64,000 nt of DNA from Xanthostigma xanthostigma. Lineage: Eukaryota > Arthropoda > Insecta > Raphidioptera > Raphidiidae. Made by a program: the position numbers and the translations under genes. The notes below the pieces were generated by a model. The model ran no database searches, had not been told where the DNA came from, and was given only the letters and a program-made list of their open reading frames with translations. The DNA lies in contig OY754470.1 of assembly GCA_963575645.1 (NCBI GenBank), positions 5,340,501 to 5,404,500 of the forward strand, in the 5' to 3' direction. Of this stretch, positions 1 to 64,000 are shown piece by piece. Each line of letters begins with the position of its first letter. Position 1 is the stretch's first letter.

Positions 1-172
1 CTACATTCCTTGCTAAATTTGACTACTAAGCCGGTTTTCTCTGCTTTTATGATCTCGCTTCACACGAGACGTCTTTTTAAGCTTGTTCTGTGGACGGATC
101 TGGTGCGAACGCAGTAACAGTTCAAATATATTATTTACAAAGCTTGTAAGGAGATTTCGAACTGGTTTATGA
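1..172 (+). repeat. Fragment of TIR MITE family G (Harbinger-like)
   Basis: The stretch with TCGCTTCACACGAGACGTC and TCTGTGGACGGATCTGGTGC matches the left-central part of the complete copy at 36617-37042. It is cut by the window edge and diverged. No coding potential. Confidence 0.7.
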
Positions 173-239
173 TATATATTTTGAATGAAATGTACTTTGA
201 TCTTACACCCTATATAATATTCAGACATATAAAATTACA

Positions 240-1087
240 TACATATACTATGTATATAAAATCTATATAGTCGAGACTAATACGTACATATAAAATAATT
301 TTAAAACACTTGATTTTAATTTTTTACGATTATGACTCGAAGCGTCAACACGACTGAAAGATAAAATGTACCGCCCGAGTTTTCTCGAAACAGTCTCGGT
401 TATAATCGATCGACAAATAAAAACACAAACCGCGTTGTGTTTATGGTCATTTCTCTCATTCCTAGAACACATCGACTTGGAATTAAAAAAAAAAACTTTT
501 AAATAATATCCTGTTTAAAAAATCTGAATTGTTCCTATTTACAACGGTGTGAACGTTTAGATCGACCTTCTACAGTTTAAGTTTAAGAAAAAAGTTTCGT
601 TCAAATCGGGCAACTGTGATAGGGGTTCACTATTAGTCCGGTCAAAATAGACAAAAAAATAGTGGTATGCTTACAATAATTCGCATAGAGCTGAAAATTG
701 GTGCAGCTCTTAGGTTCACTATAACAAAGGAAATATCAAAAGTCCCAAACGATCATACATCTGCTAAAAAAATTATTCAAGGTCAAAGGTTAAAAGGATA
801 GGTTTTTTGCACTTTTCTCGTAAACTGTAAATGTTATCTAAAAATAGGTCAGGCAAAAGTTGTAGATCATGAAATTGTCTACAAGAATTGTTCTTTTACT
901 TTTTTTCCTACGAATCACCATTCTTTTGATTTCATACATCTGCCTCGTGTGCAGAGGTCTTGCGTTTTCCGTTGAGCCAAGTAAGAAGCAGCCGACTCGT
1001 ATGTGGAGGGCCTTATTGTTCAAAACTTTGTGTTTTACAGCAAAATTAAACTCAAATTATTGAAATAGATTTTGAAAAAAAAATACA
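240..1087. other. AT-rich stretch with no recognised gene
   Basis: Only short chance reading frames are present. A short fragment near 940-957 (CTGCCTCGTGTGCAGAGG) resembles a terminus of MITE family G. The sequence around 540-850 reads like old non-coding repeat but has no second copy that I could align here. Confidence 0.5.
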
Positions 1088-1507
1088 AAATAATAATAAA
1101 ATAATAATGCGATTAACGTCCGTGTCTCAACTTTATGTCATAACAGACGCCATTCGCACCATTACTATTTTTTTTCTACCACACTTCCCGTTATTTTCTA
1201 CATTTTTTTTAAACTTCAACTTAATTAATAGCAATGGGAAAATGAAGGAATTTTTAGGAAATTAAGGATAAGGTAGGCAAATGTTGAGCATAGGAGTTTG
1301 ACAGGTAATCGGCCATGGCCTTGAATAAACCATCTCGATATTTTATCTGGAATTATTGAGGGAAACCACGGATAACCTCAACAAGATGGCCGGTACAGGT
1401 AGAGGCAGTAGGAAAAAATCCTAGTCACATCTACCCCCGCCGGGATTCGAACCTGGTACTTCCCGAATGCAAGTTTAGCGCTCTCACCGCTACGCCACCC
1501 CGCTCGG
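1088..1507 (-). mobile_element. tRNA-derived SINE (SINE-1), copy A
   Basis: On the minus strand the element starts near 1507 with a tRNA-like head. It has A box TGGCGTAGCGG and B box GGTTCGAATCC, the internal RNA polymerase III promoter, followed by the family body (CCTGTACCGGCCATCTTGTTG) and an ATT-rich tail. Similar AAAA-ACAAAATAA stretches on both sides may be a degenerate target duplication. Four further copies lie in the window. It depends on a LINE for mobility. Full length for this family is about 420 bp. Confidence 0.85.
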
Positions 1508-2097
1508 TAAAAAACAAAATAAGACAGGATGTTTTGGCATTTTCATATATATTGTCACGCCTTGAAAGATTTGTTTCGTGGCAATCAAAGTGTTAAACTC
1601 AATTAACGCGAGAACTTGTGAGAACTGATATTATTTCAATCAGCGGAAGTTTTTTGTCGTTGGTATAAAATATTTGATTTGCGCAAGAAAGAAGAAATGT
1701 TAGTCTATTAAAGACTATCTCACTTTAATTAATATAACGAATGCTAGATATGTAAATAATGTACAGAATTTGTTGTATTTTAAGAGTAGGGATGGTAAAA
1801 CTATAAATAAATGCATTCAAACCGAAACAAATTTTAAGCAATTGAATATTGTGTATTTTGAATATTCACATTTTGCAAAGAATTTTTTTATTTCGATTTA
1901 ATGGATCCAGTACGATAACTCGATGTGCCCAAAGTCTGACTTTTTTTTAAGTCAATAGAAAACGCTAAATTTTGACGTTCCAACAAAAAAGTTTGCGCAT
2001 TATTCACCTTCCACAAAAATACATGAAAACTTTTCGTCTTTCACTGTCATTTTTTTAATCTAACCAATCAGAAATCACATATACACGTCATAACAAC
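1508..2097. other. No recognised feature
   Basis: AT-rich sequence. I see no coding signal or repeat partner elsewhere in the window. Confidence 0.4.
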
Positions 2098-2260
2098 TGG
2101 TGTAGAATTGTATTACTATCTCACTTTGTATACACGACCCCGTAATTGTTTTTTAAAGAACTCCTCCAAACGCCCTCCCCTTTCCACTGCGCAAAAAAAA
2201 CGCCATCGCATCGACACGACCCCGTAATTGTTTTTTAAAGAACTCTTTATATTTTCGCTC
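2098..2260 (+). repeat. Minisatellite-bearing repeat, ~85-bp unit
   Basis: GACCCCGTAATTGTTTTTTA appears twice, separated by CTCC..CACTGCGC and GCCATCGCATC blocks, giving about two tandem units. The same leader (GGTGTAGAATT..ACTATCTCACTTTGTATACA) and units recur at 44125-44335, so this is a dispersed repeat with an internal tandem segment. Confidence 0.75.
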
Positions 2261-2261
2261 T

Positions 2262-2857
2262 TCAGTGGCTTTTTTGAAAAAATTTCAATTTTTAAAAGTT
2301 TTTCTTTCGAGCAAATTTTTATATAATATGGTGTCTATTATTTTCTAATTTGTGGTCATCCCTAGTTATCAGCCCTCTGCCTCTGAGATATCAAGAAAAC
2401 AGTCAAGAGTCAACAGCGCATGGCCGTTATCAGCAAAACAGGTGTCGCAGGATAAAGTAGAATCTTGTACACATAAATAACAACACGCTGTTTCGCTTTG
2501 TCTCGCTTTTTTTTCCTTTTTGTTTTCGATTTTTATTTTATACGTATTTTGTTTATTTTAATTTTCATCACGCTTGTTTTATACGGTCGACAGGACCGGG
2601 TTAACTGACAATTTTGAAAAGTCAAGAAAATCTCAATGAATCTGGGAAAAAATAAAATTTTCACAATTTTTTTATGAAACGCTATTTAAATTTTTAATTG
2701 ACATAATTTCGGACAATAACGATTGTTCACATCAATAAGTTACTTTTATCAAAGTGTCAACTATGATAACTTCATTTAATGAGAGCTCCTAGATATGTAG
2801 TGTATTAGTATGGTTGGGAAAAAAATATCTTCGTGCCAATAAACACAACCAAAGAAG
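2262..2857. other. No recognised feature
   Basis: AT-rich sequence with no persuasive reading frame or repeat. Confidence 0.4.
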
Positions 2858-2917
2858 TTATCGACTCATATCTTCTTGGTTTCCGTGCTTGTATGCCGTG
2901 GTCCATTTGTATTTCCA

Positions 2918-2958
2918 CCTGACGTTTCGTCTACAACTGCGGTAGACATTATCAAAGG
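2918..2958 (-). ncRNA. Hammerhead-ribozyme-like motif, minus copy
   Basis: Reading the minus strand: stem I strand CCU, core UUGAUAA, one unpaired U, stem II GUCUAC with 7-nt loop and GUAGAC, then GAAACGUC and stem I strand AGG. This is the layout of the small hammerheads known from Penelope-like elements, which lack stem III and are thought to act as dimers through the self-complementary ACGU. The core differs from CUGANGA at C3 (U) and G8 (A), a pairing-preserving double change. Activity is unproven. Confidence 0.65.
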
Positions 2959-2994
2959 CGATGTGGTAGCGGGCGAAGTGTCCTTCTAGGCTGC

Positions 2995-3193
2995 TCACAG
3001 GTAAGTGTGTCGACAAGTGTGGTACTTCCGTCTCGTGTTCTCTACTCGGTCGTAGTATGCTCTTCTTTGATTGGTCGTTCCGTTCAGTGGGTTGGTATTG
3101 CACAGTGCTGGTGTCCAAGTTTTACTTACATTCAAATCTTCATCTTTCCGGTTTAAATTATTTGTGTGTTTGTGTATTTCTATGGCCTGAAAG
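2995..3193 (-). pseudogene. C-terminal remnant of Penelope-like polyprotein
   Basis: The minus-strand frame gives FQAIEIHKHTNNLNRKDE, then LNVSKTWTPAL, and ends at a stop at about 2995. REAIEI..K..NN.NR.....LS.TW.P is the conserved tail that follows the GIY-YIG endonuclease in Penelope-like proteins. Only about 65 residues remain. The reverse transcriptase and the endonuclease catalytic part are missing. On this strand the remnant lies directly upstream of the hammerhead-like terminal segment at 2918-2958, the position expected for the coding end of the element. The family assignment rests on remembered motif shape, not on a search. Confidence 0.7.
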
Positions 3194-3217
3194 GACACTT
3201 CGACAGCTATCACATCG

Positions 3218-3258
3218 CCTTTGATAATGTCTACCGAAGTTGTAGACGAAACGTCAGG
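3218..3258 (+). ncRNA. Hammerhead-ribozyme-like motif, plus copy
   Basis: This is the inverted partner of the 2918-2958 motif. Stem I is CCU/AGG, the core UUGAUAA, stem II GUCUAC/GUAGAC (loop CGAAGUU), and the end GAAACGUC. The loop differs from its partner while both stems and the core are unchanged, as expected if structure is what is retained, although recent copying would also explain it. Confidence 0.6.
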
Positions 3259-3350
3259 TAGAAATACTAATGGCATACAAACCCGGAAACTAAGAAGATT
3301 TGGATCAACACCGGCCGTGAAAGCCTACACACTTGGATTATCGACTCATA

Positions 3351-3794
3351 GTTTACAAGGGCGTAGATATTTTTTTTCTGGAGGGAAGTAAAAAAATTAA
3401 TATTATTTTAAAAAGACACTTGCTATGCACGACTCATAAAAAATCATTAAATAAAGGCAAAGGCCGACTCTGAACATTTAATAAACACCTCCAGTTGACA
3501 GTTTTAGCGGCTTATTTTCTATCCACACCCACGAAATGTGACAAATTATACTCATTACGTAATTAATTGACCTTTTTTCATCGATTGCTATATTGAAATT
3601 ATATTGCCAATTGATAAAATTCTGTTGTATTTATTTTAATGACGCCTTTTCCAAGGTCTCACTTCTTGTACCAAAACAACAGTATCCGGTGTCACAAAAT
3701 AACAACAATAAATTTTAATTCAAAATCTATTGAAAAGGTGGTTTCAAAAGTACAAAAATCAATTTAAATTATGCAAATAATAAAGTGTTCACTT
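3351..3794. other. No recognised feature
   Basis: AT-rich sequence without a coding signal. Confidence 0.4.
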
Positions 3795-4166
3795 TATAAT
3801 AATAACGGTATACTTTTCATAACGGCTTATTATTTTATTTATTTTTTCAAGAAAGTTTCGTTAAAAATTTTTTTTTCTAAACTTTATAGTATCGGAAATA
3901 TTTTGAAAATAAAAAAAAAATCAGCCGCTCTTTTGTTTTATGGATCTGTCAGAAATAAACTAGTTCAGCATGCTTTGATTAATTTTTACATGACGTGGAA
4001 CATACTATGTAGGTAACCATGGCAACGAATAGCAAATATCATATTGAATACTAGCCATTACCCGCGTCACCTCACGCGATATCAGAAATTTTATTTTCTT
4101 TATTATAATCAAATGCCAACATTTTTGAAGTTGGAATATTCCCGTCGCCCAATTGGATGGAATTTT
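3795..4166 (-). repeat. MITE family M1, partial copy
   Basis: This is the reverse complement of the M1 core: AGCATGCTGAACTAGTTTAT, a GATCCATAAAACAAAAGAGC-type block, GATATTTGCTATTCGTTGCC, and the terminus CAATTGGGCGACGGGA. Other copies are at 9445, 14805, 31003, 33380, 57143 and 59931, with a tandem-expanded form at 19205. The reading frames here are chance products of the repeat. Confidence 0.85.
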
Positions 4167-4419
4167 TTAGTGGTTTTTGGACCAATTTGTATAGACTAAT
4201 ACTAACAGACAGATATATATGTGTATATTTATTATATGGAAATGAACTTCTAGCCGCGCTGTGGCAAATGATATTAGCAGCTCAGAAATACTGCAGAATA
4301 CATTATTATATCACTGATGCCATATTATACCAGATATCGGCTGAGATAACCGCCTCTACATAGACGCCGTGTTCATATTTTGTTTTTGGGCACTGATTTA
4401 ATTTTTAACTGACTTATGC

Positions 4420-5020
4420 CCATATTCACCGAACACTATTAAAGATAGAAGTTACTATTCTTGGCACAAATTTATTCGTTAGAATATAATTTACTTTCAA
4501 TTCACCAAGCAAAATATCAGATAGAAAAATTAGTTATATAATAAATATACACTGCACTATACTCTCTACTCCTTGCTCTTTTTGTTGAATATTTTGACGT
4601 TCACCCAAAAATCCGGCCGATGGCGTTGTGTAAACTAAAAAAAATGTTTCACAAAATAACAATGTTTTATCCTAACCCAATTGCACACAAAACTTCCACT
4701 AACTTTATTATTTTACAACTATACACTTCACAAAAGGTTAATAAACACCGAATACATAGGATTCACAAGAGCAAACTGCGGATATAATACTTCACGTTTA
4801 TAGGTTAGGTATTATAATCTATGTGGCGACCATTATTATATTATCAGGCGAATAATTATTTATACCCGAGAATTTGGACAGAATAGATTAATACCTGTAT
4901 AGTAAACATACTTATGCTTGGTGAATTGCATTATTGCTATTTATTCGGAGGAATAGCTACCTGTAGAACAAATGAACCGAATAAATAACTACTTAAGTAC
5001 TTACGTTCGGTTATTCGTTC
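4420..5020 (+). mobile_element. Non-autonomous TIR element, CCATATTCACCGAAC family, copy 1
   Basis: It begins with CCATATTCACCGAACACTAT and ends with a degraded inverted copy (GTTCGGTTATTCG). Subterminal CAATTCACCAAGC and GCTTGGTGAATTG are also inverted. The body matches 53076-53638 in opposite orientation, e.g. TTGAATATTTTGACGTTCAC and CTATACACTTCACAAAAGGT. There is no open reading frame. The superfamily is undetermined because no clear target duplication is visible. Confidence 0.8.
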
Positions 5021-5354
5021 CACATGATTAAATTTAATATTGATGGAAATCCCATATACTACGCCACTGTGCTGAATTCTTCATAATAAATGTACACCGA
5101 TTTAAAATCTCATTTAAAGTCACAGATATACATGTCGGGCCGTTTAATATTTATAATTATTATTAATTACTATAAATCCATTCGCTAAAATATACCTAAT
5201 ATCTAGATACATAATGCGTACAACATAAAATAATTAACTATGCTTCCTAATCTCAAAATTACAATTTGTTATCACTGTCTTGTGTACATACACTACACCG
5301 AAATATCTAGGATGGAATTAATATTATATTACACGAGATGTAACATTATGTTGA
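5021..5354. other. No recognised feature
   Basis: AT-rich sequence with no repeat partner that I could find. Confidence 0.4.
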
Positions 5355-5504
5355 AACGTAGCGTGATATTATATAGCCTATAGCCTTCCTCGATGAATGG
5401 GCTATCCAACAAAAAAATTTCAATTCGAACCAGTAGTTCCTGAGGTTATCGCGTTCAATCAAACAAACAAACAAACTCTTCAGCTTTATATATTAGTAGG
5501 TAGA
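5355..5504 (-). mobile_element. Helitron fragment (5' terminal half)
   Basis: On the minus strand the fragment starts with TCTACCTACTAATATATAAA, matching the family start TCTATACTAATATATAAAGC. It continues through AACTACTGGTTCGAATTG and the CCCATTCATCGAGGAAGGC block. The 3' half with the terminal hairpin and CTAG is missing. Confidence 0.75.
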
Positions 5505-5788
5505 TTATTTTTTACATCGGCGTCTCTAATTTTTTTGCAGGATGTATATGTTTTCATTAATTGAATTCAATATAAATATTTTGTCATCAGAATACGAAAG
5601 TGTGATCGACAAATATATTATTTTTTCTGCCTTAATTAATCACACTTAAAATTCATACCATTCAACAAGTTATCTATATAGGACTCGGTATTTACTGCAA
5701 TTTACTTTAGACATGGGAAAAGTCGTTACTAAGTATATGATCACAGTGACTGTTATTCCAGTTACACAAAAAACAATGAAAAATCATC

Positions 5789-6004
5789 GTGACTTTGTCA
5801 CGTGGATCCCGACCGAGCAATCACCTGCCAGAAGATATAAAAAATATAAAAACCTTCAGAAATTTAAAAAAAAATATTGCAGATAGGCTGATAAGGTTAG
5901 AATTATATAAAGTCCTAGACTACTTTGAAAAATTTTTAATTTTGTATTGTATGACTCTATACATGTATTTTATACCTCTGTACGTAATAAATCATTATTA
6001 TTAA
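5789..6004 (+). pseudogene. LINE ORF2 C-terminus and 3' tail
   Basis: The frame reads NHLPEDIKNIKTFRNLKK and continues to a stop near 6002, followed by an ATTATTATTA tail. The pattern NxLPxxIKN...F...FKK is typical of the very C-terminus of Jockey/CR1-like LINE reverse transcriptase proteins. A related end at 58820-59216 reads FNKIPDNI..KHFKNKLETFL. The first residues (TLSRGSRPS) do not fit the family, so this is a heavily 5'-truncated, decayed copy. It has no host function that I can infer. Confidence 0.65.
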
Positions 6005-7420
6005 ATCACTCGGTCGTACGTTACGTCGTCTACTCGATTGGAGCGACCGTCGTGATTGCGGTGACATAGAGCAACATACGTTACGAAGTGACGCTGAAAG
6101 AGGAGTTGAAAATACACGAGTGAACTCAGTCCAGACAGGTTGAAAATACACGCGTTCTATATTGTACTTTGATAGTTCCGATTTCCAGAATGAAACCCCA
6201 GGTTGTTGTTTTTTTCGAACCGAGAATAGTTTTACCCCGTCCAGTTTAAGGATGTAGTCCTATGTCCAGGCTCGTTTTCAACCCTTATTTCAGAATTGTT
6301 TTTTAATTACAAAATAGTGTACAATCATTTCAATTTTGTTACATGTTTTTACTGACATTGTAAGTTAGGAAAAAAATTTTTTTTTGCTTAATTTTACGCT
6401 ATTTTATAATTGTTTTTTTAACCCAAATTAGACAACTTTAAATGGAGGTAGGTGGGTACCGCGGGTGATAACGTCACTTGAAGTCATCTGGATTATAAAA
6501 ATTAAATTGGTCATTGTTTCGTAGGCTTGTGGCTCTATCCCGTACTAGAAATAAACATTTTTATTGATAAATAACAAAATGGCGGGTTTAAAAAAAATCG
6601 GTTAAAAAATATAAATAATTTTTATAATTAAGTAATTCTAGTACCGGACGGAGCTATTGTTGTGTAGAATACTCTGTGCAAAATTGAAAGCAATCGGTTG
6701 TATACAATTGTTTCAATCACCCGCGCCGCTTACAAAAACGTAGTTTTGAGAAAAACGCGTTTAAAGTTTTGATTTCAGATTTCTTACAAAAAAATAAAAA
6801 TGAATTTTTACACTAATCAGCTATGCCTGATGTATAGTAAACCTTCCGTTTCTTCAAAGGCATCGTTTTCTGCTAATTTTTTTGTTCTACTCTGCGAGAG
6901 TATAAGCGTGATAACAATTGAGAGGTATAAGAGTCTTACCGTAAGACCGTTGCTGCTCTCGACTATATATTATACCTTTGTAAATATTTAATATTTCGGT
7001 CTAAAATTTTTACAGAATTTTCTCAATATATTAGGCATACTTACTAAAAATGTAAAAAAAATAAATTCGATTTTCCGAAACCCGAACATCAGACTACGTC
7101 CTTAAGTATTCGAACGTAACTCAGAGCGCTGCAGTTGGTTTATTATCATTAACATTATATGATCTCGTTTGCTGACCAGGCTACCGACAGACACCACAGA
7201 CAGATCTTTAAAAGTCTGAAGAGTGCCTCTAATAACAGACATCAATAATATTATACAAATCAAAAGAACTCTACAACTTATGAAAGTGCAACGGGCAGGC
7301 ACTGGACGAAATGTATGTCCTTCAGATCGAGAAACAAAACCCATATAATTGTAGAGGAGGGTACGCTGCCTTTGCATGTATACGAGGTGCGTCACATACG
7401 CTATTTTTGCAAGCACTTTT
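6005..7420. other. Unassigned region
   Basis: The stretch at 6005-6160 is locally CG-richer and holds GTTGAAAATACACG twice (6107 and 6140). The rest is AT-rich with chance frames, including a 104-codon minus frame at 7102-7416 with no recognisable domain. I see no gene. Confidence 0.35.
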
Positions 7421-7985
7421 GAAGTAAAACTTCTTTAAGCACACGCTTGACTTGGGGAGTAAGCTGGTGAATGCGTGACGAGAGCGTTTAGGAAAAGTGT
7501 GATCGGGCGAGGCGAACGGAAGTTGACGCGAACGGTGATTTGGATGACAAATACTTCAGTGGCTAGTGGCGCCATCAGGTGGCCGAAAATATAAGCAGTA
7601 CTAACAATACAATGACACATACTTTACTTGCCAGTGGCGCTATCGGGTGACAGAAAAAAGTTTTGTAAACCTACTTTAAATAATAATATTTCATAAAGAT
7701 TTACGCTTAAAATCCAGCGAGAGCTAAGTAATTGCAATGTATTACTTTTGTTTTCATTATCTTTGTGTTTATATTTCTTTCTTCTTACATTAGACTGCAG
7801 TTCAATTCGTTTTTGAACAATTTTATAAATTAATATTTTGTTCAATACATTAAATATTCTACGTTTAAAGTGAATAAAATTGTAAATTCATTTTAAAGTT
7901 CATATTTTGTGAATTTTCGGGTGAATAATAACAAATTATGGCAGGAAGAAGTTTTACTTCAGTCGTGTGGTCTAAAGCAGACTCG
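7421..7985 (+). repeat. MITE family GAAGT, copy 1
   Basis: Both ends carry the self-complementary GAAGTAAAACTTC or its near inverse GAAGTTTTACTTC (7421 and 7948). The body contains TAAGCAGTACTAACAATA, GGTGACAGAAAAAAGTTTTG and GTGTGGTCTAAAGCA. Other copies are at 49719-50270 (same orientation) and 42355-42976 (inverted). There is no coding capacity. The class is unknown, but it looks like a non-autonomous DNA element. Confidence 0.75.
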
Positions 7986-8495
7986 TTTTTTTTTCAACCG
8001 CTTTTGGATCCTGGAATCACGTCAGTGTTGAGTCAACTAGAGTCTATAGACGTAAAAATAGCAATTATTGTAAAATTTATACAAAAAAATACGATGAATA
8101 TTTGACTGCTCCATGTACAGTAGTTTCTTTATTTCTTGGGAAAAACGGCCGTACAGACTGTATAATTGCACACTAACCACGAGATAGACGAAAATGTTAA
8201 ACACGAATTATTTTATAACATCGTCCGTCCTTGTCTAATTATTATTAAAACACTAAAGTATGTTATGATTATTCCACATTATGACTGCCAGTCTGTTATT
8301 TGTTTTTGGTCATTATATCAGTGTATACGAGGTGACTTAATAATCATTTACACATAAAAGATGTTTAGTCCACCAAACAAAAATATGACTTTCGGATCAC
8401 GCCAAAATATAAATTTTTTTCTTAATAAACCAACTGACTATCACTGAGAATAATAATGTTTACTTTATAAAGATTTTTACTGACTGGAGCTTGAA
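7986..8495. other. No recognised feature
   Basis: AT-rich sequence with only short frames. Confidence 0.4.
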
Positions 8496-8509
8496 TCCAG
8501 GAAAATTAC

Positions 8510-8890
8510 ATGGAAAAGGTTGTTTGTGGGCCCTTCAAACAGGCTTACAGAGGACTTGATCAAAGTCAGGAAAGTGGTTGGGCTCTTAACCATGCACCCC
8601 TGAGAAAGCATCTACTGTACACAATAGGGATACGTCAGGAATCGACAAAGTATAGATTTTGCGAAATGGAGGACGTAACAGCCAACCATTTACTGTTCGA
8701 ATGCGAGGCCCTGGCCTACGAGAGAATAACTTCCCTTGGATACATTGATGAGAGTGGTGTAACTTCCTCAGGACAATCTAGTCACCAATCTTCTGGAGTT
8801 AATGAGGAAGACTAGATCCAGGACAAGGGGGAGCATAAAAGAGGATATCGGGCTGTCATTGTCCTTAATTTATTCATTCATTCATTCATT
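8510..8890 (+). pseudogene. LINE 3' end: C-terminal region after RNase H, with (ATTC)n tail
   Basis: The open frame 8510-8815 reads ..ALNHAPLRKHLLYTIG, then KYRFCEMEDVTANHLLFECE, then ALAYERI. The pattern GH.PLRKHL..IG followed by C..C....T..HLL..C.AL is the terminal zinc-knuckle-like segment behind the RNase H domain of I-clade and related LINEs. The first cysteine of the usual pair is replaced. The stop at 8813 is followed by a short 3' UTR and an ATTCATTCATTCATTCATT tail at about 8870-8890, as expected for a retrotransposed 5'-truncated copy. It is not a host gene. Confidence 0.75.
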
Positions 8891-8899
8891 ATAAAGAGT

Positions 8900-9444
8900 T
8901 TGACAGTATTTAAGACTGCATTAAACGTCGCAAAAATGTAACGTAATATAAATAACGATGTTTCAACGATCTCGGATATTTTACAACTGAAATCAGTTAT
9001 TTTTTAATGAACTTGCAGCGTTAAAAGGCTTTGGTTTGAAAATATTATGATACATATTACGAATGGGTAATCTGATTTTACGTAGCTAGATAAAAATCTA
9101 CCTCAACACTGTATATTATCATTTATTATGTGGATACAAGCCAAGTGGTTTATGTCAAATTTTTGGAAAAATACAATTTAAAATGATTACACTTAAAAGC
9201 AATACTGATAGTTAATATTGCATTTTATTGAATTGACTTCGTCACTATTTTATGTCATCTTTGGGGTAACAGAATTAATTTCATTTAATAATTTATTATA
9301 ATAGTACTGGCTGTATCTAAGATGTTATGAAGCTTTATTTTAGGTGAAATGAGCGTCACACGACCCAAAATATCAAGTTACTTCTAGATAATATAAGTAT
9401 ATCACACTTTTTGCAAAAATATGCTTCAAGACAGTGTTATTTTT
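8900..9444. other. No recognised feature
   Basis: AT-rich sequence with no signal. Confidence 0.4.
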
Positions 9445-9515
9445 TTTATTATAATCAAATGCCAACATTTTTGAAGTTGGAATGGTCCCGTTGCCCAATT
9501 GGCTTGAATTTGTTT
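9445..9515 (-). repeat. MITE family M1, terminal fragment
   Basis: TATAATCAAATGCCAACATT, AGTTGGAATGGTCCCGTTGC and CCAATTGG match the M1 5' terminus in inverse orientation. The rest of the element is absent. Confidence 0.75.
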
Positions 9516-9940
9516 ATATAAGCCAATTTGCCTTGTGATCGCAGTTATAATGATAATATTTTTGAGTTCAATCTTTGTTCCTGTAAAAAGCTTAGTACGT
9601 GATGAAGTTCTATAGACTATGTTAGTTATACACAGAAAGATTCTATCGTACCTATATTATACAATATTATAGAGAACCTATGGCATGTAATTCTGTCATA
9701 ATTACAACAAAAAATGTGCACCGCCGAACTCAGCTAGCCTATGGTATAATTTGTGTGCCCAGCCAACTAATGACATATCAGGAACCGTAGGCAGCGTCTA
9801 TACACGATGTGTCATTGTATACGTAGCTTGTACAGGGTGTTACGCAAACTAAAGGGGATAGCATTTTGTTAATTTTTTTCCTTTGGGTACCAAACGTGAC
9901 ACGTCAAACTTCAAACTTAACAATATATGCTACCTACAAA
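9516..9940. other. No recognised feature
   Basis: Nothing recognised apart from AT-rich sequence. Confidence 0.4.
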
Positions 9941-10381
9941 ACCGAGCTGGGTGGCGTAGCGGTGAGAGCACTAGACTCGCATTCGGGAGGTACCGGTTTC
10001 TAATCCCGGCGGGGGCAGATGTGGCTGGGACTTTTCCCTACTGCCTCTCGCCGAGAAACGGTAATTCCTGTACCGGCAAACTTGTTGAGGTTTTCCATGG
10101 TTTCCCTCAGTAATTCCAGATAAATATCGAGATGATTCCTTATACAAGGCCATGGCCGATTACCTGTCAAACTCCTATGCTGAAAATTTGCCTACCTTAT
10201 CCTAATGTCCTAAAATTTATTCATTCGCCCATTGCTATTAATTAAGCGGAAGTTTAAAAATGTAGAAAATAACGGGAAGTGTGATAGATAAAAAATAGTA
10301 ATGGTGCGAATGGCGTTTGTTATGACATAAAGTCGAGAAATGGACATTAAACGCATTATTATTATTATTATTGTATTATTA
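9941..10381 (+). mobile_element. tRNA-derived SINE (SINE-1), copy B, full length
   Basis: Head with A box TGGCGTAGCGG at 9952 and a mutated B box (GGTTTCTAATCC). The body runs from CTGTACCGGCAAACTTGTTG and ATCGAGATGATTCC to GCGAATGGCGTTTGTTATGA, and the tail is (ATT)n at about 10358-10381. The B-box damage suggests this copy is no longer well transcribed. Confidence 0.88.
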
Positions 10382-11204
10382 AGTTTCGCCGAGGAACATT
10401 AAATAGCTAGATTCTAGATGTTTTCTTATCTTCGTAATGTAAGCTACCTTCTTATCCTTATTTCCGACAAATAAAGTAATCAACGATCTTTCTCCTTCTT
10501 TCTCTATCCGTAATTAATATGCTATTAAAGAAACGAATGCTTAACATTCAAATTAACTGGAAAAAGTTTACAAAGTATTAATGCCAATTCTGACATCATG
10601 TTCAGTAAAATACGTTCATTGCCATAATGGCAGTAGCCAGTAATAGGAAAATTATTGTTCTGAATCTGATATCAATAATAGTAATAACATGAAACATATA
10701 AATCATTTATTGGAGAGTCCTTAACTAAAACCTACTGAAATCAACCACAAGTATAGATATATGTTAGAATTCAAGGACACTCTGTGTATACTTTAGATGT
10801 TGCAAATTATCTAAAAGAGACAAAGAAGTTTCGGATCAGCCATAGGAGGTTCATATAGAGGTAATATGTATAATCATCAAATTCTTCATAACCAAAGATT
10901 GAAGACCAGCCAAGATCTATCTATTTCTTGAGCATTACATACACTAATACTTTTATATACGCACATAATATTTCGTACGCACTCACGCACATAAAATAAC
11001 ACAGCCAAGATGATGATGATGTTGATGATGATGACGAACTGACAGGACCGGAGGTTCAATAGTTGTAGATTCGACGTTAGACGTTCGACAAGTGAGGTCA
11101 TTAGCGTCCGGAGGTTTAATAGATTTTTATAAATAGAGCATTAAAGGAATATTTAAAGTCATCGTTTTCGTCATGTATTTCGATCGAAACTACACCAGTC
11201 GAAA
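10382..11204. other. No recognised gene
   Basis: AT-rich sequence. A short ATG repeat (GATGATGATGTTGATGATGATGACG spanning 11009-11033) lies inside a chance minus frame. Nothing else stands out. Confidence 0.4.
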
Positions 11205-11295
11205 TTATTATTTTTATTTTTAATCTTTGATAGTGCAATAAACCTGGGGTAAGTAGGTTTATTGCACTATCAAAGATTAAAAATAAAAATAATAA
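11205..11295. repeat. Perfect 41-bp-arm palindrome
   Basis: The left arm 11205-11245 (ends TAGTGCAATAAACCT) and right arm 11255-11295 (begins AGGTTTATTGCACTA) are exact reverse complements, separated by 9 nt. A transcript would fold into a 41-bp hairpin. I saw no clear target duplication. It could be a foldback element or a recent inverted duplication. Confidence 0.9.
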
Positions 11296-11619
11296 AATAT
11301 TGCAAAGTTGTTGTCATATTTTAATAGCAGGTTCGGTATTTATTGTTACGAATGTGACAATATGTTAAAAACGAGCGCCAGCGAGATTCAAGTCACATGA
11401 GTCATAATATCATCATCCACGAGATATATACATATATAGTATTTTTTGCACGTAAAATAGTTAATTCTCAAAATGTTTGACAGTTCAAATTTCGGCAAGT
11501 TTTACCTTAAAATAAAACTTTCAACATTTTTTTTATTGTGCTAATGACCTGAATGTACGCAATTTTGATTTCGTTGTTTTTATTCTTTGTTTTTTGTACC
11601 ATCTAAAGAAAACAAAATC

Positions 11620-12300
11620 GGGCGTAGCATTGAGAAAAAAAAAAAACTCGGGTCGCAGTGCGAAACCCTGCCGACAATATAGTGTATTTGCTTTAATTGA
11701 CAGTGTGGCTATTGTATAAACTTTGATTTTGAACAAAATAAAAAAAAATTACCCCTTAATACACCCCTTAAAACAACATTTTTTACTTAATTTCAATACT
11801 ACATATCAATTCAACATCTGTACCAAATTATATATACCCTTCAGTATGTAAATCTATATGTGTTTTCATAAAATTTGTAAGTCCGGTCCTGTCGGGCCGA
11901 TTTTATTAAAATTTTAGCAGCACATTTTAATAATTACTAAAGGGTTAAATTTCAAATTTGAAGTGATTCCGATAATTTTTTCGGTATTTTTGGGCCCTAA
12001 AACTTTTTTCAACCCCTAAATACCACCCTTAACATGGCCCGATTGAGCCCATTTTAAATAGGCTTCGTGCGGTGATGGATTCCAACGTGTGGACCAAATT
12101 TGGTTTAAATCGATTAAGTCTGTCGAGAGTTATCGTGCTAACACATATATATATATATATAAATATATATATATATACATATATAAACATACTTTTCCAA
12201 AAATGGTGCCAAAGTGTTTAGAAGGCTATGAAACGTCGAGAAAATTTGGTCCGACCCCTAGGTCCCGCCATCCCACCGACGCCAATAGTGTAAGTGCCTT
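11620..12300 (+). repeat. Dispersed repeat R3, copy 1
   Basis: It shares, in inverse orientation with 46715-47114, the blocks GAAACCCTGCCGACAATATA, CCGATTTTATTAAAATTTTA, GGGTTAAATTTCAAATTTGA and the GGTCCGACCCCTAGGTCCCG end. The central part is interrupted by an AT dinucleotide tract. There is no coding sequence. The class is undetermined. Confidence 0.7.
12143..12187. repeat. (AT)n microsatellite
   Basis: Alternating AT tract with a few interruptions inside repeat R3. The R3 copy at 46.7 kb lacks it. Confidence 0.9.
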
Positions 12301-12974
12301 ATGGCAAATACACTAATAATCAACCTAAAACCCTGCAATGTAACACATCGCATGTTGCAGTGTGTAATCCTTCGTTTAATCTTGTGTCTTTTAAAAGTTC
12401 AATACTAAGGTAGAACCAGCACATCTCCCGTAAATATTTTTCAACTAGTATTACTAGTTAGTAATTATTAATTGTGAAACTTCTATACAAAAAATAGTTT
12501 AGTCCGGTCCTGTGTAGGTGCCCAACCCACGGCTCCAGTGGTAATTAGTAGTACCCTTCCATTATCGTCTTCTACACAACCCCGAATCTGTTAGACAGTG
12601 TTAAGGGTAGTACACAATTTATTTCAATTTTTATCGTCGAGAATCGACAACATTCACAAAAGTTATCCGAATATTTTGATAAAAAATATATCTTTGTTGT
12701 TTACAGATCAATATAAGCGAAGATATGTTATTTCACCGTCAGCGAAGCCTAGTCGAAAGAACTTTCTCTGCAGATTGTCTTTTATTTCGAGGTCTTCACT
12801 AGCGGTGATGCAAATAAGTTCAACAAATTAGCTTTTCTCATTGTAGACGACATGTTTAAGAACTAGAATCTTTAGTTAATCTTATCATTTGCAAATTTAA
12901 ACATACAGAAAAAGTATTTATATAAGCTTTGAAAAATGTCCGAACAATATTTTTGATCACAAATGTCTTAACTA
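12301..12974. other. No recognised feature
   Basis: AT-rich sequence. The 77-codon plus frame at 12598-12831 has no recognisable domain. Confidence 0.4.
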
Positions 12975-13158
12975 TTAAACTAAAATAAAATAAAATGTTT
13001 GTCTGTTTGTTCCGGCTAGCCTGCAAAACAACTGGACCGATTTTGACGGGACTTGCACTGGCTGGAGTAACTACTTAGGCTACTTTTATTTTAGAAAAAA
13101 ATTAGGGTTCCGCGCAAAAAAAAAATAATTCCACGACGAAGTCGCGGGTCACAACTAG
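12975..13158 (+). mobile_element. Short non-autonomous Helitron (second family)
   Basis: The 3' end is CGACGAAGTCG (hairpin), then CGGGTCACAACTAG followed by T, the rolling-circle terminus of insect Helitrons. The 5' side has the family-typical TGTTTGTCTGTTTGTTCCGG and GGACCGATTTTGACGGGACT. The exact 5' end is uncertain. Confidence 0.65.
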
Positions 13159-13733
13159 TAGTAAAATAAATGAGATATAAATACATCGCTTTCCAATATT
13201 CTATTGATTGTGAACATACCATAACTCATACACGGGGTTCTGTACTATTTACCTGACCCATAGGTTTTATCCGTAGGGCAAACAGAAAAGGTCTTCCGTT
13301 TTTTAAACAATCAGTTTACATAACTTTTGGTAGAATATACAGCTGACCACAATACACCATAAAACAAACTATATTCTAAAGACCAAAATAGGTCAAATTA
13401 ACCCAATTTATTTAAGTGCCTGTCGCAGCTTTTAAGATTTGTTTTGCTAAAAGAAAAACCGGAATTACTAAAATTTGATACAATATCAAATTTTTATTAA
13501 TAGCTGCTGTTTGGTTTAGATTTTTCTGCAAAAAGGTTTTGATCAAATAGGGAAGTTCAGCGCAAACGCTGTCTTACAACTTAACCCAGTTACAAAAAAA
13601 CCTAATTACAAAAAAAAGTTAAAAATAAAACGATAACAAATGGTGCCATAAGCATAACTTATAGTACAGACTTAATTTTAGTTTTAAATGAGTTGAAACT
13701 TAACATTTTAGCTCAGAAGGCAATCTATACTTA
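13159..13733. other. No recognised feature
   Basis: AT-rich sequence with no signal. Confidence 0.4.
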
Positions 13734-14455
13734 ATATATAAAGCTGAAGAGTTTGTTTGGTTGAACGCGATAATCTCAGGAACTACTGGTTCAAATTGAA
13801 ATTTTTTTTGTTTGGATAGCCCATTTATCGAGGAAGGCTAAAGGCTAATTATAATATCACGCTACGACTAATAGGAGCGGAGCATCAATGAAAAATGTTG
13901 CAAAATGTATCTCAAAAATAAGCTTCTATTCAGGTGAAATGCCCTAACTAAATATACTAATATTAGCGTTGTACATTCACAAGCCCGGCTGGCTCAGTCG
14001 GTAGAGCATGCGACTGTTAATATCAGGGTCGTGGGTTCGAGCCCCGCGTTGAGCGAATATATTTTTAATTTTTTTTTATTTTCTATATTGCCTTTTTCTA
14101 AGGCTTACATTTAAATTTATTTTAATTTTATTTACGACTAATTAAAATTAAATAAATCTAATTAATAGCTCATTTGAAAACTGTTATAACTATAGGTACC
14201 TATATAAAAATAATTATCGTACAGTGTTTTCAATTAAATATTTATTATATTTTATTAATTACAGTAATTATTGATTTAAAAGAAATTTATTATTTAAAAA
14301 AAGTATAAATACTGCTTTTTATCGACAAAAACTTTTGAACGGTAACTCCGATCATCATGAAATTTGGACACAACATTAAAGATGAATGTGCGTACTCATG
14401 TTCCTCCCTTCCCATTCGTTTTTTGCACCCGGGTGAAACCGGACGGGACCGCTAG
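13734..14455 (+). mobile_element. Long Helitron carrying a tRNA-Lys-like sequence
   Basis: It starts with TCTATACTTAATATATAAAG after an A and ends in GGGACCGCTAG before a T, the A/T insertion site of Helitrons. The 3' terminal hairpin is CCCGG-GTGAAA-CCGG shortly before CTAG. Shorter family members (44524-44883, 45827-46173) go directly from CAACATTTTTCATTGATGCT-type sequence to the GACAAAAACTTTTGAACGGT block. Here about 360 bp with a decayed tRNA gene sits between them. The same cargo is in 26116-26743. It encodes no transposase and needs an autonomous Helitron in trans. Confidence 0.88.
13983..14055 (+). pseudogene. tRNA-Lys-like pseudogene in Helitron
   Basis: A 73-nt cloverleaf resemblance: acceptor GCCCGGC/GTTGAGC (one mismatch), D arm GCTC..GAGC, T arm GTGGG-TTCGAGC-CCCGC. 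A box TGGCTCAGTCGG and B box GGTTCGAGCCC are intact. The anticodon stem TGCGA/TATCA has two mismatches and the loop reads CTGTTAA, so the normal Lys CTT anticodon is lost. A T-rich run follows, which could terminate RNA polymerase III. Not expected to be a functional tRNA. Confidence 0.8.
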
Positions 14456-14459
14456 TATA

Positions 14460-14800
14460 TTATAATAATGGGGAAATATATCGTTGCCGCTAATGGTTTC
14501 ATTTTGGTTTTATTTGAGATCGCTACAAAAGATGGGTACTGTTTTGTGATCTTCAACATGTGACTGTGAGTAGCGCAAACTACACACTATAAATATAGAA
14601 GTGGGTGTTTGAACATAACATTGTGCTGTGTTACGTGGAATTCTTTAGCTACAACACATCTCCGCGCACACTGTACGGCTACAATGATCATACAACACAC
14701 TGGACTCTAAAACATATTAGCCGAGCGTCTGTATATATCTAACTCAGTACAATATACAGCGTATAGCTGCGGCCGAGGGTCCAGTATTCAAAGAACACAG
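14460..14800. other. No recognised feature
   Basis: Nothing recognised between the Helitron and the M1 copy. Confidence 0.4.
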
Positions 14801-14804
14801 TCTA

Positions 14805-15125
14805 AAAATTCCAGTCAATTGGGCGACAGGACCATTCCAACTTCAAAAATATTGACATTTGATATGGTACCTATATTATAATAAAGAAAATAAAATTTCT
14901 GATATCGCGTGAAGTGACACAGGTAATGGCTAGTATTCAATGTATTTGCTATTCGTTGCCATGGTTATCTACATAATATGTTCCACGTTGTGTAAAAATT
15001 AATCAAAGCATGCTTAACTAGTTTATTTCTGATAGATATACAGGACAAAAGAGCAGCTCGTTTTTTTTTATTTTCAAAATATTTCCGAAACTACAAAGCT
15101 TAGAAAAAAAATGTTTTTACGTCTG
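14805..15125 (+). repeat. MITE family M1, 5' half
   Basis: Starts AGTCAATTGGGCGACAGGAC, then TTTGCTATTCGTTGCCATGG and ATGCTTAACTAGTTTATTTC. The copy ends in the poly-T/A part; the GCGCATGCGC portion is missing. Confidence 0.85.
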
Positions 15126-16185
15126 TAATGATTATTAAATACATGAAAAATATCATAATTGTTATTTTGTTAACAAAAATAAGATTTAAAAGGTTTAGAA
15201 ATTAAAAATGTATATCCTTTATGTAGTTTTTTTCTGACATTTTGCGTAAATATTTTTTTATAATTAAGAATAACGCTGGTTTCCATGTGTTTGTAAGTTT
15301 TGGGTGAACCACTTTTGAAAAAATCAATCACGAGATGGTGCTAAGGTCGCGTGTTAAAGATACTTTCCTAGCGTATAAGCAAATAAACTATTTTGTCGGG
15401 CAGACTTTTTTTCAAGGTTCTCTTTCCATGACATTTGAAAAGCTATAGGTATTGTAATTTATCGTGTATATTGTTTTAACAAATAAATTCTTCACCGACT
15501 ATGAATACCGTCTGCGCGGTCGCGACTCTGCGAGACTTCAATTAATTACATTTTTTGAGGTGCTTCGCGTTGCTGCCCCCCGCGCACCCTTCTGCTTCTC
15601 CCTGTCCAGCCAGCCCAGCCTTATACATGCAGATTGTACACTCAGGCATAACCTATGCACAACGACAATTAAAATAACCATAGACAGGTTACACTCACAT
15701 TATGTATAGCTGTCTATAATTATTAATACGCGTTCGAAATACTTTTACACTAAAGGCAAAGATTTGATATAATAAAACCGCTTAAAAATCATGAAGAATT
15801 TTAATTTGCAAAAATAGAAACTGGTTTATTATTTATTATTAAATAAACAAAAGGTGGATTTTAGTATCTCGATGAATATTATCACTATTCATTAATCAAA
15901 AAATATTTAGTTCTTCTTTTTGAGATCATGACAAAATCGAAATAGTACAACAGGAGTTTATCGATTCCTTTTGTTGTGCCTGTGACGACAATTTTAAGTT
16001 TTCAATAATTTAATTGTGATCGGTACACAGAATATTTTTTTTTTGTTTTGAAAAATTGTCAGTATAATAATTTTAGTTTTTTTTTTCGTTTCGGTGGACA
16101 AAATTTGCACAAGTTTCCGCCATTATTAAAGTCCTATATATATGTTGTAGAAAATCGATTGTACCTACGAGTTTTTCTTTAGAAT
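15126..16185. other. No recognised gene
   Basis: AT-rich sequence. A slightly CG-richer patch at about 15500-15620 lies in an 81-codon plus frame (15464-15709) without a recognisable domain. Confidence 0.35.
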
Positions 16186-16285
16186 GTATGAGCAACAACA
16201 TAATTCAATTAGAGCTAAGTAATTTCGACGTTTTAAGGAGTTTGTCGTTTGTCGAACGTTAAATGGAGTTTACACTGTATATCTA
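16186..16285 (-). repeat. Terminal fragment of the 20651-21189 TIR family
   Basis: The minus strand reads CAGTGTAAACTCCATTTAAC, then AACTCCTTAAAACG and TTGTTGCTCATACA, matching the 5' part of 20651-20755. Only one end is present. Confidence 0.65.
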
Positions 16286-16804
16286 TAATACAAACATATT
16301 TTGGAAATTGCCGTTTCAGCAATTAAAAAAGTCAACTCGTGTAATTCAATATAAAGGACTCAAAAAGACTCGTAAAAACAAAGGTTATATACACTAAAGA
16401 GCGTTATTATGTTCGGATATAGGCTATAATATCACGTCAGCGATTGTTTACAATGCAGCAATTGATCAGTAGCGCACATATGTCATCATAGCTCGTTATA
16501 CTGTCAAAATGTGGCCGCTCTAAATAATTTATGTCCCTCCACAGATACCAACAAAACTTAGACACGTTCGGAACGTACTACGTAGAGAGAGTGAGATTCG
16601 TATATTATTTTTATTACATTATACCACAGTATACGGGTCGCTTGTTTTACGGCCGATTTGGGGAACGTTTAAGTAAATACCAACTGGCTACAGTCTGATT
16701 ACAATAAACCGTACGTGGGTTTAATTTCTAAGCAAGTTTATATCCACTTGTCAACTAAGTTGGAATGTATCCAAAATCACTGTAAGTCTAAGATCCAGCA
16801 ATAG
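16286..16804. other. No recognised feature
   Basis: AT-rich sequence with no signal. Confidence 0.4.
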
Positions 16805-17185
16805 AAATATACACCCTCATCTGTTATTTGATGACGACAAAGATTATAAAAATTATAAAAAGATTATACCATTGATTCTATACGTAAATATAGATCATCC
16901 ACATAAACATACCTTGTAAATAGTTGTGTTAAGTGTACTTGGAGTCTATTAATTGTGTTGTTAACATTTTATTTGTGTCATATTCCCTCATGTTAGGCTC
17001 GATTTTTATGACTAACAAATTGGAGAAGTTGATCCAAAAAAGATAATTAGAATTTATTTAATTTAACAGCATCGGTACGCGATTTAGCAAGGCAATCCAT
17101 GTGCGATTTATCAATGTATACCTATATTATCTAATATATTATAATCTTTGTCATCATCAAATAACAGATGAGGATATATATTTGA
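16805..17185. repeat. Inverted repeat pair, ~42-bp arms
   Basis: CTCATCTGTTATTTGATGAC near 16818 and ATCATCAAATAACAGATGAG near 17154 are inverted copies within arms extending into AAAGATTATAA. About 290 bp lie between them. It could be a MITE with internal sequence. No target duplication was identified. Confidence 0.7.
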
Positions 17186-17227
17186 AATACCGGATCTCGC
17201 ACTTTATAGAATGAATTTCAGTTAAGC

Positions 17228-17372
17228 GAGTTTTGTTTATTTGGTAGCTATGGACATCATTAATGCAATACAGAAAATCGTTCCACTTAAAATGCAACAT
17301 ACGCGAAAAAGAAACTTGATGAATAATAATTAATAAAATGCGTTAATGATTTCCATAGCTACCAACAAACTC
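17228..17372. repeat. Hairpin element, ~35-40-bp arms
   Basis: GGTAGCTATGGACATCATTA (about 17241) pairs with TAATGATTTCCATAGCTACC (about 17344). The outer ends are GAGTTTTGTTTATTT and AACAAACTC. The unit is compact, about 145 bp, and resembles a foldback MITE. Confidence 0.65.
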
Positions 17373-17375
17373 ATG

Positions 17376-18967
17376 AACCATGAAGATCATAAAGGATCAT
17401 GTTACCAACAGGTATCGAGAAAAGTAGCTACTAAATTCTATACCCACTACTTTTTAAAAGATTTCTAGGGATGTCCGGAGCGATATATGAGAAAGATCTG
17501 AGAATCTCCGAGGATTTCCGATGATGTACGGAGATTGTTAAGGGTTTTCATGGATAGTCGGGGATATCTGGTGTACAAATTTTGCTCAGTGACCCGCCTC
17601 GTGTCAATAATACCTTATTTTTTACGAGTTTATAACGCGACTGTAAACTGAACAGTTTAAGGAGAGTAAACTGTTTCTACGAAATAAAAAACGTTTTTAA
17701 ATTCATATTTGTTCAGCTGATTTTTTGGCATGTCGTGTCAAATATAAGTTAAAAAAATCGTTAACAAAAAAAGAATCTTCAATACAACAATTATATAAAT
17801 TTTTTATTGTTTTATTAAATGGAAATATTACTCTTAAGCTACGCTAATCAATTCCCGAGCCAAAAGTTTAATTAAAAAAAAAACATATTATACTATATGA
17901 TGTCTAAAAAAATTCATTAAACCGCGTTTACTATTTTGGAACTTAACTGTATATTTGAACAGTATATTCGGTATGTCATAAAAAAGCAAATAAAACTGCA
18001 GGGTTTACATATATTTTATGTATGAATTAATGGACTGATTTGGGAAAAAAAAATTACACCAAAAAAAAAACACAAAGGAAATCATTTAGAGCACCATAAG
18101 TGACTGGACTGTACAACACTACCACCGATATAATAAAAAGGCATGTGTCGCGGCACACAAAACCGAAGTGAAACTACTTATGCATGGATAATATAAACAT
18201 ACTTTTGCGATTCATTTTCTTTTATTTTTATTTTCCATTGCATACGTATGTAAAATTTATTTTTAACAGTAGATAATAAAATTGCGTTTTTATGACTGTT
18301 TTCTTACAATAACGAGCACATTAGGTGGCTATTTGTTTTTTTGTATGAATAATTTGAACAATTTCTGTGAATAACTGATAATGACATAACATATTTCCAT
18401 AGTGACATAACATAACGCCAGGGCCGACCTCAAAATTTGTTAAAATTTAATAAAACTTTGAAAACCCGTTTCTCTTTCATTTTTGGGTTTTAGATAAAAA
18501 AGTTTATTTGATTTAGCACGCTGTTAAAAAAAATCAGCCTGCATATTTACATCTATAACTTTGTTCTTAGTTCTAATAACATTTTTTTACAAGCTGAAAA
18601 TGATTTCACGATTTAGTTTTTGAAAAAAATAATTACAAAAATCAAAACCATTATTATTAACAATTCGTGTTATGATCGGTCAATCTATAGCTTTTAAATA
18701 GTCGTTTTGAATGGTCCATCTATAAGGCGAGGCTCAAACAACGTACAAACAAATAAGTTTAGGAAACCAATTAAGTAACTCGTTAACAATTTCACAAATA
18801 AAAAATAATAACAGGAGGTACAGACAACAGCGGTATATACGGATAGTTCATACCCGACCATCGAAGTAGAAATATCTGATCTGTGCTGAAGCTATGCGCA
18901 TGTGTGTATGAGTAAACATAACACTGTCAATAACATAACACTGTCAATTCATCGATTGACGTGTGAA
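17376..18967. other. No recognised feature
   Basis: About 1.6 kb of AT-rich sequence with neither coding signal nor a recognised repeat, apart from short local runs. Confidence 0.4.
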
Positions 18968-18972
18968 CGAAA

Positions 18973-19200
18973 TAAAAATAAAACCGGTCAAGTGTGAGTC
19001 GGACTCGCACACGAAGGGTTCCGTACACTATGTACTTTTTAAATACTTTTGTAAAAGAAACAAGAGAGGCGCTATAATAATATGTAACCAGTGGGAGTAT
19101 ACAAGTAGTTCAAGAATTTCAAGGCGTGAAATTTTACATAATACACCCCGGCGTTTTTATATTATAAACACTTTTTTTACAAAAATTTTTTGTAGAATAA
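18973..19200 (+). repeat. 5' part of the GGTTCCGTAC insect repeat
   Basis: ACCGGTCAAGTGTGAGTCGG, then ACTCGCACACGAAGGGTTCC and GTACACTATGTAC, is the 5' end of a repeat family that I know to be widespread in insect genomes. Its 3' end is at 20240-20466. The two ends are separated here by an M1 tandem array, so the element appears split by an insertion. Confidence 0.65.
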
Positions 19201-19204
19201 AATA

Positions 19205-19845
19205 ATATAAAGTTTTGATAAATATACCATTATATCAAATAACAACGTTATGGCAAATATCTCTGTTGCACATACGCCGATTTCCCCAAAAAAAAAAATT
19301 CAAAACTTTAGAATATTAAACCATTATGAAAAATATACCATTATTATATAAAAACAATGTTATAGCACATATCTCTTCTGCGCATGCGCCGCCTTTCCCC
19401 CTAAAACTTTTTACAAAACTTTCTTTTAAACCATTATGAAATATATACTATTATTATATAAAACAACTTTATTGCATATATTTCTTTTGCGCATGCGCCA
19501 ATTTTTCCCAAAAAATTTACAAAACTTTTGTAAACATAGATAGAATAATAAACCGTTATGAAAAGTATGCCGTTATTATATAAAAACCAGCCTTATAGTA
19601 TATATTTCTTCTACGCATGCGCCGATTTTTTTCAAAAATTTATTTTACAAAACTCCTGTAAAACAAAATAATAAGCCGTTATGAAAAGTATACTATTATC
19701 TTATAAAAACAACATTATAATATATATTTCTTTTGCGCTTGCGCCGACGTCTCTCAAAAACAATAGGCCTCTTCATATTTGCATATCAAATATCCTCCCA
19801 AAATTTGGTTTCATTCCGCTCATCCATGGTGTTGGAATGGTAAAA
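19205..19845 (+). repeat. Tandem-expanded MITE M1 (five ~110-124-bp units)
   Basis: A module with CCATTATTATATAAAAAC, a TTATAGCATATATTTCTTTTG-like block and GCGCATGCGCCGATTTTT recurs at about 19271, 19380, 19490, 19614 and 19735. In ordinary M1 copies (33380, 57143) it occurs once. The last unit runs into the M1 3' part (CATATTTGCATATCAAATAT) and the terminus GTTGGAATGGTAA. Confidence 0.85.
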
Positions 19846-20239
19846 AATGTCAAAAATGACGTTTGCATCTGTCAAAGCAATATGTTCTAATAATTAAAAT
19901 TAGTTATTCAAATCGTTAACTCAGAAGGCGTTGCATTTCACATAATACTAATGTCAAAAGATTTGAAATGACATTCGTTTTTGAACAAATGCAATCTTTT
20001 TTTTTTAAGACAAAACATACGCAATTTTTAAATTCCCATAGTACAGTATGCAACAAACGAAGACAGACGATCCCCGTGTATGCTATGGATTAGACAAAAT
20101 TGAATTTATACATTTTATTTCAATATAAAGCTGTATAAAAAAGTGTTTCGACGAATTCTGTTATACGAAATCTATGTAAAATTTTCTGCACTTTCGTTTA
20201 AGACAGGTCTCGAAACGATCTGATTTAAATTGAGCGACT

Positions 20240-20466
20240 TATAAGCAAAAAACTGAATTTGCTCCTCTTTGGGGAGTTTTGGGGGTTTTTTAATTATTTG
20301 TTGTTCTAGCGGCAATAGAAATACATACTCTGTGAAAATTTCAACTCTCTACCTATTACGGTTCTTGAGATACAGCCCGCTGACAGACAGACAGACAGAC
20401 AGACAGACGGACAGCGGAGGCTTAGTAATAGGGTCCCGTTTGACCTTCGGGTACGGAACCCTAAAA
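20240..20466 (+). repeat. 3' part of the GGTTCCGTAC insect repeat
   Basis: TGTTGTTCTAGCGGCAATAG, CTGTGAAAATTTCAACTC, a (GACA)n run at 20380-20407, and the terminal GACCTTCGGGTACGGAACCC-TAAAAA. This is the standard 3' portion of the family that begins at 18973. Confidence 0.75.
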
Positions 20467-20650
20467 ACAACAAAAGAATTGAAACTGTTCATGATGATAG
20501 GATTTCGCAGGATACAATAACGGAAAATCAAGTAACGTGCATAGATAAATTTGAAAAGAAAATACCGCTATGTAAGCATGACTCCCGTGTTTCAAAATCA
20601 TTTTTCACGTGAAAATTTGCCAGAAAACCCACATTTTTATATTTTCAAAA

Positions 20651-21189
20651 CAGCGTATACTCCATTAATTAACGTCACTCGATATAAAGATAAACTCCTT
20701 AAAACGGCGAAATTACTGTACTCTAGTTGGTTTTCCTTGTTGCTCATACAATGACACACTCTAAATAACTACGCATCCACTCTAAATAACGACTACAATA
20801 CGTCATCGTTAAGCAATAAACAGTACTTGTTTGTTATTTTGTTGCTTTGCTGTTGGCATCATGCGTACCGAAGATTCTAAGAAATTCGTTCTTTGGTTTG
20901 TTGGGATTATCTTCATAACCAAATAGATCCCATAGTATCTCAAAATATGAATAAAATACATATATAAGAAAATACAATTAAAATACTCGAGTAGCGTTGT
21001 TATATATTATGTGATAGTATGAATGTTTGTTGGTCAGTTGTAAATTTTATATACTATTATGAGTAAATACATATTATAGTAAATGTAAAACATATTAATG
21101 GATTATTTCCTCTTTCCATTTAACGACCACTCTCAATAACGCCACAAAGTGCGCAGTCCCTTTCGTGTCGTTATATAGAGATTACACTG
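20651..21189 (+). mobile_element. TIR element with 11-bp flanking duplication
   Basis: The direct repeat TATTTTCAAAA lies exactly at both borders (20640-20650 and 21190-21200). Termini: CAGCGTATACTCCATTAATT at the left, and CAGTGTAATCTCTATATAAC as the reverse complement of the right. The termini look like Tigger/pogo ends (normally a TA duplication), but the 11-bp duplication fits Mutator-like elements better. No transposase is visible in 539 bp. Confidence 0.75.
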
Positions 21190-21200
21190 TATTTTCAAAA

Positions 21201-22126
21201 AATATTTTTCGAAAAATCTCTGTTATTTCTGTTTTTGGGTCCTCAATCTACGTTCGTATTCTTAACAAAAATGAGTGGATTGCCAGAAACTATAAGGGTT
21301 CCTAGTTTCTACGGAACTCTAAAAACGAATATCGAATGGAATGAAATGTTGGCTATAGACGCTCGACAGTCCAGGCAATTACCGTCTACTATCTAGTATC
21401 GGTTTAACATCTTTTTAATTTAGATATCAATAAGAAAACTTGTGAAAAAGCAAATCGAAAAAGAAAACTTGATTGGAAATGATCCAATAATTTAGTTATA
21501 CGCATTAAATCACGTTGTTAGCAAGTTAAAATTTTCTGTTCAACAACGACCGAAGCAAAAAAACATCTTGATTAGTCTCAGAGTCGACCGTCGAATTTTC
21601 TGGGTATCGATACCGAATACACAAATTAAAGCAGATAAATATGAAGCCACAATTGTTATTTTTCTTTTGTCGGAAACTGGAAAATTTGGCCTGTCAAAAA
21701 GTTGCGGCAAGACGAACTCTAGCAGTCAGTGATGATATTATGAGGAAGTTGAGATCGACATTTTGACGTCAATGTCAGTTATATAATGATGATGACGTAG
21801 GATAACAGTAAACATATTTAAAAAATTAGGTTTGCCAAGGAATTGTGACAGGAAGAAAGTTATGTAGCTGATGATGATACGAAGACAACCTGAAAATGAG
21901 CGGAAGTGATGATCCGGCAAAAATAATAAATGCAGCTCCCCCTATTCATCTGTCTCAGTACAAATATAGACAAATTTTTCTGTACTCGATACATAGAAAA
22001 TCTGGTGGTGGTCTCTCCGTCTAGATCTAATATCTATGTAGAACGGTATTTCTTTGTATAAGACACAAATATTTGTGCATTGGTTAATGTACTTATCGAC
22101 AAGAAGGAAAGTTGCCACGTAATGTT
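21201..22126. other. Unassigned, with one repeat scrap
   Basis: Near 21290-21325, ATAAGGGTTCCTAGTTTCTA and CGGAACTCTAAAAACG look like a degraded end of the GGTTCCGTAC family. The rest shows nothing. Confidence 0.4.
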
Positions 22127-22735
22127 ACAGTCCCAATCAAAAGTAAGTCGAATTCTAAATGGGAACTTTTCCATAATATACAAAAGGTTATAAGTCGATG
22201 ATACCAATAAATTATTGTCATAAAGGCATAAATAAATATTTTTTTTTAAATTAATTAATTATTTCAACTAGCTTTTGAATTTTTTGTACAAAGTTAGGTT
22301 AGAAAACATAAATTTATGTAAATATCTGTATTTTACATATTTTTTGCAGTAAATAATTAAAAAATAAATTACAAGTAATAAAAATTAAAATTAAATCATT
22401 AAAAAGTTGAAAATTCAGTGAAAATTGTCAAGAATAAAAGTTCATAATCGAAAAGTGCTAAGGTTTAATAATATTTTTTATTGATTAAAAGTCTCCTAAT
22501 TAAATTGGAAAAAATATTAAAATATGCGTAAGACATCGATGCTTTACATAATTAGTTTTCGGAACTGCTGACATTATTTGGTTATTTGCAAAAAATTAAA
22601 ATATACCGTTTGCATGCTAGGTTGACATATTTTCCATAAGACTACATGTAAAAGTTTTTTTTTAATTTTTAACTTTATAAATCTCATAATGATTTTGTCA
22701 TAAAAAAATCTATTAAAAAAACTTTATTTCAGAGG
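22127..22735 (-). repeat. Inverted partner of the 23858-24577 element, one end missing
   Basis: Matches the element at 23858-24577 in reverse orientation over about 600 bp (CCCAATCAAAAGTAAGTCGA, AAAAGTGCTAAGGTTTAATA, GCATGCTAGGTTGACATATT). It lacks the TTAAGGAGGTTGA termini, so it is truncated. Confidence 0.85.
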
Positions 22736-23857
22736 GAGAAATAATAAATCACTTCATTGATTGACGTACCCACCGCCCTCGATGCACACAAGATGGCCCT
22801 GACTTTCGCTGAATAATTGCGATGCTGTTTTCACATATACAAATCGTTACCGCGTTCCTATTGGTCCAGAAACTGAGCAGTAATATATTACCGTACAGTT
22901 TCGGCTCATTATGAGCACTCTACGCGTCAACATGAAGTAGGTACTAATTTATTATTTCTCCCGAATTTAGCAGGGCCCCGAAATTATATATATTACTCAC
23001 GCGTGTTGAATAAAAATATTTATTGTCACACCTTCCAAAATCAGAGAAAATTCATGATCGTGGTGTATCGCAGAAGTGGGTATAGCTTCACTATCAACTG
23101 TACTTCTCTTTGGCCAAACGTCAAAGTTTTTTGAGGTTATGTGTGACTGTTATCGTATTCGAAACACATGACAGTTCAAGAACTCACCGTTTTTTCTTCT
23201 TAAAAATATAGATTAGCAATCGACCCTGATATTCCGGACGATTGCAAAGTCAATAATTAAAAAAAAAGAAACTGGATTAGTTAAAAGAATGAGTGTTTCA
23301 TAAGTTTATAATTTGTTTAAACTTAAACTCAGGATTATCCAGACGATTGGGCAACGTTCCTTGAAAATGCACAGATATTCGCATATGTGTATATGTATTA
23401 ATCGTTAGTTAATTTGACGTACAGACAAACAGACAGCACGCAGATTGGCATATAGTGATTTTACATAATATTCCCCCCTCGACGTATCCATCTTTATACT
23501 GACCGTATTCAATAAATACTGTACTGAATTGTACCAGATTATTTTTAAACACATTAAAGCTGCAATTAACTTCTGTTTGTCTGTCTGTCCGTCAAGACTA
23601 TTTTTTTTTCAGGAACGGATAATTGCATCAAGTTGAAATTAATATCAAATACCGAGGTCTCCACTCTCAAAGTCCTGTAAAAAAATCAAACTCCTAACTC
23701 AGTGCAATAAAAAGATGCAGCTTTTACAGTTTTTGTAATACGTGCATTAGAAAGTGGCGCCATCCTATGCAATGATAGTATAACTATATTCAATTGTTAT
23801 AACGGTGCGTAACCCCGCTTTTTTTAAATACGGATTGTTCCACACTAAACGTACGTA
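22736..23857. other. Spacer between the inverted pair, no gene
   Basis: About 1.1 kb with a CG-richer patch at about 22760-22930. I recognised no coding domain. It may be unrelated flank if the two copies inserted independently. Confidence 0.4.
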
Positions 23858-24577
23858 TTAAGGAGGTTGAGTCGTTTTACGAAGATAATGAAAAAAATCT
23901 GAAATAAAGTTTTTTTAATAGATTTTATTATGACAAAATTTTCTGTAAAAAATCCAAAATCATTAGGAGATTTATAAAGTTAAAAATTAAAAAAAACTTT
24001 TACATGTAGTCTTGTGGAAAATATGTCAACCTAGCATGTAAACGGTGCATTTTAATTTTTTGCAAATAATCAAATATTGTCAGCAGTTCCAAAAACGAAC
24101 TATGTAAAGCATCGATGTCTTACGCATATTTTAATATTTTTTCCAAATTAATTAGGAGACTTTTAATCAATAAAAAAAAATTATTAAACCTTAGCATTTT
24201 TCGATTATGGACTTTTATTCTTGACAATTTTAACAATTTTAAATGAATTTTCAACTTTTTAATGATTTCATTTTAATTTTTATTACTTCTAATTTCTTTT
24301 TTTAATTATTTACTGCAAAAAAAATTTAAAATTCAGATATTCACATAAATTTATTTTTTCTAACCGAACTTTGTACAAAAAAATCAAAAGTTAGTTCATT
24401 AAGTAAAATACTGAAATAATTTATTAACATTAAAAAAAGTTATTTATTTATGCCTTTATGACAATAATTTATTGGTATCATTGACTTATAACCTTTTGTA
24501 AAAATTTATTATGGAAAAGTTCCCATTTAGAATTCGACTTACTTTTGATTGGGACTCTAACGCATCAACCTCCTTAA
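23858..24577 (+). mobile_element. Non-autonomous TIR element, TTAAGGAGGTTGA ends
   Basis: It begins TTAAGGAGGTTGAGTCG and ends CGCATCAACCTCCTTAA, a 13-bp TIR including TTAA at both borders. The TTAA could be a piggyBac-type target duplication or part of the TIR with a TA target (mariner-like). The 720-bp body is AT-rich and non-coding. A truncated copy lies inverted at 22127-22735. Confidence 0.75.
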
Positions 24578-26115
24578 AAAAAGTGATACAAACATGATAA
24601 CAACAGACACAGAGGCTAAACGCATTCAAATGTTAGAGAATAGTGGCTCAGTAGAGCCGGACCCTGGTCGGCACCAAAGTAATTAATATTGAACAACACC
24701 ATAAGAGAGTGGTTTAAATGAACGAGCTGTTAATGACGAACACATATAACAACACAAACATACAACCAACAACAAAAAAAAAAAAAAAAAAAAACAACAA
24801 AACACCTCTCTATATATCTTCTATTACATATTATATTCTTCTGCTGTGCATTGAATATCCCATCATAAACATTAAAAAAAGGGCCAAGTTCGATACAAAG
24901 AACAAGTGACTTTGCCAAAAAAAAAAGATCGAAGAAATTGCCAAGTTTTCATAAATGACTTGCGTATGTAAGTTAGCCACGTAAAAACTTGGCTCGTCAG
25001 GTCCGTAAAAAATCGTATGTTCTATAAAATAAACTAGGATGATTTCTTAACATAAAAAAGGACAAGTAATTGCTTAAAAAAGGACCTTAGCGACAAGTAT
25101 GAATGATCTAAACACAGAAAGCTTGAAGTTACACTGTATTGATAATTCAAATTTCCCGCTCATAATATTGTCACCCAAAGATGTCGTTACCCTCAGTCGC
25201 TGTTCTAAGAAGGTTCAGCAGTCAGTTCAGCTAGCTATTAATTAGAGATCAGTGGATCTCAATAATTTATAATCGGTGCTTTGTGCAAGAAACATTAAAA
25301 CGGCAGTTTTCTTTGGAAAAAAAACAAATAGTTAAAGCAATTTCAATAGTTATTTATTCACTTAGAGATAAATGCGGATAATTTATTAATATGCACAATG
25401 CACTGCCATAAAATTAGAAATGACTTTATCGTAGTTGATTTTAAGATTGTGATCATAATATAATCATAGGTTTTATATACGTAGCAACGATTTAACATCG
25501 TTATCAAACTTTTCATTCTGTGTAGGATATTAAAATCCATTCACAGACAAAACTAATTCTAGAGCGACGTAAGAAAATAGTTTTACAAGCTTTTTGACAA
25601 AATATTGATAGTATTTGAAACTGCTAAAATACAATCATCTATATTAATAACTAGTTTGTAGATTTCCACCGTTTATTCCTCGAATTGCAAAAAGCGCTTA
25701 TATTTTAACGCAATAATATACCGGTAATTGCTCGTATTCCTCTCAGGAGAGAAAACTAACGATTTAACCTTAATGCGTTATTTTCGAAAAAATCTACTTC
25801 GATTTTCTTTTTACAAAAATCCGAATTTTGTGAATTAAAAATTAAAAAAAAATATTTTTACGTTTTGGCCTGAATTTTTCCATGCCAACCTTCCTAAAGC
25901 TAAAAACCACGAAATTTACTGTTCGATTTTATGTTGTGTGTTAAAACTTACAATAAATAGAATAGAAAAAAATAAAATTAAAATTCTTCACAGAATATCA
26001 TAAAAAAATGACGCATTTCCGACCCCCAAGTGTTAAAGGTTAAATCATCCAAATTACTCATAGTTTCTTCTCCCGAGAGAAATACGAAAAATTATCGGTC
26101 ACCTTATATAGCTTA
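24578..26115. other. No recognised gene
   Basis: AT-rich sequence. A long A-run at about 24774-24794 generates chance lysine or phenylalanine-rich frames on both strands. Nothing else. Confidence 0.4.
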
Positions 26116-26743
26116 CTAGCGGTTCTGCCCGAGCCCGGTTTCACCCAGGTGCAAAAGAATGAATGGGGAAGGAAGGGACATGAGTACACACATTCATCTT
26201 AGTTTACCGAGATGAATGTTGTGTCCAAATTTCATGATGATCGGAGTTACCGTTCAAAAGTTTTTGTCGGTAAAGAGCAGTATTTAAACTTTTTTTAACG
26301 AATAATTTTTTTTAAATGAATTAAATAAAATTAAAATAAATTTAAATGTAAGCCTTAGAAGAAAGCAATGTAAAAAATAAAAAAAAAAAAATAAAAATAC
26401 ATTCACCCAACGTGGGGCTCGAACCCACGACCCTGATATTGACAGTCGCATGCGCTACCGATTGATCTACCAGAGGTTGTGTTCTTTCATCATTAATATG
26501 AGTATATCTAGTTAGTGCATTTCACATGAATAGAAACTTATTTTTAAGATACTTTTTGCAACATTTTTCATTAAAGCTCCGCTCCTAATCGTCGTAGCGT
26601 AATATTATATAACCTATAGCCTTCCTCGGTAAATGGGCTATCCAACAAAAAAAATTTTATTCAATTTGAACCAGTAGTTCCTGAGATTAGCGCGTTCAAA
26701 CAAACAAACAAACAAACTCTTCAGCTTTATATATTAGTATAGA
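26116..26743 (-). mobile_element. Long Helitron carrying a tRNA-Lys-like sequence, copy 2
   Basis: On the minus strand it starts TCTATACTAATATATAAAGC and ends at CTAG before T, with the CGGTTCTGCC/GGGCAGAACCG region and hairpin near the end. The internal cargo equals that of 13734-14455, including the tRNA-like segment and the AAGGCTTACATTTAAATTTA block, so the cargo was amplified with the Helitron rather than inserted independently. Confidence 0.88.
26404..26476 (-). pseudogene. tRNA-Lys-like pseudogene in Helitron, copy 2
   Basis: The minus strand contains TCAATCGGTAGCGCATGCGA, then CTGTCAATATCAGGGTCGTG and GGTTCGAGCCCCACGTTGGG. The T arm and B box are intact, the acceptor 5' strand is degraded, and the anticodon stem carries the same TGCGA/TATCA damage as copy 1. 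The shared damage indicates a common decayed ancestor. Confidence 0.78.
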
Positions 26744-26744
26744 T

Positions 26745-26868
26745 TAGGTTCATTCTAAATAGTAGTGAAAGAATTTTTCAAATAGGTGCAGTGATTCCGG
26801 AGATTACCTCCGCATACACACAAACTCACAAAATTCGCACTCTTTCTTTATATATAATATCAGTTAAT
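26745..26868 (-). mobile_element. Helitron fragment (5' end region)
   Basis: The minus strand begins near ACTGATATTATATATAAAGA and continues with GAGGTAATCTCCGGAATCAC and TTGAAAAATTCTTTCACTAC, typical of the small 29411/45450 Helitron family. No CTAG end is present. Confidence 0.55.
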
Positions 26869-27224
26869 TTCGAATCGAGAATATATTATATCCGCAAAAT
26901 TCGAATACAGTGACAATGAATAACAATTATTCCATATACGCATCACTAATGTATACCTATTATTTTAGAAAAAAAAAATGTTCTCATAAGGTGAAATGCC
27001 AAACTTTTTTTGAACAACGTATCTAATATTTAACAGCCACAAAATATTCTAACGGTCAAATCTATAGGATATGCCAATGGATCTTCATAATCTATATTCT
27101 CTTCACTGTTCAATAACTCATCTTCGACGGGTTTTGTACATCTATTACGTTTTGCGTAGTAAAAAACAATACAGACACTAACAGGACCGTCTCAGATTTT
27201 TATTGACAATTTACGAATCTGTTT

Positions 27225-27420
27225 ATAAAGAATCCCGCACAAACCTTACGGGATTTGGTTCTCGGTTAAATTGGTCGAAAATGGTTTTATTTTATAGTTT
27301 AAAGAATAGCCTAAAAACCAGTAGATTTTTAGCTACAGATATGTTTAGCGAGACTTTAGAAATAGGGATATCCATTGAATTCACAATCTTAAAAAATCCT
27401 AAGCTAAATTTCTAAATTGA
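27225..27420 (+). repeat. Single arm of the 61571-62660 inverted-repeat element
   Basis: AATCCCGCACAAACCTTACG, GATTTGGTTCTCGGTTAAAT and ATATCCATTGAATTCACAAT match 61571-61749 without the internal insertion, giving an empty site for the element at 61750-62092. Confidence 0.8.
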
Positions 27421-29410
27421 TGGAATACTTACATTGTACATCTAGTACATATTGTAATTTACACATAAAATAAGTCCCATAAATGCCAACAATTCTATTC
27501 TAGTTTTATAAATAAAGTCGTGAGGTAGGACATAAATCGAAGGAACAACATTTATTTAACATAAATTATTCTAAACATTGTGTATTTTACGATTTTTAAC
27601 TATAGATTACTAACCCATTAGATCATTTTAGTAGTATTTACGTGAAATAAATATTTAAATAATGAGAGAGTGGCTAAAACGTGCAATATTTTAACTTTTT
27701 TTTACCTACGTTTCGTTAATAATGTTCATTTCTTTCGGGCTCCGGATTTTGGACAAATAAATATGTAATTATTAATTATATAACAAAAAACGGATCTAAA
27801 AAATCAAAATAATAATTGAAAAAAAAATAAAAACACTAAGGTGAGTGATTATAATATATTGTAGAGTGGCTTTTAAAAACAATCTTTTATTTCATAGAGG
27901 AAGGGTTTTCGAAAAAAAGTTTCAGACAAAAGTTGCAGAGAATCAAGGGTCAACAACGTTGGTGAAGGTTTTTTCTTCATTTGAGAATTGAGATATCAAA
28001 GTTACTACCACTTTTTTAAATAGGAACCCATATTTTTTTATCACCGATTATCAATTTACAAATGCTGGATGTATGAGGTAACATATATACAAAAAAATCT
28101 CAGTAAAAGCGGCTGAATCGATTTAAAAAACAAAAATGTGATAAATGCGTAAACATTCTGAACAAAAAGATGTCAAATATTTTTAAAAATTCAGACCCCA
28201 CTACAAGTTATGACTGAACAAACATTTAAAAAAATACATGTCGAATGGATAACCTTTTTTAAGTTAATAATAAGGGGGCTCTCGTTGCGTCAACATTTTC
28301 CATCCCAAATATCTGCAGTTAAGACGCAGATTTCATATACCTAGGTTTATAAGAAAATAGAGGATTCGTTAAATTACTATTTTCAATCATTAAAAATCAC
28401 TTTAGCAGAAATTTTGCGGCGCTAGTATATTGCCCCGAAACTTTATTTTAAAATAATAATTAAATAAAATTGCACCAAAAAATAAATTACACCAAAATTG
28501 TTTTAACAATTTTAAAATTATTTTGAACAAGTAGATTTGTTATCCAGTTTTATTGATCAAATAAAATTTACGATTTCTAGATTTGAACTAATTTCGCAAT
28601 ATCAACAAATATTTATTGACTTCTTGAACATAAATTATTCCTATCAGATATTCAAAATCAGACTAAGGTGATAAACGGTAATAAGAATAAAAAATCCATT
28701 TATATCCTTGAAGATAATTTATTAATGATTATAAAAAATATATTTTGCAATAGTGAATAAAATTTTATATGGGGACAAATTATTTTATATAAATATCAAT
28801 TTAAAAACCGTTAATAGATAAAGGACCAATATTTTTATTAGGTAAATTTTTCTATAAAAATTTAATAGCTTCAATTCGTATTCATAAAGGACACATTGAC
28901 AAATTATTATCAACAATTTAAGAATATTACGTTCTAAACATTCACCATTTCATTTAGGAAATCTATAAGTTTTTGAAAAAAGGTCACAATTACCAGTGCC
29001 GAATTTTGTATAGAAAGTATTCATATAATACTCAATTCAGAACATTGAAAATTATTTTGTGAAAAAGTGTAATTTAAAATAATTAATAATAAAAATAGAT
29101 CACTTAAAACGCGACTTGAACGCCATGTAATCTGACGAACAAACAAAAGATACGTTGCACTTGTTCATAAGTTCATGTTTTACAGTAATTATGCCGTAAT
29201 ACTGCTACTGACTGGACTACTCGAATCAGAGACAACTGATGTCAAAAAGGACTGAATTTTAATTCCAGATAAAATTGTGATTTTCTTCTTCCTAAATATG
29301 TTAAACTGTATAGAAATGGTAAATCCGGCGTTAGCTCTTCGACGAAGTACAATATTATAATTTATGTATAGCGGGACGAACCCGTTATTAACAAATTGAA
29401 TTCTACTTTA
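27421..29410. other. No recognised gene
   Basis: Two kilobases of AT-rich sequence. No coding domain, RNA gene or repeat partner recognised. Confidence 0.4.
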
Positions 29411-29570
29411 TCTAAACTAATATCATAAAGTGGTAAAGTTTGTAAGTTTGGATGTAGGAGGTAATCTCCGAAACTACTCATCCAAATTCAAAATTTTTTT
29501 CACCAATATTTAGAATGGACTTTTATAGGATGGATACAGGCTACATATTATCGCCGGATCGGACCGCTAG
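29411..29570 (+). mobile_element. Small complete Helitron, 160 bp
   Basis: Starts TCTAAACTAATATCATAAAG after A, ends ATCGGACCGCTAG before T. The internal AGGAGGTAATCTCCGAAACT block and GGATACAGGCTACATATTAT are shared with 45450-45678. Confidence 0.85.
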
Positions 29571-29772
29571 TTGAGATTCTATACGGATTGAATACGAGGA
29601 ATTAAAACAAATTCCGAGCATCCGGAAGAAAAGCCATGGAAAGATATTTTATCATTACAGAACAAAATAATATAAATCATCAAAAGTATTTATAAACTTT
29701 TAAGAAAAGAAATAAAAAGTTGATAATTCCATATAACATATTAAATTAGACATAATAGCGTTGATCTTATAG

Positions 29773-30108
29773 TGGAAGCAGTATGACCTGTTTTCTATAG
29801 CAGCTATTCACTGGCATGGTACAGAACTACATTCTTTATCAATTAAAAGATCATACATACATTTTTTTAAACAGTATTTAAAAAAAAGGGAGCTGCTATT
29901 CATCGACAGAAACCGGAAGCCGAAACATATAATGGCGGAAATAGCTCGGAGGAATGAAAAAATCATAGACGGTGAGCTCATCGCAAGATTTTCTATAGGT
30001 ATAAATAAATTTAGCGTTAAGGCAGCAAAAGAGGTATTCGGTCCATGCCTCAACTTCCGCCATATTATTCGGGCACTTTTCATTTTGAAAAAAATAAATA
30101 GTAATTAA
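29773..30108 (+). CDS. Unassigned open block, readable on both strands
   Basis: The plus strand is open from 29773 to a TAA at 30106, 111 codons with no initiating ATG at its start. The C-terminal part reads MAEIARRNEKIIDGELIARF, then INKFSVKAAKEVFGPCLNFR. CTGTTTTCTATAG just inside the 5' part could be a splice acceptor at 29800. The minus strand is also open from 30123 to 29896 (75 codons), with CPNNMAEVEAWTEYLFCCLN and FFIPPSYFRHYMFRLPVSVD. I recognise neither. It could be an exon on one strand, a captured gene piece, or chance openness in a locally CG-richer stretch. Confidence 0.3.
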   Translation, partial: WKQYDLFSIAAIHWHGTELHSLSIKRSYIHFFKQYLKKRELLFIDRNRKPKHIMAEIARRNEKIIDGELIARFSIGINKFSVKAAKEVFGPCLNFRHIIRALFILKKINSN

Positions 30109-30123
30109 ATATTTACACAACAT

Positions 30124-30188
30124 TCATCTCCGTAATCTTGCCCCCCCCCATTCATTCTTTACTCGGGTGAAACCGGGATCAACCGCTA
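30124..30188 (+). mobile_element. Helitron 3' terminal fragment
   Basis: ATTCATTCTTTACTCGGGTG, AAACCGGGATCAACCGCTAG then T: the terminal hairpin region and CTAG end of the main Helitron family. It directly follows the open block at 29773-30108, so that block could be captured Helitron cargo, but no matching 5' TC end was found upstream. Confidence 0.7.
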
Positions 30189-30283
30189 GTATATTATGAT
30201 AAAACTTACCAAAAGCAGAAAACTAAACGCCAAGCTTATCTATGTAGGTACGCACCTGAAACAAAAAAAAACATTCATGTTAA

Positions 30284-30482
30284 TCTACACTAATATTATA
30301 AAGAGGTAAGTTTGGATTTAAAAAAAATAACCAATATTTGAAATGGACCTTCATGATGGACATAGGCGTTAAAATCGCGTTAAAATAAAATCGCTCTTCG
30401 TGGAGACCAATTTTGCCTCGCAAGTCGACGAAAAAACGGTGGCAATCTACAAATTCGGGCGAAGCCGGACTGGACCGATGGT
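30284..30482 (+). mobile_element. Small Helitron
   Basis: Starts TCTACACTAATATTATAAAG, the common insect Helitron 5' end, contains GACGAAAAAACGGTGGCAAT and ends GGCGAAGCCGGACTGGACCG-ATG, a mutated CTAG terminus. Confidence 0.75.
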
Positions 30483-31002
30483 GTTGAATAGCTATTCGAA
30501 TATTTTGTTGACAGATTAACATAACCTATATTTTTAAATTTAAATAAGGTTCTAGTCTGATATTAATAAACAAAGCAATTACAATTTTAACAGTAATTAT
30601 GAACTCGAATCGATCTAAAAACGGTATGTTGCAATTGAGTTTAGAATAGTTCTCAACCGAATCACAACTGTACGAAGAATAAAAACGAACTCAAGGATTG
30701 TACTTAATAAACTCATTACAATAATGACAAGAAAAAGTGAATTTTATAGTTGTCAATGTATGTGTGTTTCACAAAAACGATCACAATAATACTAGTGTGT
30801 ACGGCTAGTTCCAAACGTCGGAATACGAGATACGAATACTTGTAGGTGATCGTTAAGGGAGAACTATACTTACTTCAACTGATTATGGACATGAAAAAAA
30901 AACTAGAATCGCGATTTTATTCATTTTAAATCAATCAGTTATTAAAAATTCAGCATCAGTAAGAAATTATGGTATAAGCACGTTTAAAAAAAATCCAGCC
31001 AA
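30483..31002. other. No recognised feature
   Basis: AT-rich sequence with no signal. Confidence 0.4.
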
Positions 31003-31275
31003 TTGGGCCACAATTCCAATTTCAAAAATATTGATATTTTGACATATGTATTATAAAAAAATTAAATTTCTGTTAACGCGTGCAGTGACACAGGCAACGA
31101 CTAGTATTAACTATTGTGTTTACTATTTGTCTACATCATAGTTACCATAATATGGTATCACGTCATGTACAAATTAACCCAAACATGATTGTCAGCTATA
31201 TCTAACCTCTTTTTGATCTTCTTCAAAGCAAGAGAACAACTGATTTTTTTTGTCAATTGTTTTGATGATTTTTGA
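31003..31275 (+). repeat. MITE family M1, diverged copy
   Basis: CAGCCAATTGGGCCACAATT, ATATTGATATTTTGACATAT and TAACGCGTGCAGTGACACAG follow the M1 order with many substitutions. This looks like an older copy. Confidence 0.65.
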
Positions 31276-32271
31276 CAATTTTCTAGGTGAATTTATAGTA
31301 TCTATTATTTTGGTTGGTCAGATCAACTCTGATGTTAGTTAAAATAAATTTTAAACTTCAACTTGAAGATTACAAAAAAAAATAAGGGCCCTATTGGACT
31401 TCAATCAGCCGTTTCAAAAAACCTAAATTTTTAGCTACAAAATTCTGCTATCAAAAATTAAAGAATCATTTTTTACTACCAGCTATCCATGTTTGAGTAA
31501 AAATGTCGTTTTTTCCATGTTAATAAAATTGGAAACAAACTCGGTTTGCGCCGTTCACAGGTTTGATCTAGAAAGTTTGAGGCCGTGATGATGAAAATAA
31601 ATTTTTCGAAACGTTGGCCACTAGCGAAACATTGGTAAAGCTTATTTTATGATCCTCAACCAAAATCTTCCTTCATCTTAACATTCTATTGGATCCACAC
31701 TACTTTATACTGAAAACACCCTAATAAATATAATATCCTAGCGTCTGAACAACGTTCGCAACTGTCTATTTTTATTTTATAAACAACAAAAGCAGTCATA
31801 AAATAGGAATGCAATAAATACTGGAAGCTCTCTCACACACTCATAGACCACGGCGACAGCACATACGACTAAAGGACAGTGGTTGATGGAATGGCATTGA
31901 GACAATGTCAACCACAACAATTATAACTGATTATGATGTATTCTTGCATCTATCTCAACTACATCATCTACATTGCACGCAGACGAATCCAAACATCTAT
32001 CTGGAATATCTTATTACTGAATCTATTATTTACAATTGTATTATTGTCTGCAAAAATTAATTGTTTCTGCGCCGCTTTTTTTAATAATATTTCCATTATG
32101 TTTGTACTACTTCTATGTCTGCCTTCTGCTGCCATTGTAAAAATATAGATTTTATGAATATTTTTGAATTGGGCTGCTCCAGAAATCAACAATACGATAT
32201 TTTAAACCAGGGATGACGACTGAGTCGGTGTCCAGCATTATTATTTTGGTTAAGATTATTTACACTGTGAT
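31276..32271. other. No recognised feature
   Basis: AT-rich sequence. Frames around 31933-32192 overlap on both strands and show no known domain. Confidence 0.35.
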
Positions 32272-32444
32272 ACCGATGGCGCAGTGGTGAGAGCACTGAA
32301 CTCGCATTCGAGAGGTACGGGGTTCGAATCCCGACGGGGGCAAACGTGGCTGGGGACTTTTTTCCTACTGCCTCTCGCCGAGAAACAACAATTCCTGTAC
32401 CGGCCATCTTGTTGAGGTTTTCATGATTTCCTTCAATCATTCCA
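32272..32444 (+). mobile_element. SINE-1 copy C1, truncated
   Basis: Head with A box TGGCGCAGTGG and B box GGTTCGAATCC, body to TTCAATCATTCCAG, where it is abruptly replaced by the head of the next copy. Likely a head-to-tail double insertion or a template switch during retrotransposition. Confidence 0.85.
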
Positions 32445-32862
32445 GGGTGGCGTAGTGATGAGAGCACAAGACTCGCATTCGAGAGGTACGGGGTTCGAAT
32501 CCCGACGGGGGCAGACGTGGCTGGGGACTTTTTCCTATTGCCACTCGCCGAGAAACGGTAATTCCTGTACCGGCCATCTTGTTGAAGTTTTCATGATTTC
32601 CTTCAATAATTCCAGATTAAACATCGAGATGGCTCCTTATCCAAGGCAATGGCCGATTGTCAAACTCCTATGCTCAAAATTTGCCTACCTTATCCTAATT
32701 TCCTAAAAATTCCTTCATTCGCCCATTGCTATTAATTAAGTGGAAGTTCAAAAATGTAGAAACTAACGGGAAGTGTGATAGATCGAAAATAGTAATAGTG
32801 CGGATGACGTCTGTTATGACATAAAGTCGAGTAACGGACACTAAACGCATTATTATTAATAT
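32445..32862 (+). mobile_element. SINE-1 copy C2, full length
   Basis: Starts within the A box (GGTGGCGTAGTGATGAGAGC), has an intact B box GGTTCGAATCC, the complete body (CATCGAGATGGCTCCTTATC, GATGACGTCTGTTATGACAT) and an ATT-rich tail ending near 32862. Confidence 0.88.
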
Positions 32863-33144
32863 TTAACGTCTGGAACACGTGATGGGATACAAATCAGGAC
32901 TGATTGGGTAGTATTTCACACTTTTACGATAATTGTTACATAAAATTAAGCCAATAGACCGATAAAAAAACTAATTTTGTTAGTGAATACAATTCTCGGA
33001 AATAACATGCACGTACTGTTGTATCCATCGAGCGACCTCGTTTCGAGCAATATTTTAAAGTTCATACCACAATTTCAATCCACAACAATAACGCTTATCG
33101 CGCTTACAATTTCACACAACAAACAGCGGAATATTCGTTACAAC

Positions 33145-33350
33145 TACAGAGCTGGACTTTGATATAAAAATATGGAATACTAGTTTGGGAAGGCGTAGCC
33201 GCGTAGGTACCTGCTGCTAAAAGAATTTTCATTTTACAGAAAGCTGCGGTTCGGGTATTGGCAGGAGTGGAAAGAAATGAACACCGTCGGCCTATTTTTG
33301 TAAACAATAAAATAATTACACTTTCAGCCACGTACCTATATACTCGTATA
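33145..33350 (+). pseudogene. LINE reverse-transcriptase C-terminal remnant
   Basis: A plus frame with one stop reads YGILVWEGVAA, stop, VPAAKRIFILQKAAVRVLAG and then VERNEHRRPIFVNNKIITLS. The order YG...W......L...Q.KA.R.....RNEH..P.F.....LTL is typical of the region after the reverse transcriptase domain of Jockey/CR1-like LINEs. Both ends are lost, and the copy stops before the M1 element at 33380. The continuing part of such a protein is represented by 58820-59110. Confidence 0.78.
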
Positions 33351-33379
33351 TATCATTGCTTGATGTATGTTAAAAAATT

Positions 33380-33999
33380 ACTGCCAATTGGGCGACGGGA
33401 CCATTTCAACTTCAAAAATGTTGATATTTGATTATAATAAAAAAACTAAATTTCTGATATCGTTTGAGGTGACGCGGGTAATGGTTAGTATTCAATATGA
33501 TATTTGCTATTCGTTGCCATGGTTATCTACATAATATGTTCCACGTCATGTAAAAATTAATCAAAGCATGCCGAACTAGTTTATTTCTGACAGATCCATA
33601 AAACAAAAGAGCGGCTGATTTTTTTTAATTTTCAAAATATTTCCGAAACTATAAAGTATAGAAAAAAAATTGTTTAACGAAACTTACTTGAAAAAATAAA
33701 TAGAATAATAAGCCGTTATGAAAAGTATACCATTATTATATAAAAAACACCGGTATAACATATATATCTTCTGTGCATGCGCCGATTTTCTCCAAAAACA
33801 TCATATTTGCATATCAAACATCCTCCCAAAATTTGGTCTCAATCCGCTCATCCGTTTGACCTGTATCGTGCTAACAGGCTAATAGACGCACAGTTTTTTC
33901 AAAAATATGTTTTTTGGATTCGGGGGACCTCAAAACGGAAAGATATTGTAAAATTTTTGAAAAGTGATTTTTGACCCACTTGTGGGTTGGAATGGTAAT
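33380..33999 (+). mobile_element. MITE family M1, complete reference copy
   Basis: About 620 bp from TGCCAATTGGGCGACGGGAC to CTTGTGGGTTGGAATGGTAA. Subterminal CCATTTCAAC near the start and GTTGGAATGG at the end are near-inverted. The GCGCATGCGC-like palindrome and CATATTTGCATATCAAACAT lie in the 3' half. No protein is encoded. The superfamily is unclear. Confidence 0.85.
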
Positions 34000-34007
34000 A
34001 TCGACAT

Positions 34008-34855
34008 TGCACATACCGCTAAACTAGCGGTATGTGCTTTATTATCGCTTTGTGCGTCAGAGCTGACTTTCGTTCATATAAGAAGTTATATCTAAGTTAA
34101 TTTCACACGAAATCCATTCAAATTGAAGCTTTTTGAAAAGAGGAGATTCTAATCTATAAAACAGAACCATTTTTAATTCAATTCGAGTTCATAAATACTA
34201 TTAAAATTGTAATTGAAAATCACAAACAGCAGTTGTCGGTTGGTCTGTACGTATGTACGTACGTCACGACTCTACAGATCGCAATTTTGGTCGGATTGCC
34301 TTAGGTTATATTTTATTCACTTTGTTTACTATCAGACCAGAACCCTATTTAAATTCACTAAAATGTGTTCAGTAGTTTAATTTTTATAAACAGTTTTATT
34401 TTATTATTTTTGACAGCTAATAGTTAAAAAAAACAATATAATAATTGCTGTGTAAATATAGTGTAATCCATAAAACAAGTGCTACACTTCTATACCGTGA
34501 TAACACCACTACACGTATTAGGCCGCCGTGGCGTAATGGTTATGCCGTTGGATCCCCAAGGGCAAGGTCCTGGGTTCGATTCCTTACGAAATCAATGATT
34601 TTTTTCTTTTTTTTTTCTTTTTATTTTGTTTTATTTTATTCCACTTGATATTAATTATATATTATATTATGTATAGTTCTTAATTTTTTTTATTTTTGCA
34701 AACTTAAAAAAAAATATTTTTTCAATTTTTAATTATTTATTTCTTTAAATTTTTAAATCTTTTTAAATTTATTAAAAATATTTTTTAATTGTTATTTTTT
34801 TATCATTCAGTGGAAAACTTGCGGGATGTGCACTTTTGGTTTTGCCAACTATTTT
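34008..34855 (+). mobile_element. 848-bp element with hairpin head and tRNA-like core, copy 1
   Basis: Nearly identical to 41370-42200 over the whole length; the main difference is a region of GTAC repeats near 34240-34265. It starts with a perfect 13-bp hairpin (GCACATACCGCTA-AAC-TAGCGGTATGTGC, 34010-34038). About 520 bp downstream comes a tRNA-like segment with RNA polymerase III boxes, then a T-rich and AT-rich tail ending in GCCAACTATTTT. It encodes no convincing protein. The class is unknown. Confidence 0.85.
34521..34593 (+). pseudogene. tRNA-like segment with Pol III promoter boxes
   Basis: A box TGGCGTAATGG and B box GGTTCGATTCC at normal tRNA spacing. Acceptor and T stems do not pair well, so it is tRNA-derived rather than a tRNA. 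A run of T residues starts about 10 bases further on and could terminate transcription. Confidence 0.7.
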
Positions 34856-36616
34856 GTTATATCGATATTTTTTACCCATGCCTAAGCATTAATACAATTG
34901 CATTTAACAGAAATCAGGTCTTTAGAGACGATGTGCTCGAACGTTTAAATTTTGTTGCTGATATATTCTATAATAAAAGCATCTCTTTATATGATACATC
35001 TACATTTGTATTGCCGGATGATGTATTGCCGTCTTGCCGCATATGTACATACACGTTATATACTGGACTCTATATCATTTACGAGCCCACAGCTGAATAA
35101 ATTGATTCAGGGATATTCTGCACAGAACCGACGGAAACAAACTGGCGGCTCACAAGACCGACGCCTGCAACCAACGATGGAATTATAACCGACGAGCGTG
35201 ACATGACAATGCTCCAAAAGCATCGATTCTCTGGTCCGCGATGACAAAATGCGAAGAGTTCGATTTTTGAGTCAAAAAACCTACCAAGCGCTTGTCGGGT
35301 TTCGCAGTGTTCTTATGACGTATTTACGGGTCGCAATCGTTGCTTGACACTAATAAAAGCAGAATGTGACCTACCAAAAAAACCAAGTAAATATCGACAG
35401 GTACACTAGTGACATCGGACGGTTTTTTATATAGCCGTGGTTCTTGTCTCCGCTATTGTAATAGAAATATGGCAGTCATATAAAACTATAACCATAAGGA
35501 AAGATCAATTTGTTTATATCTTCAAATCTTAGATTAACGTCTGAATAGAATTAACTCTACAAATAAATAAAATTATCGACCAGTTTTTTAAATAATGATA
35601 CAAATTTCTTTAAAAGAGGTATTTTGGAGATGTTACATATAAAATCTAATAAAAATTGTCTTAATGCTCAATTAGATACGGAAAATTTAAGTATTATTTT
35701 GAAATAATATTTTGTTTTTAGTGAATTTTTTCTTTCTTTTTAGGTAGTTAGATATCCATGACTACTTATTAAAAATTGTTTGTTATTAATTTAAGTAGAT
35801 ACTAATTAATTTTTATATTTTTTTTTTGGATTATTTATTATAAGCTCCAAATCCGGACCGAAACTTCATCTATTGAATTATAATTTTATAACTTTTTGTC
35901 AATATACCTACAGTTTGAAAAAATTGGTCGATAATTTTATTTATTTGTTTATATCTTGTTCAAAACAATTTTAGTATTTACAAAGTGCCGCTCTCTTGAT
36001 TTTTTCAGATTTTTTAATCTCGGAGGGGCGCCAACCCTTATTGAATATGTATGCCAATGAATTCTTAAAATTCAAGACCCGTCTGTGTTTTAATGGTATG
36101 ATTCAAAGATAAAATCTAAGAATGATAAAAAACAAGTGGATATTTCAATACTTTGTCATACGGTACAATGATGCAAAATTTATAGTTGAATAATTCAATC
36201 AATTAAACAATTCGAATCACCTGTAAATGTACAGGATGAATACAGATTAGGTGCATTCTTTGTTACATAAATTATATATTAAATATAAATATTATTTATG
36301 TAACCGTTTTCAATACGTTAACATGGTTTTGAACATACATTTGTGTTTATATAAGTATGCATATGAGTACAGTAAAGTACAGATTATACGCGATTGAAAT
36401 GAAACGGCAGCGACAACCGTAGAACCACTTAAAAATACAAATGTTTATACACTTTGATTTTATTTCACCCCTTCAGAGTTGTTTTTTGAGACAAACACTA
36501 GCCTGGGTCCTTCCCCAGGATTAAATCTCTCTCCTTGCCAAATTTTATCGAAATCTGTTCAGCGGTTTACACGTGACAGCGCAACAAACAAAGAACCAAC
36601 AAACAATATAATATTT
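34856..36616. other. Unassigned region
   Basis: 35510-35560 contains TCTTAGATTAACGTCTGAAT, shared with an arm of the palindromic insertion at 47964-48139. Around 35135, AACTGGCGGCTCACAAGACC resembles a retrovirus-like primer-binding site, but no LTR pair is seen. 36470-36600 has CAGCGGTTTACACGTGACAG-type repeat sequence. The rest is featureless. Confidence 0.35.
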
Positions 36617-37042
36617 AGGCCGCTGCATATGAGGCTAGTAACGCTGCTAGATTTGCCTACTAGTTTTCTAGCGCTGGTTTTCTTGATTGCTGTTCTCGCT
36701 TCACACGAGACTATTTTCCAAGCTTTGTTTTGTGGATAGATCTGGTGCGTGCGCAGTGATAGTTCGAATATAAACAGTAAACACAGAGCAAAACGTGTCT
36801 TGTCTGACTCTGATCAGAATGACGTCATTATGGTTTGTGGGCGTTTGTTCAAGTGACCACGTGACAAGATACTGCTTCCTGATAGCAGCAGATCTAGCAG
36901 GGAAAATAGTCTCTGTTCTAATTTTAAAACCTATCTTGTGAGCTAGCAGGCCAGCCCGCAGTGACGTCATTTCCAGCTTCGTACCCAGCCTACCGGCTAG
37001 CAGAACTCCTAGCAGCGTTTCTAGCCTCGTGTGCAGCTGCCT
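36617..37042 (+). mobile_element. TIR MITE family G, complete copy
   Basis: Terminal AGGCCGCTGCATATGAGGCT and, at the other end, CTCGTGTGCAGCTGCCT are inverted copies extending into CGCTGCTAG/CTAGCAGCG. The interior has TGGGCGTTTGTTCAAGTGAC. Flanks are TTT and TTA, close to a Harbinger-type 3-bp target. Copy 56167-56561 is inverted; fragments lie at 1-172 and 44390-44500. Confidence 0.85.
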
Positions 37043-37045
37043 TTA

Positions 37046-37494
37046 ATTAGGATGCAGAATGCAGATACTTATTAATGATAATGGCGGGGTTTAAGGTTCG
37101 ACTTTCTACCGTTTCTACCGTTCGAAGCAGATAATTTGAGCATTACTGTAGCATATATGCAAGGGCGGTTCGGTCGTGATATGACCATACTGCTTACAGA
37201 GCAGTTTGTGTAAAAACCTCTTTATGACAAACATTCAATTATACTTAAGTTCAGAGCGTGACAAATTTTCACTGATCTGTTGGCATGAATGTCAGGATAG
37301 GATCTGATTTTATTATCGGCTTTTTGAATTAAAATAGCTGGAAGATTTATATCAATCTAATATATTACGATTTATTACAAGTTAAAATCAAGAAAATATG
37401 TATGACAGAAACATTCACACGCAACGAGCTACAAACTATTTCAAAGTTTATGGGCGAAATAAAAAAAAGAACAGTTTTTGGAGTTACTCTTTAA
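37046..37494. other. No recognised feature
   Basis: No gene or repeat recognised. Confidence 0.4.
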
Positions 37495-37715
37495 GAAACG
37501 GTACGGAAATTGTATGAGTAGTAAAATCAATTGGTGAGGCGTTACGCTCCGCCGCTTCTAGTGTGGCGTTACGCTCGGGCGCTTCAAGAGACAAACATAC
37601 ATATCTTTAGAAATAACGTGCGAAAGAATAAGATGGAGTACATTACACAGCGTATCTAAAGGGTAAACTCCAGTCGTGCGTCAGAGCTGACACACACACT
37701 TTTTTTGACCTTCAT
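37495..37715 (+). repeat. Repeat R5 with doubled GGCGTTACGCTC motif, copy 1
   Basis: GGTGAGGCGTTACGCTCCGC followed 27 bp later by GTGTGGCGTTACGCTCGGGC, then AGACAAACATACATATCT, GCGAAAGAATAAGATGGAGT and CGTGCGTCAGAGCTGACACA. It matches 48354-48612 in inverse orientation. No coding sequence. Confidence 0.8.
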
Positions 37716-37860
37716 TTTTACGTCTGTATAGCGGTATTACGCAATGATTCAATTCACACTAGTGCGTAAAGTAGGCAGAAAGCTGAAAGCCTTGAACTGC
37801 GCAAGAATCCCAAACTTTCTGTCTTTGTGGTGTAACTGCTTTAGTCTGTCCTATTAGGCG

Positions 37861-38350
37861 AGGAGCCAGCAATCCTGAATTTCAAAAATATCTTGGTATG
37901 CGAGCGTAGAAACAGCCGGAAATATCGCGCATACCAGTTTTTATTATATAGTTATATTATATGTTATCATAGCACGCATACCAAGATATTTTTGAAATTG
38001 ACATTAAAACACATAAAATAAAAAAAAAGGATTCCGTGATAATGGAGAAATTGTAACCCCTATCACGTCATCATTTAAATAGGTTTGCGGGACTTTTCCG
38101 GTTAAAAAACATTGGTCGGCCGGATTTTTTCTGAATAAGTACGAAATTTTGCACAAAATTACCTCTAGGAAAGATCAAAATCCGCGATGACAGGGAAACA
38201 TTAAAGACATTTAACAATATATAATTTTATTTAAAACGTTTTCGGCTAATAAAATCCACGCCGCATCTTATTCGTCTACGTGTAAACTTTCAATTTTCAT
38301 TAAAAATTGTATTATCCTTAATCACGGAGCTTTCAGGATTGCTGGCTCCT
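37861..38350. repeat. Nested inverted-repeat element
   Basis: The outer 19-bp inverted repeat AGGAGCCAGCAATCCTGAA / TTCAGGATTGCTGGCTCCT (37861 and 38332) encloses a second, inner repeat AATTTCAAAAATATCTTGGT..CG (37878) and its inverse (about 37975-37999). Probably a MITE. No target duplication found. Confidence 0.75.
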
Positions 38351-38352
38351 GG

Positions 38353-38763
38353 ACTATATATATTGCATCTCATTTGCAAACGACAAAAAACGATTACGAA
38401 ATAATTATAATTCCACAATAATGTACAGTAAACCTGAACATTAACGTTAAACAAGGGCAGTCGAATGCGACCCTGCTTATGTTAGTTTTATATTGCACTT
38501 TTACGAATATGAATAACTATAATTTTAATTTCATGCAATTTCAACACTGAGCGTATAAAACAACTACAGCCAAAGCTTCTTCAGTCATCCCGCCTGTACC
38601 TACTTGCCCTACTCCTCCCCCCGGCCCCTTTTGACGCTTCACCTGAGCGACCTCTATTGAATTTAACTGACACGGATAATATCGTTTATATCGGTATTTA
38701 ATATTTATACACAACGAAGACAGCTAAATGAAACATTATATTATCTCGAATTTATGTAGTTTA
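38353..38763. other. No recognised feature
   Basis: A short pyrimidine-rich patch (about 38588-38640) only. Confidence 0.4.
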
Positions 38764-38998
38764 CTAGCCATCCCGCCCGGTTTCACCCGGGTGCAAAAGA
38801 ACGAATGAAGTGGAAGATCATGAGTACGCGCGTTCTACTTAGTTTACCAAGATGAATGTTGTGTCCAAATTTCATGATGATCGGAGTTACCGTTCAAAAG
38901 TTTTTGTCGGACGGACAAATTTTCAGTTATATTAATTTGCAACATTTTTCATTGATGCTCCGCTCCTATCGGTCGTAGCGTTATATTATATAGCGTTA
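38764..38998 (-). mobile_element. Helitron, 3' half
   Basis: Minus strand ends GGGCGGGATGGCTAG before T, with the CCCGGGTGAAACCGGGCGGG hairpin zone. The 5' half with TCTATACTAATAT is missing. Confidence 0.8.
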
Positions 38999-39880
38999 TA
39001 TTGCTATCTTGCAACCCTATTGCGCATCTGTGGATGAGAGTAAGTATTCAAATATCGCTATTAAAAAATAGGGGTTGGTGGTAGAACGGTGAAAATTTAG
39101 GGTTATAAGTATTTTTTAGTGGCAAATCATAATCAATTAAATATTTCTTAAGAGAGGTCACTTTACGTGAGAAGTAGAGACTAAAAATTTGAAAATACGT
39201 GGACTGGACCATTTTCATGTCGCCATATTGATTACGTCACGAGTAAACTCCTCCCATTAATTGTCTGATGCCAATGCATGTGAGCTCTAAATTCGTGTCA
39301 ACGGCAATAGTAAAAGAAGAAAACGAAGTGTTTAAGCAGATTTGATCGCCTAGCTCTATTTGAAACAAGGAATGCCGTACCTAATATCTTCTAATTAAGA
39401 ATATTGGAATTGCAAATGCAGCGTTGCATATCACAGTATGCCATAGTAAAATAAATACCATTATTCTAGAATACCTGTGGCGTAAACAGCCGCGGAATAT
39501 AAATACAAATCAAGATATATTTGTATTTATGTTTGCTTTCAGTTTCTAAGGAAATATGCTTTGAATTAATTTCACATAAAAAGAAAGCACTTGGTACGCA
39601 AACTACCTATAATAGTTCTTACATCTTCAATACGGTGTACAGGGTGTTAAAAAGTCTTCGAATTTAGGAATCAAAAACTCTTTCGGAATTAATTGCACGA
39701 CTCGCGTTCGATAGCCTGCTTTTCTCGTTCTCTGTAAACTTTACAAGTCTTGTTTCGATACTCGCTAACGACCCCGATTGTCGAGCGTCTATAATTCACT
39801 ATCCCTATCACGATGCGGTGTCTTTCTCTTCTCGGTTGCCAGATTTCACGAAAAATCACGTCGAAACAGCCATCTCTAGT
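38999..39880. other. Unassigned, locally CG-richer
   Basis: 39660-39880 is richer in CG and holds a 92-codon minus frame (39689-39967) with an Arg-rich product lacking a recognised domain. It might be the 5' part of a transcript, but nothing proves it. Confidence 0.3.
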
Positions 39881-40134
39881 TAGGCCAGTAAATTGAAGAT
39901 GAAAACATTTCCACAAAACCGCAAAAGGGTGCAAATTTGAGGGAATATTTATATAAGTATGATACACAATCTGTCAAAATTGCACCTTCGTACGATAACT
40001 GGAGTTTGTCCAAAAAAACGTTAAAGATTGTGTTTCATCAGTTTTTTATTTGTATCAATTCAATATATTGTAATAATGGAAAAGTTCTAATTTCCGAATT
40101 AGGGGAAACTGACTTCGTCGTTTTACTGGCCTAT
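39881..40134. mobile_element. Candidate 254-bp TIR element (hAT-like ends)
   Basis: TAGGCCAGTAAA at the left and TTTACTGGCCTA at the right are perfect 12-bp inverted repeats. The flanks (TCTCTAGT and TAGATAAT) are not a direct duplication, so the call rests on the TIR alone. Confidence 0.45.
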
Positions 40135-41074
40135 AGATAATAGATTAGATGAAATTATGTCTCTGCAGTGGAAAAAATGTCACACGCTTTTGTTTCCAGT
40201 ATACAGACTTCTCAGAGATCGATGATCCACATAGCTCCACTAATTACTGTGATCCTAGTACTGTTTTATTTTTAGTACGTTTGTAGATAGGGGTGTGGCA
40301 CATAGTAATTGTACATTATTTGGCGATGATCCACCATTTTGTCGAAATTCCTCGAGATCACTTCTTGTCGTGCCCAGATCTAGACAATAATTTCATTTCT
40401 TGATCTCATAACAATCAGAATAGTATAGAGTCGATATACCGTTAATGTTTCATGTTTTCCTGATACACTATATGAGTACAGTGTGGTTTACCAGTTGCGC
40501 TTCCAGCGGGGTTGGTTTAGGACTTCGGTACTACAATACAAAGTAATGTTACTCATAAAATACTACTCATAAAAATACAGGACTGTGAGTTTGTTAAAAG
40601 CAATCTCAAATTTAGTTGAAATTTCCAGTGATTATCAACGATCATTCTTTGCATCAGGCTAAAATCGTATCTTCGAAGAAGTTTTTAAATGGAAAGGATG
40701 GTAGCGTCACGGCTACGTCATCGTGGCGTATCATTGGTGGGAAATTATCCATAATGATTGCTTAATTATAAATTATAGACGCATGACAGCTGAGGTCATA
40801 AGTGTTTTTTATACTTAATTCACTGAATGTTTAAAATATTTAACCAAAATCCCGTATATTCCAAAAATAATTCGAATACGGTGAAACCAAAAGAAGGGTC
40901 ATGTGTTTCGCGTGTTTATCGTTGTACAGTTGGTATAAATTTAATATGCGTTTCCTTCTAAAGCTTAAAACCAATCCCGATCTGTTCTCCGCTTAAACAG
41001 ATAATTTCATTTCCTGCACTCCTGATGATTCCGTTTCTTGATTTTTTCGATACACTGTTAATATTACATCGCAA
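40135..41074. other. No recognised gene
   Basis: No coding signal or repeat recognised. Confidence 0.4.
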
Positions 41075-41175
41075 GGGCCGAAAGTGAGATATTCTTGCCC
41101 TGATGCCTGAGGCGAAGCCGAGGGTATCATGAAGCGCAGAGCAACAAGGTTATCACACCTTCGGCCAGTGTGGTG
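41075..41175. repeat. Diverged copy of the 63841-63956 palindrome family
   Basis: GGGCCGAAAGTGAGATATTC, GAAGCGCAGAGCAACAAGGT and CTTCGGCCAGTGTGGTGTAT correspond to the arms of the 63.8-kb palindrome but no longer pair well. Confidence 0.6.
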
Positions 41176-41369
41176 TATACTATTTTTCTTCACACCTCCG
41201 TCGTAAGCACGCTTAATTAATTACGTATTAATTACATTAAAACACAGATAAATTCCAAGCAAGCTTTGAATTTATACTTAAATACACAAATGACAGCTGT
41301 TCGCGATTATTAGCTAAAATGTAAAAGGGTTGCTATAGAAACGACATCTAAACAACAGTTGATTGGTTG

Positions 41370-42200
41370 TTGCACATACCGCTAAACTAGCGGTATGAGC
41401 TTTATTATCGCTTTGTGCGTCAGAGCTGACTTTCGTTTATATAAGAAGTTATATCTAAGTTAATTTCACACGAAATCCATTCAAATTGAAGCTTTTTGAA
41501 AAGAGGAGATTCTAATCTATAAAATAGAACCATTTTTAAATCAATTCGAGTTCATAAATACTATTAAAATTGTACGTAAGTACGTACGTACGTACGTAAG
41601 TACGTACGTCACGACTCTACAGATCGCAATTTTGGTCGGATTGCCTTGGGTTATATTTTATTCACTTTGTTTACTATCAGACCAGAACCCTATTTAAATT
41701 CACTAAAATGTGTTCAGTAGTTTAATTTTTATAAACAGTTTTATTTTATTATTTTTGACAGCTAATAGTTCAAAAAAACAATATAATAATTGCTGTGTAA
41801 ATATAGTGTAATCCATAAAACAAGTGCTACACTTCTATACCGTGATAACACCACTACACGTATTAGGCCGCCGTGGCGTAATGGTTATGCCGTTGGATCC
41901 CCAAGGGCAAGGTCCTGGGTTCGATTCCTTACGAAATCATTGATTTTTTTCTTTTTTTTTTCTTTTTATTTTGTTTTATTTTATTCCACTTGATATTAAT
42001 TATATATTATATTATGTATAGTTCTTAATTTTTTTTATTTTTGCAAACTTAAAAAAAAATATTTTTTCAATTTTTAATTATTTATTTCTTTAAATTTTTA
42101 AATCTTTTTAAATTTATTAAAAATATTTTTTAATTGTTATTGTTTTATCATACAGTGGAAAACTTGCGGGATGTGCACTTTTGGTTTTGCCAACTATTTT
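41370..42200 (+). mobile_element. Hairpin-headed element with tRNA-like core, copy 2
   Basis: Same as 34008-34855. The hairpin differs by one base (GAGC for GTGC at its end). The GTAC run at about 41574-41612 is expanded while an adjacent stretch present in copy 1 is missing. Insertion is supported by the uninterrupted homologue at about 63625-63645. Near identity of the copies suggests recent movement or conversion. Confidence 0.85.
41866..41938 (+). pseudogene. tRNA-like segment, copy 2
   Basis: Same A box (TGGCGTAATGG) and B box (GGTTCGATTCC) as at 34521-34593. Confidence 0.7.
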
Positions 42201-42354
42201 TGCTTTACGACCGCCCGAACGTACGAACTTTCCGCATTTGGGCGTGTCATCCTATACCAAGGAGTAAATGTTAGACTTTCTACCTTACAATTGGTGCCGA
42301 AAGTAGGCACTTTCGATCGTGATATGAAGAAAAAGAAAGTATTCTCTAAAAAAA

Positions 42355-42976
42355 CGAGTGTGCTTTAGACCACACGACTGAAGTAAAACTTCTTCCTGCC
42401 ATAATTTGTTATTATTCACCCGAAAATTCACAAAATATGCACTTTAAAATGAATTTACAATTTTATTCACTTTAAACGTAGAATATTTAATGTATTAACA
42501 ATATATTAATTTTTAAATTGTTCAAGAACGAAATGAACAGTGTAATGTAAGAAGAAAGAAATATAAACATAAAGATAATGAAATCTAAAAGTAATACATT
42601 GCAATTACTTAGCTCTCGTTGGATTTTAAGCGTAAGTCTTTATGAAATATTATTTAGCTCTGCAAGAAGTAGGTTTACAAAACTTTTTTCTGTCACCCGA
42701 TAGCGCCACTGGCAAGTAAAGTATGTGTCATTCTATTGTTAGTACTGCTTATATTTTCGGACACCGGATGGCGCCACTAGCCAGCGAAGTATTTGTTACG
42801 GCCACCTGAAGGCGGTACTAGCCAGTGCAGTATTTGTCATCCTTTTTCTATCTTCACTAACTTATATCTCCCTCTCAACTTCCGTTCGCCTCGCCCAATC
42901 ACGCTTCCGTAAATCTCTCGTCAGGCATTCACCAGCTTACTCCCCAAGTCAAGCGCGCGTAAAGAAGTTTTACTTA
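42355..42976 (-). repeat. MITE family GAAGT, copy 2
   Basis: Inverted copy from CGAGTGTGCTTTAGACCACA to AAAGAAGTTTTACTT. It contains an extra segment around 42770-42840 (GGCCACCTGAAGGCGGTACT) that duplicates the neighbouring GGCGCCACTAGCCAG block. Confidence 0.75.
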
Positions 42977-42985
42977 AAAAAATTT

Positions 42986-43549
42986 CACTTGAAAAGCGAA
43001 CTGCAATCGTGACAAACCGTACTGCAGAGTGGCGAATTATAACAATGCCATTTATATCTGATTCGATACTGTGTTTTGTTTTCGTGACGGAGCACAGTAC
43101 AGTCATGTCGATGTCACTTCTAATTTACATCGAGTGCAAACGAAATGAGACTTGACTACAACTATATTGCCCACGCTATAGCTCGCTAATGAGAAATGCA
43201 ATCCACACTGCAGGTATTCCTCTATATATATACAGGTACGCTATACTGTGCGATGCTTAACAGAGATCAGTGGCGCCAACTGAACCTTCAACATTGGACT
43301 GCAATATAATGCGAGACACCATCGACGCCGATACATAAAATAGCAAAAGGACGTCTGTCTGTAATTTCACACCTATACGAGAAAGCGGGCGATACCAAAG
43401 TGTGTCTACTGTATTAGTATCAGTACTAGTGTGACCTGTGCGAATTATTCCTAATAATTATCACTTTACAAAATAATTTTTTAAATATGATTGCAAGTAT
43501 TCAAATCGTTTCTAATTTTGCACACTGCTTATAACGTTCTTCTTTTTGT
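42986..43549. other. No recognised feature
   Basis: No gene or repeat recognised. Confidence 0.4.
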
Positions 43550-43850
43550 TGTATTACAATATGTAGCTCAGATGACAGATCGAAGAAATATTTAACTAAA
43601 ATTGTCATATAGAGGCGCAAGTAGCAAAAGCGTTGAGCTAAGCCGTCAGATGGCATCATGCAGCACTGCTGTGACGTTGTTCAGCGTTGCTCGCTGTTTC
43701 AAAATTAAAGCCGTCAGATGGCCGTATGCAGTATTGTGTCTGTTGTATTACAATATGAAGGTCAGATAACAGATCGAAATGTTGACGTTGTTTCAAAATT
43801 AAAGCCGTCAGATGGCAGACGTTGTTCAGCGTAGCTGTATTTTAATTAAT
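43550..43850. repeat. Degenerate tandem repeat, AAGCCGTCAGATGGC
   Basis: AAGCCGTCAGATGGC occurs three times (about 43639, 43708, 43802) with interspersed GACGTTGTTCAGCGT (two to three times) and TGTTGTATTACAATATG (twice). The units are scrambled rather than regularly spaced. Confidence 0.7.
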
Positions 43851-44124
43851 TTACAAAAACAAAAGCAATAATAAATTTTTTAGTTGTCGATGTCAGTATA
43901 GAGAAAGCAATTATCTGTAAAATGATATATAATTTATGTGGAGAAATTGTGAGGTTTTTTCTAAAAAGGGAGGCAAACATCTTTAACCTTATAGCGTATT
44001 AATATATATGTTTGCTCAAAAACCGGTAAATCGAACCTGATGCCCTATTACAGTTTTAGTATTAAAATTTTAAAGTACCTACCGTATTTTTCGGACTAAA
44101 TATATAATTATCCTATCAGCAAAA

Positions 44125-44335
44125 CTGGTGTAGAATTTACTATCTCACTTTGTATACACGACCCAGTAATTGATTTTTAAAGCCATTCCCTTTTCACTGT
44201 GCAAAAAAACGCCATCGCATCGACACGACCCTGTAATTGTTTTTTTAAAGAACTCCCCACAAACGCCTTCCCATTATCACTGTGCAAAAAAATGCCATCG
44301 CGTCGACACGACCCCGTAATTGTTTTTATGCCGGG
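44125..44335 (+). repeat. Minisatellite-bearing repeat, second copy
   Basis: The same leader and ~85-bp units as 2098-2260, here with three GACC(C)(C)GTAATTG repeats. Unit number therefore varies between copies. Confidence 0.75.
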
Positions 44336-44389
44336 GGATATTTAGTCAAGATGATATTTTGTCGGGGGATATTTTGAACTGTTATACTG

Positions 44390-44500
44390 CGCGCGCAGCA
44401 GATTCATCCACAAAACAAGCTTAAAAAGACTTCTCGTGTGAAGCAAGCACATAAAAGCAAATAAGAAAACTAAGTAAATCCAGCCTAAATTTCTTTTGCG
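44390..44500 (-). repeat. MITE family G fragment
   Basis: CATCCACAAAACAAGCTTAA, TCTCGTGTGAAGCAAGCACA and AAATCCAGC correspond to the inverse of the central part of family G. Confidence 0.65.
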
Positions 44501-44523
44501 TCATCCCTTCATTTCATGAATAA

Positions 44524-44883
44524 CTAGCGGTCCCACCCGGTTTCATCCGGGTGCAAAAGAACGAATGGGGGGGGGGAGAGACATGATTACGCACATTCAT
44601 CTTAATTTACCGAGATGAATGTTGTGTCCAAAATTCATGATGATCGGAGTTAACGTTCAAAAGTTTTTGTCGGACGGACAAATTTTAAGTTACATTTCAC
44701 AACATTTTTAATTGATGCTCTGCTCCAATTGGTCGTAGCGTGATATTATACAGCCTATAGGCTTCCTCCATAAATGGGCATCCAACAAATTTTTTGTTTC
44801 AATTCGAACCAGTACTTCCTGAGATTAGTGCGTTCAACCAAACGAACAAACAAACTCTTCAGCTTTATATATTAGTATATAGA
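44524..44883 (-). mobile_element. Helitron, complete 360-bp short form
   Basis: Minus strand starts TCTATATACTAATATATAAA after A and ends GGTGGGACCGCTAG before T. It lacks the tRNA cargo of the long forms, so it shows the ancestral or uncargoed layout. A G-run (about 44568-44576) is characteristic of the family. Confidence 0.85.
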
Positions 44884-45449
44884 TAAAAGAGACGCTACTG
44901 ATCGATACTGCAAAAGAAAACTCTATGATCGAAATTTATTAAATGATCAATCCACATGCTGTGCTAAAAAAATAGGTCCATTAGTTCAACTATTTAAACA
45001 CACTTATTTTTATTTAATAGCATTGACATTATGTCAAGTAGATGCTAAACAAATAGTTGTAAAATAAATAAACCTGCGCGAAAATTGTCTCGCGCATTTA
45101 AATTCCAATATGGCGAATCGTAAAAACAGAATCGTTATTATTATCGCCTTATCAACTTTGCACGCAACATCCAGAATATAACTTTCAAATGTTTCATTGA
45201 CGTTCAACGGCCTATTGATTCAAAAACATTCGCGCATTTTAGTTTCCTGTTTTGTAACATCATAATATACAAAACTGGACCATTAATTTGCTGATTTTAA
45301 TTAGAGAAACTCGTCACAGATTTAAATGCACGCAATGTTAGAAGATTTTAATTTGATTCAAATTTTAACGCTCGGATATCTCTGTCTTTTAAATTTTGAA
45401 TTGTTTGTAATATTAAACGTGTGATTCCGTATAGATGCTTGCCATTTCA
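44884..45449. other. No recognised feature
   Basis: AT-rich sequence with no signal. Confidence 0.4.
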
Positions 45450-45678
45450 TCTATACTAATTATTATAAAAAGATAAAGTTTGTATGTAGGAGGTTATCTC
45501 CGAAACTGCTTATCCGATTTCAAAATTTTTTTCACCAATATTTAGAATGGACCCTCAGGGTGGATATAGGCTATATATTATCGCGTTGAAAAAAAGAGCT
45601 TTTTGTGAAGACTGAAGACCAATTTTGCAACGTAAGTCGACGAAAAAACGGTGGCAATCTATAAATTCGGAAAGCTAG
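45450..45678 (+). mobile_element. Small Helitron
   Basis: Starts TCTATACTAATTATTATAAA, shares AGGAGGTTATCTCCGAAACT with 29411-29570 and AAAAAACGGTGGCAATCTAT with 30284-30482, and ends AAAGCTAG after an internal loss of the terminal hairpin. Confidence 0.75.
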
Positions 45679-45740
45679 AACATTTATAAGGTTATAAGAT
45701 CGTGTTTACATCGATATCAACAGACATAAATATTAAAAAT

Positions 45741-45815
45741 ACCGCCACCAAATACATGGTCATTTGATGCTGAAAAAAGTTTTCAATTCAACTTGAGTCT
45801 AAAAATTCCAATACC
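45741..45815 (+). pseudogene. Partial inverted copy of the exon-like sequence at 46210-46450
   Basis: ACCAAATACATGG is followed directly by TCATTTGATGCTGAAAAAAG. In the opposite-strand copy about 45 bases lie between these blocks. Later bases (CTTGAGTCTAAAAATTCCA) are diverged. Two inverted copies around a Helitron suggest duplication of a fragment rather than two genes. Confidence 0.6.
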
Positions 45816-45826
45816 TATATATACTA

Positions 45827-46173
45827 CTATAACGTTCCCGCTCGGTTTCACCCGGGTGCGAAAGAACAAATGGGGGGGAGGTACATGAGTATACGCACAT
45901 TTATCTTAGTTTACTTAGATGAACATTGTGTCCAAATTTCATGATGATCGGAGTTACCGTTCAAAAGTTTTTGTCGGACGAACAAATTTTTGTGATACAT
46001 TTTGCAACATTTTTCATTGATGCTCCGCTCCTATTGATTGTCACGTGATATTATATAGCCTATAGCCTTCCTCAATAAATAGGCTATCCAACAATTTTTT
46101 TTTTTAATCCAAACCAGTAGTTCTTCAGAACAAACAAACAAACAAACTCTTCCGCTATATATATTAGTATAGA
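45827..46173 (-). mobile_element. Helitron, short form with mutated 3' end
   Basis: Minus strand starts TCTATACTAATATATATAGC and contains the GTTACCGTTCAAAAG block (inverse). The end reads CGGGAACGTTATAG, i.e. CTAG changed to ATAG, so mobility is probably lost. It lies between the two inverted copies of the exon-like sequence. Confidence 0.75.
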
Positions 46174-46209
46174 TATATAATACATATATATCATAATATA
46201 TATCTCCAC

Positions 46210-46450
46210 GGGTGCCTAAATATTGCACGTTGTTCGTTAATTGCCACAAAACAGCCGTTTTTGACAAGCTTGCAACTTTGGACACTGGGATTTTCAGACC
46301 CAAGCTGTATTGGAAACTTTTTTCAGCATCAAATGACTGATTAATTTCCTTCAGAAAGAATTTCATCGAGACCCATTTTCCCATGTATTTGGTGCGGGTT
46401 CCTTTCAAATATCCGACCATTCCACGAGAAAACGAAATTATAGATCGTTT
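46210..46450 (-). CDS. Exon-like sequence of unknown protein
   Basis: On the minus strand AAAAAATTGTTTCAG precedes an open frame starting KRSIISFSRGMVGYLKGTRT, then KYMGKWVSMKFFLKEINQSF and SLGLKIPVSKVASLSKTAVL. The acceptor has a good pyrimidine tract and CAG. The frame stays open for about 85 codons and then runs on into Helitron sequence (to 46031), where homology to any protein is not expected. No convincing donor was found near 46210. Composition looks protein-like, but I recognise no domain. A partial inverted copy at 45741-45815 shows it is duplicated, so it may be a transposon or gene fragment rather than a working exon. Confidence 0.4.
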
Positions 46451-46714
46451 CTGAAACAATTTTTTATATTAGTATGTTAAAATGTAACATAACGAGACAT
46501 AAACTCAATACTTTAAACGATAAAACATCGATAATATAATACTGTTCGGTGTCCATGCAGCAAATGCAAGTAATTACAGAAGAAAGGGCGTCAAAGTGCC
46601 AGAACTAGTAAATCATATCCCATACTAAATCTTTTGTTTCAACAAAGCTGCTGAAGAAGCACCCGTTACCGACCATATCGTTCTCAGAAGTTTATTTTTG
46701 CCAGAATATAGAAC

Positions 46715-47114
46715 ACCAGTGGCATCGGTCGGATGGCGGGATCTAGGAGTCGGACCAAAATTTTTCGCCGTTTCATACCGAAGAATTACGAGAACACAAA
46801 TCTTTAATTATGAGAATATGTTTTAAAATTGAAATTTAACCCTTTAGTAAAGATTAAAACGTGCTGCTAAAATTTTAATAAAATCGGCCTAACGCAGGAC
46901 CGAACTTTTTTGAAAACACTAATTTGCAGATAGCTGAAGGGTATATACCTATAATTTGGTGCAGATATTCTATTATATTTCAAATATAAAAATTAAAAAA
47001 TATTTTTATTATGTTAAGGGATGTACTAAGGGGTTTCATTTAGTCCATAAACGAACTTAAGTTAACAGACCAAAATATATTATACTGTCGGCAGGGTTTG
47101 GCACTGTGATCCGA
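46715..47114 (-). repeat. Dispersed repeat R3, copy 2
   Basis: Inverse of 11620-12300: TCCAAAATTTTAGCAGCACG-like and GCAGGGTTTGGCACTGTGAT blocks. It is broken at 47115 by the hammerhead-bearing insertion. Confidence 0.7.
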
Positions 47115-47259
47115 TTTTTTTTCAATTATGAAAGGATGAATTAATTCGGCTATAAAAATGATTTCTGATGATATAGTAATATGTTGCCGACGTTTCGGAA
47201 AATATATTGCCTTCCTCAGGGCTTACATCTGTGAAATTACAGGTATTTTTTTTCAATTA
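47115..47259 (-). mobile_element. 117-bp hammerhead-bearing insertion with 14-bp duplication
   Basis: TTTTTTTTCAATTA at 47115-47128 and 47246-47259 is a perfect direct duplication bracketing 117 bp. The insert holds a hammerhead-like motif on the minus strand and no coding sequence. It is the smallest member of the set. The T-rich duplication weakens the argument slightly. Confidence 0.7.
47183..47225 (-). ncRNA. Hammerhead-ribozyme-like motif with canonical core
   Basis: Minus strand: stem I GCC, core CUGAGGA (fits CUGANGA), unpaired A, a short imperfect stem II beginning GG and ending CC, then GAAACGUC and stem I GGC. All conserved core positions are present. Stem II is weak, so folding needs checking. 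Confidence 0.7.
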
Positions 47260-47954
47260 AAAATAAGTATGAAAATGTCGAAATGTCGAAGTTAGCGTCT
47301 CCATAGTAATTACGAATTAGCTTTGACGTTCTTTTTAGAAAGATCAAAATCACCAATGCTCTTTTGTTTCATTTTAATTACTCAACATCCCACACTCCAT
47401 AATACAATCGTTACGCTTAATTGAAATCAATTGCGCAATCACTTACGATTACAATTCTATGATTCCAACGACAACAACGATATTTAATGAAAGGTACAAT
47501 TTATCGAACTCATACTGTACAGATATAAACACTTTGCTATTACAGCAAGAGATAAAATAATTGTCTATAAAATCCTTATCTCAAAAGATACAAGTTGTTT
47601 TCCTTTATGTGTTAAAAATCAATATAGTAAGTCTGTAAAAGCAAAAGAGACAACAATAGAAGAGAGAGATATTTACGACCGTCGCGAGATGTTTTTAGTA
47701 TGAACCAGTACCCAACTATTGATACTGCAACTTGCAAGCGGTGAGACCATTTGGCCATTACACCTACATGCGTATAAGTGTTGAGTTTAGGGTTGCCATC
47801 CGTCCGGATGTCCCCGTACTTGTCGTCTTTTTAAAGGCGTCCGGGGAGCGTCCAGGCGGGGTTTTGTTTACAGTCCAGTTTTTAAAATGACTAGATAAAT
47901 ATTTTTTTTTAAAGAGTTGATAGTAGAATTTAGTTTCTTCTATTTGAAAGAAAA

Positions 47955-48148
47955 TATTTTTGCGATATCGTGTCCATCGAGATTATAATTAATAAGAAAA
48001 ATCGCAGGATTGTGGACAAAAAGTTAGATTTATTAAAATCTTAGATTAACGTCTGAATAGAAATTTATTTTATTTGAAGATTTCTATTCAGACGTTAATC
48101 TAAGATTTTAATAAAATCCTGCGATTTTTCTTATGAATTTATTTTTGC
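47955..48148. mobile_element. 176-bp palindromic insertion related to 52796-53061
   Basis: TATTTTTGC (47955-47963 and 48140-48148) flanks the insert. The arms pair through AGATTAACGTCTGAATAGAA and its inverse. Terminal segments GATATCGTGTCCATCGAG and AATCGCAGGATTGTGGAC are shared with the hammerhead-bearing insertion at 52796-53061. The centre reads TTGAAGA..CAGACGTT, which may be a decayed hammerhead core. Confidence 0.65.
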
Positions 48149-48353
48149 TAATTGGAAAAAAGAAAGTAGAATAATATTGTTTGTTTTTTTTTAATTTTTA
48201 TAAGGTTCTTTAATTTTATTACCAAAGAAAATAGAGATATAATTAAATATGGAAGTATTACCTAATTACTTTAACTTTGTACGTTAATTTGCATAAAAGA
48301 TTGTAAAAAATCCATCAATACTAACTCTGTTGTGATGTAGTTAATTATAAAAA

Positions 48354-48612
48354 GTGTGTGTGTGTGTGTGTGTCAGCTCCGACGCACGATTGGAGTTTAC
48401 TCCTTAGATACGCTGTGTAATTTATTCCATCTCATTCTTTCGCAAGTTTAATCCTACAGATATATATATGTCTATCTCTTTTGTATTCCATCTCATTCTT
48501 TCGCACGTTAAATCCTACAGATATATATGTTTGTCTCTTTTGAAGCGGACGAGCGTAACGCCACACTTGAAGCGGTGGAGCGTAACGCCTCACCAATTGA
48601 TTTTACTACTCA
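48354..48612 (-). repeat. Repeat R5, copy 2
   Basis: Inverse of 37495-37715, with a (GT)n run at its start, an extra internal TATTCCATCTCATTCTTTCG duplication, and the doubled GAGCGTAACGCC motif at about 48550 and 48578. Confidence 0.8.
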
Positions 48613-48825
48613 AAAAATTTCCGTATCGAGCCTTATAACTCAAAAGTCAAAACCCTTTCTTAAGTTGTAAACTCTAATAATAAAATTAACACGGTATTAT
48701 TTAATGTCATTATTAAAATAATATTTTTTTGGCAATTATGTTCGGGTTTTGAGCTAAAAAATCCGGGTATTTTGATCTTCTTGTCCTAGTTTATTGACTT
48801 TACAGATGACAACCCTAGTTGTGTT

Positions 48826-49718
48826 AGAATAAGTGAAGCAAAACGCACCGTTGCAAATATAATACAATTGCCTTCATTTTATATCGTTAGATTAGTCACA
48901 CAGGTGTGTGCAACTTCGCAGACAGTGGGCACGCACAACAGAGAAATATAATCGAATCATGCAATAGTTTCCTCATGTGTGGATAGAGTTGCAAACGAAA
49001 TTATCGATAATTTCGACACATATCGATATATTTACATTCCCGATATGATATTATCGATATTATGGCATAAAAATATCGAAGGATAAATGCGACTTAAAGA
49101 ATTTCGAATTTCGCGGTTATTAAATTAAATCGCGAGGATTCTTACAGCAGCATAATTTTTACTAGAAATACATTGAAATCGAATATATTGAACCAAATTC
49201 GCTAGTAAAATGAACAACTTCTTTTGACTCCTACAATAGGTACATAAGATGAGGAAAGGTAATCCCGACAACCATAGATTTCGAGGGGCTTTTTTAAACT
49301 GAACATCGGACCTCTGAAAGTTCGCGTCTCACAATTTAACTACCGCCGAACTATGTATATACCGGTAAACAATAAAATCATAACACTTCCTTTTGACTTT
49401 GCCGTAGTCGGATAAAAATAAAAGACTTGATCAGAACAAAATCAAGCGCAGTCAAAGTAAACACAAAATGCATTCCAGACCGATCAACGATCAACGAATT
49501 TTTTTTTGAGCCGCAACACTAAAATATTAATAGCGATACTCAGAAACAATTTGAGGATTTATAGACCTCCACTAATATTTTACGAGCGTATCTCCCGTCC
49601 TTCTTTAAAAAATTAACGCTTATAAAATTTTAACATCGTACCTGGCAGTGATGTAGTCAACACCGGGGATCTTACAATTATGTTTTACTAACATCTGCGT
49701 ATGCGGATGCGAATTTTT
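48826..49718. other. No recognised gene
   Basis: 48995-49085 has several TATCGATA/ATCGATAT-type palindromes. Nothing else recognised. Confidence 0.4.
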
Positions 49719-50270
49719 GAAGTAAAACTTCTTTACGAACGCTTGACTTGAGGAGAGATTTACGGAAGTGTGATCTGACGAGGCGAACGGAAGTTGAGAG
49801 GGTGATATAAGTTAGTGAAGATAGAAAGAGGATGACAAATACTTCACTGGTTAGTGGCGCCATCAGGCGGCCGAAAATATAAGCAGTACTAACAATAGAA
49901 TGACACATATTTTACTTGCCAGTGGCGCTATCGGGTGACAGAAAAAAGTTTTGTAAACCTACTTAACTTGTAGAGCTAAATAATATTTCATACGCTTAAA
50001 ATCCAACGAGAGCTAAGTAATTGCAATGTATTACTTTTGTTTTCATATTTATGTTTATATATTTCTTTCTTCTTACATTAGACTGTTCATTTCGTTCTTG
50101 AACAATTTTATAAATTAATATTTTGTTCAATACATTAAATATTATACGTTTAAAGTGGATAAAATTGTAAATTCATTTTAAAATTCATATTTTGTGAATT
50201 TTCGGGTGAGTAATAACAAATTATGGCAGGAAGAAGTTTTACTTTAGTCGTGTGGTCTAAAGCACACTCG
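49719..50270 (+). repeat. MITE family GAAGT, copy 3
   Basis: From GAAGTAAAACTTCTTTACGA to GTGTGGTCTAAAGCACACTC, with the same order as 7421-7985. Confidence 0.78.
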
Positions 50271-50469
50271 TTTTTTTACATCTACATATTTCCATTGCCT
50301 TACCACGGTAATCTTGAGGATTAATATTTTATTTTAATTTATTTTTATTTTATTTGGCTTTCTTAATAATAAAATGGCCACATTTCAAAAATCGTTAAGA
50401 CATTGAATTTAACATAGATATTAGATACGCACTCTTCAAGAAAAATAAACAAACCCTTGTTTCAGCGTT

Positions 50470-50625
50470 TTTTTTTTTTAAATTCACCCCCTAATAGGTT
50501 CAAAGAGAGGTGTAAATATTATATTACCCAACAAAATTTTGAGGGCGCGAAATCGGAATCTTGCATTAGCGCCGGGCCGCAAACAAAATACATTTTGCGG
50601 GTAAAACCGGGACGAGCCGCGCTAG
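50470..50625 (+). mobile_element. Helitron-like 3' end (another family)
   Basis: GGTAAAACCGGGACGAGCCG-CGCTAG followed by T, preceded by GGCGCGAAATCGGAATCTTG. The 5' end was not found. Confidence 0.5.
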
Positions 50626-50626
50626 T

Positions 50627-51352
50627 TAATCATAACTACGCCACTGCAAACCGTAAAAAAAAATATAAATTTGTTTTAAACTATAAATTGTTTTGGAAAG
50701 ATAGTAGCATATTAAGTTGTGCATTACTGTCTTATTACTGAACCCCTTAATAATTACCAACGACTTTCAACAAACAAAGTTGTAATAAATTGTTTTAAAA
50801 AATAACAACTAATCAAATATTACGCTTTTATTTTCATCACTAATTTCAAAATTACACTATTTCAGAAGTTCCGAGCCTCTCATCTAATTTCGAATATACC
50901 CAATCATTTTTACTTTAAGGCGACCATAATGAAGAAATTCTTGGCGAAAATAAAAATCGACGTCGAGATTTCGACATTTCAGATACTTGGTCGTTGTTTT
51001 TTGATGAAATCGAAAATTAAAATTTTTGACTATTTCGGTCAAATATCGATATGTCCATCATTGACTCTACATTCTAGAATATGTCACCATTTATTTGTCT
51101 CGAAAAAATCTTAAAAACGAAACTCCGCGATCGCATTGAAGCTGTCCGTTATATTTTAAAAATACACGCATAGTTCTTTTTGGAATGACCTGACGAGATG
51201 ATTTTTCTTTCCTAGCAGCCGTGGGATGCGATTCTATACCATTCCAATCATTTGCATGCAGTTCTCTAATAATTAAAAACATCAAAAACGCATAAAACGG
51301 TAATGAAATGTCAACAACAGTAGGTAACTAATATAGGTAAATTGATAATCTA
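50627..51352. other. No recognised feature
   Basis: AT-rich sequence with short frames only. Confidence 0.4.
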
Positions 51353-51360
51353 TTCGTAAC

Positions 51361-52283
51361 TAGGTAATGCAATCCAGATCTCGAGAGATCTCTATCTTGC
51401 GAGTTCTCGAGGCATTTTACGAGATCAATCTCGAGGCATAAATCGGGCCAGATTGAGCGGTAGTAGTCAGCGACTCCCCATCATGACGATATGCTAGGCG
51501 ATACCGTGATGAGGTACACAGCGAAGATCGAGGAGGGGTTTTAGTGGGTATACTTCATTGGGAATCCCACACTACCATTCATTTCTTTTTTGTTTGGTGC
51601 CTATAAAAGGTTTCCCCTACTGTGGCAAAAAAAAGTCAGAGACTCCACTGTCAGAAGATCTGTTCAATTTCAGAGCGTCGAATTAATGCTGAATTGTCAT
51701 GTTTAAAAGATTCATGTAATTATCAAGATGATTTCGAAACATCGGGCAACGAACTTCCAAATTGCGTAATAGGAGTATCATACGAAAAGAAATCAAGAAT
51801 ATAAAACGATTATAATATTGCAGTCACCAAAAATCAGATCCTCTTCCACTTGCCTGTACTTCTGGTAATGTGATCAATTTGACAGCAGACAAAAATGAGG
51901 ATAACTTGTCTCTTCTAATGGTTGCAGATGACTCAAGATGCATTAGAAGAGGCTCTAATGGCATGTAAATGTCCTTTTAATAACAGACAGACTAGATGAA
52001 CTCATAAAAAGATAAATGAATCTCTGAGTGTGGAGGAACAAGGGGCTAGTATTTACAATTTGCTTATAATTGGTCCCAGTGTTTAGCCCAGAAGGACATT
52101 TTCAGCTGCTAGGCACATAACAGCCGACATAAAATTCCGTTTAAAATACTCTTTGTTTTTTAAGAAGCCAATTCCAAAATCACCCATAGATTTTTAAAAA
52201 TTACGCGAGTTCCCCAAAATTCCGAAATGTCTAGTTCCGCGAGATCTCGAAATTGCGATCTCGTCTCGAGACTGCATTCCCTA
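51361..52283 (+). mobile_element. hAT element, 923 bp, decayed, with perfect 8-bp duplication
   Basis: Perfect TTCGTAAC at 51353-51360 and 52284-52291. TIRs TAGGTAATGCAATCC (left) and TAGGGAATGCAGTC (reverse complement of right), followed on both sides by CTCGAGA-rich sequence. The interior keeps a transposase C-terminal scrap (52087-52169). hAT transposases cut and paste with 8-bp duplications, so this is an internally deleted or decayed former autonomous copy. Confidence 0.9.
52087..52169 (+). pseudogene. hAT transposase C-terminal (dimerisation) remnant
   Basis: The plus frame reads PRRTFSAARHITADIKFRLK, then YSLFFKK. SxRxFSAA followed by ...R.RL.......LFF.K is the conserved C-terminal dimerisation motif of hAT transposases. 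Upstream sequence in the element (51620-52080) contains short frames with many stops. Non-functional. Confidence 0.75.
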
Positions 52284-52291
52284 TTCGTAAC

Positions 52292-52783
52292 ACAACGCAA
52301 ATTGAGGTAGCGTAAGTTCACAGTGGGGTCAATTAATAAAGGCAAGAAACGCCACGGCGGCAGTTAGGATGACTAACACTATTGCAGACGTCGGAATGTC
52401 AACCATCCAATAGTTCGTCTGCAACATACGGATTGTTTCAAAATTACGTTTTATAACATTAAGATAGCTATAATTGTTAAGAAATTGTTACAACGCTGTA
52501 TTAGAAAAAGATCCGGTCATCGTTTAATGCCTTGTGCAAAGCATTAAACTCAACCGAAATCGCATTAGAAGTATAGTTGGTTTAATAGATGATTGGAATA
52601 TTTTGTATCAATCTATAAATGTTTGCTTACTACTTTAGCAAGGAGTCATTGATTGAACAGTCATAGAATTAGCAGTGTCAACCGAACAGGAATGTCGTGT
52701 TATATCTACTAGTTTATATATCGTGACAAATCAAATGGTAAGTTCATAGCCACCTAACATAAAACACTTTACAATTTACTTTT
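52292..52783. other. No recognised feature
   Basis: No gene or repeat recognised. Confidence 0.4.
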
Positions 52784-52844
52784 AATATCTATTATAAATA
52801 AAAAAAAATCGCAGGATTGTGGACAAATATTAGATTTCTTAATT

Positions 52845-52885
52845 GTACGACGTTTCGTCTATAAAATTTAGACTTTTTCAAGTAC
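52845..52885 (-). ncRNA. Hammerhead-ribozyme-like motif, left arm
   Basis: Minus strand: stem I GUAC, core UUGAAAA, unpaired A, stem II GUCUA/UAGAC, GAAACGUC, stem I GUAC. Stem I pairs perfectly over 4 bp. C3U and G8A change together. Confidence 0.6.
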
Positions 52886-52941
52886 AAGTTGAAAATTATT
52901 AAAACAATTATTATTATTATTGTTTTAATAATTTTCAACTT

Positions 52942-52982
52942 GTACTTGAAAAAGTCTAAATTTTATAGACGAAACGTCGTAC
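52942..52982 (+). ncRNA. Hammerhead-ribozyme-like motif, right arm
   Basis: Exact inverted partner of 52845-52885 on the plus strand, with the same core and stems. Confidence 0.6.
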
Positions 52983-53075
52983 AATTAATAAATCTAATAT
53001 TTGTCCACAATCCTGCGATTTTTTTTATTTATAATTATCTCGATGGACATGATATCTAATAAATATCTATTATGA

Positions 53076-53638
53076 CCATATTCACCGAACGTAAGTATAT
53101 AGTTATTTATTCGGTTCATTTGTTCTTCAGATAGCTATTCCTCCGAATAAATAGCGTCTAGCGATAATTCAATTCACCAACCATAATTATGTTTACTGCA
53201 GATATAACTCTAATCTGTCTTACTTCCAGAGTATAAATATTCATTCGCCTGATAAAATAATAATGGCTGCCACATAGATCATAAAACCTAACCTATAAAC
53301 GTGGAGTATTATATTTACAGATTGCTCTTGTGTTGTTTATTAACCTTTTGTGAAGTGTATAGTTGTAAAACATTAAAATTAGTCGAAGTTTTGTGTCCAA
53401 TTGGGTTGGAATAAAACATTATTTTGTGAAACTTTTTTTACGTTTAAACTAACGCCATCGGTCGGATTTTTGGGTGAACGTCAAAATATTCAACAAAAAG
53501 AGCAAGGAGTATACTGCAGTGTATATTTATTTTTTAACTAACTTTTCTAGCTGGTAATTTGCTTGGTGAATTGAATAACCGAACAAACTTGTTCCAAGGT
53601 TAGTAACTTCTATCTTTAATAGTGTTCGGTGAATATGG
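53076..53638 (-). mobile_element. Non-autonomous TIR element, CCATATTCACCGAAC family, copy 2
   Basis: Starts CCATATTCACCGAACGTAAG and ends AGTGTTCGGTGAATATGG, a perfect 15-bp TIR. The body is the inverse of 4420-5020. It lies two bases after the duplication of the preceding hammerhead insertion. Confidence 0.85.
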
Positions 53639-54534
53639 ATCTTATTTAATTTAACGATTGGTTCAAAGTAGACAAAACAATAATATAATGAAATCACTGT
53701 ATGGTGTAGCTCTACAATTAGTTCTTAGTGCCTTTTTTGTCATATTGCAAAATAAATTGTGAACACTAATTAATTAAAAACAAAAGATTTCTTTTATGAT
53801 TCATAATCAATTTATAGCCGCCATTAATAAATAAAAAGTGTCTTCAGCATAACAAAATTTTATGACCTTTTTGTTCTATTGCCAATATCATTTTTGCAAT
53901 ATTATGAATTTTTATTCGTATTCATAGTCAATCATTATGTTTTGTTTAATTAAAATAATACACAAACATATAATCAAGTCAGACGATCGACGAAAAAGCA
54001 TTATTTACAGGAATACAAGTGCATGTTGACTTTTCATTTTTACAATTAGACATGGCTTTAGTGTCATCTTAATTGTCATAGTACACTAAATAGACGAATA
54101 TGTTTTACATTAACTGAAAAAACAAAAATGAGAGAATACCCTAAAAAAATACAGATATTGTATAAATTATAAATAAATAGGAAGCTCCCCAAATCGATAT
54201 AATTTAATGTTTAGAAGAAGCTAAAATTAAATTATTTCGAGATGGGGGATATCCTATTGCTGTTGAATCAAATCTTTATATTCAAAAAATGATTTTTACT
54301 TTTTAGTTCACATTGCTATAAAAGAGTGTTCTTTTGAGATTTTTTAAACCTAATTTTAACTATAAACCTAAAAAAACAAGACTCAAATGACTATATTTAA
54401 ATAATGTATTTATATATTTAAACATAATAGAATAGAATATATTTTGTCAATGGAAATTTGGTTTTATTTAAATTTAAAGATAGAGCATTCTTACAACACC
54501 AATTGTTAACTTGTACTAGAGCAAAGATTTTTCA
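53639..54534. other. No recognised feature
   Basis: AT-rich sequence with no signal. Confidence 0.4.
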
Positions 54535-54725
54535 TGTAAATCGTGATATGTAGACGCTGAAACCAAAACCGTAGTGTCGTCTGCGTAAATATGGCACTTA
54601 TCAACAGAATTAATATTATCTATAAGGTCGTTTATATACAGAATGAAAGAATGGACCCAGTACGGACCCTTGTGGTACACCGGTTTCCACCTTACAAGTA
54701 GAGGAGTATTGACCAGCTAGGTAGA
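54535..54725 (-). pseudogene. LINE reverse transcriptase fragment with YADD box
   Basis: The minus strand reads STCKVETGVPQGSVLGPFF, then after a one-base frameshift NDLIDNINSVDKCHIYADDT and TVLVSASTYHDLHEK. G.PQGS.LGP and YADD are the conserved template-grip and catalytic boxes of non-LTR reverse transcriptases (Jockey/CR1-like). About 60 residues survive. The frameshift and truncation make it a pseudogene. It is not followed by a LINE tail. Confidence 0.88.
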
Positions 54726-54792
54726 CACATTGATATTTATATTAATTATTATTTTTATATTTATACATACTTATATAAATTACTGTTTTGTC

Positions 54793-54930
54793 ATGGAATC
54801 TTTCAAATTAATTGTCAACCACTTCCAGACGTCTGAATAATTTGAAATTTTGTGCACGTATTAAGGTGTGCAAAATTTCAAATTATTCAGACGTCTGGAA
54901 GTGGTTGAAAATTAATTTGAAAGATTCCAT
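54793..54930. repeat. Palindrome with ~65-bp arms
   Basis: ATGGAATCTTTCAAATTAAT at the left pairs with ATTAATTTGAAAGATTCCAT at the right, through CCACTTCCAGACGTCTG / CAGACGTCTGGAAGTGG. Loop about 8 nt and about three mismatches. No target duplication found. It has no GAAACGUC motif. Confidence 0.88.
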
Positions 54931-54979
54931 TAGATAGATACATATACATAAGATAGTGTTAAAAACAATTGCAGACAAT

Positions 54980-55402
54980 CAGTGCTGGATTAACCTATAA
55001 GCAAAATAAGCAACTGCTTAGGGCATCACGTCTCAGGGGTACCAAAAATCAGTACTCAGAAATGAAAAGTACCTCACCAGGCCGTTTTAACAATTTGTTA
55101 TTTCTTTTTGCCATGTGATTCAAATGAAAACGTAATGATTTTTTTTTTTCAACTATTTTAACTGTATAAAAATGCCTAAGGATCGATTTTATAGACAGAA
55201 AATTTTCAATGAGAGCATTAATTGTAAAATCCAATTTTTTCCCCTTTCCCTTATGGCAAGCATACCCGCTAGCGTACTCTAGTACAAATATTATCTCTAT
55301 GACAGAGACAGATAATGTTAGAATTTTTTTAGACTGCTGTTAGAGATGAGGGCCCATAGGCAAGAAATGCTTAGGGCATCAATGAGTCTTAATCCGGCAC
55401 TG
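54980..55402 (+). mobile_element. hAT-type MITE, 423 bp, perfect 8-bp duplication
   Basis: CAGACAAT at 54972-54979 and 55403-55410. TIR CAGTGCTGGATTAA / TTAATCCGGCACTG (13 of 14). Subterminal GCTTAGGGCATCA occurs in direct orientation at both ends (about 55016 and 55369). No transposase. Confidence 0.88.
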
Positions 55403-55410
55403 CAGACAAT

Positions 55411-55999
55411 AACGCATTTTGATACTTTTACATTATTAAACTGTCAAAAAAAAAAATTATATGAAACGCTACGTGTCATAATATGCAGACATTTTTATAT
55501 CATTTCATATAAAAAATTCGCGGTTAAACATAAACTGAAAATATATACAGGGCGTTTTTTAAAATATCCTACTAACGTTGTTCTTCGAAATCAAGACCAC
55601 AAGAATAATTCTTGTGTCAAGACTATGATCGGGGAAAGTTGACCGTTTGAAAAAACCTGCATAATCGACCTCTAAATTATCCTAATATTCCGGTATAAAT
55701 AGCAGGGGTACGATTATATTATAATCAAAACAATTTATTTTATTGGACAGCCGGTATAATCAGTATACGTGTGTGGCTATTTTATTGTTCTCCATAACAA
55801 CAACAATGGCTGTATTGTGTAAAAAACAAATGCTATTCGCCGTTTAAATTATTTTATTATAATTATATCCGGATAAACAAATTCATTAAATAAAAGTATT
55901 TTATGGCAGCTATAGGCTGTTATATTGTATAGTTACATATAATATACATACAACTGTATATAATAATATTATGTGCTTATTGCTTGCCATAGCGCATCT
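55411..55999. other. No recognised feature
   Basis: A frame at 55346-55642 starts inside the hAT MITE and is therefore chance. Confidence 0.4.
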
Positions 56000-56089
56000 T
56001 ACCGAATTTAAATATAGCGGATGTACTATAAATAATATGAGCGGAATTATGAAAATTCTAGCAGACTGCGGGGAACCCAGCGATTCCAT

Positions 56090-56660
56090 ACGACGGCTCG
56101 CCTCGGGCAACATGGCGCGCAGTGCAAGAATATAAAACTTTCGGCCTTTATGGTGTAATATACTAAAGGTCGCTGCACACGAGGCTAGAAACGCTGTAGG
56201 CTGGGTACGATGCTGGAAATGACATCACTGCAAGCTCGCCTGCTAGCTCACAAGATAGGTTTTAAAATTAGAACAGGTGCTATTTTTCCTGCTAGATTTG
56301 CTGCAGTATCTTGTCACGTGGGCACTTGAACAAACGCCCACAAACCAACATGGCTTCATTCTGCTCGGAAGTCAGACAACAGACTCGTTTTGCTCTGTGT
56401 TTATATTTGAGCTGTCACTGCACGCGCACCAGATCTGTCCACAAAACACGCTTGAAAAATAGTCTCGTGTGAAGTGAGCACTTAACAGCAATCAAGAAAA
56501 CCAGCGCTAGAAAACTAGTAGGCAAATCTAGCAGCGTTTCTAGCCTCGTGTGCAGCGGCCTTAATACACCACACGGACAGAATGATTACGCCTCGGGCAT
56601 CGTGACGCGCAGTGCAAGAATCTCAAACTTTCGACCCTTGGGGTGTAATGTACTATTTTT
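56090..56660 (+). repeat. GCGC repeat copies flanking MITE G
   Basis: CTCGGGCAACATGGCGCGCA-GTGCAAGAAT (about 56102) and CTCGGGCATCGTGACGCGCA-GTGCAAGAAT (about 56593) belong to the 63.8-kb palindrome family. Both are followed by CTTTCG and TGGTGTAAT or GGGTGTAAT. They bracket the MITE at 56167-56561. Confidence 0.65.
56167..56561 (-). mobile_element. TIR MITE family G, complete copy with TAA duplication
   Basis: AGGTCGCTGCACACGAGGCT to CTCGTGTGCAGCGGCCT with TAA at 56164-56166 and 56562-56564. A 3-bp TWA duplication is the PIF/Harbinger signature. Inverse of 36617-37042. No coding sequence. Confidence 0.82.
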
Positions 56661-57142
56661 TTAATGTAAAACAAAGACGTACATCACATTGGAATTTTAA
56701 TTAAAGTAATATCAAGGGGGTAATGGAAACGTTACGATCGGGAAAGGATGTTTAAAAATAGTGGGAAACAAATCTTACACAAATACTTCCACGTTCCCAT
56801 AACTCCAATTTAAAATACAACGCAACGCGTAATACATTTTTTTTTGCAAAAAAAAAATATGCTGCCAAATTTTTTTTGAGAAATGTATGTTGATAGTATC
56901 TGTTTTCATGAGTTCTTAAACCTCTTTGTTATTACTGGCTTAATTCATTTTGCGGTTAGAGCAAAGCGCGAGAAAGCAATCAACTAGTTCATGTATGTAC
57001 GCATGATGGAACGCTGACCACAGATTCACGATTCCTATTTTACCGACATATTGTCGATAAGAAACTATTCTATGACCAAGTCAAACATCAGTTACAGTCG
57101 TCTCTGCTTATCCCACCTCTCGATTATCCGAAAAAAAAATTC
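56661..57142. other. No recognised feature
   Basis: No gene or repeat recognised. Confidence 0.4.
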
Positions 57143-57560
57143 CAGCCAATTGGGCGACGGGACCATTCCAGCTTCAAAAATGTTGACATTTGATTATAAT
57201 CAAGAAAATAAAATTTCTGATATTGTGTTTGGTGACGCGGGTAATGGCTAGTATTCAATATGATATTTGCTATACGTTGCCATGAATACCTACATAATAA
57301 TATGTTCCACGTCATGTAAAAATTAACCAAAGCATGCCTAACTAGTTTATTTCTGACAGATCCATAAAACAAAAGAGCGGCTGATTTTTTTATTTTCAAA
57401 ATATTCCCGAAACTATAAAGTTTAGAAAAAAAAATTTAACGAAACTTTCTTGGAAAAATAAATAGAATAATAAGTCGTTATGAAAAGTATACCATTATAA
57501 TATAAAAAACACAGTTATAGCATATATCTCTTCTGCGCATGCGCCGATTTCAATCTAATA
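57143..57560 (+). repeat. MITE family M1, 3'-truncated copy
   Basis: AGCCAATTGGGCGACGGGAC through to CTGCGCATGCGCCGATTTCA. Ends after the GCGC palindrome. Confidence 0.85.
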
Positions 57561-58222
57561 TAGTTTGCAATTATCGCGTAGGATGGCGTCACATTCGCTC
57601 GCTTTCAATGATGCACTTCTTATAAGAAACTAATTATAATATTAAAGGCCGTATTCTTTTATTACAATAAAATAGAAGTTTGAATTTTTTTTTAAATCGG
57701 TTTGTTGATCTAAATATTTGATATTAATTTCAAATTAACACCTCCAGACGTTCTTACAAAAAGGGAACGGTCAAATAGACAGACATAAGAACCAGACGTT
57801 TTTTTCTTCTGAGTTATGAAACGCTAAAGACGATATAATATATTTCGAGTTAAAATGTGAACCTCCTCCTTTTTTTTATTTTGATTAACTCAAAGGATGC
57901 TTCTCTCAAAATGCATAATGTCTGAGATACAACATTGCCATTGTTCGGTCGTCATATTACTGAAATAAGAACATAATATACTTTATCAATTCAGACATGT
58001 GATAATTCAGAATCGGACTAGTTCGATCATTCAGGCGTGTAGCCAGATAACCTCGGCTATTCGCTCGGTCAAGGCAATTCCAATTCAATGAAGAACAATA
58101 TTATAATAATACTTATTGGAAATGGCGGAATGATATCCCAATAAATTGTACTAAATATTTTTATATCGATATAATACATAAAATGTCTGCAATGAAATCG
58201 AATTCAAATAATTTATAACCGA
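57561..58222. other. No recognised feature
   Basis: AT-rich sequence with no signal. Confidence 0.4.
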
Positions 58223-58535
58223 CTAGCGGTTCCGCCTGGCTATACACTCAGCGGAAAAAGAACGAAAGGGGGGGGAAGGAATGAGTACGCACGTTCATCT
58301 TCGTTTACCAAGATGAATGTTGTGTCCAAATTTCATGATGATCGGAGTTACCGTTCAAAAGTTTTTGTCGGACGGACAAACTCTGAGTTATATTTTGCAA
58401 CATTTTTCATTGATGCTCCGCTCCTATTGGTCGTAGCCTATAGCCTTCCTCGATTTCGATAAATGGGCTATCCAACACAAAAAAAATTTGAATTCGAACC
58501 AGTAGTGTCTGAGATTAGCGCGTTCAACCAAAACA
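58223..58535 (-). mobile_element. Helitron, 5' end lost
   Basis: The 3' end (minus strand CAGGCGGAACCGCTAG before T) is present. The start region CAAACAAACTCTTCAGC is missing, so the element is 5'-truncated. It carries the family G-run at about 58267-58276. Confidence 0.8.
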
Positions 58536-58814
58536 ACGCGAAGATTTTTGGGATGTTGTATTTTACGGACTTTCAAACTATATTTTATTGTTACTGTGTT
58601 TTAATATACAACTTAAATATTGTTATATTAGCACGGTGTTGCAAAATTAATTGTTTTGAGCCACTGAACATTTTCGTTTCAGTATTATAGTATTTGCTTA
58701 TATAGGAATAATATATATATATATATCTGAGGACGACACGTCGCGACGGGGGCGGTTCGGGTGAGACGCGAGTGGAAATGGCTGAGAGATAGACATGGTG
58801 CTCAATCATGGATC

Positions 58815-59216
58815 GATTGGACAATTTTTAAGGGTTTATGTAGGGTTTATATATTTAAGTTATGTGTTTTCGTTTTTAAAAACATCGATATTTTAAAATG
58901 TGACACTATGCAACACCAATATGAAACTAGAAAAAATAATCTTATGATACCAACTCATCGATTGACTCTATACAAAAAAGCCTGTCTATACAATGGAATA
59001 ACAATTTTTAATAAAATACCCGACAATATAATATAAAAAATATTAAATCGCTAAAGCATTTTAAAAATAAATTAGAGACTTTTTTAATTGAAAGAAATTT
59101 TTATAGTCCAGACGAATTTTCGTAACATATTTTACTGTGTAATACCTATGTACTGACCTTTTGTATCCAACTTTATTGGCTATGCAAATAAATTATTATT
59201 ATTATTATTATTATTA
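58815..59216 (+). pseudogene. LINE ORF2 C-terminus with (ATT)n tail
   Basis: Plus frame: CRVYIFKLCVFVFKNI, then QHQYETRKNNLMIPTHRLTL, YKKACLYNGITIFNKIPDNI, and after one frameshift KNIKSLKHFKNKLETFLIER-NFYSPDEFS. The order H.Y.TR..NNL..P.HRL......YNGI..FN.IP..IK....FK..L..FL marks the C-terminal end of Jockey/CR1-like LINEs. A single frameshift and a good tail (ATT repeat at 59197-59216) suggest a moderately young 5'-truncated copy. The upstream CTGAGGACGACACGTCGCGA at 58725 precedes the homology. Confidence 0.8.
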
Positions 59217-59694
59217 AAATAATTATTTTTTGCGTTTGGAACTGGAGAACCGCACTTGTACATCAAAAGAGCCGCAAGCGGCTCGCGGGCGCAGATTGCA
59301 GACCCCTGATCTAGGGGATATGGAAGTGGAACTAATCATCATCAACGTAAAGTTGGTCAAAATTTAAGTTACTAAATTTCATATTTGAACTTGCATTTGC
59401 GTTCAAATTTCAGCGGCTGAGGGGCTACCGCTCACACTCAAAATATATTCCATTTTCATCTGACACAAGCAGACCTTATTCACCATGGTTATAGACATAG
59501 AGGTGGTGTTCTAAAGACGATCCGGACAGGTTTTCGGCGATACATGCATTCGCAAAGCGAAGTACACATTAATACAAACAAATAAATAAATGCATTGCGA
59601 GCATGTATATGGGTGTAATACACTTTACCCACATATGCACAATTGTCTGATATACAAAACGTTTGGAAAATGCCATTTTTTTATTTTTTTTTTC
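59217..59694. other. Mostly unassigned; one hAT-like end
   Basis: AAGAGCCGCAAGCGGCTCGC and GCAGATTGCAGACCCCTGAT-CTA (59268-59314) look like the terminal part of a hAT/ZBED-type MITE. The other end was not seen. Confidence 0.4.
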
Positions 59695-59930
59695 ACCGAG
59701 TGGTGTAGCGTAGTGGTCAGAGCACTAGACTTGCATTCGGGTGGTACCGAGTTCGAATCCCGACGGGGGCAGATGTGGCTGGGGACTTTTTCCTATATAC
59801 TGCCTCTCGTCGAAGAACGGTAACTCCTGTACCGGCCATCTTATTGAGGTTTCCTATGGGTTCCCTCAATAATTCTAGATATAAATATCGAGATGGTTCA
59901 TTATTCAAGATCATGGCCGATTACCTGTCG
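59695..59930 (+). mobile_element. SINE-1 copy D, 3'-truncated
   Basis: A box TAGCGTAGTGG, B box GTTCGAATCCC, body to GGCCGATTACCTGTCG, where it is joined directly to M1 sequence (AAAAATATTTCCGAAACTAT). The tail is missing. Confidence 0.85.
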
Positions 59931-60013
59931 AAAAATATTTCCGAAACTATAAAATTTTTACAAAACTTTCTTGAAAAAATAAATAGAATAATAAGGCGTT
60001 ATGAAAAGTATAG

Positions 60014-60197
60014 GTACCATTATTTGAAGATTGACTCTATTCAATTAATAGAGTAACTGTGATCCGTTGAAGTTACTGATGAGTATTTGGAAGGAATTCC
60101 GTGGCATAAGGATCGAAAATGAAGCAATACTGAGATTATTTTAATAGTAACGTTTCGATACGTTTTGTATCATCTTCAGAGTGTTTGTACCATTATT
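60014..60197 (-). mobile_element. 162-bp hammerhead-bearing insertion in M1, 11-bp duplication
   Basis: GTACCATTATT at 60014-60024 and 60187-60197 flanks 162 bp absent from every other M1 copy, which run AAGTATACCATTATTATATA without a break. The insert has a hammerhead-like motif on the minus strand and no coding sequence. The empty sites make the insertion call strong. Confidence 0.88.
60145..60183 (-). ncRNA. Hammerhead-ribozyme-like motif, canonical core
   Basis: Minus strand: core CUGAAGA, unpaired U, stem II GAUAC-AAAAC-GUAUC (perfect 5 bp), then GAAACGUU. All conserved core bases fit. The cleavage triplet would be GUU. Stem I next to the core pairs poorly, so this copy may be weak or inactive. 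Confidence 0.72.
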
Positions 60198-60554
60198 ATA
60201 TAAAAACACCATTATAGCATATATCTTTTTTGCGCATGCGCCGATTTTTGTCAAAAACAATAGGGCTCTTCATATTTGCATATCAAACATCTTCTCAAAA
60301 TTTGGTTTCAATCCGTTCATCCGTTTGACCTGTCTCGTGTTCACAGACAAACAGACGCATATAGTTTTTCCAAAAATGCGTTTTTTTGGATTCGGGAGGC
60401 CTCAAAACCAAAAAACATTGTAAAATTTTGAAAAGTGAATTTTGACCTAAACTAGTTACCATTCCCCACTTGTGGGTTGGAATGGTAAAAGTGAAAAGGA
60501 CAGTTTGTATATATTGGAAACAATCGTCCAATATACATTTTAGCTGCATACAAG

Positions 60555-61075
60555 AGTCGTGTAGGTATATCCAGAAAGTCAGTCGTAACGAACGAGCACA
60601 GTCTAACGTGTCATTGAGTCCAGTTCTGCGTACGCGTACGCGCTATGACTGTGACGCGTCCAGAAGGAAATGTATGTAAGATATGTATCGGTGGCCGTAA
60701 ATTGGCTGCATACGTCGCCATTCGGCGAAGACAACAAGTGGATATGTTGGGGAACCACGGGGAGTCGCGGCCAAGGGGAGGATGCGACAGATCAGAATGC
60801 GCGTGTGTGTGTCACCTTAAACATTCACGCAAAATTGTACGCAATGTCGCGCAAAATACGTTCGACTTGCCGAGAGAAAAAAAAATGTTTATCGTCCGCT
60901 GCGACACCGACGCTATGACTTACTAGGCGGTACCCGCGACTTCTCACGCGATCGAAACGAAACACGGATGCGTTCCCGTTATGTATTTAGCATAGTTACT
61001 ATACTTTGTCGACGTGGACATCTGCTAAGAACGGATTCTATGCTAATCCTATCCAAAACGAATTTTTCACCTACC
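60555..61075. other. CpG-rich stretch, possible 5' gene region
   Basis: Unlike its surroundings this stretch is rich in CG dinucleotides (GTACGCGTACGCGCTATGAC, GTTCCCGTTATG) and contains two overlapping frames of 82 and 93 codons without recognisable domains. It could be a promoter/5' UTR or first exon of a host gene, or part of an unrecognised element. Confidence 0.35.
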
Positions 61076-61087
61076 GTATACTACATT

Positions 61088-61112
61088 CTCTCTCTCTCTC
61101 TCTCTCTCTCTG
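61088..61112. repeat. (TC)n microsatellite
   Basis: Uninterrupted TC repeat followed by an imperfect CTCTCTCTGG. Confidence 0.9.
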
Positions 61113-61114
61113 TA

Positions 61115-61570
61115 TCTTCCTCTCTCTGGAAATATTATTGTTACACGCTGCCCGTTGCGACGACAAAGGATTTCGCGAGACAACAATAGGCTCGTCATTC
61201 TAACAATGACACACAGGTTGTTGTCTAAACAATTTATGAGTTTCATTAATTACTGTGCTTTGTAACATTGGTTCACAGGAACGCGCTTCTTTACATGTAA
61301 ATGAATCCCGATATATACAAAGTGAATAAAAACATCCCGATAAAAGAATGTAATAGCCTACAACGCATACCTATAGAAGAAGAATTGGAATGCGCTCCTG
61401 CGCATGAAAACACGGAATATTATAACTAAGAGTAAATATGTACAAATGCATCCAATACCTCTTGTACACGGTGGCAAGGCGAAGTGATTTATGTACGACT
61501 TTGAGCAAATTCGAATTTAACATGACCGGTTTTTATGCAGGAGACAGCATTTCTGATTACATGCCTTGAA
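61115..61570. other. No recognised feature
   Basis: No gene or repeat recognised. Confidence 0.4.
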
Positions 61571-61749
61571 GGATCCCGCACACACCTTATGGGATTTGGT
61601 TCTCGGTTAAATTGATCGAAAATGGTTTTATTTATAGTTTAAAGGTAACTAAGAAAAAGTGTCCTTGTGGACATACCCTAAAAACCAACAGATTTTTTGC
61701 TACAGATATGTTTAACGATATTTTAGATATAGAAATATCCATTGAATTC

Positions 61750-62092
61750 TAGAACTGTAAAAGTAACGAGAAATTGCGTACCCGTATGTATTCGTTACTT
61801 AAAGAACCAGCACCCGTTACTTTCGTATCGTTACGTTACTCGTTACTTTTCATACGACATACAATCGTGTACTAACAGCATCAAGCATGTACCATCGCAT
61901 CGAGGCGCGTCGCATACGTGATACGGTATGACTTCGTTCGTATAACGTATAACCGCATCAAACGAGTCGAACTGACATGGATACGACAAATGCAAATAAC
62001 GAAATGAATTTGTAAGTAACGATTTGTTACTTCGAGTCAGACGATGTACCCGTTACTCAGTAACGAATACATAAGGTTTGTTACAGCTCTAA
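61750..62092 (+). mobile_element. hAT-like MITE, 343 bp, with empty site
   Basis: Flanks TTGAATTC (61742-61749) and ATGAATTC (62093-62100) match at 7 of 8. Ends TAGAACTGTAAAAG and GTTACAGCTCTA are inverted. At 27380 the same host sequence reads CCATTGAATTCACAATCTT without interruption. It contains several GTTACTCGTTACTTTT-type repeats. Confidence 0.82.
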
Positions 62093-62385
62093 ATGAATTC
62101 ACAATCTTACGCTCTAGAAATGTGTTTTCGAGTGCGCTGAATCCGAATATGACACTATTATTTTTATACAGGGTGACACCTTCCAGCATTACCTACTTTT
62201 CGACTATTTTTCTATTTCTAAAAGAAAGCACAAAAGTTGAAAATGGAACATGTTTGTGAATGCAATGGATATCCCTATATCTAAAATCTCGCTAAACATA
62301 TCTTCAGTTAAAAATCTATTGGTTTTTTGGCCATGCGCCCATGGACACTTTTTCTTAGTGACCTTTTAAACTATAAAATAAAATA

Positions 62386-62625
62386 ATTTTCGATCAAGTG
62401 TGTAGGCTTTCACGGCCGGTGTTGATCCAAATCTTCTTGGTTTCCGGGCTTGTATGCCGTGGTCTATATTGGTATTACTACCTGAAGTTTCGTCTACAAC
62501 TGCGGTAGACATCATCAAAGGCGATGTGGTAGCGGGCGAAGTGTCCTTCTAGGTCAGGTAGTAATACCAATGGACCACGGTATACAAGCCCGGAATCCAA
62601 GAAGATTTGGATCATTCTCGATCAA
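62386..62625 (-). mobile_element. 216-bp Penelope-like insertion, 12-bp duplication
   Basis: ATTTTCGATCAA (62386-62397) and ATTCTCGATCAA (62614-62625) flank 216 bp that interrupt an otherwise continuous arm. The insert has the same terminal sequence as 2871-3337 (GTGTGTAGGCTTTCACGGCC, GATCCAAATCTTCTTGG), one full hammerhead-like segment and a shortened inverted end. No coding part remains. Confidence 0.85.
62481..62523 (-). ncRNA. Hammerhead-ribozyme-like motif, intermediate core
   Basis: Minus strand: stem I CCU/AGG, core UUGAUGA (only C3 changed), unpaired U, stem II GUCUAC/GUAGAC, end GAAACUUC (a G-to-U change in the conserved ACGU). Positions 3 and 8 would be a U-G wobble, intermediate between the canonical and the U-A form. 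Confidence 0.55.
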
Positions 62626-62906
62626 TTTAACCGAGAACCAAATCCCATAAGATTTGTGTGGGATCTTTTAATAAGAATTTCAGACATAGTCCAGTTCGCC
62701 TTGTGACCAAATACATATTATACATGTACAAATAAATAAATTGAAACAAACATTTCGCGCATATACAACAAAAAAGACAGGGAATAACTATACTATGTAA
62801 ATGCGTATGCATTTAAGCCGCTTCTATAGATTCAACAATTTCTTGATTATATTTGTTCATGCTCATCATACTGGACGAATATATAATTCGTTTTCGTGCA
62901 GCACTT

Positions 62907-63305
62907 AGTGCTTGTTCACGTTGACTCGCGCGGGCGCGGTATACGTGGCGGTCCGTGTTCACATTGGCCGCCAGGCGTTTACGCGAGTGTGACGTGTTGT
63001 CAGAGGTTGAAAAGATGGACGACGATCTGTTATTTTTAACCGAAAAGTTCAAACTGGTTGAACTTACCTTTCGTCGCGAGTGAATCGCGCGCTCCGCCGC
63101 TAGTTCGACGTGAACACACACAAACGTCTCACGCGTTGCGGCGTTTGATACTGCCGCGAGCGCACCGCGCGCGCCAATCGCTAGCTTGTCCGCTACTTAG
63201 ATCGCACGTGCGTTTCGTACGTGAACACTTGGATATTACGTCATATGTTTGATATTTCGTGACCGCGCCCGCCACCGCGCCCGCGAGTCAACGTGAACAA
63301 GCACT
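62907..63305. mobile_element. CG-rich TIR element, ~400 bp
   Basis: AGTGCTTGTTCACGTTGACT..CGCGGGCGCGGT and its inverse at 63274-63305 form a TIR of over 30 bp (one 2-bp gap). The outermost TTA and TAA are not a direct duplication. A 22-codon plus frame (63015-63083) reads MDDDLLFLTEKFKLVELTFR. On the minus strand CGAAAGGTAAGTTC is a consensus splice donor. Possibly a deletion derivative of a Harbinger-type element, but unproven. Confidence 0.65.
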
Positions 63306-63499
63306 AAATTTCCAGTTATAGGTATACAGCTAAAAGAGACGAAAATCGTGTACGGACGATCAGGATGCAGAAATATATTCGTTTTTTTTTTTTTTTTGGT
63401 AGTAAGACGTCATCAAATTGCCAAAAAAGGTTTGTAATGTTGGCGAGATCCAGAATTTTTTTTTTAATTTTCCGACCAAATTTTTTTTGTTCATTTTTT

Positions 63500-63862
63500 C
63501 ATCATATACCTCGATCGACGTTACATACTTTCGGCATCAAGTGTAAGGCAGAAAGTCTAACATGTATGCATTGGTGGGATTACACGCACTGATGCGGGAA
63601 GTACGTACACGTTTGGGCGGCAGAAAAGAAAAAATCACCTATCGAATGTTGTTTAGATGTCGTTTCTATAGCAACCCTTTTACATTTTAGCTAATAGTCG
63701 AGAATAGCTGTCATTCGTGTTTTTACGTATAACCTCAAAGCTACTTGCTTGGAATTTATGTGTTTTTATGTAATTAATATAAGTAAATAATAATCAATTA
63801 TGTATTTAAAAAGCGTGCTTACGACCGAGGTATGAAGAAAAATAGTATACACCACACTGGCC
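63500..63862 (-). repeat. Uninterrupted homologue of the 41176-42330 LTR-like sequence
   Basis: The minus strand reads AAAGGGTTGCTATAGAAACG, TCTAAACAACATTCGATAGG, then CTTCCCGCATCAGTGCGTGT and GTTAGACTTTCTGCCTTACA-CTTGATGCCGAAAG. The 831-bp element present at 41370-42200 is absent, giving an empty site. Confidence 0.7.
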
Positions 63863-63956
63863 GAAAGTTTGATGTCTTGCACTGCGCGTCATGATGCCCG
63901 AGTGACGCGCAGTGCAAGGTATCAAACATTCGGCCAGTGTGGTGTTATATACTATT
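63841..63956. repeat. 115-bp palindrome, ~51-bp arms
   Basis: Left arm ACCACACTGGCCGAAAGTTT..GCACTGCGCGTCA pairs with TGACGCGCAGTGCA..AAACATTCGGCCAGTGTGGT across an 11-nt loop, with few mismatches and a 3-nt insertion. Single-arm relatives are at 41075-41175 and 56102-56655, so this is a foldback family. Confidence 0.88.
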
Positions 63957-64000
63957 TATGTGTTTGAATACCTACTCATTTTTATCACATAGAAAAAAAA

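Follow-up and report, generated by a model that had tools for sequence, protein, structure and literature searches.

Short insertions in the Xanthostigma xanthostigma genome resemble truncated Penelope-like terminal repeats with small hammerhead motifs

What are the short insertions with hammerhead-like motifs found in a 64,000-nucleotide stretch of the Xanthostigma xanthostigma genome (hereafter, the window)? The original prediction, made from the sequence alone, described five of them in at least four sequence families, flanked by 11–14 bp direct duplications and without complete coding sequence, and it named Penelope-like elements and animal retrozymes as parallels. Our analysis indicates that they are most probably short, mostly 5′-truncated Penelope-like terminal repeats (pseudo-LTRs), each with a small hammerhead that lacks stem III. 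Terminal repeats of this sort, truncated and bearing small hammerheads, are already known from Penelope-like elements. Less expected are a U3-A8 core class with thousands of matches, a core that sits on stop and start codons, and, in family 4, an intron that splits stem I.

All five insertions were confirmed, each by a direct duplication at its ends (Table 1). The duplications measure 11–15 bp, a slightly wider range than predicted. They are exact in inserts 1 to 4, that of insert 2 being of low complexity, and carry one mismatch in insert 5, where 8 bp at the end are exact. The exact duplication length was reached by 0, 0, 1, 7, and 7 of 4000 equally spaced random sites for inserts 1 to 5, respectively. 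Target-site duplications of the kind expected of Penelope-like elements extend to other copies: near-terminal direct repeats flank 18 of 21 family-3 loci (L187 and L196 doubtful), 14 of 30 family-5 loci (L128 and L135 doubtful), and 6 of 10 family-4 regions, with lengths that vary from ∼10 to 16 bp. The insertions indeed sort into four families. Inserts 1 and 5 form one, since the insert 5 unit is 92% and 87% identical to the two arms of insert 1; inserts 2, 3, and 4, searched one by one in the genome, represent separate families. None of the inserts holds a complete coding sequence, although insert 1 includes a piece of an endonuclease-like ORF. Inserts 1, 3, and 5 are head-to-head inverted repeats, a geometry that the prediction did not mention. 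The hammerhead-like motif is present in both arms of inserts 1 and 3 and in the left arm only of insert 5.

Table 1. Features of the window (positions counted from its first letter; R1, covariance model described in the text)
Feature	Positions	Strand	Evidence or remark
Insert 1 target duplication, left copy, 13 bp	2858..2870	.	duplication comparison + random-site control
Insert 1, head-to-head inverted repeat, Penelope-type terminal sequence (probable), family 1/5	2871..3337	.	
Hammerhead-like motif, U3-A8 core, insert 1 left arm	2917..2959	-	pattern + descriptor; missed by R1
Endonuclease-like C-terminus fragment, residues 46-102 of ORF 2995-3324	3019..3189	-	49% identity to P0001
Hammerhead-like motif, U3-A8 core, insert 1 right arm	3217..3259	+	pattern + descriptor; missed by R1
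Insert 1 target duplication, right copy	3338..3350	.	
Additional (sixth) hammerhead-like motif with G3 core, not in any insert	31577..31623	+	R1 E 0.01
Insert 2 target duplication, left copy, 15 bp	47114..47128	.	
Insert 2, single-arm insertion	47129..47244	-	188 first-look genome candidates
Hammerhead motif, C3-G8 core, insert 2; weak stem II in window copy	47186..47222	-	R1 E 9e-5
Insert 2 target duplication, right copy	47245..47259	.	
Insert 3 target duplication, left copy, 12 bp	52784..52795	.	
Insert 3, near-perfect inverted repeat, one-sided tail, family 3	52796..53061	.	
Hammerhead motif, U3-A8 core, insert 3 left arm	52845..52885	-	descriptor; R1 E 8.3e-5
Hammerhead motif, U3-A8 core, insert 3 right arm	52942..52982	+	descriptor; R1 E 8.3e-5
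Insert 3 target duplication, right copy	53062..53073	.	
Insert 4 target duplication, left copy, 11 bp	60014..60024	.	
Insert 4, family 4 single-arm member	60025..60186	-	
Hammerhead motif, C3-G8 core, insert 4; stem I decayed in window copy	60146..60182	-	R1 E 1.2e-8
Insert 4 target duplication, right copy	60187..60197	.	
Insert 5 target duplication, left copy, 11 bp, one mismatch	62387..62397	.	
Insert 5, family 1/5 inverted repeat, right arm short	62398..62614	.	
Damaged hammerhead-like motif, insert 5 (UUGAUGA...GAAACUUC)	62480..62522	-	missed by R1
Insert 5 target duplication, right copy	62615..62625	.	

The motifs themselves are less uniform than had been proposed. A CUGANGA-type core followed by a hairpin and GAAACGUY was claimed for every insert, but exact copies occur only in inserts 2 and 4 (expected 0.00, 100 shuffles). 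In inserts 1 and 3, each arm has UUGAUAA or UUGAAAA with GAAACGUC, and insert 5 carries UUGAUGA with GAAACUUC. A core, either CUGANGA or with a paired N3-N8, stands at a fixed distance from GAAACGUH in four of the five inserts (exact in 2 and 4, U3-A8 in 1 and 3) rather than in all, because the motif of insert 5 is damaged. A descriptor that requires stems I and II together with a paired N3-N8 matched four window sites, one in each arm of inserts 1 and 3; 300 shuffles gave 0.003 on average. Inserts 2, 4, and 5, in which the window copies show weak stems or an altered motif, escaped it. The fold predicted for the right arm of insert 1 has a low probability (3e-4). Rfam hammerhead models expect three stems, and an Rfam search of the whole window, and of inserts 2 and 4 alone, returned no hammerhead family with E values allowed up to 10. 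A covariance model (R1) built from five further motifs of this genome, with no window family included, recovered inserts 2, 3, and 4 (E 9e-5 to 1e-8) and missed inserts 1 and 5.

Genome-wide counts show that hammerhead-like motifs lie far above chance and that their pairing is strongly maintained. C3-G8 pattern matches number 19,930 (reversed control 74) and U3-A8 matches 6,255 (control 407), whereas the mismatched C3-A8 and U3-G8 cores number 1,224 (control 157) and 1,191 (control 124). The two paired classes, with ∼26,000 matches, therefore exceed the two mismatched ones about elevenfold. The stems covary as well. In an alignment (A4) of five motifs from the same genome, two of them closely related, four picked by the stem-requiring descriptor, and one N placed into the loop of two rows, 90% of cells pair. 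The covariation score was reached by 0 of 500 shuffles and the pair types by 20 of 500, and slid controls gave at most 0.287 against 0.887. The compensatory exchange of C3-G8 for U3-A8 is also seen in natural hammerheads, of which PMC3088659 mentions "several" examples; here, thousands of pattern matches come from one genome.

The high density and activity suggested for this system fared less well. At a genome-wide spacing of one C3-G8 motif per 31 kb, 2.05 are expected in 64 kb, and the window has 2; for U3-A8, 0.64 are expected and 4 are present. Since the C3-G8 count matches expectation and all U3-A8 motifs belong to paired arms in two inserts (1 and 3), motif density here is usual or slightly raised for this genome. 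The main matches listed are ∼81–97% identical to the window copies, which does not bear out an active system; for insert 1, other near-full-length copies are 81–87% identical.

Within family 3, conservation centers on the motif: across 39 arms, divergence is 0.000–0.008 in the core and stems, compared with 0.092 in loop II and 0.074 elsewhere. All 21 family-3 loci combine one long-tail arm with one short arm, although they had been picked with a query of that shape. Arm divergence in this family is 0.028 within a locus and 0.090 between loci, and yet the partner arm is the nearest for only 17 of 42 arms. In family 1/5, the corresponding values are 0.082 and 0.068, so that arms of one locus are no more alike than those of different loci. 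Because the two families differ in this respect, neither copying of the inverted repeats as units nor their fresh formation at each insertion would suit both.

The link to Penelope-like elements, part of the original proposal, is supported for family 1/5, where the repeat adjoins C-terminal coding sequence; the homologue P0001 is 57% identical to it. Of two homologue searches, the first gave none and the second gave two. P0001 carries GVY...YIG, and on these motifs, read by eye in this family only, we base the putative label of GIY-YIG endonuclease; Pfam and PDB searches with the ORF piece and P0001 yielded nothing convincing. A rough motif scan of the sampled loci showed nothing recognizable as reverse transcriptase, and no element coding sequence was seen in the sampled regions of families 3 and 4. 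Such an enzyme would also have acted on families 2, 3, and 4.

Several likenesses to the Penelope/Poseidon (GIY-YIG) group support the pseudo-LTR reading. The copies include head-to-head inverted terminal repeats with an optional tail at one end and a target duplication, the hammerhead lies over the ORF start, an endonuclease-like C-terminus adjoins the repeat, and covariation of stems I and II fits a Penelope-type hammerhead without stem III. Inverted pseudo-LTRs with an optional one-sided tail are described in PMC3846280, with duplications of 8–10 bp for Adineta vaga, unlike the ∼10–16 bp seen here. Also unlike Penelope/Poseidon elements, the copies seen here are mostly reduced to the repeats. 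By the mechanism we propose, the element's GIY-YIG endonuclease would cut both target strands with a stagger of ∼10–16 nt. Reverse transcription would begin at an internal site of the template RNA, for one strand or for both, and leave a tail on one side; where both strands are extended, the two cDNAs would join head to head mid-insert, at least sometimes via short homology, and repair of the stagger would yield the target duplication. Because the motif spans ORF end and start, the hammerhead would separate tandem transcripts. PMC11167929 reports that both strands are cut and extended, that reverse transcription starts internally, and that the hammerhead spans the ORF start.

A closely related class of small Penelope-like hammerhead variants was reportedly described by Lunse, Weinberg, and Breaker as having short stems and cleaving as dimers. 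Our motifs share with it the short stems, the absence of stem III beyond an ACGU palindrome and, in families 2 and 4, the C3-G8 core. They probably differ from that class in three respects: a single unpaired base separates A9 from stem II (14 of 14 descriptor matches), families 1/5 and 3 have a U3-A8 core, and in family 4 an intron lies in stem I.

Whether the motif still acts as a ribozyme is a separate matter. It may instead be kept for another role, such as protein binding, the start of reverse transcription, or overlapping coding, with cleavage lost in most families. In family 1/5, the core sits on stop and start codons, and therefore part of its conservation could be coding. Moreover, PMC11167929 reports that ribozyme mutants still insert, a point against the main reading as well. 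The 5′ ends of family-4 and family-5 copies likewise bear no clear sign of ribozyme-cut templates. In family 5, 11 of 107 matches begin at unit position 69 or 70, at the predicted cut. We considered cut templates as the source of this cluster and rejected them, as six loci (L126, L130, L132, L133, L138, and L142) share one junction. That junction runs through a 6-nt homology, CAGGTA, between the antisense repeat and the post-cut sequence, and explains the cluster largely, though not every one of the 11 starts; 30 of the 60 loci were chosen by similarity to insert 5, which itself has its junction at the cut site. However, the paired exchange of C3-G8 for U3-A8 and the stem covariation track ribozyme pairing, and U3-A8 cores are reported to be active in vitro (PMC3088659). 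On balance, we consider another role unlikely.

Less likely still is an origin as animal retrozymes, small units without coding sequence whose mobile form is circular RNA cut by the ribozyme and copied by the enzymes of another element. Retrozymes of the non-LTR kind, as described in PMC7229834, are non-coding, have type I hammerheads and duplications of >4 bp, and exist in many copies, all of which matches our inserts. The lack of visible element coding sequence in the sampled family-3 and family-4 regions would also suit them. Those retrozymes are short tandem repeats, whereas the copies here are single or head-to-head. Among the first 100 places listed for each class, 19 of 20 close C3-G8 pairs (within 600 bp) are head-to-head and 1 is tandem, and of 13 close U3-A8 pairs, 10 are head-to-head and 3 same-strand. 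Direct tandem units with type I hammerheads are thus not the prevailing arrangement, and the retrozyme parallel fits less well than Penelope pseudo-LTRs. Nor did we see a monomer bounded by the cut site, the family-5 cluster there being largely the 6-nt homology, or a stem III longer than ACGU. Finally, it is very improbable that the inverted repeats are MITE-like relics of DNA transposons with an incidental motif: long inverted repeats with target duplications (inserts 1, 3, and 5) and family-3 arms alike on average within a locus would suit such relics, but ragged ends, a tail on one side only, single-arm copies, variable duplication length, motif covariation, and coding adjacency would not.

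Returning to the pseudo-LTR reading, family 4 adds a feature of its own. A GT-AG intron of ∼75 nt lies inside the 5′ strand of stem I, and exact genome matches exist for both the spliced (303) and the unspliced (119) form. Because the intron interrupts this strand, the outer helix GCAUUU/AAAUGC would form only in spliced RNA; in the predicted unspliced fold, CAG of the 3′ splice site pairs with the core. The spliced fold has a probability of 0.338, which 57 of 1000 shuffled upstream sequences reach, so the outer stem I is suggestive only. We therefore put forward tentatively, as a somewhat unlikely model, that the family-4 hammerhead is assembled by splicing; it would then cut only transcripts that had passed the spliceosome. 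If true, this would tie retroelement RNA processing to splicing, and the insertion of both forms would also indicate a sense RNA template. The two kinds of copy bear on a question discussed in PMC3846280, namely whether the RNA that Penelope-like elements copy is sense or antisense. A functional splice-split stem I would be a ribozyme switched by splicing, for which we found no precedent in the open-licence papers searched.

More broadly, tens of thousands of motifs, many with the rare paired core change, let one genome serve as a natural mutagenesis test of the hammerhead core. A hammerhead-pattern search of viral contigs found none. A separate pattern search gave 120 stretches, which may be phage hammerheads or chance matches and were used in no analysis.

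The five inserts and their hammerhead-like motifs are real, and the best interpretation of the inserts is that they are insertions of Penelope-type terminal repeats, an already known kind. All five insertions of the original prediction are present, approximately where it had placed them, and the flanking duplications are exact in inserts 1–4 and carry one mismatch in insert 5 (see table). Random sites at equal spacing reached at least the exact length in 0, 0, 1, 7, and 7 of 4000 trials for inserts 1–5, respectively, with insert 5 scored on 8 exact bases.

Inserts, hammerhead-like motifs, and other features of the window (R1, covariance model built from motifs at other loci)
Feature	Position	Strand	Duplication	Observations
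Insert 1	2871-3337		13 bp	Inverted repeat; arms 89 nt at 91% + 31 nt at 87%
Insert 2	47129-47244		15 bp	One arm
Insert 3	52796-53061		12 bp	Inverted repeat; 111 nt arms, 98%
Insert 4	60025-60186		11 bp	One arm
Insert 5	62398-62614		11 bp, one mismatch	Inverted repeat; arms 45+18 nt, 93% and 100%
Extra hammerhead-like motif outside the inserts	31577-31623	+		G3 and G8; stem I GGCC/GGCC; stem II AU-rich; R1 E 0.01
Decayed motif	35832-35877	+		R1 E 0.11; part of core missing
Three long hairpins	54816-54905, 48034-48110, 11210-11290			MicroRNA/small-RNA model matches below gathering scores; probably small inverted-repeat transposons (a guess)
tRNA match	13983-14055	+		39.1 bits (Rfam gathering score 29); possibly head of a tRNA-derived SINE
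Alike translated text in ORFs	32186-32706, 59709-60056			GFESRRG..., VRIPTGA..., by eye; hints at a common repeat, perhaps derived from a tRNA
Weak R2 retroelement RNA match	51517-51624	+		28.1 bits (gathering score 38)

Of the five inserts, all predicted to carry CUGANGA followed by GAAACGUY, only inserts 2 and 4 have this motif without change. UUGANAA is present in each arm (one half of an inverted-repeat insert) of inserts 1 and 3, and insert 5 has UUGAUGA and GAAACUUC. A descriptor requiring a paired N3-N8, a 4-bp stem II, and a 2-bp stem I matched four places in the window, each arm of inserts 1 and 3, whereas 300 shuffles averaged 0.003 matches; inserts 2, 4, and 5 were not matched. Applied to 248,400 flanking bases taken at other genomic loci, it gave 10 matches, one encountered twice, and all 14 descriptor matches leave a single base unpaired between A9 and stem II.

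The Rfam covariance check found no hammerhead in the window, nor in inserts 2 and 4 searched singly. R1, built from five motifs in the flanks of fetched loci (about four families, L135 and L191 being closely related), matched insert 4 (E 1.2e-8), each arm of insert 3 (8.3e-5), and insert 2 (9e-5); at E up to 10, inserts 1 and 5 were not found in the window. Within the five-motif alignment, 90% of stem cells pair. None of 500 shuffles and no slid control reached its covariation score of 0.887, and 20 of 500 shuffles reached its number of pair types; this test is biased towards pairing because four of the five motifs were picked with a stem-requiring descriptor (L128 came via a looser pattern). 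Divergence was compared in families 3 and 1/5 among arms spanning the motif. Across 39 family-3 arms it is 0.000–0.008 in the core, GAAACGTC, and stems, 0.092 in loop II, and 0.074 in the rest, and N3-N8 is U-A in every arm. For the 79 arms of family 1/5 it is 0.033 in the core, 0.025–0.032 in the stems, 0.059 in GAAACGTC, 0.047 in the loop, and 0.057 in the rest; N3-N8 is U-A in 73, U-G in 3, C-A in 2, and U-U in 1. Thus, the motif is conserved better than neutral sequence clearly in family 3 and weakly in family 1/5, where core and stems are better kept but GAAACGTC is not.

Across the genome (623 Mb, 28 contigs), we counted N3-TGA-N-N8-A followed by 8–22 bases and GAAACGTY; the same pattern reversed served as control. 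Paired classes gave 19,930 matches for C3-G8 (control 74) and 6,255 for U3-A8 (control 407), and mismatched classes 1,224 for C3-A8 (control 157) and 1,191 for U3-G8 (control 124), some of which must be paired-class copies decayed by a single mutation. The cross-ratio of these counts, ∼85, is not a probability, because copies within families are not independent. Passages of PMC3088659 describe C3-G8 to U3-A8 covariation in several natural hammerheads, with such ribozymes active in vitro; the size of the U3-A8 class here may be new. The density proposed for the window is weakly supported: its pair of C3-G8 motifs matches the genome-wide mean (2.05 per 64 kb), whereas its four U3-A8 motifs exceed the 0.64 implied by the genome count, yet these come one per arm from just two inverted-repeat inserts, so the window ranges from ordinary to mildly rich.

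Among the first 100 listed places, 20 C3-G8 neighbors lie within 600 bp, 19 head-to-head, one tandem, and none tail-to-tail, versus about 1.2 expected at random in all; within 1,500 bp the figures are 21, 3, and 1. U3-A8 neighbors within 600 bp, again among the first 100 listed, are head-to-head in 10 cases and same-strand in 3. Two-sided priming, to which we give about an even chance, would produce the geometry of families 3 and 1/5. Self-priming of one cDNA would produce the within-locus likeness of family 3, where the average arm distance at 21 loci is 0.028 within a locus versus 0.090 between loci (same or opposite side) and the nearest arm is its own partner in only 17 of 42 arms. Arms of family 1/5 show no such likeness (0.082 within a locus, n = 20, vs. 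0.068 between loci). Family-5 5′ ends cluster at the predicted ribozyme cut, which a short homology largely accounts for, and no 5′ end at that cut was seen by eye in ten family-4 regions. One family-5 copy (L146) holds, between its arms, a long stretch of different sequence with inverted repeats of its own.

On the minus strand of insert 1, ORF residues 46–102 are 49% identical to a public protein, P0001, found from the longer L171 ORF (57% identity over 63% of the query). P0001 carries GVYRIPCSCGSVYIG and EKSALAEH, which we take to mark the GIY-YIG endonuclease of Penelope-like elements; Pfam and PDB searches of P0001 did not confirm this identity. It has at least 151 genome matches (150 of 3,243 candidates scored), and ten places among the matches listed overlap family-1 loci by eye. 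Translated, the coding frame closes with ...RRTLRPLPHRL, after which come one or two stop codons (printed frames, uncounted); its first stop is core U4-G5-A6, and an ATG begins at A9, an overlap that may be new. Adjoining a family-1 copy is a 416-aa open frame (L180:238-1485, minus strand), which presumably resembles a LINE-type reverse transcriptase. The pseudo-LTRs of Penelope-like elements described in passages of PMC3846280 are inverted and head-to-head, with a tail optional at one, 8- to 10-bp duplications, and palindromes at the junction; those passages also report intron retention and a self-priming model in which an antisense template is possible.

Family 4, represented by insert 4, has 1,044 first-look genome candidates and the full motif GCATTTGAACACT CTGAAGA T GATAC AAAAC GTATC GAAACGTT AGTATTAAATGC. 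In L220 and L221, an intron of about 75 nt (GTAAGT...TTACAG) lies between GCATTTG (GCCTTTG in L221) and AACACT, and its 3′ part is present in L222 and L215. The joined form occurs in L211, L212, L214, L216, and L217 and partly in L213; exact genome matches number 303 for the joined form and 119 for the unspliced acceptor (control 0 for each). ViennaRNA predicts for the joined form a minimum-energy fold with stem II, inner and outer stem I, and one extra pair using G12. The probability of stem II with inner stem I is 0.29–0.33 joined versus 2e-4 to 6e-4 unspliced, where CAGA is predicted to pair with core UCUG. Shuffling the upstream sequence gave a probability at least as high as the spliced value in 57 of 1000 trials and above the unspliced value in 874 of 1000. 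The same test gave 0.876 for the insert-3 right arm (reached by 312 of 1000 shuffles) and 0.42 and 3e-4 for the insert-1 arms. As a hypothesis rather than a result, these predicted folds suggest that splicing could gate the predicted family-4 ribozyme, and an intron within stem I may be new. Insert 4, the window copy, starts one base ahead of exon 2 and has a decayed stem I.
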